In this document: positions 1 to 64,000 of the stretch, piece by piece
How positions within the stretch are numbered: the stretch's first letter is position 1
Layout: every line of letters begins with the position of its first letter
Source: Capitulum mitella
Taxonomy: Eukaryota > Arthropoda > Thecostraca > Pollicipedomorpha > Pollicipedidae
NCBI GenBank assembly: GCA_030062745.1
Contig: CP099843.1
Coordinates: 23,676,122 to 23,740,121, forward strand
DNA: 64,000 nt
Reading direction: 5' to 3'
Notes under the pieces: model-generated
Database searches by the model: none
What the model was told of the DNA's origin: nothing
The model's input: only the letters and a program-made list of their open reading frames with translations
Translations under genes and position numbers: made by a program

Positions 1-287
1 TAACATTGTATACACACATCTCAGTGTATGCTGTATGTTATGTATGCGCCTCCACCTTGACTTTTCCCCTCATCATTTGACTCGGGCTCGAGAATAGCCC
101 CAGTGACCTCGGTCATGGCATGGGAATGAGCCTATGAAGTACATAAATAAACAAAGAAATATGGCTACAAAAATTTGGGTTAAAATGCTTTTTGTTCGGT
201 AAGAGATTAGTTAGTACAGTCTTACGCACTGATTCGTGACAAAGCAGGCTTCATGTTGTTCTAACTGCTGCCCCTTCAGGATAGGTA
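1..287 (+). other. Unassigned; possible retroelement 3' tail
   Basis: Ends of the type GGGAATGAGCCTATGAAG followed by TACATAAATAAAC resemble the tail of a non-LTR element. Nothing coding is visible. Confidence 0.25.
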
Positions 288-2209
288 CTTATACCACTTA
301 ATAGTCCGAAAAAGCTTAATGAACTTGTAATGTATTGTATTCGCTACCCCAAGGTACAGCTTGAGCGAGAACATAAGTGCATAAGGAGCCATCAAACTTG
401 GCATTATAATTTTTAGTAATTTAGCTGGAGAATTCAATCAGTTGGTCAATGGGTGGTCTTGCCATATAGGTAAGTCCTCGACGTATTGTAATCGATACCA
501 GCCGAAAATGTTCATTACATTTGGAGGCTCTTGAATGGCCTGGGCGGTATTAGCGAAACGAACCAAGGTTGAAATGAAGAGAATTTCACTCAAACCTCCT
601 CAATAAGTTAATGACCCAGTTGTCTTATTGGTGTTTTCTTCGCACCAAGATACTTCAGAACGTATTATCTTATCAACGTTATTTTTTCCATAAATACCCT
701 CTGTGACACATCGTGAAATAAATGACGCACTGCCCCTGAACGCAGTGTTTTTGGAATCTACAACACCATCTGTAAATGCTCAAAATATCTGCTGTATGCG
801 CTAAACTGCACATCCTAGAAATGATTATCGCACGGTGTAGTCGAAACCAACGGAATTATACAAGTCTATGAACATTTCCGTACCGACCAATCCTAGGTTG
901 TCCACGACCATTAAGACAAACGGGGGGGGGGGGATTTAGGAATGCCTAGGGACGGGGGCAGGGAAAATTTAGGGGTGCCTCATGCGTTCACTTCAAATTT
1001 CAAGCATTTTGCTTTTTGTTTGAAACGTTCCCGTCGTTGTGTTACGTAACACAACGGACATCTGTCAATCCATTTCAGTGTCTTTTTTTTTTACCCACGA
1101 AAAATTGCAAATTTAAATGTCACCAGCGACTTGACGTTATTCGCCGACTTATTCGCCCTCATTAGTGCCATCGTTTATGAACACAGTCACAGCATGGCTC
1201 AAAAACATCGCGGAAAAATGGTCGAAGAATGAAAATATCATTTCCGGAATAGTTATGTGGAGAAGAAATTGTTACAGGAAACGGATTGTGAGTGGAAACG
1301 TATTCGCGAACACGCTTGGAGAAGGGGGATATTCTCTCGTAAAAGCTGGATCATTCAATTCCCGATGCTTGCGAAGTCGTTAGCCAGTAGAAAGAGCTAC
1401 GGCCGAACCGAACAGGGCTACGCTAAGTCCGATCATTCACTTTGACTTTTTTGCTAGCAGGATGAAAAGTCCTTCGGCATGCAGCCTCGCTCCTAATCAT
1501 GTCTGTGCTGGCATTGGTACGAAAGAGAAGGGTGTTGTGGGCTGAGGGACGGGATCTCGGTGCTCGGTAAACGAGCCTTCGTCAGCAGCTGCATGGGCGG
1601 GAAGATTCAACAACGTTTGTAATGTCCAAAGCCTTGGTCTGTACAGTGGTCAGCAGGTGTGTTATCTCAGACTTCTTGACTTGGGTACCAGCGGCTTAAG
1701 AGCGCGGGTGGTTTGGAGACAGGTACTCTGAATCAGTGCCTGTGGTGGTCAGCGTCTTTGTCCTAAGCAAGCATCAATTGGGTGCGTTATAAAGCACTCA
1801 GTCTGAGCTGTCACTGGCGTGACGTGTAATGTCTTTTTGTTCCTTCTTTGGCGTACACGTTCGGAACATCCACAACTCGTTGGCAGTAAAGGCGTAAAAG
1901 AATACAAAGATTGTTTTACGGTATGTTCATGCATATCATATCAAAATCATGTCGTGCGGCAACATTAACAGAGTGCAGTCTCAGATTCGGCAGAAACAAC
2001 GAAAACGTATCTACGAGGTGTAACAAGAACAAAAAGAACTATACCACTGCATTGCTGTGTAATGACATCGTAATGTAGAAGAGTACCACAAGGAGCTGTA
2101 AAAATATAACCTATCTCCGCCTCGTATACATGATCATGTAACTGACGCCAACACAACGACTCAACGTAGTTACTGCGTTGAACTTTCTTCGAGGACAGCT
2201 TGCGGCGGG

Positions 2210-2519
2210 CTACTTTGGCATTGTCAACCCATTTTTGTTGACATGGTACAGCCCGAAGTTTAACTCGTCTGCGCCGACTCCGTCTTTAGCCTGCTTAATC
2301 GCAAGCGAGTTGAAGCAGCCTGGATGTCGACTCTTCCGTTTGCAAGGGTACAGGAAGCAGTAGCGCACCAGCAGGTTGAAACTCTCCAGCGTCGTGAAGT
2401 TCTTTTGCTTCATGTACACGACGAACGACGGTCTGAAGACGTCAGCTGAGCTCTGCTTCTCCAGACTGATCTCCTGGTTCACCAAGTCGGCCATGCACTT
2501 CTTCTCGGTGACGAACAAG
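2210..2519 (-). CDS. GT31 beta-1,3-galactosyltransferase-like, terminal exon
   Basis: Proposed last coding exon, 102 residues to a stop. It begins LFVTEKKCMADLVNQEISLE, has FRPSFVVYMKQKNFTTLESF and then LLVRYCFLYPCKRKSRHPGC, and ends GLTMPK. The acceptor GTCTTGTCGCTAG lies before a C that completes the phase-2 AG of exon 5 as Ser, so the join is DITPLN-S-LFVTEKKC. GT31 enzymes typically end with 50 to 100 residues holding cysteines and a hydrophobic strand like SFVVYM, which fits; NFT is a sequon. The tail is less conserved in the family, so the assignment rests on phase, strand, order and the weak C-terminal pattern. The total without exon 1 is 380 residues, usual for the family. The exon is repeated at 58399..58708. 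Confidence 0.65.
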
Positions 2520-4128
2520 CTAGCGACAAGACACCCTGGTTAGCTGTGACTGTGACTGTTAGTTGTGACTGTGCCTGACACACTGGAGATCTACGGACAC
2601 TGGACCAAACACTGGGGACCCACGAATGGCTGGCTCACAGTGGAGCCCAAAGAACACAGACTACACACTGGGGACCACAGTTATGGACAAGACAGGGGAC
2701 CTATGAAGGTGGACCGTATATTGGGCACCCACGACCCGTGACGGGCCGACGGCAGAGCGAACGCAGCCGAAACAAATGAGCGACTTATGAGCCGCATCAT
2801 TCTGATGGTTCATTGTTTCATAAATATGAAACACATTTGTCTGAATATTAACACACGAGTTACTGGAAATTTTGTTTTTGTTTTGGTTTTTGGTTGATTT
2901 TTTTGGGGTTTTACGGGCACAATTTTCGAACGACAAAATCCGGTGACCCAATGTTTTCATACCCCTACCAGAAAAAAACAGGCACATTTTGACAAAAAAA
3001 ACAAAAACAGTTGACCAGGTCTCCATAGAATAAATGTTACACTATGCTTATATACCATCTCAAAATAGAAGGTAACCATCTTCATCAGAATACAGGTATA
3101 GGGCATGATATAGGCCTGACAGTCATAGTAAATGACTACGCCATAGTGTATGCCAGGTCATAAGCTGAATCAAAGACGTGGTTTTTATGTACCGTCAAGA
3201 CCCCACCACCTATCTTTTCCTTTTGACATCACTTGCAAGAAGATCATGAGGCATTAAACAAAGACCAAAGATCAGGCCACGCAAGCCATAAGTGACCTGC
3301 AGCGAGGTTAACACCGGTCGCTGGCTAGCTTTGCACAGAGCTAATTAAGCCACCTATCCGACACAAATCTAGTCTAAGCCACCAGAATATTGCATCCACA
3401 GAGAAACCTATGCTACTTTTAGAGTCCTCGTAAAATTCTTTGTCCGAGCCCATAAAATGATTGAGGTTCGGGTCAACAAATAACTTGAAATCGTCACATA
3501 GGCTGGCCTTGGGTCGCGTCTTGCAAACATATTGCTCATCGTGCAAAATGAATTCATTTAATGCCACATATAAAAATGTAGACTATTCTCACCCTACAAA
3601 TGCGTTTCTAAGCTGTCGGCCAAAAACTGTCACTTTTCGAAATCTGACCTGATGTGCGACAATATCGGTGACCTTTAAGTTAACAGATGGGAAATATCTG
3701 AGGCATCAGAATCACAGACCATGTATTGCCGTTCGAATCGGTGAAATCGTACCATCGGTTCTCGAGATATACACACAGGTGACACTCGAGACAGGTGATC
3801 AAAAACCAAATTAAAATAAAACAAAAAAGCAAAAGAATAGATGAAAAAATATATCAAGTGCCTGGTGATTGGTGAAATACCCCAGTCAGCGCCGGGTTCA
3901 ACACCATGACATCATGCCGTTGTGGAATTTCTACGAATAGATACTGAACAGTTCAATACTGTCATAAAGGACGCAGGGACGTAGCCAAGGGGGCGACATG
4001 GGGACCATGGCCCCCCCCCCTGAGCCAAGCGGTCTACACTAGATACATGGCGATTTCGCATGAATACGTAATAGTGATCATATATATATATTGCAAAAAC
4101 AAACATTATATGTTTTCCCGTGCATTAA

Positions 4129-5339
4129 CCCGCGCACGACCATCGGTCCCTTTCAAACATGGGCGACTGGGGGGGGGGGCAGTTGGTCGCCCCCCTCTAA
4201 CTCACGAACAGTTGGTCGCACGCTAAAAATAAGCACACCGTTGGAAAGCTTGTGACGAGTAGAGCTCGAAACTGGCCTCATTTTTACTGTTAGACAATAC
4301 GTAAGCAATTTACGCCTTATATATGTTTTTTTCATGGCCGACTGCATGAGAGAAATGGCCTGAATCTCAAGGGCTGTGACTAAAAACGGCTAGGTAAAGG
4401 CACCAGCGCACAAGTAAAGGTCCGCGGATGCCGATACACGTCTAATTTCCCCAGATTTGTTCAATATATACGCCGGAACGTTGAGTTAAAGACACGGCAT
4501 CTCTCGCGGCAGCTCTAGGCGTGCGCTGCTGCCGTATGCGGTCACAAATTGACAGGAACTTTAAGCGTCTCTTTATTTTCGCGATATTAGCCTCGTCATG
4601 TAAATTTTATTGATCTGAATGGTTCTTATGATGGTTTCTCATGCTAACGTTTTGGAAAAATCCGTTATTCATCAATCTACACAAGTGGCGCAGCATTATT
4701 TGCGAGAGCCTGTTTATTGCCAAAATATGCTATTTTTTCAAACTTTTTGAGGTCCCTGGTATGACTTACGTCTGTGCAAGCTAGTTCTGCCACTTTCTAC
4801 CCATTCTGTGTAATTCATCGCCGATTTTGACGGTGGTACATTTTGGCTCACCACAGTTATTCGTGACCTGACCTCAGGTCAATGGCTGGGAGTCATTGAT
4901 ACTTTGCCCAATGACGGTAATTAGATGTCTGGTTCACTCCACACAAAAAATGTTATGAAGTATTGCGTCAATTTCCGAAAAAACGACGACATGTCTTAAA
5001 ATTCGGCTTGACCTTAGGTCAATGACCCGGAAAATTCCGAAAAATCTAAGATAGCAGATTTGTTGCATCTGTTACGTTCACTAATCCCTGAAAGTATTAT
5101 TGAGATATCTTCTTTTCAAAAAAAGTTAGAGGGCGCTAAACGTTTTTGGACATAGGTCCGCTTGACCTGACCTAGGTCAGGCACCTGACCTGGCCTGAGG
5201 TCAAAATTTTTACACGAGATGTAAAATTGATGAAGCAAAAGGTACACGACGTTTTGTGACTCTGTGTTTGTTGGTTCTCTCGCAATACCAAAAAAACCTC
5301 AGGAGGGGGCAGTCAACGGACCCCCCAGTCGGCGACGGG
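4129..5339 (+). mobile_element. TTAA element, family B, copy 1
   Basis: 1211 bp flanked by TTAA (4125..4128, 5340..5343). The ends are CCCGCGCACGACC and GGCGACGGG, with subterminal CGACTGGGGGG and GGGGGCAGT in inverted order. It has no coding capacity. The interior has several paired half-sites such as TGACCTGACCTCAGGTCA (4864..4881) and TGACCTGACCTAGGTCA (5163..5179). The same insertion is present in the right arm (60375..63142), so it predates the outer duplication. Confidence 0.85.
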
Positions 5340-6181
5340 TTAAATATGAGATAAATTGCCTGAAATTACTGCCTTTTGTTGTACATTTCGTCATATGCCT
5401 GTGACACACGACAAAATTTCACATTTGGATTCTCCAGGAAGATCCTGGCGTCGTGCCAGAAAGAATGAGTTACAAAATCATTTTTGTTTAGAAAAATAAA
5501 ACAAAAGGCGAAACAAAAAGGATCATTTGTGAAACAATGAATGGAAGTCCCTAGCCGCACTCTCCCAGTGAAAAATGGCTTCAATTCGAATACCAAACTG
5601 ATTGCCAGTGCATTTCATATATTTTTGCGGCAAAATCAATCTGTGACTGGCGGCCAGGGACTATCCCAAACCAGCGAAGGAGCGTGGGGGAGGGGGCAGG
5701 GAGGACCCATGGCCCCCATTTTTTGTAACATGAACATTAGTCTTATGCGGAAAACTTTGGCCCCCCCTTTCCGGTGTTTCATACACCCGAGCTACCTCGA
5801 TCCGGTCACTGCCAGTCAACTTCCCTTTAAGCCGTTCGTTTTACCAGAGTTCTTTGTCAATATGGTCGCTATATTATGATGAGCATTCCCTTGGCCGAAA
5901 CGAACCAGATTCGACGACAGCTATGCCAGACGTCCCTTGTCATGAAACAAATGGCCTCCGATCAAGAGTGGATGTGTAAGCATTGCTTCCGACTCTGCAA
6001 CAGTATTAATTTTCGGTTGTATACTTGCGTGAAAAGTAAGCCGCCCAAAAATGCAGATGGCTCGCGATCTCACCCAACCCTCAAAAGGATTCCAAGAGAA
6101 TACGAACGTCTCTATCGCCCCAATCGGTCCGCGCCCCGCCACGGCCACCGTAGCGATAGGAATTTTGCAGCGGCTGAAATA

Positions 6182-7929
6182 CGAACTACAGCTGGCCTGT
6201 GTTGAAGCATCGTCAGAGCGGCGTCCGACCGGGAATCTCTTGGGCGGCTAGAAACTGTGACAAATCACGAGAATATTTCTGTTTTATCTCACCACTCACA
6301 GTCCGAACACGTAATTCTGCATCTATTAATGTCTTTATTTCCAGTGGGGCAAGAAGGATGACTTTGGTCAAATTTGCCGGATTTTATGCCTTTGATATGA
6401 ATGGTTTTACAAGATGTCAGGGATCGAGGCCCGTGTTAAGAAGAACATGTTGCACAGACTCCGACCCTTACACCCGATCACGCAATGCCAGGTAACGGCT
6501 GGTTTTGCGGCGAAACTTTAACGTGTCTCCAGGGACGTGACACGACCGTGAGGTAGCCAGTTCTTTTAAGGCCTGATGATAGCAAGGTCTAATTTTACGA
6601 AATAAAACTGCTACAAAATAGTTCATGTCAGTTTTGACAAGGTGCTGTGAGTTTCAGAGGCGCAAGTAAAATCGTTCAAATGATGCTTAAGAAATACTAA
6701 CGGAGAGGGGGTCGAATTAACTCCCCGTGGCGGAGTGGGTTAATAAGTAGTCATCCCTCAGGTTGAGACATCGTCATGCACTCGTAGACCATTCAGCCAT
6801 GACCGGTTGTATGGATCAGACTAGCATGACTTAAAACTAAAACTTCACTGAGTTTCCCTGCATGCCTTAGTCACAGAGGATATCGTCTTTCCGGAGTCAC
6901 AAGTGACACATTTAGGGCCAAATAAGCCTAAAATCAATTTATTTATCACATTCAGTGCCAAAAACTCGCATGGGAACGTTCAAAGGTCAAAAAGTCACCT
7001 AAGGTCCTTGACCTCGATTGACCTTGAAAAGGTCATTGACTTTTTTCAAGTGACTTGTTCGCATGCGGACTACGATTCTAAACCGATTTCTTGCCCAGCA
7101 TCTGCCGTTTATGCGTACCTATTGCTCTGAAACAGTAAAAAAAGACATTGATGCAAAAACAGCTCTGCAAGCCTTCAGTAATGACGTCATACCTCGATGG
7201 CCTGAAATGACTGGGTCACTCTTTTCTTTCAAAACATGTACAATGGACGGATCGTTAGTTAGGCCAAATTTCACGGGGCTGTCGAGCGCCGTTTTGCCCT
7301 GGTCATGGAAACGCTGTTTGAGGGGGGTGACATCCACCATTTGTCCAGCGAAGGTTAAGGCATTATTTCTTTATCATTTCGCGCATGCGTAGAACGAATG
7401 TCTGAAGGTTAAGCATTGATGGACCCAAAGTTCCGAACTACAGAACGTTGCCCCAAGGGCCATTTGGCAGTGTCACACAAGACAAAGAAATTTGAATAAG
7501 GGATATGAAGTGTGAAATTAGGGGAAAAGAAATAACAAATATAGATGTCCTTTGATTTAAAACACATGTACAAACTGTGTTTTCCCGCATGTCTTTGCCG
7601 TGTAAGTTTTTTTTTTTAACTAAATGTCACCGCACCGCAATAACGTCAGGATACATGACACATTGGACGTCAGCGGAGCCAAAGGAAACTCTGTTGCTGG
7701 AATTAATTTGCTGGTTAAGCTAAGAATTTACTGTCGCGACAACAGCGCTGGCGTCTCATTTTCTAACAGAGTGGAGCCGGCAGGACTTTGTACAAAGTGC
7801 GTCGTTATCGTATTCTTTCTTTTTTGTAAACTGATATTTTGTTCTTCTGTCTCCCATCATTGTCTTTTGCTCGACCATTGTTGCGGGAAAGATGTTGACA
7901 ACCACACAAATTTCGTTATGTCTGCACTC
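6182..7929. other. Intergenic, no gene recognised
   Basis: Downstream of the GT31 3' part in chromosome order, inside its last intron. It holds a near-palindrome flanked by TTAA at 6717..6743, a cluster of TGACCT half-sites at about 6985..7045, and frames of up to 160 residues that show no family signature. Confidence 0.5.
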
Positions 7930-8700
7930 GTTGCAGCAGCGTGGCCGGGGGTCTTAGGGGTCTTAGGGCCCCCGAAATTTTCCGATGGACCCCCTGGTGT
8001 TGGCCTAAAGGGGCTCCCTGGCTGGGAAAGACAAATCCACTCCTCCGCAAAGGGCCCCCAGACCAATGGCAAAGACCCCTCTCGCGGAAAGGGAGATACC
8101 CTCTGACGGGAAAAGGTAGGTGGGTACCCCTGCATGTACCTATTAAAAAAACAAATGCCGGAAAGGATGCTCCTCTGCAAAGGAGACGCCAGCTAGGAAA
8201 GGTCCTCCTGCCATGGGACGGTGTCGGTTTGTTCGGGAAGGGCCCATGAAGGGCTCCCCTGGAATTTGCCTAAAGGGGCCCCTGGCTGGGAAAGGCAATT
8301 CCACTCCACCGTAAAGGGTCCCCAGACTTCAGACAAAGACCTCTCTGGCAGGTACCCGGGTGCCCCCTGGAAGGTGTCCGTGGGAAAGGTAAATGGGCCC
8401 CCGGCATATACCTGCCAAAAGGCAAATGCGAGGACAGGAGAGAATGCTCTGCAAAGGAGCCGCCAGCCAGGAAAGGTCCTCCTGCCATGGATGGTGTCGG
8501 TGTGTCGGGAAGGGAAACGCAGTGACGTAACGTAAGCCAAAGGACCTGGGGGTATTATCATCCCAACTCTAGAAATTCTTAAGAGGGAAAGGGAATCCCC
8601 TGGACTGGGCCGCTGGCATGTCCTAAAGGGCCCCAATGTCTACTGACCTGGAAATGTCAGTGGACATTGGGGTCTTCCAAAGATACATTTCGTGCGGGGC
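7930..8700. repeat. Degenerate GC-rich minisatellite with a period near 266 bp
   Basis: Runs of GGGGCCCCT-like cores. A longer unit repeats: CCTAAAGGGGCTCCCTGGCT at about 8003 and a close match at 8269; CTCTGCAAAGGAGACGCCAG at about 8171 and again near 8446. Open frames here on both strands are by-products of the repeat. A hairpin closes the field at 8631..8672. Confidence 0.75.
8631..8672. other. 17 bp inverted repeat with 8-base loop
   Basis: CCCCAATGTCTACTGAC, eight bases, then GTCAGTGGACATTGGGG. Sixteen of 17 pairs match and the other would be a G-U pair in a plus-strand transcript. Too short for a typical microRNA precursor. Confidence 0.7.
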
Positions 8701-9229
8701 AGTTCCTGGCAGGAAAGGTATCTCTGCCCTGGAATGACCGTCGGATGCCAGAGCCCGGCATCGTGGCGTCAAAACCAGGCGATCATCAAAACAATGCAAT
8801 CGAAATGTAGGCAGGTTGACGCCTGGCAGGCTGCATGACCATTTAGATCAAGAAAAAAATGGAAGCTCTACCGCTCTGCCGCTCTACCCCAGTGGCCAGG
8901 GCAGTAAACATAGATAATCCAGGCCCTCAGTCTCAAAGGAAAGCTTGCTCAATATGGGGAAGAAACGTTTTTTTTTTTTACCAAGTATCTCTAATGTTCT
9001 AACCATGGACAAAGACTTCACTTTGAATCCTTTTGAAAGGGTGCGCGCATCCCCTCTCAATGTTCATTTCAGCCTCTCCCAATGATGATTTTGCCCCTCC
9101 CACATATTGAAGTGGGGCCCACAACAGTATTCCAAGCCCATGAATGAAATGACGTTTAAATTTGATTAAATATTCTGCAACTTTTTTCAGGCGGCGGTAC
9201 TAGTCAGCAACCAGATCCAAGTTACAGAA
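8701..9229. other. Intron, nothing recognised
   Basis: Mixed sequence between two GC-rich repeat fields, with a poly-T run near 8970. Confidence 0.5.
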
Positions 9230-10920
9230 AGACCTCCCTGTCTGGTTAAGAGAATCCTCTCCTGGAAGTTTTGAGGGCTTTCTAAAAATAGTGAGGACAA
9301 CCTCAAAAGCTTGAGAGCCCAACAGCATATTTCATGAACCCTCTAGATGAATTCAAAGGAATCCTCTAGAAGAATTTAGGGCGCTCTACTAGGGGCTTTC
9401 CGGTCCTAGGGGCCTTTCTTAAACATTCTTGGGGACCCCCTCGAACAATCAGAAGAGGATTTTTAAACCAACGAAGAAATGATTGAGGGGCCCTAAGAAA
9501 ATGCTTGAGAAGTCCTCCGAAAATAAGAGCTATCTCGAAATCCGAGGGGTCTAAAAACTGTCCTGGGCCCTTTGGATAAACTTGAGGAATGACGCTGATC
9601 CAGGCCTGAGAGTTTCCTTTTGAATTCATGTCGAGGACACGTTTTTTGCGACGCCTCCAGATTTTTGGGATATGACGAAATTAACAAGAAAAGGCAGCAA
9701 ATTTAGACAATTTATCTCATATCAAATGCACAGAAAACATATAATGTTTGCTTTTGCAACGTCTACATGATCGCTATTACATGGCCATGAGAAATCGCCA
9801 TGTATCTAACGTAGACCGTTTTGCTCAGGGGGCCCTGACCCCCATGCCCCGCCCTTGGCTACGTCCCTGCGGGCTTGTCGAAACGCCTGAGGGCCCACAG
9901 AATTCCAAAGGGCCCTTTAAACTACTTTAAGGTGGGGCCTCTCCCCAAGGCCTAAAAGATTCATTTGAAATGAAATTCCTTCAAATTTCTTGCAACGAAA
10001 TCCTTCAACTCATTTCAAGGGTTTTGCTATTGTAAGAGGGCACCTCGGGCATAGAAAGGATACACCGGACGAGGAAATGATTGAGGTCCGTTTGAAAATA
10101 TCAAAGACTCCCTGAAAAGATCGACATCCCCACAGAAAAACTCTAAAGGCTCTTTAGATACATCCAAGGAGCAGCCCCCGAAAATCTAAGGGACCCTCAA
10201 TGAATTCCTCACGAGGGCTCGTTGGAGTTCTTGTGCTGCCGTCAAACATTTGAGAGGCCCATTGGTATTTCGAAGGCTCTCAGAAACATTCAGGAGAGGA
10301 GTTTTTAATCGGATGAGGAAATGTCTGAGGCGCCCCCGAAAACATTAAGGGGCTTCTCAAAAGCCTTGAGGTTCCACACAAACTCGAACAATCCTTAAAG
10401 AAAGGAAGGGACTTCCGTAACTTCCCTTAAATTTGTTCGCAATGCTTTTGATATATTCAGAGGCATCTCATATATTCTGGAAAGGATGAACTGGACAAGT
10501 AAATGTGTCATGGATAGTCTGCAAGGCGTCACTAAAACGTTCAGAAGCCCACAAAAAATCCTAATGGGGACGCTTTCTGTAAATTCAAGGAAAGGCACTC
10601 CCGGAAGTGTACCTGAATTCATCTAGAGGACCCATTAAAATGTTTGCGGACCCCTTAAACCTTTGAGAGGGCCTTCTGTACCTTCAAGGGACCCACATTC
10701 AGGAAAGTGGTTTTAAGCCGGACAAGACTTAAAAACAAGGCTTTGTGGGCCTCCTGAAGATACCGAAGGCCCCCTCAAAAAGCTCGAGGGTTCCACGAAA
10801 AACTTCAATGAGCCCTCGAGATGAATTCAACGAGGACCCTAAAGACCACGGGGAAGGTCCCGTCCTGAACATATCTAGAGGGCCCATGGGAGTTTCAGTG
10901 GATCTTTAGCTTTCTGGGTA
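9230..10920. repeat. Long degenerate GC-rich repeat field
   Basis: About 1.7 kb of imperfect units of roughly 30 bp with GAGGGCCC / CTTTGAGGGG patterns. A landmark of the form GGAAATGATTGAGG, preceded by a purine-rich AAAGGAT and a CCGGAC-like stretch, recurs near 9451, 10053, 10294, 10479 and 10701, so a higher-order unit of about 190 to 240 bp is likely. No gene. Confidence 0.7.
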
Positions 10921-11069
10921 GGCTCTTGATCATCGTATTTGCAGAGAAATTCTTCACAATGCCCAAGCGTGGTTTAACAATTTATCCTTAATGTTTTAGG
11001 GACTTGCTGGCAACACAAAGTACCCTCTCCTTGATGGCATTACAACAACTCTAATGACGCTTTGGATAT

Positions 11070-11072
<3 letters not shown>

Positions 11073-11107
<35 letters not shown>
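11073..11107. repeat. (AT)n microsatellite
   Basis: About 35 bases of AT, followed by ATTT-rich sequence. Confidence 0.95.
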
Positions 11108-11112
<5 letters not shown>

Positions 11113-11129
11113 TTATTTATATTTATATC

Positions 11130-11560
11130 CATATACTCACACAGAACCACATCGCCATGCAAATTGGACTCGTCTCACCATAAAGATCCTCGCGAAGGCA
11201 ACAGATAAACGAAGCCTAGCGACTCTCGAAGCCATGATCATTCGGGATCATTCTGGAAGCAGGGCAACTGGGTACAGAACCCACTAATGAACCGCCAGGT
11301 TAACATGCCTGGGACGTCGCGGCTGTCTGAAATGCCGCCACAAAGGCCAAGACTATGAATATGTAAATAGGTGCTGATCTTTCGTGTGCTGCTTCACCGC
11401 TGCTTGTCCACTTTAAATTGTATGCGCGGGCCAGAAGATCCATGTCTTTACTAACCCTGTGATTTACTTTTCAAATTTAGACTAAATGCCGTTGATCCCA
11501 TACTTATGTCTGAAGATGTCTCATGTGCAGCCAAAAGTTAGATCGATAAAACATGCTATT
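11130..11560 (+). mobile_element. Possible 3' remnant of a Penelope-like or other retroelement
   Basis: A plus-strand frame has KILAKATDKRSLATLEAMII, which looks like the end of a GIY-YIG endonuclease, followed by non-coding sequence with CTGAAGATGTCTCATGTGCA and AAAAGTTAGATCGATAAA, a form common at the 3' ends of such elements. It is too short to classify with confidence. Confidence 0.35.
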
Positions 11561-12285
11561 TTTTTCCTGTTCTCTGTGTTATAATGAACACTGGCAACGT
11601 TCTTAATTAACATTAATTGGAAACGCGAAACGACTTATATGAGCAATCGAAGCCACCTCAAAGAAAGTCATCAATGTCAAGTCCGTTGTAATTTTTAACA
11701 AACAATGTATACGTAACGATTTGCTTCCTAGCTTTACTAATATATATGTATATATACATATGAAAAGAAGCCAGTCTCCTATATTTTTAGATGAACGTCC
11801 GTCGGTCAAAACAAAGTGCCCTAAGTCCGTTCAGAAACTCACATATGGGGGGAGGGTAGGTTGTGAGGCACCTCGATCAGCCCCTTCCCAAATCATTCAC
11901 ACAAAACGACATTCCTGGCCATGGGGCCCCCGTAGTATTCAACGGAACCTCTTCAACGCTGGGGGTCCCCTCATCCTCAAGGACCCCCGGAAGAAACCCT
12001 GGCCACGCTATTGATTAGTAGTGTATTCTATGTTATGTACGTTGTGATTGTTCTGCCTTTCAGCAAAAACCAGCATTCGGTGGTTTTCGGGGATGTCTCC
12101 GAAATCCGAACTCTCCAGCGGCTGCTCTATTCTGGCATTCACTTTCCTCCTTAAAACTAGACATGCATGAGTTAGTGCAAAGTAACTTTTTGACCCTGAA
12201 CGGCAACGAACTAAAACAACTCTCCTTTCAGGCAATGACTACATGACCAACCTGGTGAACAACTGTTGAACATCAGTTCTCTCAC
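11561..12285. other. Intron 5, nothing recognised
   Basis: TA-rich stretch near 11740 and a GGGGGTCCCC-type remnant near 11920..12000. The frame at 12008..12235 has no recognisable domain. Confidence 0.5.
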
Positions 12286-12427
12286 CTATTGAGGGGAGTG
12301 ATGTCAATGACAAGCCGCGAAGCCAGAATTCCTGTCACATACACGTCGTCGATCCAGAAGAAGGGCTGCACTGTCGACTGCAGCACCAGTTGCTTGGCCA
12401 CGTCCTGGGTGACGATGTATAGAGCCC
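12286..12427 (-). CDS. GT31 beta-1,3-galactosyltransferase-like, exon 5 (DDVYVTG motif)
   Basis: Encodes ALYIVTQDVAKQLVLQSTVQ followed by PFFWIDDVYVTGILASRLVI and DITPLN. ALYIVTQDVA is the strand and helix after the YPxYxSG loop. DDVYVTG is the GT31 E/D-D-V-Y-x-G motif that contains the proposed catalytic acid; the usual first Glu is Asp here. The acceptor is GTGCCGCCAG and the donor CAATAG|GTGAGA. Phase 1 from exon 4 (G) plus GG gives Gly, so the protein reads YVSG-ALYIV with no gap. The exon ends in phase 2 (AG). An intron of about 15.8 kb separates it from exon 4 as assembled, but it includes the suspected false duplication and the N gap. Confidence 0.9.
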
Positions 12428-15189
12428 CTGGCGGCACCGGTACGTTTAGAGTGGTCACTAATAATGCTGCTGAAGTCTTGTATTTTGTTGATTTCAGCGC
12501 CATATCTGACTACGCTATAAACCATCTTTTTGCACTTCATTACACACAAGAAAGCGAGATAAGCAAACCAGCAGGATGTTGGCTTCTTCTAGACTGGATG
12601 TCTGATGATTTTATGTTCATCTAGTGCAATAGATCTTACTCATAACGGCAAATGGTGTCTGATGAAACTAAAATCATCATCATATCATCCTTTAGTATGA
12701 TCACAAATTAGCACACACCGTTCGCGTGTTCGGTATCTCAGACATTAATCCCCAGGGCTGAGCAGAAGCATTGCTATAGGGAAGTGGATGGAAGGAAACC
12801 AGCGATTTGACGTTCTTTTTGCTCATGGAGGTGGATACCATGGACCATAACAATGGTTCAGTCACTAACCGCGATCGATAGCTCAGGTGAGATAGCGTCG
12901 GTCTTACCTTTCTGGCAAGACGGGTTCGAGTTGCCCGGGCGTTTGCCATTTGCCCCGATTGTCGGCTGGCAACTAGGCCACAATAACTGTCGCACGCTAA
13001 TGTAGTATCGCTGATGGCACGATAAACTGGACCACAAAATGAATTGTTCATTTCCTGGTTTAGCAAGGCTGAGTGTGGCACACAGATTCAGTGCAGCAAA
13101 CTTTGCCTAGCACCGGCCCTGATTTCAAACATCAGCATACAAATCATTCGAATCACATTCATGAAATTAAAAAACCGCACACATTGCATGCTTTGAATAT
13201 GTTTCTGGCAAGCACCGCCATGGGCGCAGGCATTGGGAGGGCGGAAGCATCGGCGGTTTTTGAGACACTCCTTCCCATGCGGCATAGGGGAAGGCAGACT
13301 TATAGACAATTTAGAATTAAATCAGAATCGATTCTGATCCACCAACTCTTTTCATGGATCAGAATCAGAGACGATTGCGTATTAGACAGCTGTGAATCCG
13401 AATCCGAATCCGAATTAACTTTTCTCCCAAAAATCAAAATTGAATCGATTCACGAAATTCTTGGAAACTGATTAAGGGAATCAATGTCCAAAACCTGACT
13501 CATTTGGATGCATGCGAAATTTAGCAAAACATATGAGACCATTTATTACCAACATATACAAATAAGCATGAGGTCTATTGGCATTGGAAACAGATGAATA
13601 AATGAAAATAGGAAATGGCAACTGCAGTCACGATGCAATGGAAAGTGGAAAATCCTTTAATGTCATTTCGTCTTTTTAAACATAAATGCGACAGGTTTTA
13701 GTTTTGGGTCATTACTACAGATGAACGTTTCTGTCCTCACACATAACCCTAGGCACCAGACTATGTACATATTGGGTTATTTGACACCTTGACATATAAT
13801 GCAAACTGACTTTGGAAACAGAGGTTTATGCCCATTTACACAAATGCTATGCTGGACATGATATATTTGTGGTCACTAGAAACCGTTTGCCGTCTCTAAA
13901 CCCACTCGTAAATAAAAGCGATTAGTTTATGCTCACGTAACTTGAAACGTATCTTTTGCTTCTGAAGCCTCTAGTTTATTTGGCTCCGAGATTCGTCAGC
14001 TGTCATGTCTTCTGTGCATATAAGCATTGGAATATTGTTGTGCGTGTAAACAGTTAGCAAGCACGTGTTGTCACTTGAAGCTGAATAAATCATTTGGTGC
14101 CTCAGTAAAAGAATTCAGGTGAGTATGCTAGTTCCTACAAACCTTCTCATTTTTCCCTAATATTATCCTATAACCTAAAGCAGACCTTGAAACAAGACAG
14201 CACCCTGGATTTTATTTGGTTACTGAATTCATTCAATACTGAATTTATTCAGCTGCCAACTTTCTGACATACCTTGCTACGAGGCCAAAAATGTCAGTGA
14301 ACTGACATGACCTGATTTTTCAATTTGGTCACAAGAGATAAAAATGATATACTAACAGCCAAAGAAAAGCTCACGTTTCTATCTCTGTTTTGGGGTTATA
14401 ACCTAAAAACCTGAGTGGGGTACTCGAGAATCCCCTGCCCGAACTGACGGCCGAAGGCTAAAGCAAATGTGTCACATCTTGGTAGCAGCTCAGGCGTGGC
14501 GTGACAAAATGTGGGCGCTCCTGTAAGCTCAGAATGGCGCTGTTGAGACACCATGCCATGCGTCATGACTTCAAAAGCGTGATATGATTTTACGAAAACG
14601 AATCCTTCCAATCGTAAAACGATCGCCCTGAAAGCAAACGGCCGACAAACTGGCATCGTTGCCGCGCCCTCAAAACGCCTGCAGGCGACGTCGAAATGCA
14701 AAAGAGCGCAGCGAGTGTGTTCCCAACATCAGTCCGGAGCGCCGTGGTAGCATCTCAAGGGGCTTTGAAAAAGTGCTGCCCATTGCACAAAAGTTCACCA
14801 ACGAAACACCCCAGCAACAGCATGAGGCGGCAAGGCGCTAAAATCAGGGGTAAATTACGATGCTATAAAACCTAAAATATGTTCCCAGCACAACATTTAA
14901 AATGAAAAAAATGGAATCCATAAGGTTACTTTTCGACAAAGTTTTACATAAAACCATTCCAAATAAAATGATTCCCATCGAAAATGACAGATAATAAAGT
15001 GATAAACTTTCATTTTTTGAGCCCCGTGAGTTCTTCTCGCTGATACTATAAGCACGAAGTTTACTAGCTCTGGTGAAGATAACAGCGTGAAAAAGACGCC
15101 CGAAATACAGGAGCACAAACGCAAACGCACGAAACACGAAACACACACGAACCGAACAGTCTGTGTGCAAGAAACGGTGGCATGATACT
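12428..15189. other. Intron 4, 5' of exon 5 in window order
   Basis: Apart from the AATCGATTC repeat at 13310..13465 I see no gene or element. A frame at 12701..13081 (minus, 126 residues) and one at 14396..14701 (minus, 101 residues) are open but lack any recognisable domain. Confidence 0.5.
13310..13465. repeat. AATCGATTC-rich degenerate repeat
   Basis: Many GAATC / GATTC steps, including AGAATCGATTCTGATC and CCGAATCCGAATCCGAAT. Similar stretches lie at 18250..18420 (and its assembly copy near 24410..24580) and inside 44580..44890, which suggests one dispersed family. In one plus-strand frame it reads SESESESE. Confidence 0.5.
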
Positions 15190-15693
15190 TGTTCTCAAGC
15201 TGCCTGACAGTGCTCATGCCAATACTTATGCACATCATAAATTCCAGTTTTACTTCTGGCATGCAATGGAAGATGACGTACGTGAAGTCGGAACTAAAAG
15301 CAGGCGATCCCAGCGTCCCATCAAAGTACAGGTCAATATCGCTGCTACTAGTCCTAGCAAAGGTCGCGGAGGGGCTGGTGGCTGATAAGTTGATGATGTA
15401 TTTTACGGCCAACCATCTTCTGCCATCGTCAGCACAACATGGGTTTCGACGTCATTTTTCGACGGAGACTGCTCTGCTGTGCACCTCTGACGGAGCCTGC
15501 AAAGCAATGGATGCTGGCCAGGTGTCACTGCTGTGCCTGCTTGAACTGTCCAAGGCCTTCGGCTTGTAAACCACATCAGGCTGCTGAACCGTCTGGGATA
15601 CCACAGCGTGTCATCTCCATGGATTAGTAACTATCTGAAGGACCACCTACAAGTTTTACGTTGTCGGAAAATCACCACAGCACCTGATCTTAA

Positions 15694-16888
15694 CCCTATT
15701 CCCGGAGGGCTAGACGGTATGGTCGATTCCCGGCAGGGGGGACGGATTCGGCCCCCCTGAGATCTCGAGAACTACTTGTCCGATTTCATCACAACAAACG
15801 GCAATCGATTTGACGTGACGTGAACTACATTTTTATACAAAAAAATCAAAATTTCGAAATTTGTCGATACAGGGGGGCAAAAATGTCAAAATGGGGGTAC
15901 TTTTGGACTTCTTATAACTCCATTGTTCATCGACCGATTTCGATGAAACTGGCATGAATCGAGAGATTATGGATAGGGCTTTTACCATGGGTCCGCAAAT
16001 CTGAAATTTTGAGAAAATTCATGGGCGTTCACAGGGTTTCAAAAATAGGAGGATTAGTTTTCTAACAAATGAATGAACAAAAGACGCAAACACCTTTTTT
16101 TGGCTTCTGCTAGTCATGTTATACTAAAGAAGTACAAATCGCATTACGATGTTTGTATAATGTTAGCATAGGCGGTGCCAGGGACATGAAAAAAGGGAAC
16201 TGTCATGATCGCCCGTTTCTCAGATCGACTTGTGACCTTTGACCTTAAATGACCTCCAGTGACCTTGGGGTTACTTGGAATGATCTCGTGTGCATTTAAT
16301 ATTATCTGTAAACGTTTTCAATCATTTGAATTCACTCTATTTCGAAAATTCCATTTTATGGCTATTGCGATATAGAGTACGCGCACTGACATTTTAGGTC
16401 ATAGCTCCGTGACCCGACCTAATATCAAGCTGAAACTTGGTACACAAGTAGAAGGTATCGTTCGACGTCATATATATATTCGGGGTTTGGCATTTGAAAA
16501 AAACGGCGCCGAAATTATTGCGAAAAAACAAATTTTGAACTTTGACCTTGACCTGACCTTGTAAAATGACCTCAGATAAACAAAATTAAATCTGCACATT
16601 TCCCAACTATACATCCATATAAAGTTTTAACTTCTACCTTTAAAAGTCTGTTTTTGGCAAACATTTTCCTTTTACCCTCAACACGGCCAAAAATGGCATG
16701 AGGTGCCTCCGAAAAACGTTGCCTGGCTCCGTCCCTGAGTAAAATAGAATTTTGAAATTCTGTCATGGCGCGTACAAAGAATGGCTAGGAAAAGTGACCA
16801 AGTTTCGTGAAGTTGCGTTAAAAAGCATGGAATTGGCAAGCAGAAAACCCGAGGGGGGCGGATTCAGCCCCCCCTGCCGGGAATAGGG
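15694..16888 (+). mobile_element. TTAA element, family A (non-autonomous, piggyBac-type ends), copy 1
   Basis: 1195 bp flanked by TTAA (15690..15693 and 16889..16892). It opens CCCTATTCCCGG and closes CCGGGAATAGGG. The longer inverted ends include a GGCAGGGGGG block, with about 20 extra bases near the left end. TTAA target duplication and terminal CCC/GGG are typical of piggyBac-type elements. No transposase frame is present. The interior holds many TGACCT half-sites. It splits the reverse transcriptase region of a LINE fragment (15190..18060). Confidence 0.85.
16233..16245 (-). promoter_or_regulatory. Perfect DR1-type nuclear receptor half-site pair in a TTAA element
   Basis: TGACCTTTGACCT, the reverse of AGGTCAAAGGTCA, the direct-repeat-1 form bound by RXR/USP partners and HNF4 in animals. 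It is followed by two more TGACCT sites within 30 bases. Function here is not shown; an identical site is at 57227..57239 in another copy. Confidence 0.35.
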
Positions 16889-18060
16889 TTAAGGGTCTTG
16901 GCGTTTTGCAGGGGTTCTTCCTCCGCCCGCTTCTGTTTTCCGTATACACCAGCTCTCTAGCCGACTAGACAAAGCAGCGCAGCTTGTTGAGACTGCCAGT
17001 TACTCATTACCAGGAACCCCACTGATGTGAACAGCCTAACTGCAAGCGTTGAGGGAGAACGCAAGACAATAACTCAAGACACAACACGGCTCAGCTCAAA
17101 TGGCTTGAAAATGAACACTGAAAGACCCAGCTAATCGTCACCGGTGAAAGACCTCGCGTACAAGTACCGTCAGCCGGCTTAGATAAGAAAGGAAAAAAGG
17201 TGACAGCTTCTCAGAACGTGAAGAATCCGGGAGTGATTCTTGACTCCAGTCTATCTCGAGCAGAGCATATTGAAGAGGTAGGAAGAAGGTGCACTGGGCT
17301 TCTCATGTCACTAGTCCACCATCGCCGTCTTCTGCCCGATGCTGTGATGGGACACATCGCAGTATCACTAGTATTGCCCCATGTATGTAACTTATTGTCT
17401 TACTGTCACAGCCTTACTGTCAAGATGAAAGTCAGAAATGGCTTAACTTCGCGGCTCGAGTAATTTTGGTTTGAATGGACACGAAAGGGTTTCGGAAGCC
17501 AGAGCAGAACTAGGTTGGTTAAATATTGAAGAACTAATGGAGTATTATCAAAATATAGTTGTGTACAGGGCCGGAATAAGCAAAATCCCGGAGAGTCTAG
17601 AAAGAACTTCTTTGTCTGATAGCAGCTTGCACGGCCTTAATACAAGATAGAATCACTGGCTTCACTCGCCACAAACACACACTGGACATCGGAAGAGAGT
17701 TAGAGCATTTAGGGTCGCTAAGAGGTGGAACGCCCTTCGAGAGGATGTGAGAAGCTCGTCTACCCCGTTGGGATTAAAAACCAAAGCGAAGAAAACGCCT
17801 ATTGAAAAAAGATACCTTTAAGGATAAGCACTACGCAGTCAGATGATATTAGATATTACTTCGCACTCTCGTATTACTGCATGTCTAAGCAAGTGTTGTT
17901 TTGTACATCAAGCATTGCGGCGATATCGTAAATATGTTACTGGTACCACAGATGTGCGCCATTGTATACTGAGGTTCTGAGATTGTATACTGATGGGAAC
18001 AGTAATAGCCACCTAACGTGGAGCGTCTCAAAGATGTAATAAACCCATACGTGCATTCAT

Positions 18061-20636
18061 ACACTGATGCTGTAGGCAGACCTGTAAGCGATTCACTTTA
18101 TCAAATCTTTCAAATTTGATTAATTTACTTTACCTTTGTTATCTTGTATTATTATTATCTTTATCATAATTATAATAAATTAAATATATTTATTATTATT
18201 ATTCTTAGTATCTTAATTACCTTATCAAATTCACTTAATCAGATGGGAACCAATTTGAATTTCATTCAGAGCCCAGGAAGGTGATCCTGATTCTGATTCT
18301 TATTCGCACTGGAAAACATACAATCGATTCGATTTCATTCAAAAGCCATTTCGAACTATATGGAATAGATGATTCCATTCCCGATTCAATTTCATACCAA
18401 ATAATGAAAGCCTCGTTAGTTTATTTTGTATAATGGATAATCCAACAGCTCACCTGAATTCAGGCCAGCTGTACTGAGATGCTGTTTGGTCTGTCTGTCC
18501 GAAATTATCCTGTATATATGGCTTTTGGATAAAAAGGGATACGAATCCTCGGATACGAATTTTGAATGATGCAACATACCGTGTGTTAGTGGTCAGTGGC
18601 TTGAGATTAGGTTACTTGGCCACGAAATCAAATATACAAGTAAGCATTCATTTGGGGTAACATTGGCATTTGCGATGACATTGGACACCCACTAATATTG
18701 TTGTGGTTCCACTTAAGCCCATCAAGGTCATCCTCCCCTCTTGGTGCCCGACTGCTGCCGCAGCGCATCGCTACCTGGTGTTTCGAGGACTCCCTTGTGA
18801 AACAAGAGCGCCACCAGCTTAACGGAGGACCATCTGCGCAATGGCAGCCGTTTTGCAGGCTTACATTTGCGAATCTTCATACGAGTGTTCCTTAACTACA
18901 TCCCACTACAGCGACAGCAGCTTTGGAGCCATTGCGTCTGTTAATATTTAGACATCTGGTGCCTCAACGGCGTACGACAGCAGTGGCAGAAGTCGAGACT
19001 CACAGTACGGCGGAACTGCACAGCAGCTGAACTAAGCCTTGAAACGAGGAGCTAAACTATTTTCCTCCCTTACACGATGCACAACTTACGCCTATCTGGC
19101 AATCATATGTTCGGGTCAACGCGGCAGTAGGCCATAGGGTACAGTGAGGAGAACGGTTCACCTTAGTCGAATTCTGAGAAATAGATTCGATCGGTTTAAA
19201 ACATTTTGCTGCTTGCGTTTTCAACAATCGTTATCTATCAAATACTTAGAAGCATCGGAGGTGCAAAAAAACGAAAAAAGCGACATTCTCACGTTACCTT
19301 GTAATTATGACGCGGTATCGTGGTTCCTTCTGACGTTCATCACTGTCTCTGTCGTCACAATAACAGTTTACAAACCGCTAACATTGCTAGAAAATTGCTT
19401 TGAAGCTCCGTAGACGCAGACTCGTCAAATATAGCGTATATTAGGAGTTCATATGTAATTCCACAACCTACAACTAACGCACCTCAGTTTAAAACATACT
19501 TTAGCCTTATCTTCATGCGGTGGATTTCAATCGAAATCCACACAGGGGGAGGGCCGGTTCAGCCTTCCCCATCTAACTGAACCGATTTCAGCGAAGCAGG
19601 GTTAAAACCAAAGCTTGTGATCTGAACTAACTTTTCATATATCCGAGAGCAGCCAAAAACGCCAAGGGCGCCTTCAACAGAGCACAAAATGGGAGGTGAG
19701 CGGCGCATTTTCGTCCACCAGCATACGACACTGCAAACGTTTACTCTGACTCTTATATCGACTTTGATTTTTGGTTAGTCTGTAGACACGTTTAGAAGCA
19801 ATTTAGAAAGCAGTAGTGGATTCAGGATCTGATACATAGAGGGAGGGCAGTGAACCACTATCCTTTGGGATATATGAAACTCAGTTTTGGTCGATTGGCT
19901 AAGTCAAGTTCAATATCTTTACGTGAGGCGATGGTTGCAATGTCTTCGAAACACCAATGACGGGTTCAGGAAACCAAAATAGGGAGTAATTGTGTCTTAT
20001 TAAAAGTGTCAATGGCGTGTCTATAATATCATACTACAGGTATCATTTTCTTAATCCTCTCTTTAATTTTTCCTGGATTTGCCCCTGTCAATGCAGGCGC
20101 AAGTATGTGTTGTATACGCATTCCTCATGTATGCTAGTACTGGGTTGAAATCAGCAATGTATGTACGTATGTATGTCATTCGTCAGGCAATGTATATCAT
20201 TCGTCGGTGTGGACCAGTCAGAATCCTAAATTTCTGTCCGGTTCTGGCCATGATTCTTATTTATTATTAAACAAACATTACCGATTCCAGCATACACCAT
20301 AGAACATATTTATACAATGACGACAACAATATATATATATATGTATATATATATATATGCATCATATACATATGTCTTCATATATATGTATGTATGTACC
20401 ATGCATATCACGAAGCCATATTCATACATGAGAAGCAGCCCATTCTAAACAAGCCACCTCTTGCGTGTATCACTCTGGAACTGTCTCAGGTGAATGCGAT
20501 AGGAACACGAGAACTAACACATAGTGTGAAGTGTGATGGTAGTGATGTGTGTGAATGATGGTGTTTTAATTGTGGCTGCAAGCGATATTTTGATATTTGT
20601 ATCTTAGTTCACACAGACATGACAAAAATGTGCTTT
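18061..20636. other. Intron 4, unassigned, repeated at 24223..26793
   Basis: ATT-rich repeat at 18150..18230, GATTC-rich stretch at 18250..18420, and a palindrome GTGGATTTC-AATC-GAAATCCAC at 19520..19541. No coding region recognised. Confidence 0.5.
20328..20400. repeat. TA / TATG-rich microsatellite
   Basis: Broken ATAT and GTATG runs; a slightly shorter version lies at 26490..26560 in the other assembly copy. Confidence 0.85.
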
Positions 20637-20640
20637 TTAA

Positions 20641-21980
20641 TCCGCGCACGACGGTTCCGACCATGCCCAAGGGGGGGGGGGGAGTTGGCCGCCCCCGCTC
20701 TAACTAAGGAACGGTTGGTCGCACGATAAAAGTAAGCACACTGTTGGAAAGCTTGTGACGAGTAGAACTCATAACTCGTCTCATTTTTAGTTTTAGATAA
20801 TGTGTAAGCAATTTACGTCCTATTTATGTTTTCTCATAGCCGACTGCATGAGACCGAGAAACGGCCTGAATCTCAAGGGCTGTGACCAGTAACTGGGGGA
20901 GCAGTTGGGTCGATTGGTGTCAGGTACCTGACCTAGGTCAGGTCAAACAGACCCATGTCAAAAAAAGTTTAGCGAACCTCTAACTTTTTCGCAAAACAAA
21001 ATATCTCAATCATACTTTCAAGGATTAGTCATCGTCATAGATGCAACAAATTTGCTCCTCAGATTTTTCGGAATTTTCCGGGTCATTGACCTAAGGTCAA
21101 GCCCATTTTTGAGACATATTGTCGTTTTTTTCGGAAACTGACGGAATATTTCATAACATTTTCAGCGTGGAGTGAAGCAGACATCTAGTTATCGTCACTG
21201 GGCAAAGTATCAATGACTTACAACCATTGATCTGAGGTCAGGTCATGAATAACTGTAGTGGGCCAAAATGTATCACCGTCAAAATCGACGATGAATTACT
21301 CAGAAGGGTAGAAAATGGCAGAACTAGCTTGCACAGACGTAATTAATACCAGGAACCTCGAAACGTTAGAAAAAGTAGCATATTTTGGAAATAAACAGGC
21401 TCTCGCGAATAAAGCTCCGCCAACTTTGTAGATTGGTAACTAATCATTTTTTTCCAAATTTAAGCATGAGAAACCATCACAGGAACCACAAAGATCAATA
21501 AAATTGACATAGATTGTCTTTTTTCGCGAAAATATAGGAACGCTAAAATAAGTTCCCGTCAATTTGGTACCGAATACGGCAGCGGCGTACACTGACAGCT
21601 GGCGGGAGAATTACCGTGGCTATCTAAAAGTTTCGGCGTATATATTGAACAAATCTGGGGAAATTAGACGTGTATCGGCATCCGCCGACCTTTACTTGTG
21701 CGCTGGTGCCTTTACCTATGCGTTATTAGTCAAAGCCCTTGAGATTCAGGCCATTTCTCGGTCTCATGCAGTCGGCATGAGAAAACATGTATAGGGCGTA
21801 AACTGCTTACATATTATCTTAAACTAAAAATGAGACCAGTTTCGAACTCTACCTTTCACGAGCTTTTGAACGGTGTGCTTATTTTATCGTGCGACTAACC
21901 GTTCGTGCGTTAGAGGGGGGGCAGTCAACTGCCCCCCCCCAGTCGCCCATGTTCGGAAGGGACCGACGGTCGTGCGCGGG
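20641..21980 (+). mobile_element. TTAA element, family B, end-swapped copy
   Basis: Flanked by TTAA (20637..20640, 21981..21984), but both ends are the 5' type of family B. 20641..20890 matches the start of 4129..5339, and 21980 read backwards also matches that start and continues for about 1 kb. The native GGCGACGGG end is missing. The result is a 1340 bp element with inverted arms of about 250 bp. A near-identical copy at 26798..28137 is part of the inner duplication. Confidence 0.75.
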
Positions 21981-22099
21981 TTAATGCAGACTTTTATACC
22001 TTACCTATATTGTAATCCCCATAGTTGTGCTATATTTGTAATTCGGGCTTCATTCCTGTGTAACAACAGCGAGAAGGTGCGAAATGCACACATTCTGAC

Positions 22100-22258
22100 C
22101 TGATACATAGTTTGGGTAATAGTCGTGCGGCCATCGTCGCGGGACACAGACCACTTGGTCTCGCCACGGTACGGCTTTGGCTTCTGGTTCATGTTGCCGC
22201 CGAGGAACCCGCTGTCTGGGAAACCACTGCGTGTATTCCAGCAGACGGAAGATGTCGA
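22100..22258 (-). pseudogene. Second copy of the GT31 DxD exon, cut by the assembly gap
   Basis: The 3' 159 bases of the same exon as 28257..28447, running into a block of Ns. Compared with the intact copy it has one extra base near the FPDSG codons and one missing base near the RDEWP codons. The frame is therefore lost and regained about 90 bases later. Small opposing indels right at a contig end look more like base-call errors or an allele than like a decayed gene. The DDD codons themselves fall inside the gap. It sits within the 5.7 kb inner duplication, so it probably is not a true second exon. Confidence 0.75.
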
Positions 22259-22758
22259 NNNNNNNNNNNNNNNNNNNNNNNNNNNNNNNNNNNNNNNNNN
22301 NNNNNNNNNNNNNNNNNNNNNNNNNNNNNNNNNNNNNNNNNNNNNNNNNNNNNNNNNNNNNNNNNNNNNNNNNNNNNNNNNNNNNNNNNNNNNNNNNNNN
22401 NNNNNNNNNNNNNNNNNNNNNNNNNNNNNNNNNNNNNNNNNNNNNNNNNNNNNNNNNNNNNNNNNNNNNNNNNNNNNNNNNNNNNNNNNNNNNNNNNNNN
22501 NNNNNNNNNNNNNNNNNNNNNNNNNNNNNNNNNNNNNNNNNNNNNNNNNNNNNNNNNNNNNNNNNNNNNNNNNNNNNNNNNNNNNNNNNNNNNNNNNNNN
22601 NNNNNNNNNNNNNNNNNNNNNNNNNNNNNNNNNNNNNNNNNNNNNNNNNNNNNNNNNNNNNNNNNNNNNNNNNNNNNNNNNNNNNNNNNNNNNNNNNNNN
22701 NNNNNNNNNNNNNNNNNNNNNNNNNNNNNNNNNNNNNNNNNNNNNNNNNNNNNNNNNN
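22259..22758. other. Assembly gap of 500 Ns
   Basis: Exactly 500 unknown bases, which suggests a placeholder rather than a measured gap. Sequence to its right restarts in the middle of a family A element that is complete to the left of it. Confidence 0.99.
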
Positions 22759-23050
22759 GCATTTGAAAAAAACGGCGCCGAAATTATTGCGAAAAAACAA
22801 ATTTTGAACTTTGACCTTGACCTGACCTTGTAAAATGACCTCAGATAAACAAAATTAAATCTGCACATTTCCCAACTATACATCCATATAAAGTTTTAAC
22901 TTCTACCTTTAAAAGTCTGTTTTTGGCAGGCGCGTACAAAGAATGGCTAGGAAAAGTGACCAAGTTTCGTGAAGTTGCGTTAAAAAGCATGGAATTGGCA
23001 AGCAGAAAACCCGAGGGGGGCGGATTCAGCCCCCCCTGCCGGGAATAGGG
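22759..23050 (+). mobile_element. TTAA element, family A, 3' part at the gap edge
   Basis: The last part of the same element as 15694..16888, entering from the N gap. It lacks about 107 bases present in the other copy (around 16658..16765) and ends at the same TTAA (23051..23054). It belongs to the inner duplication. Confidence 0.8.
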
Positions 23051-23054
23051 TTAA

Positions 23055-24222
23055 GGGTCTTGGCGTTTTGCAGGGGTTCTTCCTCCGCCCGCTTCTGTTT
23101 TCCGTATACACCAGCTCTCTAGCCGACTAGACAAAGCAGCGCAGCTTGTTGAGACTGCCAGTTACTCATTACCAGGAACCCCACTGATGTGAACAGCCTA
23201 ACTGCAAGCGTTGAGGGAGAACGCAAGACAATAACTCAAGACACAACACGGCTCAGCTCAAATGGCTTGAAAATGAACACTGAAAGACCCAGCTAATCGT
23301 CACCGGTGAAAGACCTCGCGTACAAGTACCGTCAGCCGGCTTAGATAAGAAAGGAAAAAAGGTGACAGCTTCTCAGAACGTGAAGAATCCGGGAGTGATT
23401 CTTGACTCCAGTCTATCTCGAGCAGAGCATATTGAAGAGGTAGGAAGAAGGTGCACTGGGCTTCTCATGTCACTAGTCCACCATCGCCGTCTTCTGCCCG
23501 ATGCTGTGATGGGACACATCGCAGTATCACTAGTATTGCCCCATGTATGTAACTTATTGTCTTACTGTCACAGCCTTACTGTCAAGATGAAAGTCAGAAA
23601 TGACTTAACTTCGCGGCTCGAGTAATTTTGGTTTGAATGGACACGAAAGGGTTTCGGAAGCCAGAGCAGAACTAGGTTGGTTAAATATTGAAGAACTAAT
23701 GGAGTATTATCAAAATATAGTTGTGTACAGGGCCGGAATAAGCAAAATCCCGGAGAGTCTAGAAAGAACTTCTTTGTCTGATAGCAGCTTGCACGGCCTT
23801 AATACAAGATAGAATCACTGGCTTCACTCGCCACAAACACACACTGGACATCGGAAGAGAGTTAGAGCATTTAGGGTCGCTAAGAGGTGGAACGCCCTTC
23901 GAGAGGATGTGAGAAGCTCGTCTACCCCGTTGGGATTAAAAACCAAAGCGAAGAAAACGCCTATTGAAAAAAGATACCTTTAAGGATAAGCACTACGCAG
24001 TCAGATGATATTAGATATTACTTCGCACTCTCGTATTACTGCATGTCTAAGCAAGTGTTGTTTTGTACATCAAGCATTGCGGCGATATCGTAAATATGTT
24101 ACTGGTACCACAGATGTGCGCCATTGTATACTGAGGTTCTGAGATTGTATACTGATGGGAACAGTAATAGCCACCTAACGTGGAGCGTCTCAAAGATGTA
24201 ATAAACCCATACGTGCATTCAT
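23055..24222 (+). mobile_element. LINE 3' part, second assembly copy
   Basis: Nearly base-for-base repeat of 16893..18060, including the same stops. It is part of the inner duplication flanking the gap. One Gly/Asp difference near 23602 is seen in the NPGVILDSS frame. Confidence 0.8.
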
Positions 24223-26797
24223 ACACTGATGCTGTAGGCAGACCTGTAAGCGATTCACTTTATCAAATCTTTCAAATTTGATTAATTTACTTTACCTTTG
24301 TTATCTTGTATTATTATTATCTTTATCATAATTATAATAAATTAAATATATTTATTATTATTATTCTTAGTATCTTAATTACCTTATCAAATTCACTTAA
24401 TCAGATGGGAACCAATTTGAATTTCATTCAGAGCCCAGGAAGGTGATCCTGATTCTGATTCTTATTCGCACTGGAAAACATACAATCGATTCGATTTCAT
24501 TCAAAAGCCATTTCGAACTATATGGAATAGATGATTCCATTCCCGATTCAATTTCATACCAAATAATGAAAGCCTCGTTAGTTTATTTTGTATAATGGAT
24601 AATCCAACAGCTCACCTGAATTCAGGCCAGCTGTACTGAGATGCTGTTTGGTCTGTCTGTCCGAAATTATCCTGTATATATGGCTTTTGGATAAAAAGGG
24701 ATACGAATCCTCGGATACGAATTTTGAATGATGCAACATACCGTGTGTTAGTGGTCAGTGGCTTGAGATTAGGTTACTTGGCCACGAAATCAAATATACA
24801 AGTAAGCATTCATTTGGGGTAACATTGGCATTTGCGATGACATTGGACACCCACTAATATTGTTGTGGTTCCACTTAAGCCCATCAAGGTCATCCTCCCC
24901 TCTTGGTGCCCGACTGCTGCCGCAGCGCATCGCTACCTGGTGTTTCGAGGACTCCCTTGTGAAACAAGAGCGCCACCAGCTTAACGGAGGACCATCTGCG
25001 CAATGGTAGCCGTTTTGCAGGCTTACATTTGCGAATCTTCATACGAGTGTTCCTTAACTACATCCCACTACAGCGACAGCAGCTTTGGAGCCATTGCGTC
25101 TGTTAATATTTAGACATCTGGTGCCTCAACGGCGTACGACAGCAGTGGCAGAAGTCGAGACTCACAGTACGGCGGAACTGCACAGCAGCTGAACTAAGCC
25201 TTGAAACGAGGAGCTAAACTATTTTCCTCCCTTAGACGATGCACAACTTACGCCTATCTGGCAATCATATGTTCGGGTCAACGCGGCAGTAGGCCATAGG
25301 GTACAGTGAGGAGAACGGTTCACCTTAGTCGAATTCTGAGAAATAGATTCGATCGGTTTAAAACATTTTGCTGCTTGCGTTTTCAACAATCGTTATCTAT
25401 CAAATACTTAGAAGCATCGGAGGTGCGAAAAAAACGAAAAAAGCGACATTCTCACGTTACCTTGTAATTATGACGCGGTATCGTGGTTCCTTCTGACGTT
25501 CATCACTGTCTCTGTCGTCACAATAACAGTTTACAAACCGCTAACATTGCTAGAAAATTGCTTTGAAGCTCCGTAGACGCAGACTCGTCAAATATAGCAT
25601 ATATTAGGAGTTCATATGTAATTCCACAACCTACAACTAACGCACCTCAGTTTAAAACATACTTTAGCCTTATCTTCATGCGGTGGATTTCAATCGAAAT
25701 CCACACAGGGGGAGGGCCGGTTCAGCCTTCCCCATCTAACTGAACCGATTTCAGCGAAGCAGGGTTAAAACCAAAGCTTGTGATCTGAACTAACTTTTCA
25801 TATATCCGAGAGCAGCCAAAAACGCCAAGGGCGCCTTCAACAGAGCACAAAATGGGAGGTGAGCGGCGCATTTTCGTCCACCAGCATACGACACTGCAAA
25901 CGTTTACTCTGACTCTTATATCGACTTTGATTTTTGGTTAGTCTGTAGACACGTTTAGAAGCAATTTAGAAAGCAGTAGTGGATTCAGGATCTGATACAT
26001 AGAGGGAGGGCAGTGAACCACTATCCTTTGGGATATATGAAACTCAGTTTTGGTCGATTGGCTAAGTCAAGTTCAATATCTTTACGTGAGGCGATGGTTG
26101 CAATGTCTTCGAAACACCAATGACGGGTTCAGGAAACCAAAATAGGGAGTAATTGTGTCTTATTAAAAGTGTCAATGGCGTGTCTATAATATCATACTAC
26201 AGGTATCATTTTCTTAATCCTCTCTTTAATTTTTCCTGGATTTGCCCCTGTCAATGCAGGCGCAAGTATGTGTTGTATACGCATTCCTCATGTATGCTAG
26301 TACTGGGTTGAAATCAGCAATGTATGTACGTATGTATGTCATTCGTCAGGCAATGTATATCATTCGTCGGTGTGGACCAGTCAGAATCCTAAATTTCTGT
26401 CCGGTTCTGGCCATGATTCTTATTTATTATTAAACAAACATTACCGATTCCAGCATACACCATAGAACATATTTATACAATGACGACAACAATATATATA
26501 TATGTATATATATATATGCATCATATACATATGTCTTCATATATGTATGTATGTACCATGCATATCACGAAGCCATATTCATACATGAGAAGCAGCCCAT
26601 TCTAAACAAGCCACCTCTTGCGTGTATCACTCTGGAACTGTCTCAGGTGAATGCGATAGGAACACGAGAACTAACACATAGTGTGAAGTGTGATGGTAGT
26701 GATGTGTGTGAATGATGGTGTTTTAATTGTGGCTGCAAGCGATATTTTGATATTTGTATCTTAGTTCACACAGACATGACAAAAATGTGCTTTTTAA

Positions 26798-28137
26798 TCC
26801 GCGCACGACGGTTCCGACCATGCCCAAGGGGGGGGGGAAGTTGGCCGCCCCCGCTCTAACTAAGGAACGGTTGGTCGCACGATAAAAGTAAGCACACTGT
26901 TGGAAAGCTTGTGACGAGTAGAACTCATAACTCGTCTCATTTTTAGTTTTAGATAATGTGTAAGCAATTTACGTCCTATTTATGTTTTCTCATAGCCGAC
27001 TGCATGAGACCGAGAAACGGCCTGAATCTCAAGGGCTGTGACCAGTAACTGGGGGAGCAGTTGGGTCGATTGGTGTCAGGTACCTGACCTAGGTCAGGTC
27101 AAACAGACCCATGTCAAAAAAAGTTTAGCGAACCTCTAACTTTTTCGCAAAACAAAATATCTCAATCATACTTTCAAGGATTAGTCATCGTCATAGATGC
27201 AACAAATTTGCTCCTCAGATTTTTCGGAATTTTCCGGGTCATTGACCTAAGGTCAAGCCCATTTTTGAGACATATTGTCGTTTTTTTCGGAAACTGACGG
27301 AATATTTCATAACATTTTCAGCGTGGAGTGAAGCAGACATCTAGTTATCGTCACTGGGCAAAGTATCAATGACTTACAACCATTGATCTGAGGTCAGGTC
27401 ATGAATAACTGTAGTGGGCCAAAATGTATCACCGTCAAAATCGACGATGAATTACTCAGAAGGGTAGAAAATGGCAGAACTAGCTTGCACAGACGTAATT
27501 AATACCAGGAACCTCGAAACGTTAGAAAAAGTAGCATATTTTGGAAATAAACAGGCTCTCGCGAATAAAGCTCCGCCAACTTTGTAGATTGGTAACTAAT
27601 CATTTTTTTCCAAATTTAAGCATGAGAAACCATCACAGGAACCACAAAGATCAATAAAATTGACATAGATCGTCTTTTTTCGCGAAAATATAGGAACGCT
27701 AAAATAAGTTCCCGTCAATTTGGTACCGAATACGGCAGCGGCGTACACCGACAGCTGGCGGGAGAATTACCGTGGCTATCTAAAAGTTTCGGCGTATATA
27801 TTGAACAAATCTGGGGAAATTAGACGTGTATCGGCATCCGCCGACCTTTACTTGTGCGCTGGTGCCTTTACCTATGCGTTATTAGTCAAAGCCCTTGAGA
27901 TTCAGGCCATTTCTCGGTCTCATGCAGTCGGCATGAGAAAACATGTATAGGGCGTAAACTGCTTACATATTATCTTAAACTAAAAATGAGACCAGTTTCG
28001 AACTCTACCTTTCACGAGCTTTTGAACGGTGTGCTTATTTTTATCGTGCGACTAACCGTTCGTGCGTTAGAGGGGGCAGTCAACTGCCCCCCCCCCCAGT
28101 CGCCCATGTTCGGAAGGGACCGACGGTCGTGCGCGGG
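26798..28137 (+). mobile_element. TTAA element, family B, end-swapped copy (second assembly copy)
   Basis: Same structure and flanks (TTAA 26794..26797 and 28138..28141) as 20641..21980, with only small differences in poly-G lengths and a few bases. It ends about 115 bp downstream of the DxD exon in gene direction, within intron 4 of the GT31 gene. Confidence 0.75.
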
Positions 28138-28256
28138 TTAATGCAGACTTTTATACCTTACCTATATTGTAATCCCCATAGTTGTGCTATATTCGTAATT
28201 CGGGCTTCATTCCTGTGTAACAACAGCGAGAAGGTGCGAAATGCACACATTCTGAC

Positions 28257-28447
28257 CTGATACATAGTTTGGGTAATAGTCGTGCGGCCACTCGTCGCGG
28301 GACACAGACCACTTGGTCTCGCCACGGTACGGCTTTGGCTTCTGGTTCATGTTGCCGCCGAGGAACCCGCTGTCCGGAAACCACTGCGTGTATTCTAGCA
28401 GACGGAAGATGTCGAACACAGTGTCGTCATCCATCTTGACGATCCAT
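28257..28447 (-). CDS. GT31 beta-1,3-galactosyltransferase-like, exon 4 (DxD metal site)
   Basis: This exon carries the catalytic metal-binding motif. The peptide starts WIVKMDDDTVFDIFRLLEY and continues through GFLGGNMNQKPKPYRGETKW to YYPNYVSG. DDD is the GT31 version of the DxD motif that holds Mn2+ and UDP-sugar, and YPNYVSG is the conserved stretch before the substrate loop. I place the acceptor at TTCTCCGGCAG because phase 2 from exon 3 (AC) plus the first base (A) gives Thr, then Trp-Ile-Val-Lys directly in front of DDD, as in other family members. A longer open frame upstream of it (to 28503) would put about 18 extra residues there and does not match the phase. The donor is TCAG|GTCAGA, phase 1. 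A second, damaged copy of this exon lies at 22100..22258. Confidence 0.9.
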
Positions 28448-28989
28448 CTGCCGGAGAAGGGAGCCGTGGTGACGTGGTAGTCCACGCGTTTGGCGTGAGG
28501 CCACTGGTCCGCATGTCAAAGGAGTTCGAGGGACAAGAGCCGTAACTCAAACGGCAGCTGGTTATGGGTAAGGCGGTTAAGGTAAGGTAAGGTCATGGTT
28601 ATGGGTAAGGCGGTTCCGTCCTGTGAAGGCTCCTGGCAAGCGTCCATAAGCCAGGATCCCGCGGGCAGATGCCGCAGGCCAGTGGTCCGCATGGAGACAA
28701 GGAGTTCGCACATTAGACGTCTGCAGACCAGGGGCAGGAGAGCCAGAACTTCGGAAAAGTGAGGAGAATCCTTCCGAGGCTCCGTTCCTTCCACCATCAT
28801 TCGTGTTATTTCCTGCGTTATCCATCCCAAAGATTTTCCGGTGTTTTCAGACATTACATACCCTCGTAGGCCACCAGTAAATGAGTTTCTATTTCTATTG
28901 TTTTCCTCTCTTTTTTGAGGGTCATTGCTTGAGTTATGGGGCTATGGCTTATGGCCCTCTAGCCACAAGCACTTAACCATGGGTTTCCG
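28448..28989. other. Intron 3 next to the DxD exon
   Basis: A piece of about 30 bases (CACTGGTCCGCATG then AAGGAGTTCG) at 28501..28530 recurs at about 28680..28710. GGTTATGGGTAAGGCGGTT occurs twice near 28560..28615. A 112-residue minus-strand frame at 28516..28854 overlaps these repeats and is not recognised. Confidence 0.5.
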
Positions 28990-29600
28990 TATTCCAGGCC
29001 ACTATCCTGTGGAGTGTGGCTTATATATGCCACAGGAGACCCTCAACGCCAAAAAATATCTCTAACTACCGCAGGAGGCCAGTCTTTAGCGAGAAAGGTC
29101 TCTTCCTACCATACGCCAGATTGCCGACAAAAATACAAGAGCTATCAATACAGGCGGCTCTTTTTCGCCTCGAGAGGCGCCCTCATCGCCAGAAGAGGTC
29201 CTTTCGTCGCCACAGGAGACCCCTTCGTTGTCCTAGATGGCTTCCCCGTGACAGCTGAGGCCCCCTCCCCGTCGCGGACAGTGGCGAACCGAAGGGAGAA
29301 GGCGGAGCGGGCAGCCCTCCCCCCCTCTGTGCGACTTGGGAGGCCCTGATGACTTATGGAAGGACCCTCAAACATCACAAAGCTTTTCTGGGCGTCACTA
29401 ATCCCATGAGCCCCACCGAATGCCAAAACTGGCTCTAGGAGGTTCCTCTAAACACTGATGATGACCCCCAACGTAACAGGAAGCCAGCTGAGGAGGACCC
29501 CACAGGAGAAGGACCCCGTAGTGGCACGAGAGGCCGCCGTTACTTTATAACAAAGGGGCCCTGGAACCTAGGAGGCCTCCCCCCTATCCGCATCCCCTGC
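28990..29600. repeat. Degenerate GC-rich minisatellite
   Basis: Imperfect short units of the type AGGAGACCCT, CAGGAGGCC and AGAGGTCC, about 30 bp apart, in intron 3 of the GT31 gene. The 111-residue frame at 29014..29349 (plus) and its opposite-strand frame come from the repeat. Confidence 0.65.
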
Positions 29601-32600
29601 TCTTAGACCCGTGTCGCGGCTCCTGCTCACACCTGAAGATGGCCAAAGTCTGCGACATCTCTCCCGGCGCTTCCGTGTCCAGCGCGTTATTTCCTTCACC
29701 CAGGCCAGTCATTTCATTATTTTCTCCGTTGACTCTGCTGCCTCGCAGATTTGATGATTTGACCCCACGGGCAAGTATGACTTACATTTTGATCGACATC
29801 AAATTTCGATATCGATTACGTGAACTTCAAACAGTTTGTAGACACTTCATTCAATCTCTCAACTGCGACACGGGAAGTTCAGTTTCTATGACAGTAGGTA
29901 GACGGCCAGATCGTTGATTGATATAAGAAATCGGAGAGAGCACACGAAAGGAACTGACCACCTCTCCACACCGTTATATATACGGCAGCCACACGAGATC
30001 TCATTGAGGTTCACCATCAGCATAGTTACTGGATACAACCAGTAGGACCAGTACGACGTCCTGTGGGGCGCAAGACGGGCAAGGCCTATTTCGTGAGTTT
30101 CCTACCTCGTTTCCTTTTTTCCTACTCCCGTTATGCATTTCGCAATATATAAGATATTTATCAATCTCAGTCAATAATTTTCGTCCAAATAATTGCGAAT
30201 TCAAACGTCACGCGCGCCCTTGATATTGTTCGTTCCCATTACTGAGCGGTTCAGAAACACACACGGAAAAATTGGGCTAAAAGTAGAAAGCTCTCTTCCG
30301 AGATGGTTTTGTGGAAGAAAGAGTTTGTAAGACGACGCACTGTGAATGCAGCTACACAGAATTGAAAGCACTGAGCTATTTCCTAGGAAAAATTACAAGA
30401 TTTCCCCAGTGATTTGCTCCGAGTGGTTGCAAAATTACTCGCCTCCAGAAATCGTTGTGGCCGGGATGATCAATTCGATTTTTTCTGCTAGCTGAGGTAA
30501 GACCTAGCCTAAGGCTTCGCACGTAATCATTGGCAAACGACTGTCTGTGTGGCTGATTTCTAGCGGGAGCATTCTACTAGTGTTCAACCCAGTCATGGTA
30601 CTCTTAAACTGTAATTCTCCCCTCCCCACATACACACAAACACGCACGTACACAAGTATCCATCCCTGGATAACTTGCACGGTACGTCACATCCTTTGCA
30701 GTCTCACAGAAACATCGTCGTATGTCTGCTGCTAAGTGCTTTGGAAAGCAGCACGGAACATTTCCTACGGAAGGTGAAAAGCCGCTTCTACAATTTTACG
30801 ACTTTGGTAGGTTGATGTGTCGACGGCAAATGTCACGTCACGGTAGCTTGTAAGCAAGTAAATATTTGGGGTTAGACGAAGAAATAATATGCTTGCAAGA
30901 AGACGAAAAGATGATGTACTAGATGAATAAATTTATGTTTTGTTGGAAAGAAATGAAGCCAGGTCAGTAAACGGGCGCTACGACTGTAACAGACAACATA
31001 GGACAATATATGTTTTGGTACGCGAACGGGAAAATGACTTAACTTAGACTCTGACAAGGACTTTCTGCGTGAAGTAAAGAATAAATTCAGCCAAAAAAAC
31101 AACATTTGTGTTCCAGCATAATGAACACGGTTTTGCACATAAGCAGGCAATATAAATATTAAGATGAATAACTTACAACGGGTAAAGTGCAGATGAAGAA
31201 TTCGGAGAAAAGAAAGGAAAGAAAAATGGACAAAAAAACGGTTTGGTTGTAATACAACAGTCACGCGACGGAGAAAGATACAAGAAAACACGGTACACGA
31301 AAACACGAAGCCCTTCTCTGGGTCACCGCAGAAACATAGACTCGTGAGTAATATTCTAATCCTCAATAAATAAGCAATAATTGTAGGACACGTACTACTA
31401 ATCTTACTCGTACGCACGATGAGTAGAATGTTACCGCTGCGTGAACAGATGCCGCTCCTTATCCCAGCTTTTCGTTAGGGGGCCAGTTCAGAGCCCAACT
31501 TTTGACGGCAGACCAGAAATGGTCTTAAGAGGTAGTGCCGGGCCATTTGAAATGAAATAAAATAAAGTAAACACATTATTCCTAGGTTCTCTCCATTCCC
31601 TCAAATGGTTTCTTACTTTTTTCTGTTATGTACTGACATTCCAGCGGTATCTCGACTTTTTGTGGTTCTACGATTGTTAAGTAGAGATCGCTCCCACGAG
31701 GTGACCTCTAGCCGGCACAGTTGGTTCGTGGTATTTTCTGGGATGTCGTCACCGAGTGCATACTTGTCTACTTCGCGCCCGTCACCGAACTGTTTGTTAC
31801 TAATACCCCTCATGAAGCTGCTTCTGTCGGTATTTTAACTGTTGCATTTGTGTCATTGTTCATAGCACCTTCTCATGCATTTCTGCCAGCTTAATATCAA
31901 CTTGATAAATTTTATTCGTCCGCCCTCTCATTCTGATTCTCCCCGATTCAATGCCCGGAACCACTTTTAATCGGCACATCCGAGTTCTACTTTTACCTTA
32001 TTCCTTCATCGAATAGTTAGACAATGATCGGTTCTGATCAAAGGAACTCTATCCAAAAATCCAACCCAATCTGCATTTTTTTGTGCTATGCTTATCCGTA
32101 ACTCACCAAGAGTGACCTATTTGGCACGAACGCAAATGCACCGACTGAGATAATACAGTAACCCGCATGCCATTTTACATGCGGCGCGCTCTCACGAAAG
32201 TTAGAGGTTTTGTCCGCATAGCATAGAATTGCCTGGATAGCATAGCATAGCACAGAAACCGTGTGACTAGCTTTTTTTTGGGCTTACACTAAGTCAGGAC
32301 TTTCTTGTCCACTTTGCCTCAGGCTTATGTTGTCAGTGCGTAGCCGAAAAAAAATGCCGGACATTAATTTATTAAAACGTTTTTTTAAATGACCAAAATT
32401 TAATGACATAGACCAACGACGATATGCAGTAGTTTTCTTCTTACGCAAGATAAACTATTTATAACTAGATAAAGCAGCAAATATCAAAAAACATGCAAAA
32501 ACGTTATTACGCAGCTTGTTGCGAACTAAACACCATTCAGCATGGGGCAAACTGGCAGTCTAGCTGCTTTTCTAGTTAACGAGGTAAACAAGGTGCAGCA

Positions 32601-33975
32601 ACATTTTTATCTCATTATATGACCCAAAAAACTTACAAAAACTTGTGCATAACAAGATACCTGAAGAAATTCGGTTCAATATCTTGCATCATTGTTTTAT
32701 AAACGTCGTTTAATGGTGCAAAGGCTCCAATAAAATTCATGGTGTTTCGGCAAGTAAACAATGCTTACATCGCCGACCTGCAATGCCTCAAGTGATGTTC
32801 CCTGTGATATGAGGAAATAATAAATCTTCCGTCCTAGGGAGGAAGCAGGCCATACGCCTTTCAGGGGAATGTAGGGCATTGCACTGCGTAGTGTGTCTGT
32901 TCTTACATAGGGAAACGTATTTTCAACTTTCTATATATATAGATATATGCAATAATACATGTCATACATAAAAGTACAATATAATTTCGGACTAAAAGCA
33001 CCATCTGTGGTGTTCCCAACATGGTCTGGAGGCCTCCCAGTGAGAGATATTTACATCATAAACAGCATCATTAGCGGCGGAACATCCGAAGAGGGGGTGC
33101 AAGGGAAGGCGGGGGAGGGGTGCAAGGCACTTTGAAGTAGTTTGTTTATAGTTAACGTGACAGGGTAAGTGCAAAATTAATATTCAAGGGGCGCAGTATC
33201 ACAACAAGTTAGCAATTCTCTTGCCCCTATGTGCCAGCTTTCCGGAATCCTCGTTGCAACGTTTCATTGCCAAAGAAATGTAGTGTTGGACCTTATGTCT
33301 TCAATAAACCAGCATTCTTAAGGAGAGTTTCGTGGAAAGGTTCAGAAGTCCCCCCCACTCAAGGGAGGCCACAGCGCCCCAGCACCCCATAAACCCATTG
33401 CGCCATTTGTAGGATGATGTAGGTTGAAATGAAATAGTTTTGCGGCGTCTGGTAAACGTGCAGCAGCTGCATCCTTTCGTGGAGCTTCATGACGTTTTGC
33501 ATCTAACGTAACGCTACTTTGTTATGCGCTAAATGCGAGATTTTCCTTTCGCTCATGCCTACGGCTGGAGGCAGCTGGTCACAGATTCGTCTCTTATTTG
33601 GTTCTTATTCCCAAGAAGGGAATAAGACCCTCCAGGTCTCAACCCCCGCGGTAAATAGCTCACTCGTATTCGCGCTAGTAAATAGCTCAATTAACAACTC
33701 TCCCTACACAGACGTAGCCGCAAGTTAGAAATACCTCATGGATCCCAACCCAGATCCAGCAAATGTACGTCTATAGTGTCTGTCAGGTTTTAGCTTAGGT
33801 CCTGGCTGAACTGCTTTAGCTTAGAACGTGTGAAAGAAAGCTTATGGTATATCGAACATGATTCAGAACTCAAAACGATGCCAGTCAAAAACAAAGGAAT
33901 ACGATTTAATCCAGCATGTTTGAGAAACGAAAAGAAAACGGCGGACAGTCTGACAAAAAGCTGAGGCCTACTCAC
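29601..33975. other. Intron 3, no gene recognised
   Basis: AT-richer sequence without visible splice-linked coding. It contains the fold-back end at 32510..32605 and a C-rich strand stretch near 33350. The 181-residue minus frame at 30872..31417 is hydrophobic and low in complexity, with no family pattern. Confidence 0.5.
32510..32605 (+). repeat. Single end of the fold-back family
   Basis: GCAGCTTGTTGCGAA then GGGGCAAACTGGCAGTCTAG and AAACAAGGTGCAGCAACA, matching the left end of 44351..45131. Confidence 0.6.
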
Positions 33976-34106
33976 GTGGCCTGAGGACAATACGTGACAG
34001 CCCAGTCAAGCGCCATGATGTGCTTATAGGTCATGTTGTGGTAGGAGTCAAAGAAGTCGCCCTGCACCAGGTCTTGATGATCCTCATGCTCGCTCACAAT
34101 GTCGCT
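33976..34106 (-). CDS. GT31 beta-1,3-galactosyltransferase-like, exon 3 (region before the DxD)
   Basis: Forty-three codons plus two bases. The peptide reads SDIVSEHEDHQDLVQGDFFD and continues SYHNMTYKHIMALDWAVTYC. This is the GT31 segment that precedes the metal site: an acidic run, a D-F-x-D-x-Y-x-N-x-T-x-K block, then W and C. The acceptor is CTTTCTCCACAG and the donor CAC|GTGAGT. The exon begins in phase 0, matching the end of the upstream exon, and ends in phase 2. It contains an N-glycosylation sequon (NMT). It lies in a TA-rich intron context, close to a long CT microsatellite. The match to the family is unambiguous by eye. Confidence 0.9.
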
Positions 34107-34375
34107 CTGTGGAGAAAGGTTCGCGAATATTATCATGCACCGATTTCCAAGGTTTGCAGTGATATTGAGCACGATCCTGAAAATAGACAACTTTCGATTT
34201 ACGCCTATATATATATATATTACATTTATTAAAGTCATATTCATATATGTTACATTTATTACATAAAATTATTTATTATTATTATGTATATTATTCATAA
34301 AATTATAAATCATTTATCAAAATTTATTACATAAAAATATTACATATATTACATAAAAATATATATCAAAGGCAT

Positions 34376-34561
<186 letters not shown>

Positions 34562-36539
34562 ATGCGTTTCATTGAAGACCAAGGCGTACTGACACTTGAT
34601 AAGCTTCTTGTTATTTTGTTCGGTATAAGTCATAATGTTCGTTTTGTCTCATTAGGTAATAGAAAGATAATTGTAGGAAAATTGCACTGTCGTTTATTGT
34701 TTGAACCTTCCGCCGTTTTTGAAGATCCACATTCCATTATGAAGAAATGGAATACACTGTTTGGCTATCGAGTATCGACATAAATAAAACAGTTTCATAG
34801 TTTGCTTCATTTTGACAGTGGTGTCACGACAACCACTTTATCACGTTGTGTAACGCTACACGTCGCAGACGGACTCCCGAAATGCACATGAGACGAACAC
34901 AGACGTAGCCTTACTAGGCATAATCTGGCACAGAATACTAAGATGATAACCTCTACCATGAGCAAAGGGAAACTTTGAATTTTAGAGGCCCTGACCACAC
35001 AGGAAAACTCATTAATTTTAAACAGCTAAATTTCCGCTTCTGTAACACTTCAGTTATTTAAGCGGTGAAGGGCAGTGTTCTTGCATGGTGTGGAACCTGT
35101 GTAATATTTTATGTAAGGTGATCGTCATAGGTAGAATTCAACAATGGAAGTGTCTTAAATTATGACTACCACGGCAATTTTGTCAATTAGGCCATAGACA
35201 CAGAAGGGTTATACAAAGGTGCGGGTGCCATGCGGCCAAGCGGGCTTCAGCCACCCTAGTTTGTTTGCAGTTTAATATTGATCCAATGGGAGTTGACTGG
35301 AAAGAATCGGCCTTACACGTCTCTCGGCTCACGAGCTGAATAGGAGTTACCGTACCCCTGATGTTATATCACCTTCTAAAAGGGTTATATTGTAAGCGTA
35401 GTCTTCTGTTTCGAACACATAGACTTCTCACCTGCAGCTCTATTTCAGCCCTGCTTGGTACAACGACTCCATTACACCCGCGCCGCCCGAACCCAGTTTC
35501 CAGGCTCTACGCTTTCCGCGACCCGGCGACCCGACCTCGACTGCACACCACGTGACCAGCGACGCCTCGACCAATCCGCACATGTCCGGACAGGCTCCAC
35601 GCCGGCCTAAGTGCCCTGTACCCGCCGGGCGCCGGTGCTGACCGGCCCGGGACGGACGGAACACGGACGGACGGACCGGCACGAACCGGCGCCGGCCAGG
35701 GCGGCCGACCCCGCATTCAGAGGGGGATGGGCAGCACGTTCGAGTCGCGCAGCTCCCTACAATATATCCTTCTATGTCTATGAATCAGACGATGAAATTA
35801 TGTTATTTGTGCCAATGGTCGATAGCTAAACAGTGTATTCTTTTTTTGATTCCATGTGCATTCCAGAACCTTGAGAAAATGAAACTACAAGCGAATATGT
35901 AATTTTGCTACAATTATCTTTCCATTACGCAATGAAACCAAACGAACATTACCACTTGTCCCACAAATGAACAAGGACAGAACACCACAGATTGATAACA
36001 GTGCCAGTCTACGCAATCTAGGGACTGCTATTTAAAATCGAAACAGGTAATAGTATGTTATGCGCGCTTTTAAGCACCTGAGATTGCACTCATGGCAGGT
36101 GGTCGAGAACAAAGTAACCGAATCGTCTCATGATTCCATTAAAGAGAATTCACCACCTTTTTCAACAAAACTGAGCTGGCACTGGAATCGAGACCACAGA
36201 CCAGTGGAAGGTCGGAAATCAAAATAAAAAAAGCCGTGAGATAACATTAAGTCTGCTAAATAAGTATTGGAAAAAATTAAATATGTCTAGGACTATTACA
36301 AGCGCCTTCGTTTTATGTATCTTTTTGAAACATATTACCACTAATCAACATTTTTTAAAAGAAAACTAGCATTCCGTTGAGCTTTCATGGCATTTTCTTA
36401 TGACATGACCTTCTGATTTACTCTTAGCCTAAAAGCAAATTGTCAAGCTTTGCCCCATATTGCAAAACATAATTAGTAGCGTAGCGTTTTGAGTGTTCGT
36501 CGGTCCTGCGTCAACAATGTCGACGTTACGTTTGTTGTG
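34562..36539. other. Intron 2, no gene recognised
   Basis: Unassigned apart from the CpG-dense island at 35440..35740. Confidence 0.5.
35440..35740. promoter_or_regulatory. Short CpG-dense, GC-rich island in an intron
   Basis: About 300 bases much richer in G, C and CpG than their surroundings, with GGACGGACGG repeats and GGCGCCGG blocks, between exons 2 and 3 of the GT31 gene. It could be an alternative promoter or a decayed repeat. The frames in it on both strands look like effects of base composition. Confidence 0.3.
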
Positions 36540-37080
36540 ACGCCGACGGGATGCCCCCACAGCTCGGCAAGGGCCCCTTCATGCCAACGAGGGACTAACT
36601 ACAGGCAGGAGGCCGCTTCCGACCGACAGGGGGCCTCTACAGGCCGGCAGGATCCCATAGAACATCAGGGGTCCCCTCAAGGCCAGAAGGAGCTCTTTGA
36701 GGGCTGACAGAGGCTCCAAAAGCCAACAGCGGGCCTTACACACCGGCAAGAGGTCCTTAAAGGCCGGCAGGGACCCCCTGCCAGGGCAGCAGGGGTCCCT
36801 GCAAGGCCAGCAGGGGGCACTACAGACCGGAAAGAGGCCCCTACTGACCGGCAGGGGGCCCCCGTAGGCCTGCAGGGGGCGCCCTGTAGGCCGGTAGGGG
36901 CCTCTACAGGTCAACAGGGTGCCCCCTGCATGTCTACGGGGCTCCTACAAGCCGCAACGGGCCCCCATGGGCCAGCGGGGAGCCCATACAGGCTAGCAGT
37001 CGGCCCCCACAGGCTGGCGGAAGGCCCCTACAAGACGGCAGGCAGCCCCCGACAGGCCGACAGGGGCCTCTCCATAGGCT
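36540..37080. repeat. Degenerate GC-rich minisatellite, ~28 bp units
   Basis: The clearest of these fields: units like GGCAGGGGGCCCCTACAGGC repeat with drift for about 500 bp in intron 2 of the GT31 gene. Frames of up to 111 residues rich in Gly, Pro and Leu arise from it and are not taken as genes. Confidence 0.75.
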
Positions 37081-37976
37081 TGGATTTATATGTTTCAGCT
37101 TTTGCTCTCTTTTGTCTGCCGTTATTCGAGCATTTTAACAATGACTGGTTTTTATATGAATAATTTTCTAGCCTCGGCGGAGTGGGTCCTTTTGAACATT
37201 TCAAGGGGTGTGGGGCCCCTACGATCCCCCTGGCTGCGTCCCTGCCCATCGCCTCCCCTCCCTCCAAGGATACGCCTCTACAGGAGAATGAAACGTCATT
37301 TAAACAATGGTCCCCAGCATACCATGGTGGGTCCAGCATAGTACCGCTGGCCCTACTTCATCACTGAGGAGGCTGAAATCAGCATGGGGCCCTTAGGAGG
37401 ACTGAAATCAGTACTGGGGCATGTGCCCCCTCAAAAGAATGCAAAATGATGCCCCTGAGAAAAGGTGAAAGACAGACGAATTGGCATACAAAGCCTTGCG
37501 TGAAGTGTCATAACCATGATGGCTCATTGTACAGATTCTGATGGTGAACTCTTCTTACCCCGTTCCTACCTGTCTGTACGTCTCTGTCCTATAACCTGTC
37601 GTGTTCATACCCGTGAGATGACCCTAAACTGCATTCTTTCCCGTGAGATGACCCGTACAGCTAAGCCTCCAACCTGTTCGACAAGCCTACTTCTCACCGA
37701 TTCTCATTTGTTTCGCACCAATACAGGAATGGGAAGCATATCAGTGGGTCAATGGGGTGGAGAGTCATCCCATGGCCATGGACTTCTGTTTTTGTTGCTG
37801 TTGCTACATTTGTTGTTGTGGGTTTTTCTTTTTCACCCGTGAGACGGCCCTTAGCTATGTTTCTAACGTCTGCGATGACTTGCCACTGCGTTTTCATCTT
37901 TGCGACAGCCAACATCATTTTTTTGCACCAACCAGTCGCCTGCTGTTAGCCATCACCCCACTGACTCGCCGCTCAC
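37081..37976. other. Intron 2 next to exon 2
   Basis: Contains a GGGGCCC-type remnant near 37200..37440 and T/G-rich sequence before the exon. CCCGTGAGATGACCC occurs twice near 37610..37655. No coding region recognised. Confidence 0.5.
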
Positions 37977-38347
37977 CTGTGAGACGACCGGCTGCCGGCT
38001 GCCGGAGCCGGGCGCGGCGTCAGCCAACATGAACAGCCGTCGGACGCCGAGCCGGCGCAGAAGGAGGTCGGGCATCGAGCGGCGCACGGAGTGCCTGCCC
38101 TCCGGGTGGCGCGGGTCCGAGTGCACCACAAGCACGACCCGCACCGGCTCCGAGCCGCACGCGTCTGTGTTCACCAGGAAGCGGAACCGGCTGAGGTTGA
38201 CCAGCGGTCGCGGCGGCGGGTAGAGCGCGGCGTCCTGCTGCTGCCGGGCGACGCTCTGCAGCAGCGTCAGCGCCAGCAGCAGCAAACCGCAGCAGCAGGC
38301 CAGCAGTCGGCGGTGCCAGGACGTCGCCCGGCTGGGCGCGAAACAGA
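37977..38347 (-). CDS. GT31 beta-1,3-galactosyltransferase-like, exon 2 (signal anchor and stem, start of catalytic domain)
   Basis: First recognisable coding exon of a Golgi-type glycosyltransferase of family GT31, which transfers galactose or a related sugar from a UDP-sugar to a glycan. Translated on the minus strand it gives a basic stretch (SWHRR), then a Leu/Cys/Ala-rich hydrophobic segment (LLACCCGLLLLALTLL) that fits a type II signal anchor. A stem with a Pro-rich part and an N-glycosylation sequon (NLS) follows, then VRVVLVVHSDPRHPEGRHSV, which matches the family pattern of a hydrophobic strand followed by an Arg-rich helix. The acceptor reads CTGATCAG and the donor CACAG|GTGAGC, a strong site, ending in phase 0. 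There is no in-frame ATG before the anchor, and an in-frame stop lies just upstream of the acceptor, so the start codon must be on an exon further upstream. The family assignment is firm; the exact sugar and acceptor cannot be told. Confidence 0.85.
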
Positions 38348-40364
38348 CTGATCAGTTGCGATCACCCGGAAGCGGTTAAATTTTTTACTTAGGACACTCC
38401 GAAGGAAAACACATAGATTTTTTTCGACAAGGTCAATTACAATCACTTAGGGCCATCTCAGGTGAAATTACTCTGTCGATCTTTCTCTGTATGAATGGAA
38501 ATGTGATTTGGCTTGAAAACGCTGCGAGTATGTCTGGCACGCATATTAAGTCTGAAATTATTCCATAACTGTCAAGCGAGGTCAACCTTGGTCAACGTAT
38601 TGACACCCGTACGTCGGGGGTTTCTGGTGTCTCTCGCATCATCTGTCGCATTACGATTGATCAGACACGATACAACACAGAATATTAAACATCGGTTCAT
38701 GTAATATCCCTTCTATATCTCGAAGCCCGTGTCCCAAAGCATTTTTCGCGCACCTGACACAGACAACGGGCGCGACAACAGTGGGAACACCTAAAATTTA
38801 GTGGCAAGTTATCTTCGCGATGACGATGGTTTTTATTTTGGCGAACGGAAAAAGAGGCATGGGGCAGTACTTGTTGTATATAAAAACGACACGGATGCAT
38901 TTCTTATCAATTATGGCCATGCCAATGGTGTCTGTATTGAAAGCTAACGAGATATTTCTTTAGGTCTAATCAGGTCATCCTAGGTGAACAGAGAATAGGT
39001 CATCCTTGGCAAGTAAAGTCTTCGCTTATGTTATATTCTTTTGCGGATCTGGAAATCCGGTATAAATCATCACCTAACATAAGGCCACTCGTCAGGAAGT
39101 ACAGTTCTATGTGCGAAGAACGTGAGAAGTACCAGGACGTATATTCAAGTCTCAAAACCACCAAACTACAGCCACATTGTCAATATCAAACGTAGAAAAA
39201 GTCGCAGGTTTAGCTGACCTAAGATCAATTGCCTGGTCATTTCCGAAAAAGATTCCACAGAGCAAAATTACTTGATTCAGCATGCTCTGTCAATATGGCA
39301 GATTTCATCTCATTCTATGTATGTCACAGATTGTTATGCCACTTTATTTTGATTTTTTTTCAACATGGCCCTACTTGACCTGTCTTAGGTCAATGATATG
39401 CCGTGACCTTGAGCTTAATGACTGGTATGAGATTTGAAAGTGGTGCATGAAAAAGAGCCTCAAGTGTAACGCATCTGCTCCTTTTCGTTTCCTTTTGTGG
39501 CTGTTCTCAGAAAACCAGAGAGGTTTTCATCATCCCCCACCTCGATGAAGATTAACCCGCTAGTTACTGTCGGAGGCTTTTTGTTCCCTCCTCCCCCATT
39601 TTGTGTTTCCGGCATTATTCCTGGACAAGAAAAGTTAGAGGCCCAATATTTTTATGTCCTCTGCCTTAACAATACAGCCACTCTTCGACAAAACATGGCG
39701 CATCACATCACCATAGGTCAGATCATATCACTCTCCGTGCGGGGTGTTGTTTGAGCTCCTCCCTCTAAGGTTTTTCTGTCATGGCGGAAAACGGCCATAC
39801 CTAGAGCCGCTAAACTTTCAGTGCCTTTTTTGCCATCCTTTGCACATGTCCTGAAAAAAAAATCAGCGACAGGTCAAGTCCGGTCACTGATCTAAGTCAT
39901 GTTAAAAAGGACCACATCCAAAAACGTTGTCAATCATAACTCTGCGAAATAAGATAACGAATTAAAAACGTAGATACAAGCACAACTACATGTGTGTTAT
40001 AAAACGCACATCTCAGTTTTTATGGGCAACATCAGGCCACTGACCTAGGGTCACGATAATTTTAGCCTGTTTTCTAGGAATTCTGCCCTTCTGGACAATT
40101 TGCGCCTTTTACGCTGGGATTTAGGCAGTTTGAAAACAAAGGGGGCTTACATACACTTCTGGACAACCGCCGTAGGTTTTTGGGTGAACCCCCGTAAAAT
40201 GACCTTTTTCAGGCCAAGGTTGGTCGCGCACAATGTACTCAGTACTCAGCATGTGCACCTCTTTTTTTGAAACAGATTCCATTCATGTTTCATTTTATGT
40301 TTTACCGACTACATACTATCAAAATATAATTCTGCAACTCCGACTGCCATTTGGTGTAACACAT
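38348..40364. other. Upstream of exon 2, no gene recognised
   Basis: Probably intron 1. It holds TGACCT/AGGTCA-rich sequence from about 38960 to 40230, and at 39552..39555 a TTAA followed by CCCGCTAGTTACTGTCGG, which may be one end of another TTAA element whose other end I could not place. Confidence 0.45.
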
Positions 40365-41060
40365 ATGTATCCGTATGTGATTTCGCTTTCATTCCAGGAC
40401 TTGGTCAAGTCAATCACATCCAAAAAGCAACAAAACGCCCAATTTTGGACTATATACAAATGCTGCTTGTGCTGCTTTTTGATGCGATTGACCTGACCAG
40501 GTCTGGAAATATAAGGAAATCGCATACGGCGCGTCGATTGGCGAAGGCTGGGTGGCCATCGGTCCTGTAGGCTTGAAGCATGAGGTTGCTTGTGGTCGAA
40601 AATGAGAGATTTTGTTGCTTTTGGATGTGACTGACCTAGCCTCAGGTCACCAGGTTCTGGAAACAAGAGGAAATTGCTTACAGCACGTCGATTGGTGGAT
40701 ACTCGATGGCGATCTTTCCCATAGGCTCGAAGCACAGCATTGCCTATAGCCGAAAATGGGTGTTTTCCTGTTTTTGGATGTGACTGACCTTACCTGAGGT
40801 CACCAAGTCCTGGGAAGGAAAGCAAATCGCATACGGCACGTTGATTGGTGAAGGCTTCATGACGATCGGTCCCATAGGCTCGAAACATGGGATTGCCTGT
40901 AACTCGGACATGGTAGCACCGAAATTTTCAGTGGCAGTTTGTCGACCTCTGTCCTGAGGGTCACAAGATTCTGGAAAGATGCAATTTTTCCAGTACTCGT
41001 CGATTAGTGAAGGTTTGAAGGAAACCGGTCACATAGGCTCGAAGCATAAGACTACCTGTG
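40365..41060. repeat. Tandem array of ~155 bp units with one inverted unit
   Basis: TCGATTGGTGAAGG-like anchors at 40534, 40688, 40841 and 41000 mark four units of 153 to 159 bp. Each has CCCATAGGCTCGAAGCA and, in between, TGGATGTGACTGACC and AGGTCACCA. The stretch 40365..40440 is the same unit on the other strand (CCAGGACTTGGTCAAGTCAA), so the array starts with an inverted copy and could fold back near 40460. Confidence 0.85.
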
Positions 41061-41828
41061 GTTACCGCCGGTCGTTTAGTCCCTCCCTATATGATATCCA
41101 TGTTATGCTGAATACTGGTTATATCCTTTTCATTAAGAGCTTAGAGGGTTTGGTATTTCGGCAACTCACCCTTGAGCTATTCGATCACAGCGCATCAAAC
41201 TGGAATGCTCTCGTATCGGAAGTTTGACTTAGTCCGCGCGAGACTCCAGTCTTACGAGACTTATCATGTTCCCGTATTCCCGCACGACGGCTTCACAAGC
41301 CGCCCTCTGTGTTTTTGTTTGTTTGTTTTTCTGTTTTTGTTTGCTCTCCATTCCCAGGATTTCTGAAGCAGCTTTGGAAGTCATGATGAATTTTCTCATG
41401 ATTTTTTTGCACTTATTGTCGCCCAGGGATGGAGTCATGCAGAGTTTTTGGGCCACACCTTAGGCCTTTTTGGGCACTGGTACACTGGCTTTTTTGGCAC
41501 ATAGAAGAAAAATTGCCGCCCAAATGTTGAAAATAGTAGACTTTTTAACATAGAACATAAATCTTGCTATGACTGCATAAGCTACTACCCGGGAAAACAC
41601 GCAAAAATATTTTTTGGGCCTAGGATTATTTTGCGGGGTCGGATCAATGTGAAAAGCAAACATGTAATATGTGAGTAATTTTTTGCACGAATTTCCAAGG
41701 TAAGAATAAAATGTATTTGTGTGTGTTTAATTTAATTTGCAACTTATCCAACTCATCAACAGCAACTCATCCCACGCTCAGCATTTCCCAAGACTCAAAT
41801 ATTCATATCAGCACATCAGCACATCAGC

Positions 41829-42164
41829 ATGCACCTGAATGCAGAACGTGTGAATGATCAGAACAACATGGTCTGGGAGTGCCACAGCACGGAGTCTCTC
41901 AGTGACACGAAATTCACCACGGAGCTTCGCTGTAGCGCGCCACGTTCCTCTAATCTAGCCCCCCCGGTCAACGGGAAACCAGGCGCCAACTGCGACTTCA
42001 CCATTATTCTCCGAGCAGCAAATCACGACACATCCGTCATTGCGCCGGGCAACCAAGTAAATGTACCCATCCGAACATTGGAATCTCCCCCAAAAATCGG
42101 AATTTGTGTGTTGAAGAGTACCTCATCGCTTACCATCTCTGCTGTCATCGAAGTAAATTCGTAG
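41829..42164 (+). CDS. Unrecognised open reading frame, 111 residues
   Basis: ATG-to-stop frame in a part of the window that is not visibly repetitive, starting just after a short CATCAG triplication. The peptide has CHSTESLSDTKFTTELRCSA and later NVPIRTLESPPKIGICVLKS, with four cysteines and no signal peptide or membrane segment. I do not recognise a family. No splice sites, promoter or poly(A) signal tie it to a gene. It may be a chance frame; it is listed because it is one of few longer frames outside the repeats. Confidence 0.15.
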   Translation: MHLNAERVNDQNNMVWECHSTESLSDTKFTTELRCSAPRSSNLAPPVNGKPGANCDFTIILRAANHDTSVIAPGNQVNVPIRTLESPPKIGICVLKSTSSLTISAVIEVNS

Positions 42165-42493
42165 TATGTCAGCCGACAATCATGCTTTTGTAGCAAAACG
42201 GGCCTTAAAATAGGTTAATCGTTGTAATCGGTTACTGTATTCTTGTCACCCCATGTCATCCCTTGTAACGTTGTGCCAGCAGTCATGTCACTGATGTCGT
42301 TACCGTACAGTTGACGTACCATCCGAAAGTGGGACGTGTAAGCCACATATGACGTCACTGGTCGCTGTCTCGTCCCTGCCACGTTTGTGAAAGTCAGGGT
42401 GCCTGAGACTGTCTGCAACAATACACAGCAAAATGGATCAGTCTCTTTGAAACTTTAAAGCCAATTCACAATGCAAACCAGTCGTCCACACAC

Positions 42494-42641
42494 CTCTTCG
42501 TGGTCGTCCAACCGCACCATACTGCATTCGTGCCTGCTCGTGGTTATACGAGTATGTCACCATCCCGCGACACAGTGCATGTGGAACAGTCGGATACAGG
42601 GGTCGAGCACCACTTCTGAGATAAACCAGATGGAGCTGCAT
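42494..42641 (-). CDS. Weak candidate for the missing GT31 exon 1
   Basis: An ATG in a good context (ACCATGC) opens 49 codons plus one base on the minus strand and runs into a GT donor (AGAG|GTGTGT) in phase 1. That is the phase the exon at 37977..38347 needs, and joining them would give a 50-residue cytoplasmic tail before the signal anchor. The peptide includes GMVTYSYNHEQARMQYGAVG and shows no family match I recognise. The phase fit alone has a one in three chance, and a tail this long is unusual for a Golgi transferase. It could equally be a random open frame or part of another gene. Confidence 0.2.
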
Positions 42642-43072
42642 GGTAAGAGCTGGTTTGAAATTTTAAGTCAAAGCTCTTCATGGGCGTTAATATTCAGTTA
42701 TAACATATCATGTCATTTCATATCATATCAGTTCATGCCATAACTATAACATATCGTTCGTAAAATAATCAACGCCAAACAAGGGCGGATCAAGACCATG
42801 TGCAAAGGAGGGGGGGGGGGCAAGTCTCCATCTTTGGAATCTAACCTGCCCCCATTGTTAATTTCTTCCAGATGTCGGCCACTGCATATCGCCCTTTCGA
42901 ATATTAACGTATAATTTTAAAAGTGTTTTGGAGTAAAAAAAACGCACTCTTCCATCGGAACGGAAGGGGGGGGGAGCATGGCCTCAGTGGCCCTCCTGGA
43001 TCCGCCAGTGCGTGTACACTTTTTGTAAAGTTATATATGCAACTTTGCATGGTTTTGTAATCCACCGGTGAC

Positions 43073-43164
<92 letters not shown>

Positions 43165-44350
43165 ATGGCGTGCAAAGGAATCGTTGACAGCGGCAGTGAC
43201 GAGCTGCAATAATTTCTTCCAATCATGACCAATTCGTTTTGAGCTGATTCAGACATATCGTATTACGGACTGTCCGCACACCTCTGCATCGAGGAATTAA
43301 AACATGCGAGCTTCAACGTTCCTCGTCTTCACGTCCGTCCGCGTATGCACGTAGATGTGTGCACGTGGACGCTTGGTGACGATAGTCTTATGAGATTCGT
43401 CCACGTAGACGCCTTAATTCCAGCAGTGTGAATAGACCATTAGCATTTCTCTCGCTTCCATAGCCTCCATACACTAGTCATGCCTGGTTGTGACGTCCTA
43501 GGTTTGGTGACTGATGGTCCCGACTCCTGTTCGTTTCAATCATGTTGCACCCTGGTGGGCACGGCAGCAAGGCACAAGACGGACTGAAGCGTGTGCTGTG
43601 TGGCGGTAGAAGGGGTGGTGGTGGCTGAAGCCCTTCCGGGTCAGTGATGCGGGCGAACCGCCTCTGTCCTCTGAGTGACCCTGCGGTCGCCTTTAGCGAC
43701 ATCTGTTAGCGGTAATGGAACCACTGTTTTCTCAGGGCACTCGTCCTGTTCGTTTCACCTCTGACGGTCGGTGAATGCTAGTGACTATTGAAGTGCATTG
43801 AATTAGTTATTAGTTCTCTGTACGGCTGCAAAGGTGAGACCCATAGTAAAACCGACTGGGCATTTCCTTCCTCTTCCCTCCATTCCTTCAAATACAGCCT
43901 TTGCGATGCGCCACAAAGAAGGCCAAGAAAAACCGGAGACATTTGTGCTCAGAAAAGAATGTAGGAACTACTGAATAGAAATACGCACACTGATTCCTGC
44001 TTTGCAGTGACGTGTCCCGAAGAAGTTACGGCGAAAGAGAACCTATTTAATAGGGAAAAGCTACAGGCATATACAACTGTCTACAGACACGCACTTGGGC
44101 AGGGATGAGGTTGATTGGAGAGACAGTCTAGAAGAGATTCTGCTTCAGCAGTTCAGCAACAGATTCTCATCTGTCTCAGTCTATACGGCTTCAATAAACC
44201 GCACCAGATCATTTCTGTCACAAGTTTCTGAATCATGGAGCTGTTACCATTGAATTGGGCCTTCGTTCTTGTCTTCATCACGAAGTTGCAACGAGGAACG
44301 TTCGTTTATATGCGTCATGTTTGTATGTTGAAATGTAAAAACTAAAGTAT
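42642..44350. other. Unassigned, with microsatellite
   Basis: CATATCATTTCATAT-type short repeats near 42705..42740, poly-G runs at about 42810 and 42965, and the compound microsatellite at 43077. No gene recognised. Confidence 0.45.
43077..43161. repeat. (AT)n (GT)n compound microsatellite
   Basis: About 53 bases of AT followed by about 31 of GT. Confidence 0.98.
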
Positions 44351-45131
44351 GCAGCTTGTTGCGAATCAGACGCGCTGTCATTTCCATTTACTATGAGTCA
44401 GATTGGCAGCCTAGTCGTTTTCTGGTTGTCGAGCTAAGCAAGGTGCAACAACGTTTGTCTGGCAGTCTTGTTGTTTTTCTGGTTCCCGAGGTATAGAAGA
44501 CGAAAGGACGTTTTTTATGCCATTTTATGGCTTTCAAACCGAAAAAATGGTGCAAAGAAAGCAAAGCTGTGCTTGATCCCATCGGAATCGAAAATGATTC
44601 CCTTGTCTTTTCCGTTTCCCAGAGACCCGGAATCGATTCCACTGATAAGTGCCTGAATTAGAGTCGGGGGTAACCACGCCGTTGTCCACGGAATTGGGAT
44701 CAGTTCTCATGGCGTTATCCAGTCCAATGGATCTTAGTCGAATCCATTCTAAAAATGACTCATTTCATTTTGAGTCGAAATGGGAATCGGTTTGGTCCTG
44801 GAAAACCACGTTGAGTAGATTCAAAATCGATTCAACAAGCCATGACTTGGATTCAGAATCGGTTCCTTCCGAACTGGAATCAAGCATTAGCTAAGACACT
44901 TATGAAAATCTGCTTCATGATTCTGTATCATTGCTTTTACTGACATCGTTTTTGTCGTGTACAGAAATTTCATGATGTTTTAGTGGATAAACAGCGCTTG
45001 TGTTGCTTACCCTTGAAAACCGCCCTTGGTTGTACCTTGTTTATCTTGGCAACAAGGAAAACAGCTAGGCTGCCAGTCTGCCCCATATTAAATGGAATTA
45101 GTCACGTCTTTAGTTTCCAAGAAGTTGGGTA
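44351..45131. mobile_element. Fold-back element with ~95 bp terminal inverted repeats
   Basis: 44351..44450 and 45034..45131 are inverted repeats sharing AGACTGGCAGCCTAG-type and AACAAGGTGCAAC-type stretches at roughly three quarters identity. The interior has repeated GAATCGATTCC motifs. One lone end of the same family is at 32510..32605. There is no transposase; class unknown. Confidence 0.7.
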
Positions 45132-45339
45132 CTAAATTCTTTATCCTGTATACCAACAAAGTCTTATAATTAGTCACGAGTTTTACGTCGGTCTATGTCA
45201 AATATGATGATCTTATGCCAATACGGTTAAATCTCAAAATAAATTTCATATATAGCATAGTTCGTTGTCTTTAAAAATTCGCTATAATATTATCTGTGCA
45301 AATATGGATACTTACGCCCAGTATGCTAAAATCAATTAA

Positions 45340-46555
45340 CCCGTGCACGACCGTCGGTCGGAGACGATCACGCCCGACTGGAGGGGCGGTTACCACCCCT
45401 CCAACTCACGAACAGTTGGTCGCACGATAAAAATGATAAAAATAAGCACGCTGTTAGAAAGCCTGTGACGAGTAGATCTCGAAACTGGTCTCATTTTTAG
45501 TTTTAGATAATATGTAGGCAATTTCCGTCCTATCTCTGTTTTCTCATAGCCGACTGCATGAGACCGAGAAACGGCCTGAATCTCAAGGGCTGTGACTAAT
45601 AACGCATAGGTAAAGGCACCAACGTATAAGTAAAGGTCCGCAGATGCCGATACACGCCTAATTTCTCAGATTTGTTTAATACATACGCCGAAACGTTGAG
45701 TTAAAACACGACAGTTTTCGCGCCGGTTGTTGGCGGGCGCCGCACACGTATGCAATAAGAAATTAACGGGAACTTATTTTAGCGTTTCTTTGTTTTCGCG
45801 ACATAAGCCTATTCAGGTAAATTTTATTGATCTTAGTGGTTCTTGTGATGGTTTCCCATGCTTAAATTTGGGAAAAACTCATTGGTTACCAATCTACATA
45901 ATTCCCCGAGCTTTATTCGCGAGAGCCTGTTTATTTCCAAAACATGCAATTTTTTAAACTTTTTGAGGTTCTTGGTATTACTTACGTCTGTGCATGCCGA
46001 TTCCGCCTTCTTCTTCCCATTCTGAGTAATTCATCGCTAGTCTTGGCGGTGGTACATTTTGGCTCACAACAGTTATTCGTGACCTGACCTCAGGTCAATG
46101 GCTGGAAGTCAGTGATACTTTGCCCAATGGCGGTGACTAGATGTCTGCTTTGCTCCACACTGAAAATGTTACGAAAAATTCCGCCAATTCCGAAAAAACG
46201 ACATGTCTTAAAAATGGGCTTAGCCTTAGGTAAATGACCCAGGAAATTCCGAAAAATCGAAGATGGCAGATTTGTTGCATCTGTTAAGGGCACTGATCCC
46301 TGAAAGTATTACTGTGATATCTTGTTTTGCGAAAAAGTTACAGGGCGCTGAACTTTTTTACTTAGGTCCGTTTGACCTGACCTAGGTCAGACTCCTGGCC
46401 TGACCTGAAATAAAAACTTCGACACAAGGTGTAAAAATGATCAAGCAAAAGGTACACGAAGTTTCATGGCGCTGTGTTTATTTGTTCTCTCGCAATCCTA
46501 TAAAAACCTCGGGGGACCGACAACCGCCCCCCCCCCCGCCCAAGTCGGGGACGGG
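45340..46555 (+). mobile_element. TTAA element, family B, copy 3
   Basis: 1216 bp between TTAA at 45336..45339 and 46556..46559. It starts CCCGTGCACGACCGTCGGTC and ends GTCGGGGACGGG. Its interior aligns along the whole length with 4129..5339, including the TGACCT clusters. No transposase frame. Confidence 0.85.
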
Positions 46556-46559
46556 TTAA

Positions 46560-47689
46560 ATAAATATGGTAGAATGTAACAGGCCAAGGTGAATGGGACA
46601 AAACAACAAACCTGGTAAGAGATGACAAGCATAAACAGACGTTTGCCCCTGAAATCCTCGCTTTTGTTTTGGTAAATTCATGAGCTGCCTTAGTTTTGTT
46701 TTGCGCCTTACTGACAAGGCAGGACTGAGGCAGAATGGACCAAAAAGCTGCCGAGCGTGGTAAGGTCAAGGGTAAGCCTGTCACGCGGTTTCGCGAAATT
46801 TTACGCTATGAAACCAACCCCCATTGTGGAAGCACGCCGCATGTAAACTGCCAGGTGGGTTAGAGTGTTATGATAGTCGATGCCTTTGCGTCTGTGCCAA
46901 ATACTCAAGCTTGGTGAGTTGTAGATAAGTCCACTGTACAAGAAACTTCATCGAGCAGACATCATCATGCTCACCGAAATCCGTCACGAGGTGTTGTGAA
47001 TGATGGCAGAAATGAAACGATTGAAGGGCACCGAAAAAATGAAATGAAACAAAAGAAGTTTACCCATTTTCAATGGCACAGCGGCGCCGCTGTTTCACAT
47101 TATACACAAAGTGGCTGCTCACCCTAGCCCGAGCAAACCAATCTTGACATTCACCAATGACGGAGTCGGAGGGGGGGGGGCATCGCTGCCATGGCCCCTC
47201 CTTTCGTCGAAAAATCCATGGTGAGCATGTCTTTTGGCTCCTCTTTTTCGGTGACGAATGTGGATAGTTTGCTTCCGAAAAAAAATTGTTGAGATATGTG
47301 TTTTTTGTAGTCATTTGATGAAATACAACTGTTCGTGAAAAGTCGGGGTTTCGTGGATTTGATATAGAGTAACTTCCTAATCCATGAAATGACTGGGGTT
47401 TGCAGTCGTTTCCTAAAATTCCCAATGACTGCCTGTCAATATACGTCATGGCAGTATGTGGTGATGATAATTTCAGCAAACAACAGATGGTTTTGAGTCA
47501 TTTCATGAAACACCCAGCAGGACATACGCGTTACGTGAAAGGACTAGGTTTGGAAATTATCTTCGATTTATCGGTTATCTTTGAGGGTGCTGTAGCTACA
47601 ACCCATTTTTTATATCCGGTGTCCAAGATGTTCGGTACCATAAATTTAATGGATATTTCGCCCCGATTTCATTAATCTAATGATGCATT
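46560..47689. other. Unassigned
   Basis: No recognised gene. Near 47270..47530 there are several loosely similar stretches of the form TCATTTxATGAAATxxxCxG, perhaps an old tandem repeat. The 139-residue minus frame at 47060..47479 lies over them. Confidence 0.4.
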
Positions 47690-47693
47690 TTAA

Positions 47694-49533
47694 CCCCATT
47701 CCAGTACCCATGATGCATGGAAGCATTCCCGCATGGGAGGATTTACTTCCCCCCCCACCTAAGACGTTGACAGCTAATCGTCCGATCTGATCGCAAAACA
47801 CGGCAATCGATTCACCATGATGTGAACTGACGTCTAAGAAAAAATCAAGTTTGGAAATGACGCAAGGGGTAGATACAGGAGATAAAAATTCAGAAAGAGA
47901 GGTACGTTTTTTTTCTTGTTATAACCCCAGTGTTCATAAGGCCATTTTCATGCAACTGACATGAGTCGAGAGTTATCAATGGGATTTTTCACAATCGCCC
48001 ACATCTTTGAAATTTCGGCAAATTCCATAGGCGTTAGCAGGGATCATTTGTCTTTTAAAAAGATAGCCAAGATTTGAACGAGATTTGAGCGAGATCAACC
48101 TGTCTGTAGGCAAATGTCACCAAGACCATCAGCTCGATTCAGTCATTGAGGCGATTCAGCCATTGAATTGTCTGAATTGCTTGAATTGGTTGAACTGACT
48201 GAACTACTACCTGAGTTTACGCACTGCAGACCGATATTTCTACCTACCATGATAGGCGAGTAGGCAGCTTTATTACCTTCTGTGTTCCTGCCAGCATACG
48301 TACGATTGAGGGGCAGATTCAGACCTCCGCAATCTCAAAAAACTATTGGTCTGATTTTCCGGCGAAAAACCGTGCTCGATAGCGTGCAGCAAAATCTGCA
48401 TTTCAACAAAAGAAAAGCCGAAAATATGGAACGGGGAAGGCATGTGGGAGAAAACGAGGGTATCAATAGGGGTTTACTTATTCAAACTTTTTGGCAACAT
48501 TTTCTGACCGATTTTGTTCTATTTCATGCCATTCTGCCGATATTTGATAGCTTTACCACATATGTTAGGAAAAGGTCGATTTTCAACATTCATAAGCGTA
48601 TCCAGAACACATAAAAAGGGTGCACGCTTCTGGGAAATGTTAATTCACTCTACAGGATGTTTTAAGTGCGTGGAGCTAATCTGTATTCAGAAAGCGTTTC
48701 CACATGTGTCGCGTACCGTATCATATAAATGCGGCAAACGCCCATAGGCGGATCTAGGTATTAGGAAAAGAGGGGTCAGTAACTACAAAGTGACAAATGT
48801 GTTTTGCTCCATAAACAGTCATAGTCATCAGTTCTCAGGACCGAGAAGAAGTAAAAAAAACCCTTGCACATTATTCTTAGACTGTCCCCTGAATTTTGTT
48901 TCCACTGAAATAAACGCCATTTGATCGCAGTATACGTGGAACCAACAAAACCAATCGCACAGATCAAGGTGTCTGTTAGGCCCACTGAACATGTCACTGG
49001 ACGAAACATGCACACGAAAACCCATGCCTCAGGCTCCCTCGGAGGTCAATTATGTGCACGCATGAAGGCTGCGATGTCTGTATCACATGCTGGGTTTGTT
49101 TCCGTCATGAAATGAGTCATAAATTCTTAAGAAAAACAAAATATAAAGATCCCATTTGCATGCCCCTGGATCAGTCACTGCCCAACATTTTTCTTCAGAA
49201 TGCTTGAAAGTGCGCAGATTACAAATGTTTCGAACATTTGAACTGTCTGTGTTATTATGAAGGACATTTAAATAGCACATGACATTAAAATAGACATAGA
49301 ATAAGTCGAATTGCGCGATCTCCCAAAAACGCGATATTCCTCCATGTCTCCTAAAAACGTGCCCTGAAACCGCCTCTGGAGGACGTAAGTTTCTTAAATT
49401 TTGTCAAGATATGTCGAAAACATATTTCGGAGAAATTACCAAGTTTCGTGGAACGGCTCCCTAAAGTCAGGGAATGCCGAGAAAAAACGGAGGGGGTGGA
49501 GGGCCAGAATTTTCCTCCTCCCCACCAGCACGG
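47694..49533 (+). mobile_element. Possible larger TTAA element related to family A
   Basis: Starts CCCCATTCCAGTACCC after TTAA (47690..47693) and ends in a C-rich stretch before TTAA (49534..49537). The section at 47930..48030 resembles the family A interior (ATAAC..C, GTTCAT, CATGAGTCGAGAG). At 1840 bp it is longer than the others, and its terminal repeats are only partly alike, so the borders are tentative. Confidence 0.5.
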
Positions 49534-49537
49534 TTAA

Positions 49538-51032
49538 GAGTTAAACATCACCATTTCTTCAAAAATCACCGTGTTGACTTTTTCAGCTTAGGAGATTTGA
49601 GCCGGCTGGCGCGTCTCCTGTTTTGCGACCATGGCGCACAATGTCGCCCGCTATCTCCCTCAGCTGACCGGCGGAAGTAATGCTTTTCACTCATAGGTCG
49701 GTCACGTGGTTATCAGATGAGCCACCCTAAAATGTTTCCAGATTTGTAGGTATAAATCATGCCTTGATGCCTATTGCTCTGGCTGCTGCAATGTGTAAGA
49801 AAAACACTTTTTACAGAAATGTTGAAATTTCGCGTTTTCCCTAGGTTGTTTGTAGAAAGTTGAACAAATCTTTGACTTCTGGCCATAGGAAACAGCGATT
49901 CTCTTACGAGAAGGGGTATTCAGGCGTTCAAATGCCCAAGGCACTTCCCATGTACTTTGCCGTAAAAGAGTCTCATTGCAACCAATAGGGTAAGGTTCCC
50001 ATTTCTTTTCTGGCGTCATCAAAACTGCTAGGTGACTGGGACGGCGTACCCAGCATACCGTATCGAGGTGTTCAGGTCGTTAAAGATGGAATCGATTTTA
50101 ACGGCAGGTTGGCACAATCGGAGCAGTCTTCGCCAGTTGCACGCTCGTGAAACACAGTTCGCGCCCGAGTTCGCCTTTTCGAATCCCGAAACGGTGCGCT
50201 CGACTCGGCGTCAGAATGTCTACTGCCAACTTTCGTTGCGAACAGACCGTTTGCTTGCCTGCTCACACTGCATGCCGTTACGCCGCGCAATTTTTGGTAG
50301 AGAGCAGCGGCAACGCAAGGCGGCGCTCTGTTCGCGCATGAAGTACCGTTCCTCCCAGCCCACGCGCCTGCTTGCGTCTGAGCAAAGATGTATTTTGGGT
50401 CATTTCTTTTCAGCCAATGACCATATAGTAAATGGCAAATTTAAAAAAAGCTAGAGGCAGGCGCCACCTGCCCCCTCCCTCACACCCGGCGTCCCTGGAA
50501 CAGGGACGTGTCGGGGGGAAAAGGTGTTGCGCGCCCCTTTCGGTTGAAAATCTAACGGTTCTCTATGAACCAAAAATGTCAAAAGGCATTTCCGGAATAC
50601 AAAAAAGTGGTCGAAACCTGAGGGCTTCCTAGTTTTCAGGGTGTCAGCTGGTCCTGGCTCCCTCTGCAAGATAACCCGGCATTGACGGCGATACTTAACC
50701 AACTTCCATTGGCTGTTGGAGTGGGCGGTTAAAACTCCGCTGTCTGTCTCGAAAACCAGCCGTCCAATTTTGCTAGTTAAAATACCAATCAACAGCTTTG
50801 ATCAATGAACTTTGGGTTCTTCGACAGTTACATCGTTTTACTTTCGGGTCGGTGATGACGTCACAGGTAAGGTCAAAAACGAAAAAGCGATTATTTTCTC
50901 CTGAGCCACCTCATCACAGTGAAAAGCAGACCGCGACTTAAGTTTGCGTGACATTATGTTCCTGGCAGCTTAATCTCAACTTCTAAGTGTCACGTAACTC
51001 AAGGTCTTAAGAGTTCAAGGTCCCAGGTTGGG
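49538..51032. other. Unassigned
   Basis: Frames at 50032..50454 (plus, 140 residues) and 50451..50792 (minus, 113 residues) are open but show no domain. The latter covers a C-rich element-like end near 50460..50520. Confidence 0.4.
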
Positions 51033-51036
51033 TTAA

Positions 51037-52207
51037 TCCCCCTCTAAGTTTTTCCACAATTGCGAGAGAACGAACAAGTGCATCGCAAGAAACTTTGTAT
51101 ATCTTATTCTTAATCATTTTGACACATTGTGTCAAAGTTAAGACCTCAGGTCAAGTCACGTGCCTGAACTGGGTCAGGTCAAATAGACCTATGTCCAAAA
51201 AAGTTAAGCGCTCTGTAACTTTTTCGTGAAACACGATATCACAATAAAACTTTCAGGTACTAGATATCTTGATAGATGCAACAAATCGCTGTCACGGATT
51301 TTCGGAATTTTCCGGTCATCGACCTAAGGTCAAGCCCATTTTCATGAAATGTCGTCGTTTTTTTCGAAATTTGTGGGACTTTTTACAACTTTTTTAATGT
51401 GGGGTGATGCAGACATCCCATTGCCGTCAAAGAGCAAACTATCAATTCCAGCTGTTGACCTGAGGTGGGGTCACGAATAACTGTTTTGGGCCAAAATGTA
51501 ACGCCGTCAAAATCGGCGATGAATTACTCAGAACGGGTTGAGAATGGCAGAGCTGACTCGCACAGTTGCGAGAAATGCTAAAAAGTTCGAAAAGTCTAAA
51601 CAAATGGCATATTTTGGAAATAAAGAGGCTCTCACGAATAAAGTTCCGCCAGTTGCGTACACTGATAACTAATGCATTTTTCCTAAATTCAAACATGGAA
51701 AACCATCACAAGAACCACTGCAATCAAGAAATATCTCATGGAAAGGCCTACGTCGCGAAAACAAAGAAACGCTAAAATTAGTTCCCATTAAGTTCATACC
51801 GCATTCGGGAACGGCGCCCGTCCGTCACTCGGCGCGAAAATCGCCGTGTCTTTAACTTAGCGTTTCGGCGTACATATTAAACAAATCAGATACGTTAGAC
51901 GTGTATCGGCATCTGCGGACTTTTACGTGCTCGTTGGTGCCTTTGCTTACACCTTTTTAATTACAGCCTTTGAGATCCTGGCCTCTTCTCGGTTTCATGC
52001 AGTGGGCTGTGAAAAACCATATATAGGGCGTAAATGGCTTACGTGTTATCCAAAAACAAAATTGAGACCAGTTTCAAGCTCTACTTTCCAGGAGCTTTCC
52101 AACGGTGTGCTTATTTTTATTGTGCGACCGACTGTTGGTAAGTTAGAGGAGGACGGTTAGCCCTCACCAGTCGGCGAGTTCGGCGCCGACTGCCAGTCGG
52201 GCGCGGG
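51037..52207 (-). mobile_element. TTAA element, family B, inverted copy
   Basis: Family B in the opposite orientation: the GCGCGGG end is at the right (TTAA 52208..52211). The left end after TTAA (51033..51036) is degenerate, reading CCCCCTCTAAG instead of the usual CCCGTC. The interior matches the family in reverse, including CTGGGTCAGGTCAAATAGAC. It is diverged and probably immobile. Confidence 0.75.
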
Positions 52208-52249
52208 TTAAATTTGACCTCTGTTGTAACGTGCCATGCAACACATGTT

Positions 52250-52336
52250 TCCTGAATGGTTTCTGGGCGCCGAATGACCCTGCAGTCGGTGCGCCCCTAA
52301 GCCCCAATAACCAACCAACCAATCCTGAATGGTTTC
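52250..52336 (+). mobile_element. Short retroposon fragment with 14 bp target duplication
   Basis: TCCTGAATGGTTTC occurs at 52250..52263 and 52323..52336 and brackets 59 bases that hold GGCGCCGAATGACC and CTGCAGTCGGTGCGCC and end in a (AACC)n tail. That is the form of a 5'-truncated LINE or SINE 3' end inserted by target-primed reverse transcription. Confidence 0.75.
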
Positions 52337-54739
52337 ACACGGGGATTCTACAAAACTTCTTTCAGAGAGCTTTGGGAGCAAATAAACCTTGAAATGGCCC
52401 ATGTCATCGTGGCCGTCCAATACGGCACGCAATCGCCGACGAGACGAATAGAGTTTGTCTACGGTTTGGGCCGCCTGACGCAATGTGTCGGCACGATAGG
52501 GGTCAGCGGCGGCCACGATACTGGTGGCGCCTCTGGCGGCAGAAATGGCAACTACTGTCATCGCCCTGGCGACGGCCGAAATGGGCAGCATTTCTCAGAA
52601 GAAATAAGATTAAGATCAGAAGCAGACCATTTTGTAAGGAATCGCATACACCTCATGATACATCAGCTTCTTCTGCATCTTTTAAGTCACATATTATGCC
52701 CCCAAGATAAAAAATGCTCACGTACTTTAACAGGTGAAAGAAGCACTACACGAACGCTTCCCGTATTCAGGGCTAGCGGGACGTGTCGGACCATCGCGCG
52801 GACCGGCAAATTTTCATTCAAGGAGTTGAAAACGTCAGAGATCGCACCCAGATTCCAGACCAGAATTAACGGGGCTTTCGTACGCTGACATCCATGCGAG
52901 GATCCCAGGAAAAAATTGCACGTACTTTTTCAGTTGAACACAAACCTATGTTCTGAAACAATTTCATTTGCATTAGCTATGCATCAAAAAGCCCAGATTT
53001 TTCACATCAACGTTTCCAAACATTATACATATGTAACATGAGTTACCAAACGCGCTTTTGTAATACCTGTCATGCAATAACAGGCTGGTTAAACACACAG
53101 TTTGCTGCATAAAATGAAGCTGTAGCCAGACGACACAAGTCTGTTTGGGTAGGCAGCATCTGTAGTTCAATCAGATGCTTATATTTCGCCATGTTTTCCT
53201 GTATCCTCAATTGCATTATGGTGTTCCATACCTTCTTCCATCCAGACTGCAAAGCATGGCAAATTTTGGCACTTATGATGCTGTTCTGACTTGTGTGGTG
53301 TGGAAAACCATGGACCACCATTATGAACCTACTCATCTAGCACAAAGTGTGCTCTACAAAGTGTGACCAAATACATTTCATAATAAACATCAAAATACAG
53401 CAAAAAAATCAGAAGATGCAAATATTCCAGGACCATGGCACAAAATAAAGGATGCCAACAGCCGCAATGTTCAACAAATACCTCTTGGTTACATGTACAA
53501 ATGTACAAATTGCCAAAGAATGCTAAAATCCTGTGAGAAAAGATGCATAATGATAAAATCGTGCACAGTAATGATGCAGCATTATGGTCTGGCTACATGG
53601 AATTCATACCAAATTGACGTTTTGGCATAGTTATTCCATGATTGTGATGTGTCTGCTTCCATGGTTGGGTGACATTTTGCACTCAAAATTGCAGATTTAG
53701 CCACAATGCCTCAAAATCTTTTTCTGAGATTTCAGTTCATCTGAATCACATTGCCAGTGCAGAAATTTGGCATAAAATCTGTCCAAAATATTCAGGCGGT
53801 ACAGAAATCCTATGCATCTGGTATACATTACCACCCAGCGACGTCAGAACTGGGGGCAGGGGGGGGCAGCTTCCCCCCAACTTCGGACAAAATATAACAT
53901 TAACCCTATGGCATTGCATGGAAAGAAGTGAGGTAAAAGTCACATTTCCCCCCCCCCCCCATTTCCGCAGATTCCACCACTCCTGCTCTCACCTGCTGCG
54001 ACAATAGTACTATTAGGTGCAGCCTATCACCAGTTCAAACGCAGATGAATTTCTGTTCCGTTACTGTTTCTGCATCATTTCTCCTTAAAGATGAAGCAAA
54101 TTCTGGAATTCGTCCACAGCCTAGCATTATTTCTCAACGGAGGGCAGGCGCCAAGTCAACACGCATACTTTTCTACCCTTCCAGTAAGACAATCACTATG
54201 GGATGTTACCATTCGGGCATTTGGCGCTGATGCGTCCTGGACGGCTAAATAAGATAAACGCATGCACTCACCTTTAGCGTCAGAACAGGCACTACATCAC
54301 CATGTATTTCACGTCTACTGAATATACCGCAACCAACGCGTCGTAAAGTCAGCGTGCCGACTGTTTCACTTCAAAACGCGCGGGCTCTACGCTACGCGCC
54401 GCAAATGTACATATGCGCCACATTGTCTGGCGAAATGAGAAACTTTTCTTCTTCTTCCACGGGCGTCCCCTGTTGTCCGCCTCTACATGGAGCATGGTCC
54501 CTAACGAGTCAAACTGTGGAAGAATCGTTGAATAGTACACTGAGAAAAAGATTTGAGACCATGTTATAAACATTTGTATTTTAAGCCAGTTTTAGGTTTT
54601 ACATTCAAGCTTGAATCCTCTGCTGAAACTCTTGCTAAACCAATTTCCCGGGCGGAATTTCCGGTGCTCTCTGTAAATCAGCAAAGGTTCCATAATTATC
54701 ATTCATAAAGGCAGTACACGCAGGTGCGGAACCAAGGGC
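52337..54739. other. Unassigned
   Basis: A minus-strand frame at 52208..52591 includes the retroposon at its C-terminal end; its remaining part (ADPYRADTLRQAAQTVDKLY) is unrecognised. From 52920 to 54000 the sequence is AT-rich with GGGGCAGGGGGGGGCAG-type runs near 53850. No gene recognised. Confidence 0.4.
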
Positions 54740-55270
54740 ACGATGGGGCGGTTGCCCCTTCAAGGCCTGAGAAGGGGCTGCTCCAGGGCTGGCCCCGAAT
54801 GGGCCCTCTCAGACTCAAAATGGGTCCCGAACGAAAACGGTCCCGAACGGGCCCCGTATGAGCTTCACGGGGTCACTGTGAAAACGTGACGGGTTCTTTA
54901 TTCAATCAGGGGGACTGTGGGAGGGTTAGATGATCCATGAGATGCATGGAGGGACCCTTGAAGCCTCTAAAACGCCCCTAAGAGTACAACAGGGCCCCGA
55001 TACGGCAGATTCTTCCTGGGACTGCCAGAAGCGTCACAGGACCCCTGAGACGGTCAAGATGAGGACTGACTCCTTAGGACGGCATAGGGGCCCCTGGAAT
55101 GGCACAGGGGCCCCGAATGGGATTCACGGGCCCGTGTGAAAAGCTAAGGGTTCCTGATTCAGTCACAGGGCGTCTGCGAGGGTTGATGAGACTCTGAGAC
55201 GGAAACATGGCCCCCAAGATAGAAAGAAAGGCCCCTGAAACGCTCCAAGGGTCCCCTGGAACGCAAGAGA
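54740..55270. repeat. Degenerate GC-rich minisatellite with a period near 262 bp
   Basis: GGGGCCCC cores again. GCCCCGTATGAGCTTCACGG at about 54847 recurs as GCCCCGAATGGGATTCACGG at about 55109, and both are followed by a GTGTGAAAA and a GTCACAGGG-like stretch. It abuts the left border of the right duplication arm. Confidence 0.75.
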
Positions 55271-56682
55271 GGCCTTATACCACTTAATAGTCCGAAAAAG
55301 CTTAATGAACTTGTACTGTATTGCATTCGCTACCCCAAGGTACAGTTTGAGCGAGACCATAAGTGCATAAGGAGCCATCAAACTTGGCATTATAATTTTT
55401 AGTAATTTAGCTGGAGAATTCAATCAGCTGGTCAATGGGTGGTCTTGCCATATAGGTAAGTCCTCGACGTATTGTAATCGATACCAGCCGAAAATGTTCA
55501 TCACATTTGGAGGCTCTTGAATGGCCTGGGCGGTATTAGCGAAACGAACCAAGGTTGAAATGAAGAGAATTTCACTCAAACCTCCTCAATAAGTTAATGA
55601 CCTAATTGTCTTATTGGTGTTTTCTTCGCACCAAGATACTTCAGAACGTATTATCTTATCAACGTTATTTTTTTTCCCATAAATGCCCTCTGTGACGCAT
55701 CGCGAAATAAATGACGCACTGCCCCTGAACGCAGTGCTTTTGGAATCTACAACACTATCTGTAAATGCTCAAAATATCTGCTGTATGCGCTCAACTGCAC
55801 ATCCTAGAAATGATTATCGCACGATGTAGTCGAAACCAACGGAATTATACAAGTCTATGAACATTTCCGCACCGCCCAATCCTAGGTTGTCCACGACCAT
55901 TAAGACAAAAAGGGGGGGGGGATTTAGGAATGCCTAGGGACGGGGCAGGGAAAATTTAGGGGTGCCTCATGCGTTCACTTCAAATTTTGAGCATTTTGCT
56001 TATTGCTTGAAACGTTCCCCTCGTTGCGTTACGTAACACAACGGACATCTGTCAATCCATTTCAGTGTTTTTTTTCTTTTACCCACGAAAAATCGCAAAT
56101 TAAAATGTCACCAGCGACTTGACGTTATTCGCCGACTTATTCGCCGTCATTAGTGCCATCGTTTATGAACACAGTCACAGCATGGCTCAAAAACATCGCG
56201 GAAAAAGGGTCGAAGAATGAAAATATCATTTCCAGAATAGCTATGTGGAGAAGAAATTGTTACAGGAAACGGATTGTGAGTGGAAACGTATTCGCGAACA
56301 CGCTTGGAGAAGGGAGATATTCTCTCGTAAAAACTGGATCATTCAATTCCCGATGTTTGCGAAGTCGTTAGCCAGTAGAAAGAGTTACGGCCGAACCGAA
56401 AAGGGCTACGCTAAGCCCGATCATTCACTGTTTCTGCTAACTGGATGAAAAGTCCTTCGGCACGCAGCCTCGCTCCTAATCATGTTTGTGTTGGCATTCG
56501 TACGAAAGAGAAGGGTGTTGTGGGCTGAGGGACGGGATCTCGGTGCTCGGTAAACGAGCCTTCGTCAGCTGCTGCATGAGCGGGAAGATTCAAGAACGTT
56601 TGTAATGCCCAAAGCCTTGGTCTGTACAGTGGTCAGCAGGTGTGTTATCTGAGACTTCTTGACTTGGGTACCAGCGGCTTAA

Positions 56683-57885
56683 CCCCATTCCCGGAGGGCT
56701 AGACGGTATGGCCGATTCCCGGCAGGGGGGAGCGGATACGGCCCCCCTGAGATCTCGAGAACTACTTGTCCGATTTTATCGCAACAAACGACAATCGATT
56801 TGCCGTCACGTGAACTACATTTTTATAAAAAGAAATTTTCCAAATTTTGAAATTTGTGGATACAGGGGGGAAAAAATGTCAAAATGGGGGGTACTTTTGG
56901 ACTTCTTATAACTCCGTTGTTCATCGACCGATTTCGATGAAACTGGCATGAATCGAGAGATTATGGATAGGGTTTTACCATGGGTCCGCAAATGTAAAAT
57001 TTTGAGAAAATTCATGGGCGTTCACAGGGTTTCAAAAATAGGAGGATTAGTTTTCTAACAACTAGATGAACAAATGAGGCAGACACCCTTTTTTGGCTTC
57101 TGCTAGTCATGTTATACTAAAGACGTACAAATCGCATTACAATGTTTGTATAATGTTAGCATGGGCGGTGCCAGGGACATGAAAAAGGGGGAACTGTCAT
57201 GGTCACACGTTTCTCAGATCATCTTGTGACCTTTGACCTTAAATGACCTCCGGTGGCCTTGGGGTCACTTGGAATGATCTCCGATGCATTTAATATTATC
57301 TTTAAGCGTTTTCAATCATTTGAATTCACTCTATTTCAAAAATTTCATTTTATGGCTATTGCGATATAGGGTATGCGTACGGACATTTTAGGTCATATCT
57401 CGGTGACCCGACCTGATATCAAGCTGAAACTTGGTACACAAGTATAAGGCACCCTTCTACGTGATATATATTCGTGGTTTGGCATTTGAAAAAAACTGCG
57501 CCGAAATTATTGCGAAAAAACAAATTTTGATTTTGACCTTGACCTGACCTTGTAAAATTACCTCAGGTAATCAAAATTGCATCTGCACATTGCCCAACTA
57601 TTTAGCTATACATCCATGTAAAGTTTTATGTTCCAAAAACTCTGTTTTTGGCAGACATTTTCCTTTTACCCTTAACATGGCCAAAAATGGCATGAGGTGC
57701 CTCGCAAAACCGTTGCCTGACTCCACCCCTGAGCAAAGTAGAATTTTGAAATTTTGTGACGGCACGTCGAAAGAATAGCTGGGAAAAGTCACCAAGTTTC
57801 GTGAGGCTGCGTTAAAAAGCCTGGAATTGGCAAGCAAAAAACCCGAGGGGGGGGCGGATTCCGACCCCCCCTGCCAGGAATAGGG
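56683..57885 (+). mobile_element. TTAA element, family A, copy with a paralogous empty site
   Basis: 1203 bp between TTAA at 56679..56682 and 57886..57889, with ends CCCCATTCCCGG and CCAGGAATAGGG. The left arm of the outer duplication has a single uninterrupted TTAA at 1696..1699 in the matching sequence (CAGCGGC-TTAA), so this is direct evidence of insertion at TTAA with duplication of those four bases. There is no open transposase. It carries a DR1-type TGACCTTTGACCT at 57227..57239. Confidence 0.92.
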
Positions 57886-58398
57886 TTAAGATTGAGGGTG
57901 TTTGGAGACAGGTACTCTGAATCAGTGCCTGTGGGGGTCAGCGTCTTTGTCCTAAGCAAGCATCAATTGGGTGCGTTGTAAAGCACTCAGTCTGAGCTGT
58001 CACTGGCGTGACGTGTAACTTCTTTTTGTTCCTTCTTTGGCGTACACGCTCGGAACATCCACAACTCGTTGGCAGTAAAGGCATAAAAGCATACAAAGAT
58101 TGTTTTACAGTATGTTCATGCATATCATATCAAGATCATGTCGTGCGACAACATTAACAGAGTGCAGTCTCAGATTCGGCAGAAACAACGAAAACGTATC
58201 TATGAGGTGTAACAAGAACAAAAAGAACCATGCCACTGCATTGCTCTGTAATGGCATCGTAATGTAAAAGAGTACCACAAGGAGCTGTAAAAATATAACC
58301 TATCTCCGCCTCGTATACATGATCATGTAACTGACGCCAACACAACGACTTAACGTGGTTACTACGTTGAACTTTCTTCGAGGACAGCTTGCGGCGGG

Positions 58399-58708
58399 CT
58401 ACTTTGGCATTGTCAACCCATTTTTGTTGACATGGTACAGCCCGAAGTTTAAGTCGTCTGCGCCGACTCCGTCTTTAGCCTGCTTAATCGCAAGCGAGTT
58501 GAAGCAGCCTGGATGTCGACTCTTCCGTTTGCAAGGGTACAGGAAGCAGTAGCGCACCAGCAGGTTGAAACTCTCCAGCGTCGTGAAGTTCTTTTGCGTC
58601 ATGTACACGACGAACGACGGTCTGAAGACGTCAGCTGAGCTCTGCTTCTCCAGACTGATCTCCTGGTTCACCAAGTCGGCCATGCACCTCTTCTCGGTGA
58701 CGAACAAG
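58399..58708 (-). CDS. Duplicate GT31 terminal exon, probably of an upstream gene copy
   Basis: Same length, frame, acceptor and stop as the exon at 2210..2519. I count three base differences in 310, and all three change the residue: Lys to Arg in the EKKC stretch, Lys to Thr in YMKQK, Glu to Asp in GADEL. It lies within the right arm of the outer duplication. It is upstream (in gene direction) of the first recognised exon of the GT31 gene in this window, so it cannot be part of that gene. The simplest reading is the 3' end of a second tandem GT31 gene whose other exons lie beyond position 64000. An orphan exon carried by a segmental duplication, or a misplaced haplotype, is also possible. 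Confidence 0.55.
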
Positions 58709-60290
58709 CTAGCGACAAGACATTCTGGTTAGCTGTGACTGTGACTGTTAGTTGTGACTGTGCTTGACACACTGGAGATCTACGGACACTGGACCAAACA
58801 CTGGGGACCCACGAATGGCTGGCTCACACTGGAGTCCCAAGAACACAGACTACACACTGGGGACCACAGTTATGGACAAGACAGGGGACCTATGAAGGTG
58901 GACCGTATATTGGGCACCCACGACCCGTGACGGGACGACGGCAGAGCGAACGCAGCCGAAACAAATGAGCGACTTATGAGCCGCATCATTCTGATGGTTC
59001 ATTGTTTCATAAATATGAAACACATTTGTCTGAATATTAACACACGAGTTACTGGAAATTTTGTTTTTGTTCTGGTTTTTGGTTGGTTTTTGTTTTTTGT
59101 GGTTTTACGGGCACAATTTTCGAACGACAAAATCCGGTGACCCAATGTTTTCATACCCCTACCTGAACAAAACAGGCACATTTTGACAAAAAAAAAAAAA
59201 CAGTTGACCAGGTCTCCATAGAATAAATGTTACACTATGCTTATATACCATGTCAAAATAGAAGGTAACCATCTTCATCAGAATACAGGTATAGGGCAAG
59301 CACTATATAGGCTTGACAGTCATAGTAAATGACTACGCCATAGTGTATGCCAGATCATAAGCTGAATCATAGACGTGGTTTTTATGTATCGTCAAGACCC
59401 CACCACCTATCTTTTCCTTTTGACATCACTTGGAAGAAGATCATGAGAAATTAAACAAAGACCAAAGATCAGGCCACGCAAGCCATAAGTGACTTGCAGC
59501 GAGGTTAACACCGGTCGCTGGCTAGCTTTGCACAGAGCTAATTAAGCCACCTATCCGACACAAATCTAGTCTAAGCCACCAGAATACGGCATCCACAGAG
59601 AAACCTATGCTACTTTTAGAGTCCTCGTGAAATTGTTTGTCCGAGCCACTAAAATGATTGAGGTTCGGGTCAACAAATAACTTGAAATCGTCACATAGAC
59701 TGGCCTTGGGTCGCGTCTTGCAAACATATTGCTCATCGTGCAAAATGAATTCATTTAATGCCACATATAAAAAATGTCGACTATTCTCACCCTGTAAATG
59801 CGTTTCTGAAGCTTGTCGGCAATGAAGTTGGTCGGCAAAACACTGTCACTTTTCGACATCTGACCTGATGTGCGACAATATCGGTGACCTTTAAGTTAAC
59901 AGATGGGAAATATCTGAGGCATCAGAATCACAGACCATGTATTGCCGTTCGAATCGGTGAAATCGTACCATCGGTTCTCGAGATATAGACACAGGTGACA
60001 CTCAAGACAGGTGATCAAAAATCAAATTAAAATAAAACAAAAAAGCAAAAAATGGATGAAAAGGTATGATATCAAGTGCCTGGTGATTGGTGAAACACCC
60101 CAGTCAGCGCCGGGTTAAACACCATGACATCATGCCGTTGTAGAATTTCTACGAATAGATACTGAACAGTTCAATACTGTCATAAAGGACGCAGGGACGT
60201 AGCCAAGGGGGGGGCATGGGGCCATGGCCCCCCCGGAGCCAAGCGGTCTACACTAGATACATGGAGATTTCGCATGAATACGTAATAATG

Positions 60291-60294
<4 letters not shown>

Positions 60295-60338
<44 letters not shown>
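60295..60338. repeat. (TA)n microsatellite
   Basis: About 44 bases of TA in the right duplication arm; the left arm has only about 14 at 4079..4092, so the array expanded or shrank after duplication. Confidence 0.95.
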
Positions 60339-60339
<1 letters not shown>

Positions 60340-60784
60340 CAAAAACAAACATTATATGTTTTACCATGAATTAACCCGCGCAAGACCGTCGGTCCGTTTC
60401 GAACATGGGGAACTGAGGGGCGGGGGCAGTTGGCCGCCCCCTCTAACTCACCAACGGTTGGTCGCACGATAAAAATAAGCATACCGTTGGAAAGCCTGTG
60501 ACGAGTAGAGCTCGAAACTGTCCTCATTCTTAGTTTTAGATAATATGTAGGCAATTTACGCCCTATACAGTACTGGACAAATTATTAGCAATTTCTGATC
60601 ATATGTTAATTTTTGTCATTTTTTGCGAAATCTGAGTCATAGAACTGGACTTTGGAGAACCAATTTAACTGGGATCCATTCCAGATCCAGTTTCTTTTAG
60701 TTTTCTTTCCATAAAACATCTTTGCTCGTCAAAAATTTGTAAAAAATCGAGGTTTTTGGTGAATCGGAGGCAAAATCGTGAAAA

Positions 60785-61238
60785 ATGGGACGTGTCAGTG
60801 ATTTGAGTCCCAGAAAGAAAGGCCAAATACGTGTTTTACTGGAAACCGGTGCTCTTAAACAGGCTGAAATAGCGAAGAAATTGGATGTTTCTACAACTGT
60901 AGTCAGTCGTCTTAAGAAAAAAATTGATAGTGGGGAGGACATTGATGCCAAAAGAAAGGGTAAATGCGGTCGAAAGAGAATAACAACTCCAAGGCAGGAC
61001 AGGCGCATTGTAAACATGGCCCTGTCTGACAGGAAAGGCTCCTGCAAGAAGATTTCCACACAGTTGGCTGGTGAAGGTTTCTCTGTTCACCGTCGCACTG
61101 CAAATCGAAGACTCTGTGCTGCTGGGCTGAAGGCACATCCGCCCGAGAAAGAAGCCGCGACTAACTGAACGAATGAAGAAGGCTAGGTATGGTTGGGCCA
61201 TTCAACACAAGGACTGGACAGAGGCAGACTGGGCTCAG
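60785..61238 (+). CDS. Tc1-like transposase, exon 1 (DNA-binding half), frameshifted
   Basis: Starts MGRVSDLSPRKKGQIRVLLE and gives a first helix-turn-helix (TGALKQAEIAKKLDVSTTVV), a basic linker with GRKR, and a second helix-turn-helix around KKISTQLAGEGFSVHRRTAN. That is the usual paired DNA-binding domain of Tc1 transposases. Near 61134..61145 the frame slips. The first frame stops at 61168, while the frame that continues (RKKPRL, then YGWAIQHKDW and WAQ) runs to the donor CTCAG|GTATGT. The exon is 454 bases, one more than a multiple of three, so a single added base explains it. As it stands the product would be a truncated DNA-binding fragment. Confidence 0.85.
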
Positions 61239-61410
61239 GTATGTCTGTTTTGCCTTATAATGTTTCTTTAGTGAAAAGAGAACACTGTCATGTTTTATTT
61301 CTGTCTTTCCAGTCCATTGAAAAGCCTAATTCAAATTTGTTACGAAGTAGATTCATTCATCCCATGTCAAGTAGCAATCTTTTATTTGAAACATTTACTT
61401 TTCTTTTCAG

Positions 61411-61989
61411 GTTATCTTCAGTGATGAGTCCACCTTTGAGGTTCTGGATGACAGAGTGCAAACAGTCAGAAAAAGGCCAGGAAAGGAATTTCTTCCCGAA
61501 TGTTTGCAAAAGACTGTGAAATTCGGTCAGAAAATTATGGCATGGGGTGGCATTTCTGTTCATAGTACCAGTCGACTACATATCGTAGAAGGTACCATGA
61601 ATGCCCGGAAGTATGTGCAAATGATGGACTCTCGTTTGAAGCCACAAATCCAGGACTGGTATGGAGATGAACCATGCATGTGCCAACAGGACTCTGCCCC
61701 ATGCCACACTGCCAAGTCTGTTTATGCATGGCTAAAGAAAAACAAGATTTCTGTGTTGCCATGGCCCGGAAATTCCACAGATATGAACCCAATTGAAAGT
61801 CTGTGGGACATTCAAAAAGATGAGATCCACAGTGAACCAATAACGATCAAGACAAAACTGATAGAAAGACTGATTCATGTGTGGTTCCACTCGGAAAAAA
61901 ATAAAGGTTTATGTAACACCCTCATTCGAGGCATGCCACGTCGAGCTGAGGCGCTGGGCCTGGCCAGAGGTGGTACTACCAAGTACTAA
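61411..61989 (+). CDS. Tc1-like transposase, exon 2 (DDE catalytic half)
   Basis: Begins right after a CTTTTCTTTTCAG acceptor; the intron is 172 bases (61239..61410). The peptide starts VIFSDESTFE, has MAWGGIS, QQDSAPCHTA and NPIESLW, and ends TTKY. The three catalytic residues are visible: Asp in FSDE, Asp in QQDS, and Glu in NPIE. There are 34 residues between the second Asp and the Glu, the DD34E spacing of Tc1. With exon 1 the full transposase would be about 343 residues, normal for the family, with catalytic positions near 156, 245 and 280. This half is open and has all key residues. Confidence 0.9.
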   Translation, partial: VIFSDESTFEVLDDRVQTVRKRPGKEFLPECLQKTVKFGQKIMAWGGISVHSTSRLHIVEGTMNARKYVQMMDSRLKPQIQDWYGDEPCMCQQDSAPCHTAKSVYAWLKKNKISVLPWPGNSTDMNPIESLWDIQKDEIHSEPITIKTKLIERLIHVWFHSEKNKGLCNTLIRGMPRRAEALGLARGGTTKY

Positions 61990-64000
61990 ATAAACTTGGA
62001 TTATTGACAATTCAGTTATGGTGAATATCTTGTCAGTTACGAATTATATGAAATGATTTTAATGAAAATTGACGTCATGTACAAAAATTGCTAATAATTC
62101 GTCCAGTACTGTATATGTTTTCTCATAGCTAACTGCATGACACCGAGAAATGGCCTGAATCTCAAGGGCTGTGACTAAACACGCTTAGGTAAAGATACCA
62201 GCGCACAAGTAAAGGTCCGCGGATGCCGATACACGTCTAATTTCCCAGATTTGTTCATTATATACGCCGAAACCTTGAGTTAAACACACGGCATTTCTCG
62301 CGGCAGCTCTAGGCGTGCGCTGCTGCTGCATGCGGTCACAAATTGACGGGAACTAATTTTAGCGTTCCTTTATTTTTGCGAAAAAAGACGATTTTTGTAA
62401 ATTTTATTGATCTTAATGGTTCTTGTGATGGTTTTTGATGTTTAAATTTTGGAAAAAATCATTAGGTACCAGTCTACACAATTAACGGAGGTTTATTCGC
62501 GAGAGCCTGTTTATTTACAAAATATGCTACTTTTTCAAACTTTTTGAGGTTCCTGGTATTACTTACGTCTGTGCAGGCTAGTTCTGCCATTTTCTACCCA
62601 TGCTGATTAATTCATCGCCGATTTTGACGATGGTACATTTTGGCCCACTACAGTTATTCGTGATCTGACCTCAGGTCAATGGCTGGAAGTCATTAATACT
62701 TTGCCCAATGACGGTAACTAGATGTCTGCTTCACTCCACACTAAAAATGTTATGAAATATTCCGTCAATGTCCGAAAAAACGACATGTTTTAAAAATGGG
62801 CTTGACCTTAGGTCAATGACCCGGAAAATTTCGAAAAATCTGAGATAGCAGGTTTGTTGCATCTATCACGTTTATTAAACCCTGAAAACATTACTGAGAT
62901 ATCTTGCTTTGCGAAAAAGTTAGAGGGCGCTAATCTTTTTTGGACATAGGTCTGTTTGATCTGACCTAGGTCAGGCACCTAACCTGACCTGACCTGAGGT
63001 CAAAATTTCGAAACTAGATGTAAAATTTATGAAGCAAAGGGTACACAAAATTTTGTGAGTCTGTGTTTGTTCGTTCTCTCGCAATCTCAGAAAAACCTCG
63101 GGGTGGGCAGTCAGCTGCCCCCCCCCCCCAGTCGGGGACGGGTTAAATATGAGATAAATTGCCTGAAATTGCTGCCTTTTGTTGTAAATTTCGTCATATG
63201 CCTGCGGCACACGACAAAATTTCACTTTTACCCTCCCCCAGGAAAATCCTGGCATCGTGCCTGAAAGAACCAGTTACAGAATCATTTTTCTTTAGAAAGA
63301 ATAAAACAAAAGGCGAAAGAAAAAGGATCCTTTGTGAAACAACAAATGAAAGTCACTAGCCGCACTCTCCCAGTGAAAAATGAACGTCTGTGTAGTCGAA
63401 CAGAAGGAACCCAATTCGAATACCAAACTGATTGCCAGTACATTTCATATATTTTTGCGACAAAATCAATCTGTGACTGGCGGCCAGGGACTATCCCAAA
63501 CCATCGAAGGAGCTTGAGGGGGGAGGGAGGATCCATGGCTCCCATTTTTTGTAACATGAATGTCTTATGCGGAAAACTTTGGTCCCCCCTTTCCGGTGTT
63601 CCATACACCCGAGCTACCTCGATCCAGTCACTGCCAGTCAACTTCCCGTTAAGCCGTTCGTTTTACCCGAGCTCTTTGTCAATATGGTCACTATATTATG
63701 ACGAGCGTTCCCTTGGCCGAAACGAACCAGACTCGATGACAGCTATGTTAGACGTCCCTTGTCATGAAACAAATGGCCTCCGGTCAAGAGTGGATGTGTA
63801 AGCATTGCTTCCGACTCTGCAACGGCATTAATTTTCGGTTGTATACTTGCGTGAAAAGGAAGCCGCCCAAAAATACAGCTGGCTCGCGATCTCACCCAAC
63901 CCTCAAAAGGATTCCATGAGAATACGAACATCTCTATCGCCCCAATCGGCCCGCGCCCCGCCACGGCCACCGTAGCGATAGGAATTTGGAGCGGCTGAAA

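Follow-up and report, generated by a model that had tools for sequence, protein, structure and literature searches.

Do the short exons scattered along the minus strand of this window (the whole 64,000-nucleotide stretch of Capitulum mitella DNA that was analysed) make up one complete glycosyltransferase gene of the GT31 family, and where would its translation start? We conclude, with a probability of roughly 0.85 for this reading as a whole, that they form a real and probably functional animal GT31 gene (gene A), which is one of three tandem copies, has a probable start exon at 42348 and is shorter than assembled by about 6.2 kb. The exon structure, motifs, family and copies of gene A are established at the level of the sequence (Table 1).

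Table 1. Features of gene A and its surroundings (window positions unless a contig is named)
Feature	Position	Strand	Description
Candidate 5' exon E0	42412-42320	minus	acceptor-like TTGTTGCAG before 42412; ATG 42348-42346; donor GTACGT
Gene A exon E1	38331-37977	minus	remainder of cytosolic tail, membrane anchor (LLACCCGLLLLALTLLQSV), stem, Arg-rich start of catalytic domain
Gene A exon E2	34106-33976	minus	DFFDSYHNMT block; 38.5 bits alone
Gene A exon E3	28447-28257	minus	DDD metal-binding motif and YPNYVSG; 23.8 bits alone
Gene A exon E4	12427-12286	minus	WIDDVYVTG (xED motif; catalytic Asp predicted from the family); 32.7 bits alone
Gene A exon E5	2519-2210	minus	Cys-containing C-terminal tail and stop codon
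Gene B exon E5	58708-58399	minus	in window; next copy after A
Gene B, other exons	C5:23746223-23799787		beyond window
Left contig end	16490-22258		repeats right contig start
Scaffold gap	22259-22758		500 N
Right contig start	22759-28415		same sequence as left contig end
Second E3 copy	22100-22258	minus	truncated, frame-broken, at left contig end; read as assembly artefact

All four junctions between exons E1-E5 are of the GT-AG type with phases 0/2/1/2, and the joined exons give one open frame with its stop codon at 2212-2210, so that the five minus-strand exons, their order and their phases stand as the original prediction had them. E1 lies between the acceptor TTTCGCGCCCAG (first exon base C) and the donor GTGAGC. 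An alternative acceptor of exon 2 at ~34176 (TTTTCAG/GATCG) was rejected because a stop codon follows it in the reading frame carried over from exon 1. A six-frame regular-expression search of the window for other 'RxxIRxTW' exons returned five places, and exon 1 was the sole fit. The terminal exon, also claimed earlier for this gene, can be assigned to it since E5 recurs behind exon 4 in all four genes found to have the exon series: the three copies and a fourth relative on contig C14, whose last exon is likewise this tail exon. Between copies A and B, E5 has 3 differences in 310 columns, versus 76 in 2082 columns of its flanks. A genome-wide search with exon 5 gave five matches at E <= 1, three in the copies described here, one on C14 and one on C2. 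The C14 match is placed 4 kb beyond exon 4 of the relative, with its acceptor in the same phase; the C2 match (E 0.146, two stops) was taken as chance.

The assignment to GT31, a well-known family, was borne out by the Pfam search, in which the joined five-exon protein matched Galactosyl_T (PF01762) with E 2.1e-35 and 122.7 bits (gathering score 23 bits). Exons 2, 3 and 4 exceed this score singly, and cover the consecutive stretches 41-81, 84-149 and 152-193 of the 195-position profile. Exons 1 and 5 alone gave no Galactosyl_T match in this search; profile positions 1-40, which fall to exon 1, are unmatched in gene A, and gene C is matched from position 21 on. A match of Pfam LktC to exon 5 (E 0.0019, 18.6 bits, below the cut-off of 25) was taken as chance. 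Among solved structures, the best match is human B3GALT5 (GT31; PDB 8zwp), with E 1.5e-25 over residues 49-273 of the five-exon protein. Exon 1 can be aligned to B3GALT5, and the alignment stops at the border of exons 4 and 5; the exon 4-5 tail alone retrieved no GT31 match among solved structures even at E <= 10.

The active-site motifs are in place. VKMDDDT in exon 3 aligns as the DxD motif to KGDDDV of human B3GNT2 (GT31; PDB 6wmm, 7jhk), and WIDDVY in exon 4 aligns to its IDDVY; B3GNT2 is the weaker match to the whole protein (E 4.9e-13) but has both IDDVY and DDD as in gene A. Its catalytic base is D333 in the xED motif, according to PMC7948508. The Asp in place of Glu in the E/D-D-V motif, which had been singled out as worth noting, is unremarkable, since it adjoins the catalytic Asp and is present in human B3GNT2. 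An inspection by eye of 27 GT31 rows of the genome gave 8 with DD, 17 with ED and 2 that were unreadable. B3GALT5 differs in having EDVFVG, one residue fewer than DDVYVTG of gene A. The protein also has the predicted features of a type II membrane protein, i.e. a short N-terminal tail, a single membrane anchor (hydropathy peak 2.3 over 19 residues) and a luminal catalytic domain.

The original prediction had called the gene complete-looking and ended it at 38347, which is neither a splice site nor a start codon. Completeness did not hold for the five exons: no in-frame ATG precedes the membrane anchor in exon 1, this exon begins at the splice acceptor at 38331, and an in-frame stop (38354-38352) lies just upstream. 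The candidate start exon E0 was detected because it lies in a block common to genes A, B and C. Its coding part comprises 29 bases (42348-42320) and enters exon 1 in phase 2; all three copies retain the ATG, the open frame and the phase-2 GT, with an in-frame stop just upstream. Together, E0 and E1-E5 encode a protein of 385 amino acids, with a cytosolic tail of ~18 residues provided that E0 holds the true start. Translation of gene A probably begins at 42348, in a 5' exon of its own, for which support is moderate. Within E0, 20 of the 29 coding columns are identical in the three copies. The corresponding figures are 54 of 64 for the exon's upstream portion and 105/139 and 86/114 for the flanks; in this three-copy comparison the coding part does not exceed its surroundings in conservation.

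The exon series could be real and yet start in some other exon or at a non-AUG codon, which we regard as the most serious alternative, though a distinctly less probable one. A scan of gene A alone with a donor-score limit did list two other phase-2 candidates at 40888-40794 and 41195-41170, and not E0. However, at E <= 1e-5 no stretch matching gene B or C upstream of exon 1 contains either of them. The exon at 42348 does lie in such a stretch, and its start, frame and donor are kept. The conservation figures of E0 also bear on a harsher explanation, namely that the three copies on this contig are decaying genes which lost a start codon of the C14 type in exon 1, and that E0 is a chance resemblance. 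In the C14 gene, exon 1 carries an in-frame ATG of its own (MRRPGLL...), while exon 1 of A, B and C lacks one before the anchor and shares the upstream in-frame stop. In addition, of the 20 coding differences between A and B, 7 of which fall in E0, 18 replace an amino acid, with no departure from the neutral expectation (p 0.19), so that recent constraint on copy A is unsupported. On the other hand, every exon and junction of A recurs in genes B and C; all six exons are open and their splice sites intact in the three copies, each copy retains the DDD motif and the xED Asp as well as the ATG and donor of E0, and dN/dS is below 1 for A-C (0.57; Fisher p 0.004) and B-C (0.52; Fisher p 0.0008). 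Genes B and C match Galactosyl_T with 4e-35 and 3.8e-36. Decay thus appears unlikely.

Two further explanations concern the assembly. Gene A is the 3'-most of three head-to-tail copies on one contig, and its likeness to B is such (exons 1-5 98-100% identical, flanks of the tail exon ~96%) that A and B might be two haplotypes set in tandem by the scaffolder. We hold this to be improbable: between A and B, the start-exon blocks agree at only ~81% and lie in differing surroundings, exon E5 of B shares a gap-free contig with exons 0-3 of A (22759-64000, no N), and gene C is clearly an older copy in the same orientation. Inside gene A, the two contig ends that flank the gap match over 170 identical bases and 5497 columns at 99.5%, with one 107-base indel. 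This indel and ~25 smaller differences would fit a genuine tandem duplication of recent date that includes part of a second exon 3. However, the left contig stops within the right copy and the right contig begins within the left copy, just as in an unmerged dovetail; the 244 kb that were read have three gaps, and this is the only one with such a pattern. A true duplication is therefore highly improbable. The 36-kb span claimed earlier is correct for E1-E5 as assembled (36,122 bases), but it becomes about 29,965 if the ends are merged; the excess of ~6.2 kb arises from overlapping ends of two contigs, which were placed on either side of a gap instead of being merged.

In the tree, the nearest relative of the three copies is the C14 gene (support of 100 for A+B+C+C14), followed by loci L007 (C9), L030 (C2) and L032 (C16), with which they form a DD group (95 without L029; 84 with L029 against the rest). 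The tree left out L031, L039, L042 and L045 (partial or split frames), and L044 and L046, which gave no matching frame, are absent from it. As in gene A, the DD motif is followed by VTG in the C14 gene and in L007, L030 and L032; unlike gene A, the latter three have the catalytic domain in one open frame and are intronless there. No relative outside the genome was confirmed in collections of viral contigs, prokaryote genomes and phages; as these hold no animals, the result says nothing on novelty. A limited literature search with DDVYVTG and variant motif strings gave no matching paper.

A C-terminal metal-binding His is common in GT-A enzymes, though not universal. In the tail, where the alignment is weak, the first 60 residues of A and B hold no His, nor did the tail of the C14 gene offer one that could serve as this ligand. 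By eye, a tail His is seen in 17 of 17 ED-type GT31 rows of the genome. B3GNT2 has H376 in this role, for which no counterpart was found in gene A. A tail of this kind is one mild peculiarity of gene A; several GT-A clades have lost the C-terminal His, as reported in PMC7185993. Only tentatively, and at rather low odds, may one speak of a GT31 subgroup of this animal's lineage with a split gene, IDDVYVTG, a Cys-rich tail, no C-terminal His, tandem expansion and a possible shift in substrate or metal use.

Judged from its sequence, gene A most likely encodes a Golgi beta-1,3-glycosyltransferase that is active and inverting. The enzyme would be a type II membrane protein about 385 residues long, in which the DDD motif would bind a metal ion and the UDP-sugar, and the second Asp of IDDVY would deprotonate an acceptor hydroxyl (roles of the DxD and the xED Asp taken from PMC7948508 and PMC7185993), so that a beta-1,3-linked sugar would be added with inversion. 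The nearest solved relatives add Gal or GlcNAc. The value of the locus lies mainly in annotation: it illustrates how a gene model can come apart where introns are long and a contig overlap was left unmerged, and it yields a corrected model that includes a proposed start exon. To a modest degree, the tandem arrangement and the lack of a C-terminal His may also help to trace how GT31 enzymes diversify.

The five-exon GT31 gene proposed in the original prediction (gene A) is sound as an observation and its family is right, while its start is incomplete, its span inflated and one of its motifs over-read. All five exons were present on the minus strand to within a few bases of where they had been placed, with GT...AG at all the four introns and phases of 0, 2, 1 and 2. 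The joined five-exon protein matched Pfam Galactosyl_T with an E value of 2.1e-35 (profile positions 41–193). When searched singly, exons 2, 3 and 4 covered consecutive profile segments and each exceeded the Pfam curated cut-off, exon 3 only narrowly (23.8 bits; cut-off 23), and neither exon 1 nor exon 5 alone matched Galactosyl_T. Among solved structures, human B3GALT5 matched the five-exon protein best (1.5e-25); the alignment begins within exon 1, at residue 49 of the gene A protein, and finishes at the exon 4/5 border, at residue 273. B3GNT2 came second (4.9e-13). Judged by these comparisons, the family match is far above chance.

Positions of gene A exons and of other elements in the window
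Feature	Position	Strand	Remark
Exon 1 (gene A)	38331-37977	minus	5'-most of the five
Exon 2 (gene A)	34106-33976	minus	
Exon 3 (gene A)	28447-28257	minus	
Exon 4 (gene A)	12427-12286	minus	
Exon 5 (gene A)	2519-2210	minus	terminal exon
Last exon of gene B	58708-58399		inside window
A/B segmental duplication	1693-4091 / 57883-60305		carries last exons of A and B
A/B segmental duplication	288-1699 / 55274-56682		
A/B segmental duplication	4320-6179 / 62112-64000		
Interspersed repeat family	15689-16893, 56678-57890		
Second interspersed repeat family	4121-5189, 20919-21988, 27075-28145, 45396-46533, 51059-52211, 62112-63149		
Frame with DDE_3 transposase domain	61390-61986	plus	E 3.1e-16
Tandem array	40496-40898		153-base unit, 2.6 copies

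A profile search of the genome (477 Mb, 16 contigs; PF01762, E ≤ 0.001) gave 38 matches, nine of them on C5, the contig of the window. Three of these nine are exons of gene A, and the other six represent two further gene copies. Using tblastn on C5:23656122-23899999, partly covered by the window, we observed three complete exon series in order on the minus strand. These head-to-tail genes, A, B and C, have equal exon lengths and splice sites, save that the stop in exon 5 of C comes sooner; exons 2 and 3 are identical between A and B. The segmental duplication of A and B shows ∼96% agreement over the two stretches that lie closest to the tail exon. Homology between these two genes breaks at 38375, which lies 44 bases 5' of exon 1: the two copies of exon 1 agree at 98%, those of the start-exon block described below at only about 81%. 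These similarities suggest that the 3' portion of A may have arisen by copying from B or by conversion to its sequence. The two interspersed repeat families, with units of about 1.1–1.2 kb that are 76–91% alike within the window, have many further copies across the C5 array, both within introns and between genes, and are probably mobile elements.

The dN/dS values of 0.57 for A-C (p 0.004) and 0.52 for B-C (p 0.0008) point to moderate constraint on the gene family. Between A and B, 18 coding differences change an amino acid and two are silent, seven of the 20 falling in the candidate start exon (exon 0); no departure from neutral was detected with these 20 differences (p 0.19). A and B differ at 3 of 310 sites in exon 5, each altering an amino acid; their flanking sequence differs at 76 of 2082 (p 0.0098 by Fisher's test).

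That the gene was complete, as originally proposed, was not borne out. No in-frame ATG was found in exon 1 upstream of the membrane anchor, back to the in-frame stop at 38354-38352, and the exon is preceded by a pyrimidine-rich splice acceptor, TTTCGCGCCCAG, whose last base is 38332. Exon 1 is therefore an internal exon requiring two codon bases from an upstream exon. The three gene copies made it possible to search for the start exon by shared upstream sequence. Apart from exon 1 and repeated elements, a single upstream block is common to A, B and C (window 42206-42551). In it, an ATG at 42348, a 29-base open frame and a phase-2 GT donor are preserved in all three copies, each with an in-frame stop a short way 5' of the ATG. 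With this exon 0 joined, the A and B proteins have 385 residues each and that of C 361. Three results weigh against this exon 0. Its coding part is less alike across the three copies (20/29 columns identical) than the rest of the exon (54/64) or the flanks (105/139 and 86/114). The block holds three open ATG-GT combinations, and the one at 42348 has the better donor. A scan of gene A alone, under a donor-score limit, gave two other start-exon candidates and did not list exon 0; neither of the two lies within any stretch matched by B or C. We give translation start in exon 0 about two chances in three.

The ∼36 kb first given for the gene is inflated by an unmerged contig overlap. At the only N run in the window (500 N, 22259-22758), 16490-22258 equals 22759-28415 in sequence: first 170 identical bases, next 107 bases found only in the left copy (16660-16766), and then 5497 columns at 99.5%. 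The right contig begins within the left copy, and the left one terminates within the right copy. By its sequence, this is the picture of two contig ends scaffolded without merging; the 244 kb examined has two further gaps, and neither showed a like overlap. If merged, exons 1–5 would span ∼30.0 kb, compared to 36.1 kb as assembled, and exons 0–5 ∼34.0 kb, compared to 40.1 kb. The overlap has also left a second copy of exon 3 (22258-22100), truncated and frame-broken, that could mislead a gene finder.

The terminal exon had been placed correctly. Its four strong matches in the genome comprise the C5 copies A, B and C and a site on contig C14, C14:21429487-21429732 (E 3.9e-14), which lies about 4 kb past exon 4 of a related GT31 gene. 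The acceptor at this site coincides in position and phase, and RYC...C...C-x-N is kept. A weak match on C2 (E 0.146) has two stops and was taken as chance.

The Asp in place of Glu in the E/D-D-V motif, originally considered noteworthy, was over-read. Among the 27 GT31 rows of the genome, scored by a mix of pattern matching and reading by eye, the motif is DD in eight (A, B, C, the C14 exon and loci L007, L029, L030 and L032), ED in 17 and unreadable in two. In a tree of 24 sequences (supports taken from the Newick line), the eight DD genes group against the rest with a support of 84, or 95 without L029, and A, B, C and the C14 gene group with a support of 100. Human B3GNT2 has IDDVY, as in gene A. 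Passages of PMC7948508 and PMC7185993 give the Asp of the xED motif as the catalytic base, and not the first motif position; this Asp corresponds to the second acid of the gene A motif. Given the grouping, B3GNT2 and the position of the base, the change is a trait of the group and falls where the motif tolerates it. Passages of the same papers state that many GT-A enzymes have a metal-binding C-terminal His, H376 in the case of B3GNT2. Inspected by eye, all the 17 ED rows and L029 have a tail His; none was found in the first 60 tail residues of A, B and C14, and gene C has one that is positioned differently. As the tail alignment is weak, loss of this His from the A, B and C14 tails is likely, not proven. 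According to a passage of PMC7185993, it has been lost in several GT-A clades and water can substitute.

Overall, gene A is ordinary in kind. By family, its product would be an inverting, metal-dependent sugar transferase, Golgi-anchored via its N-terminus, in which the DDD motif would hold UDP-sugar and metal and the second Asp of IDDVY would serve as the base that activates the hydroxyl of the acceptor.
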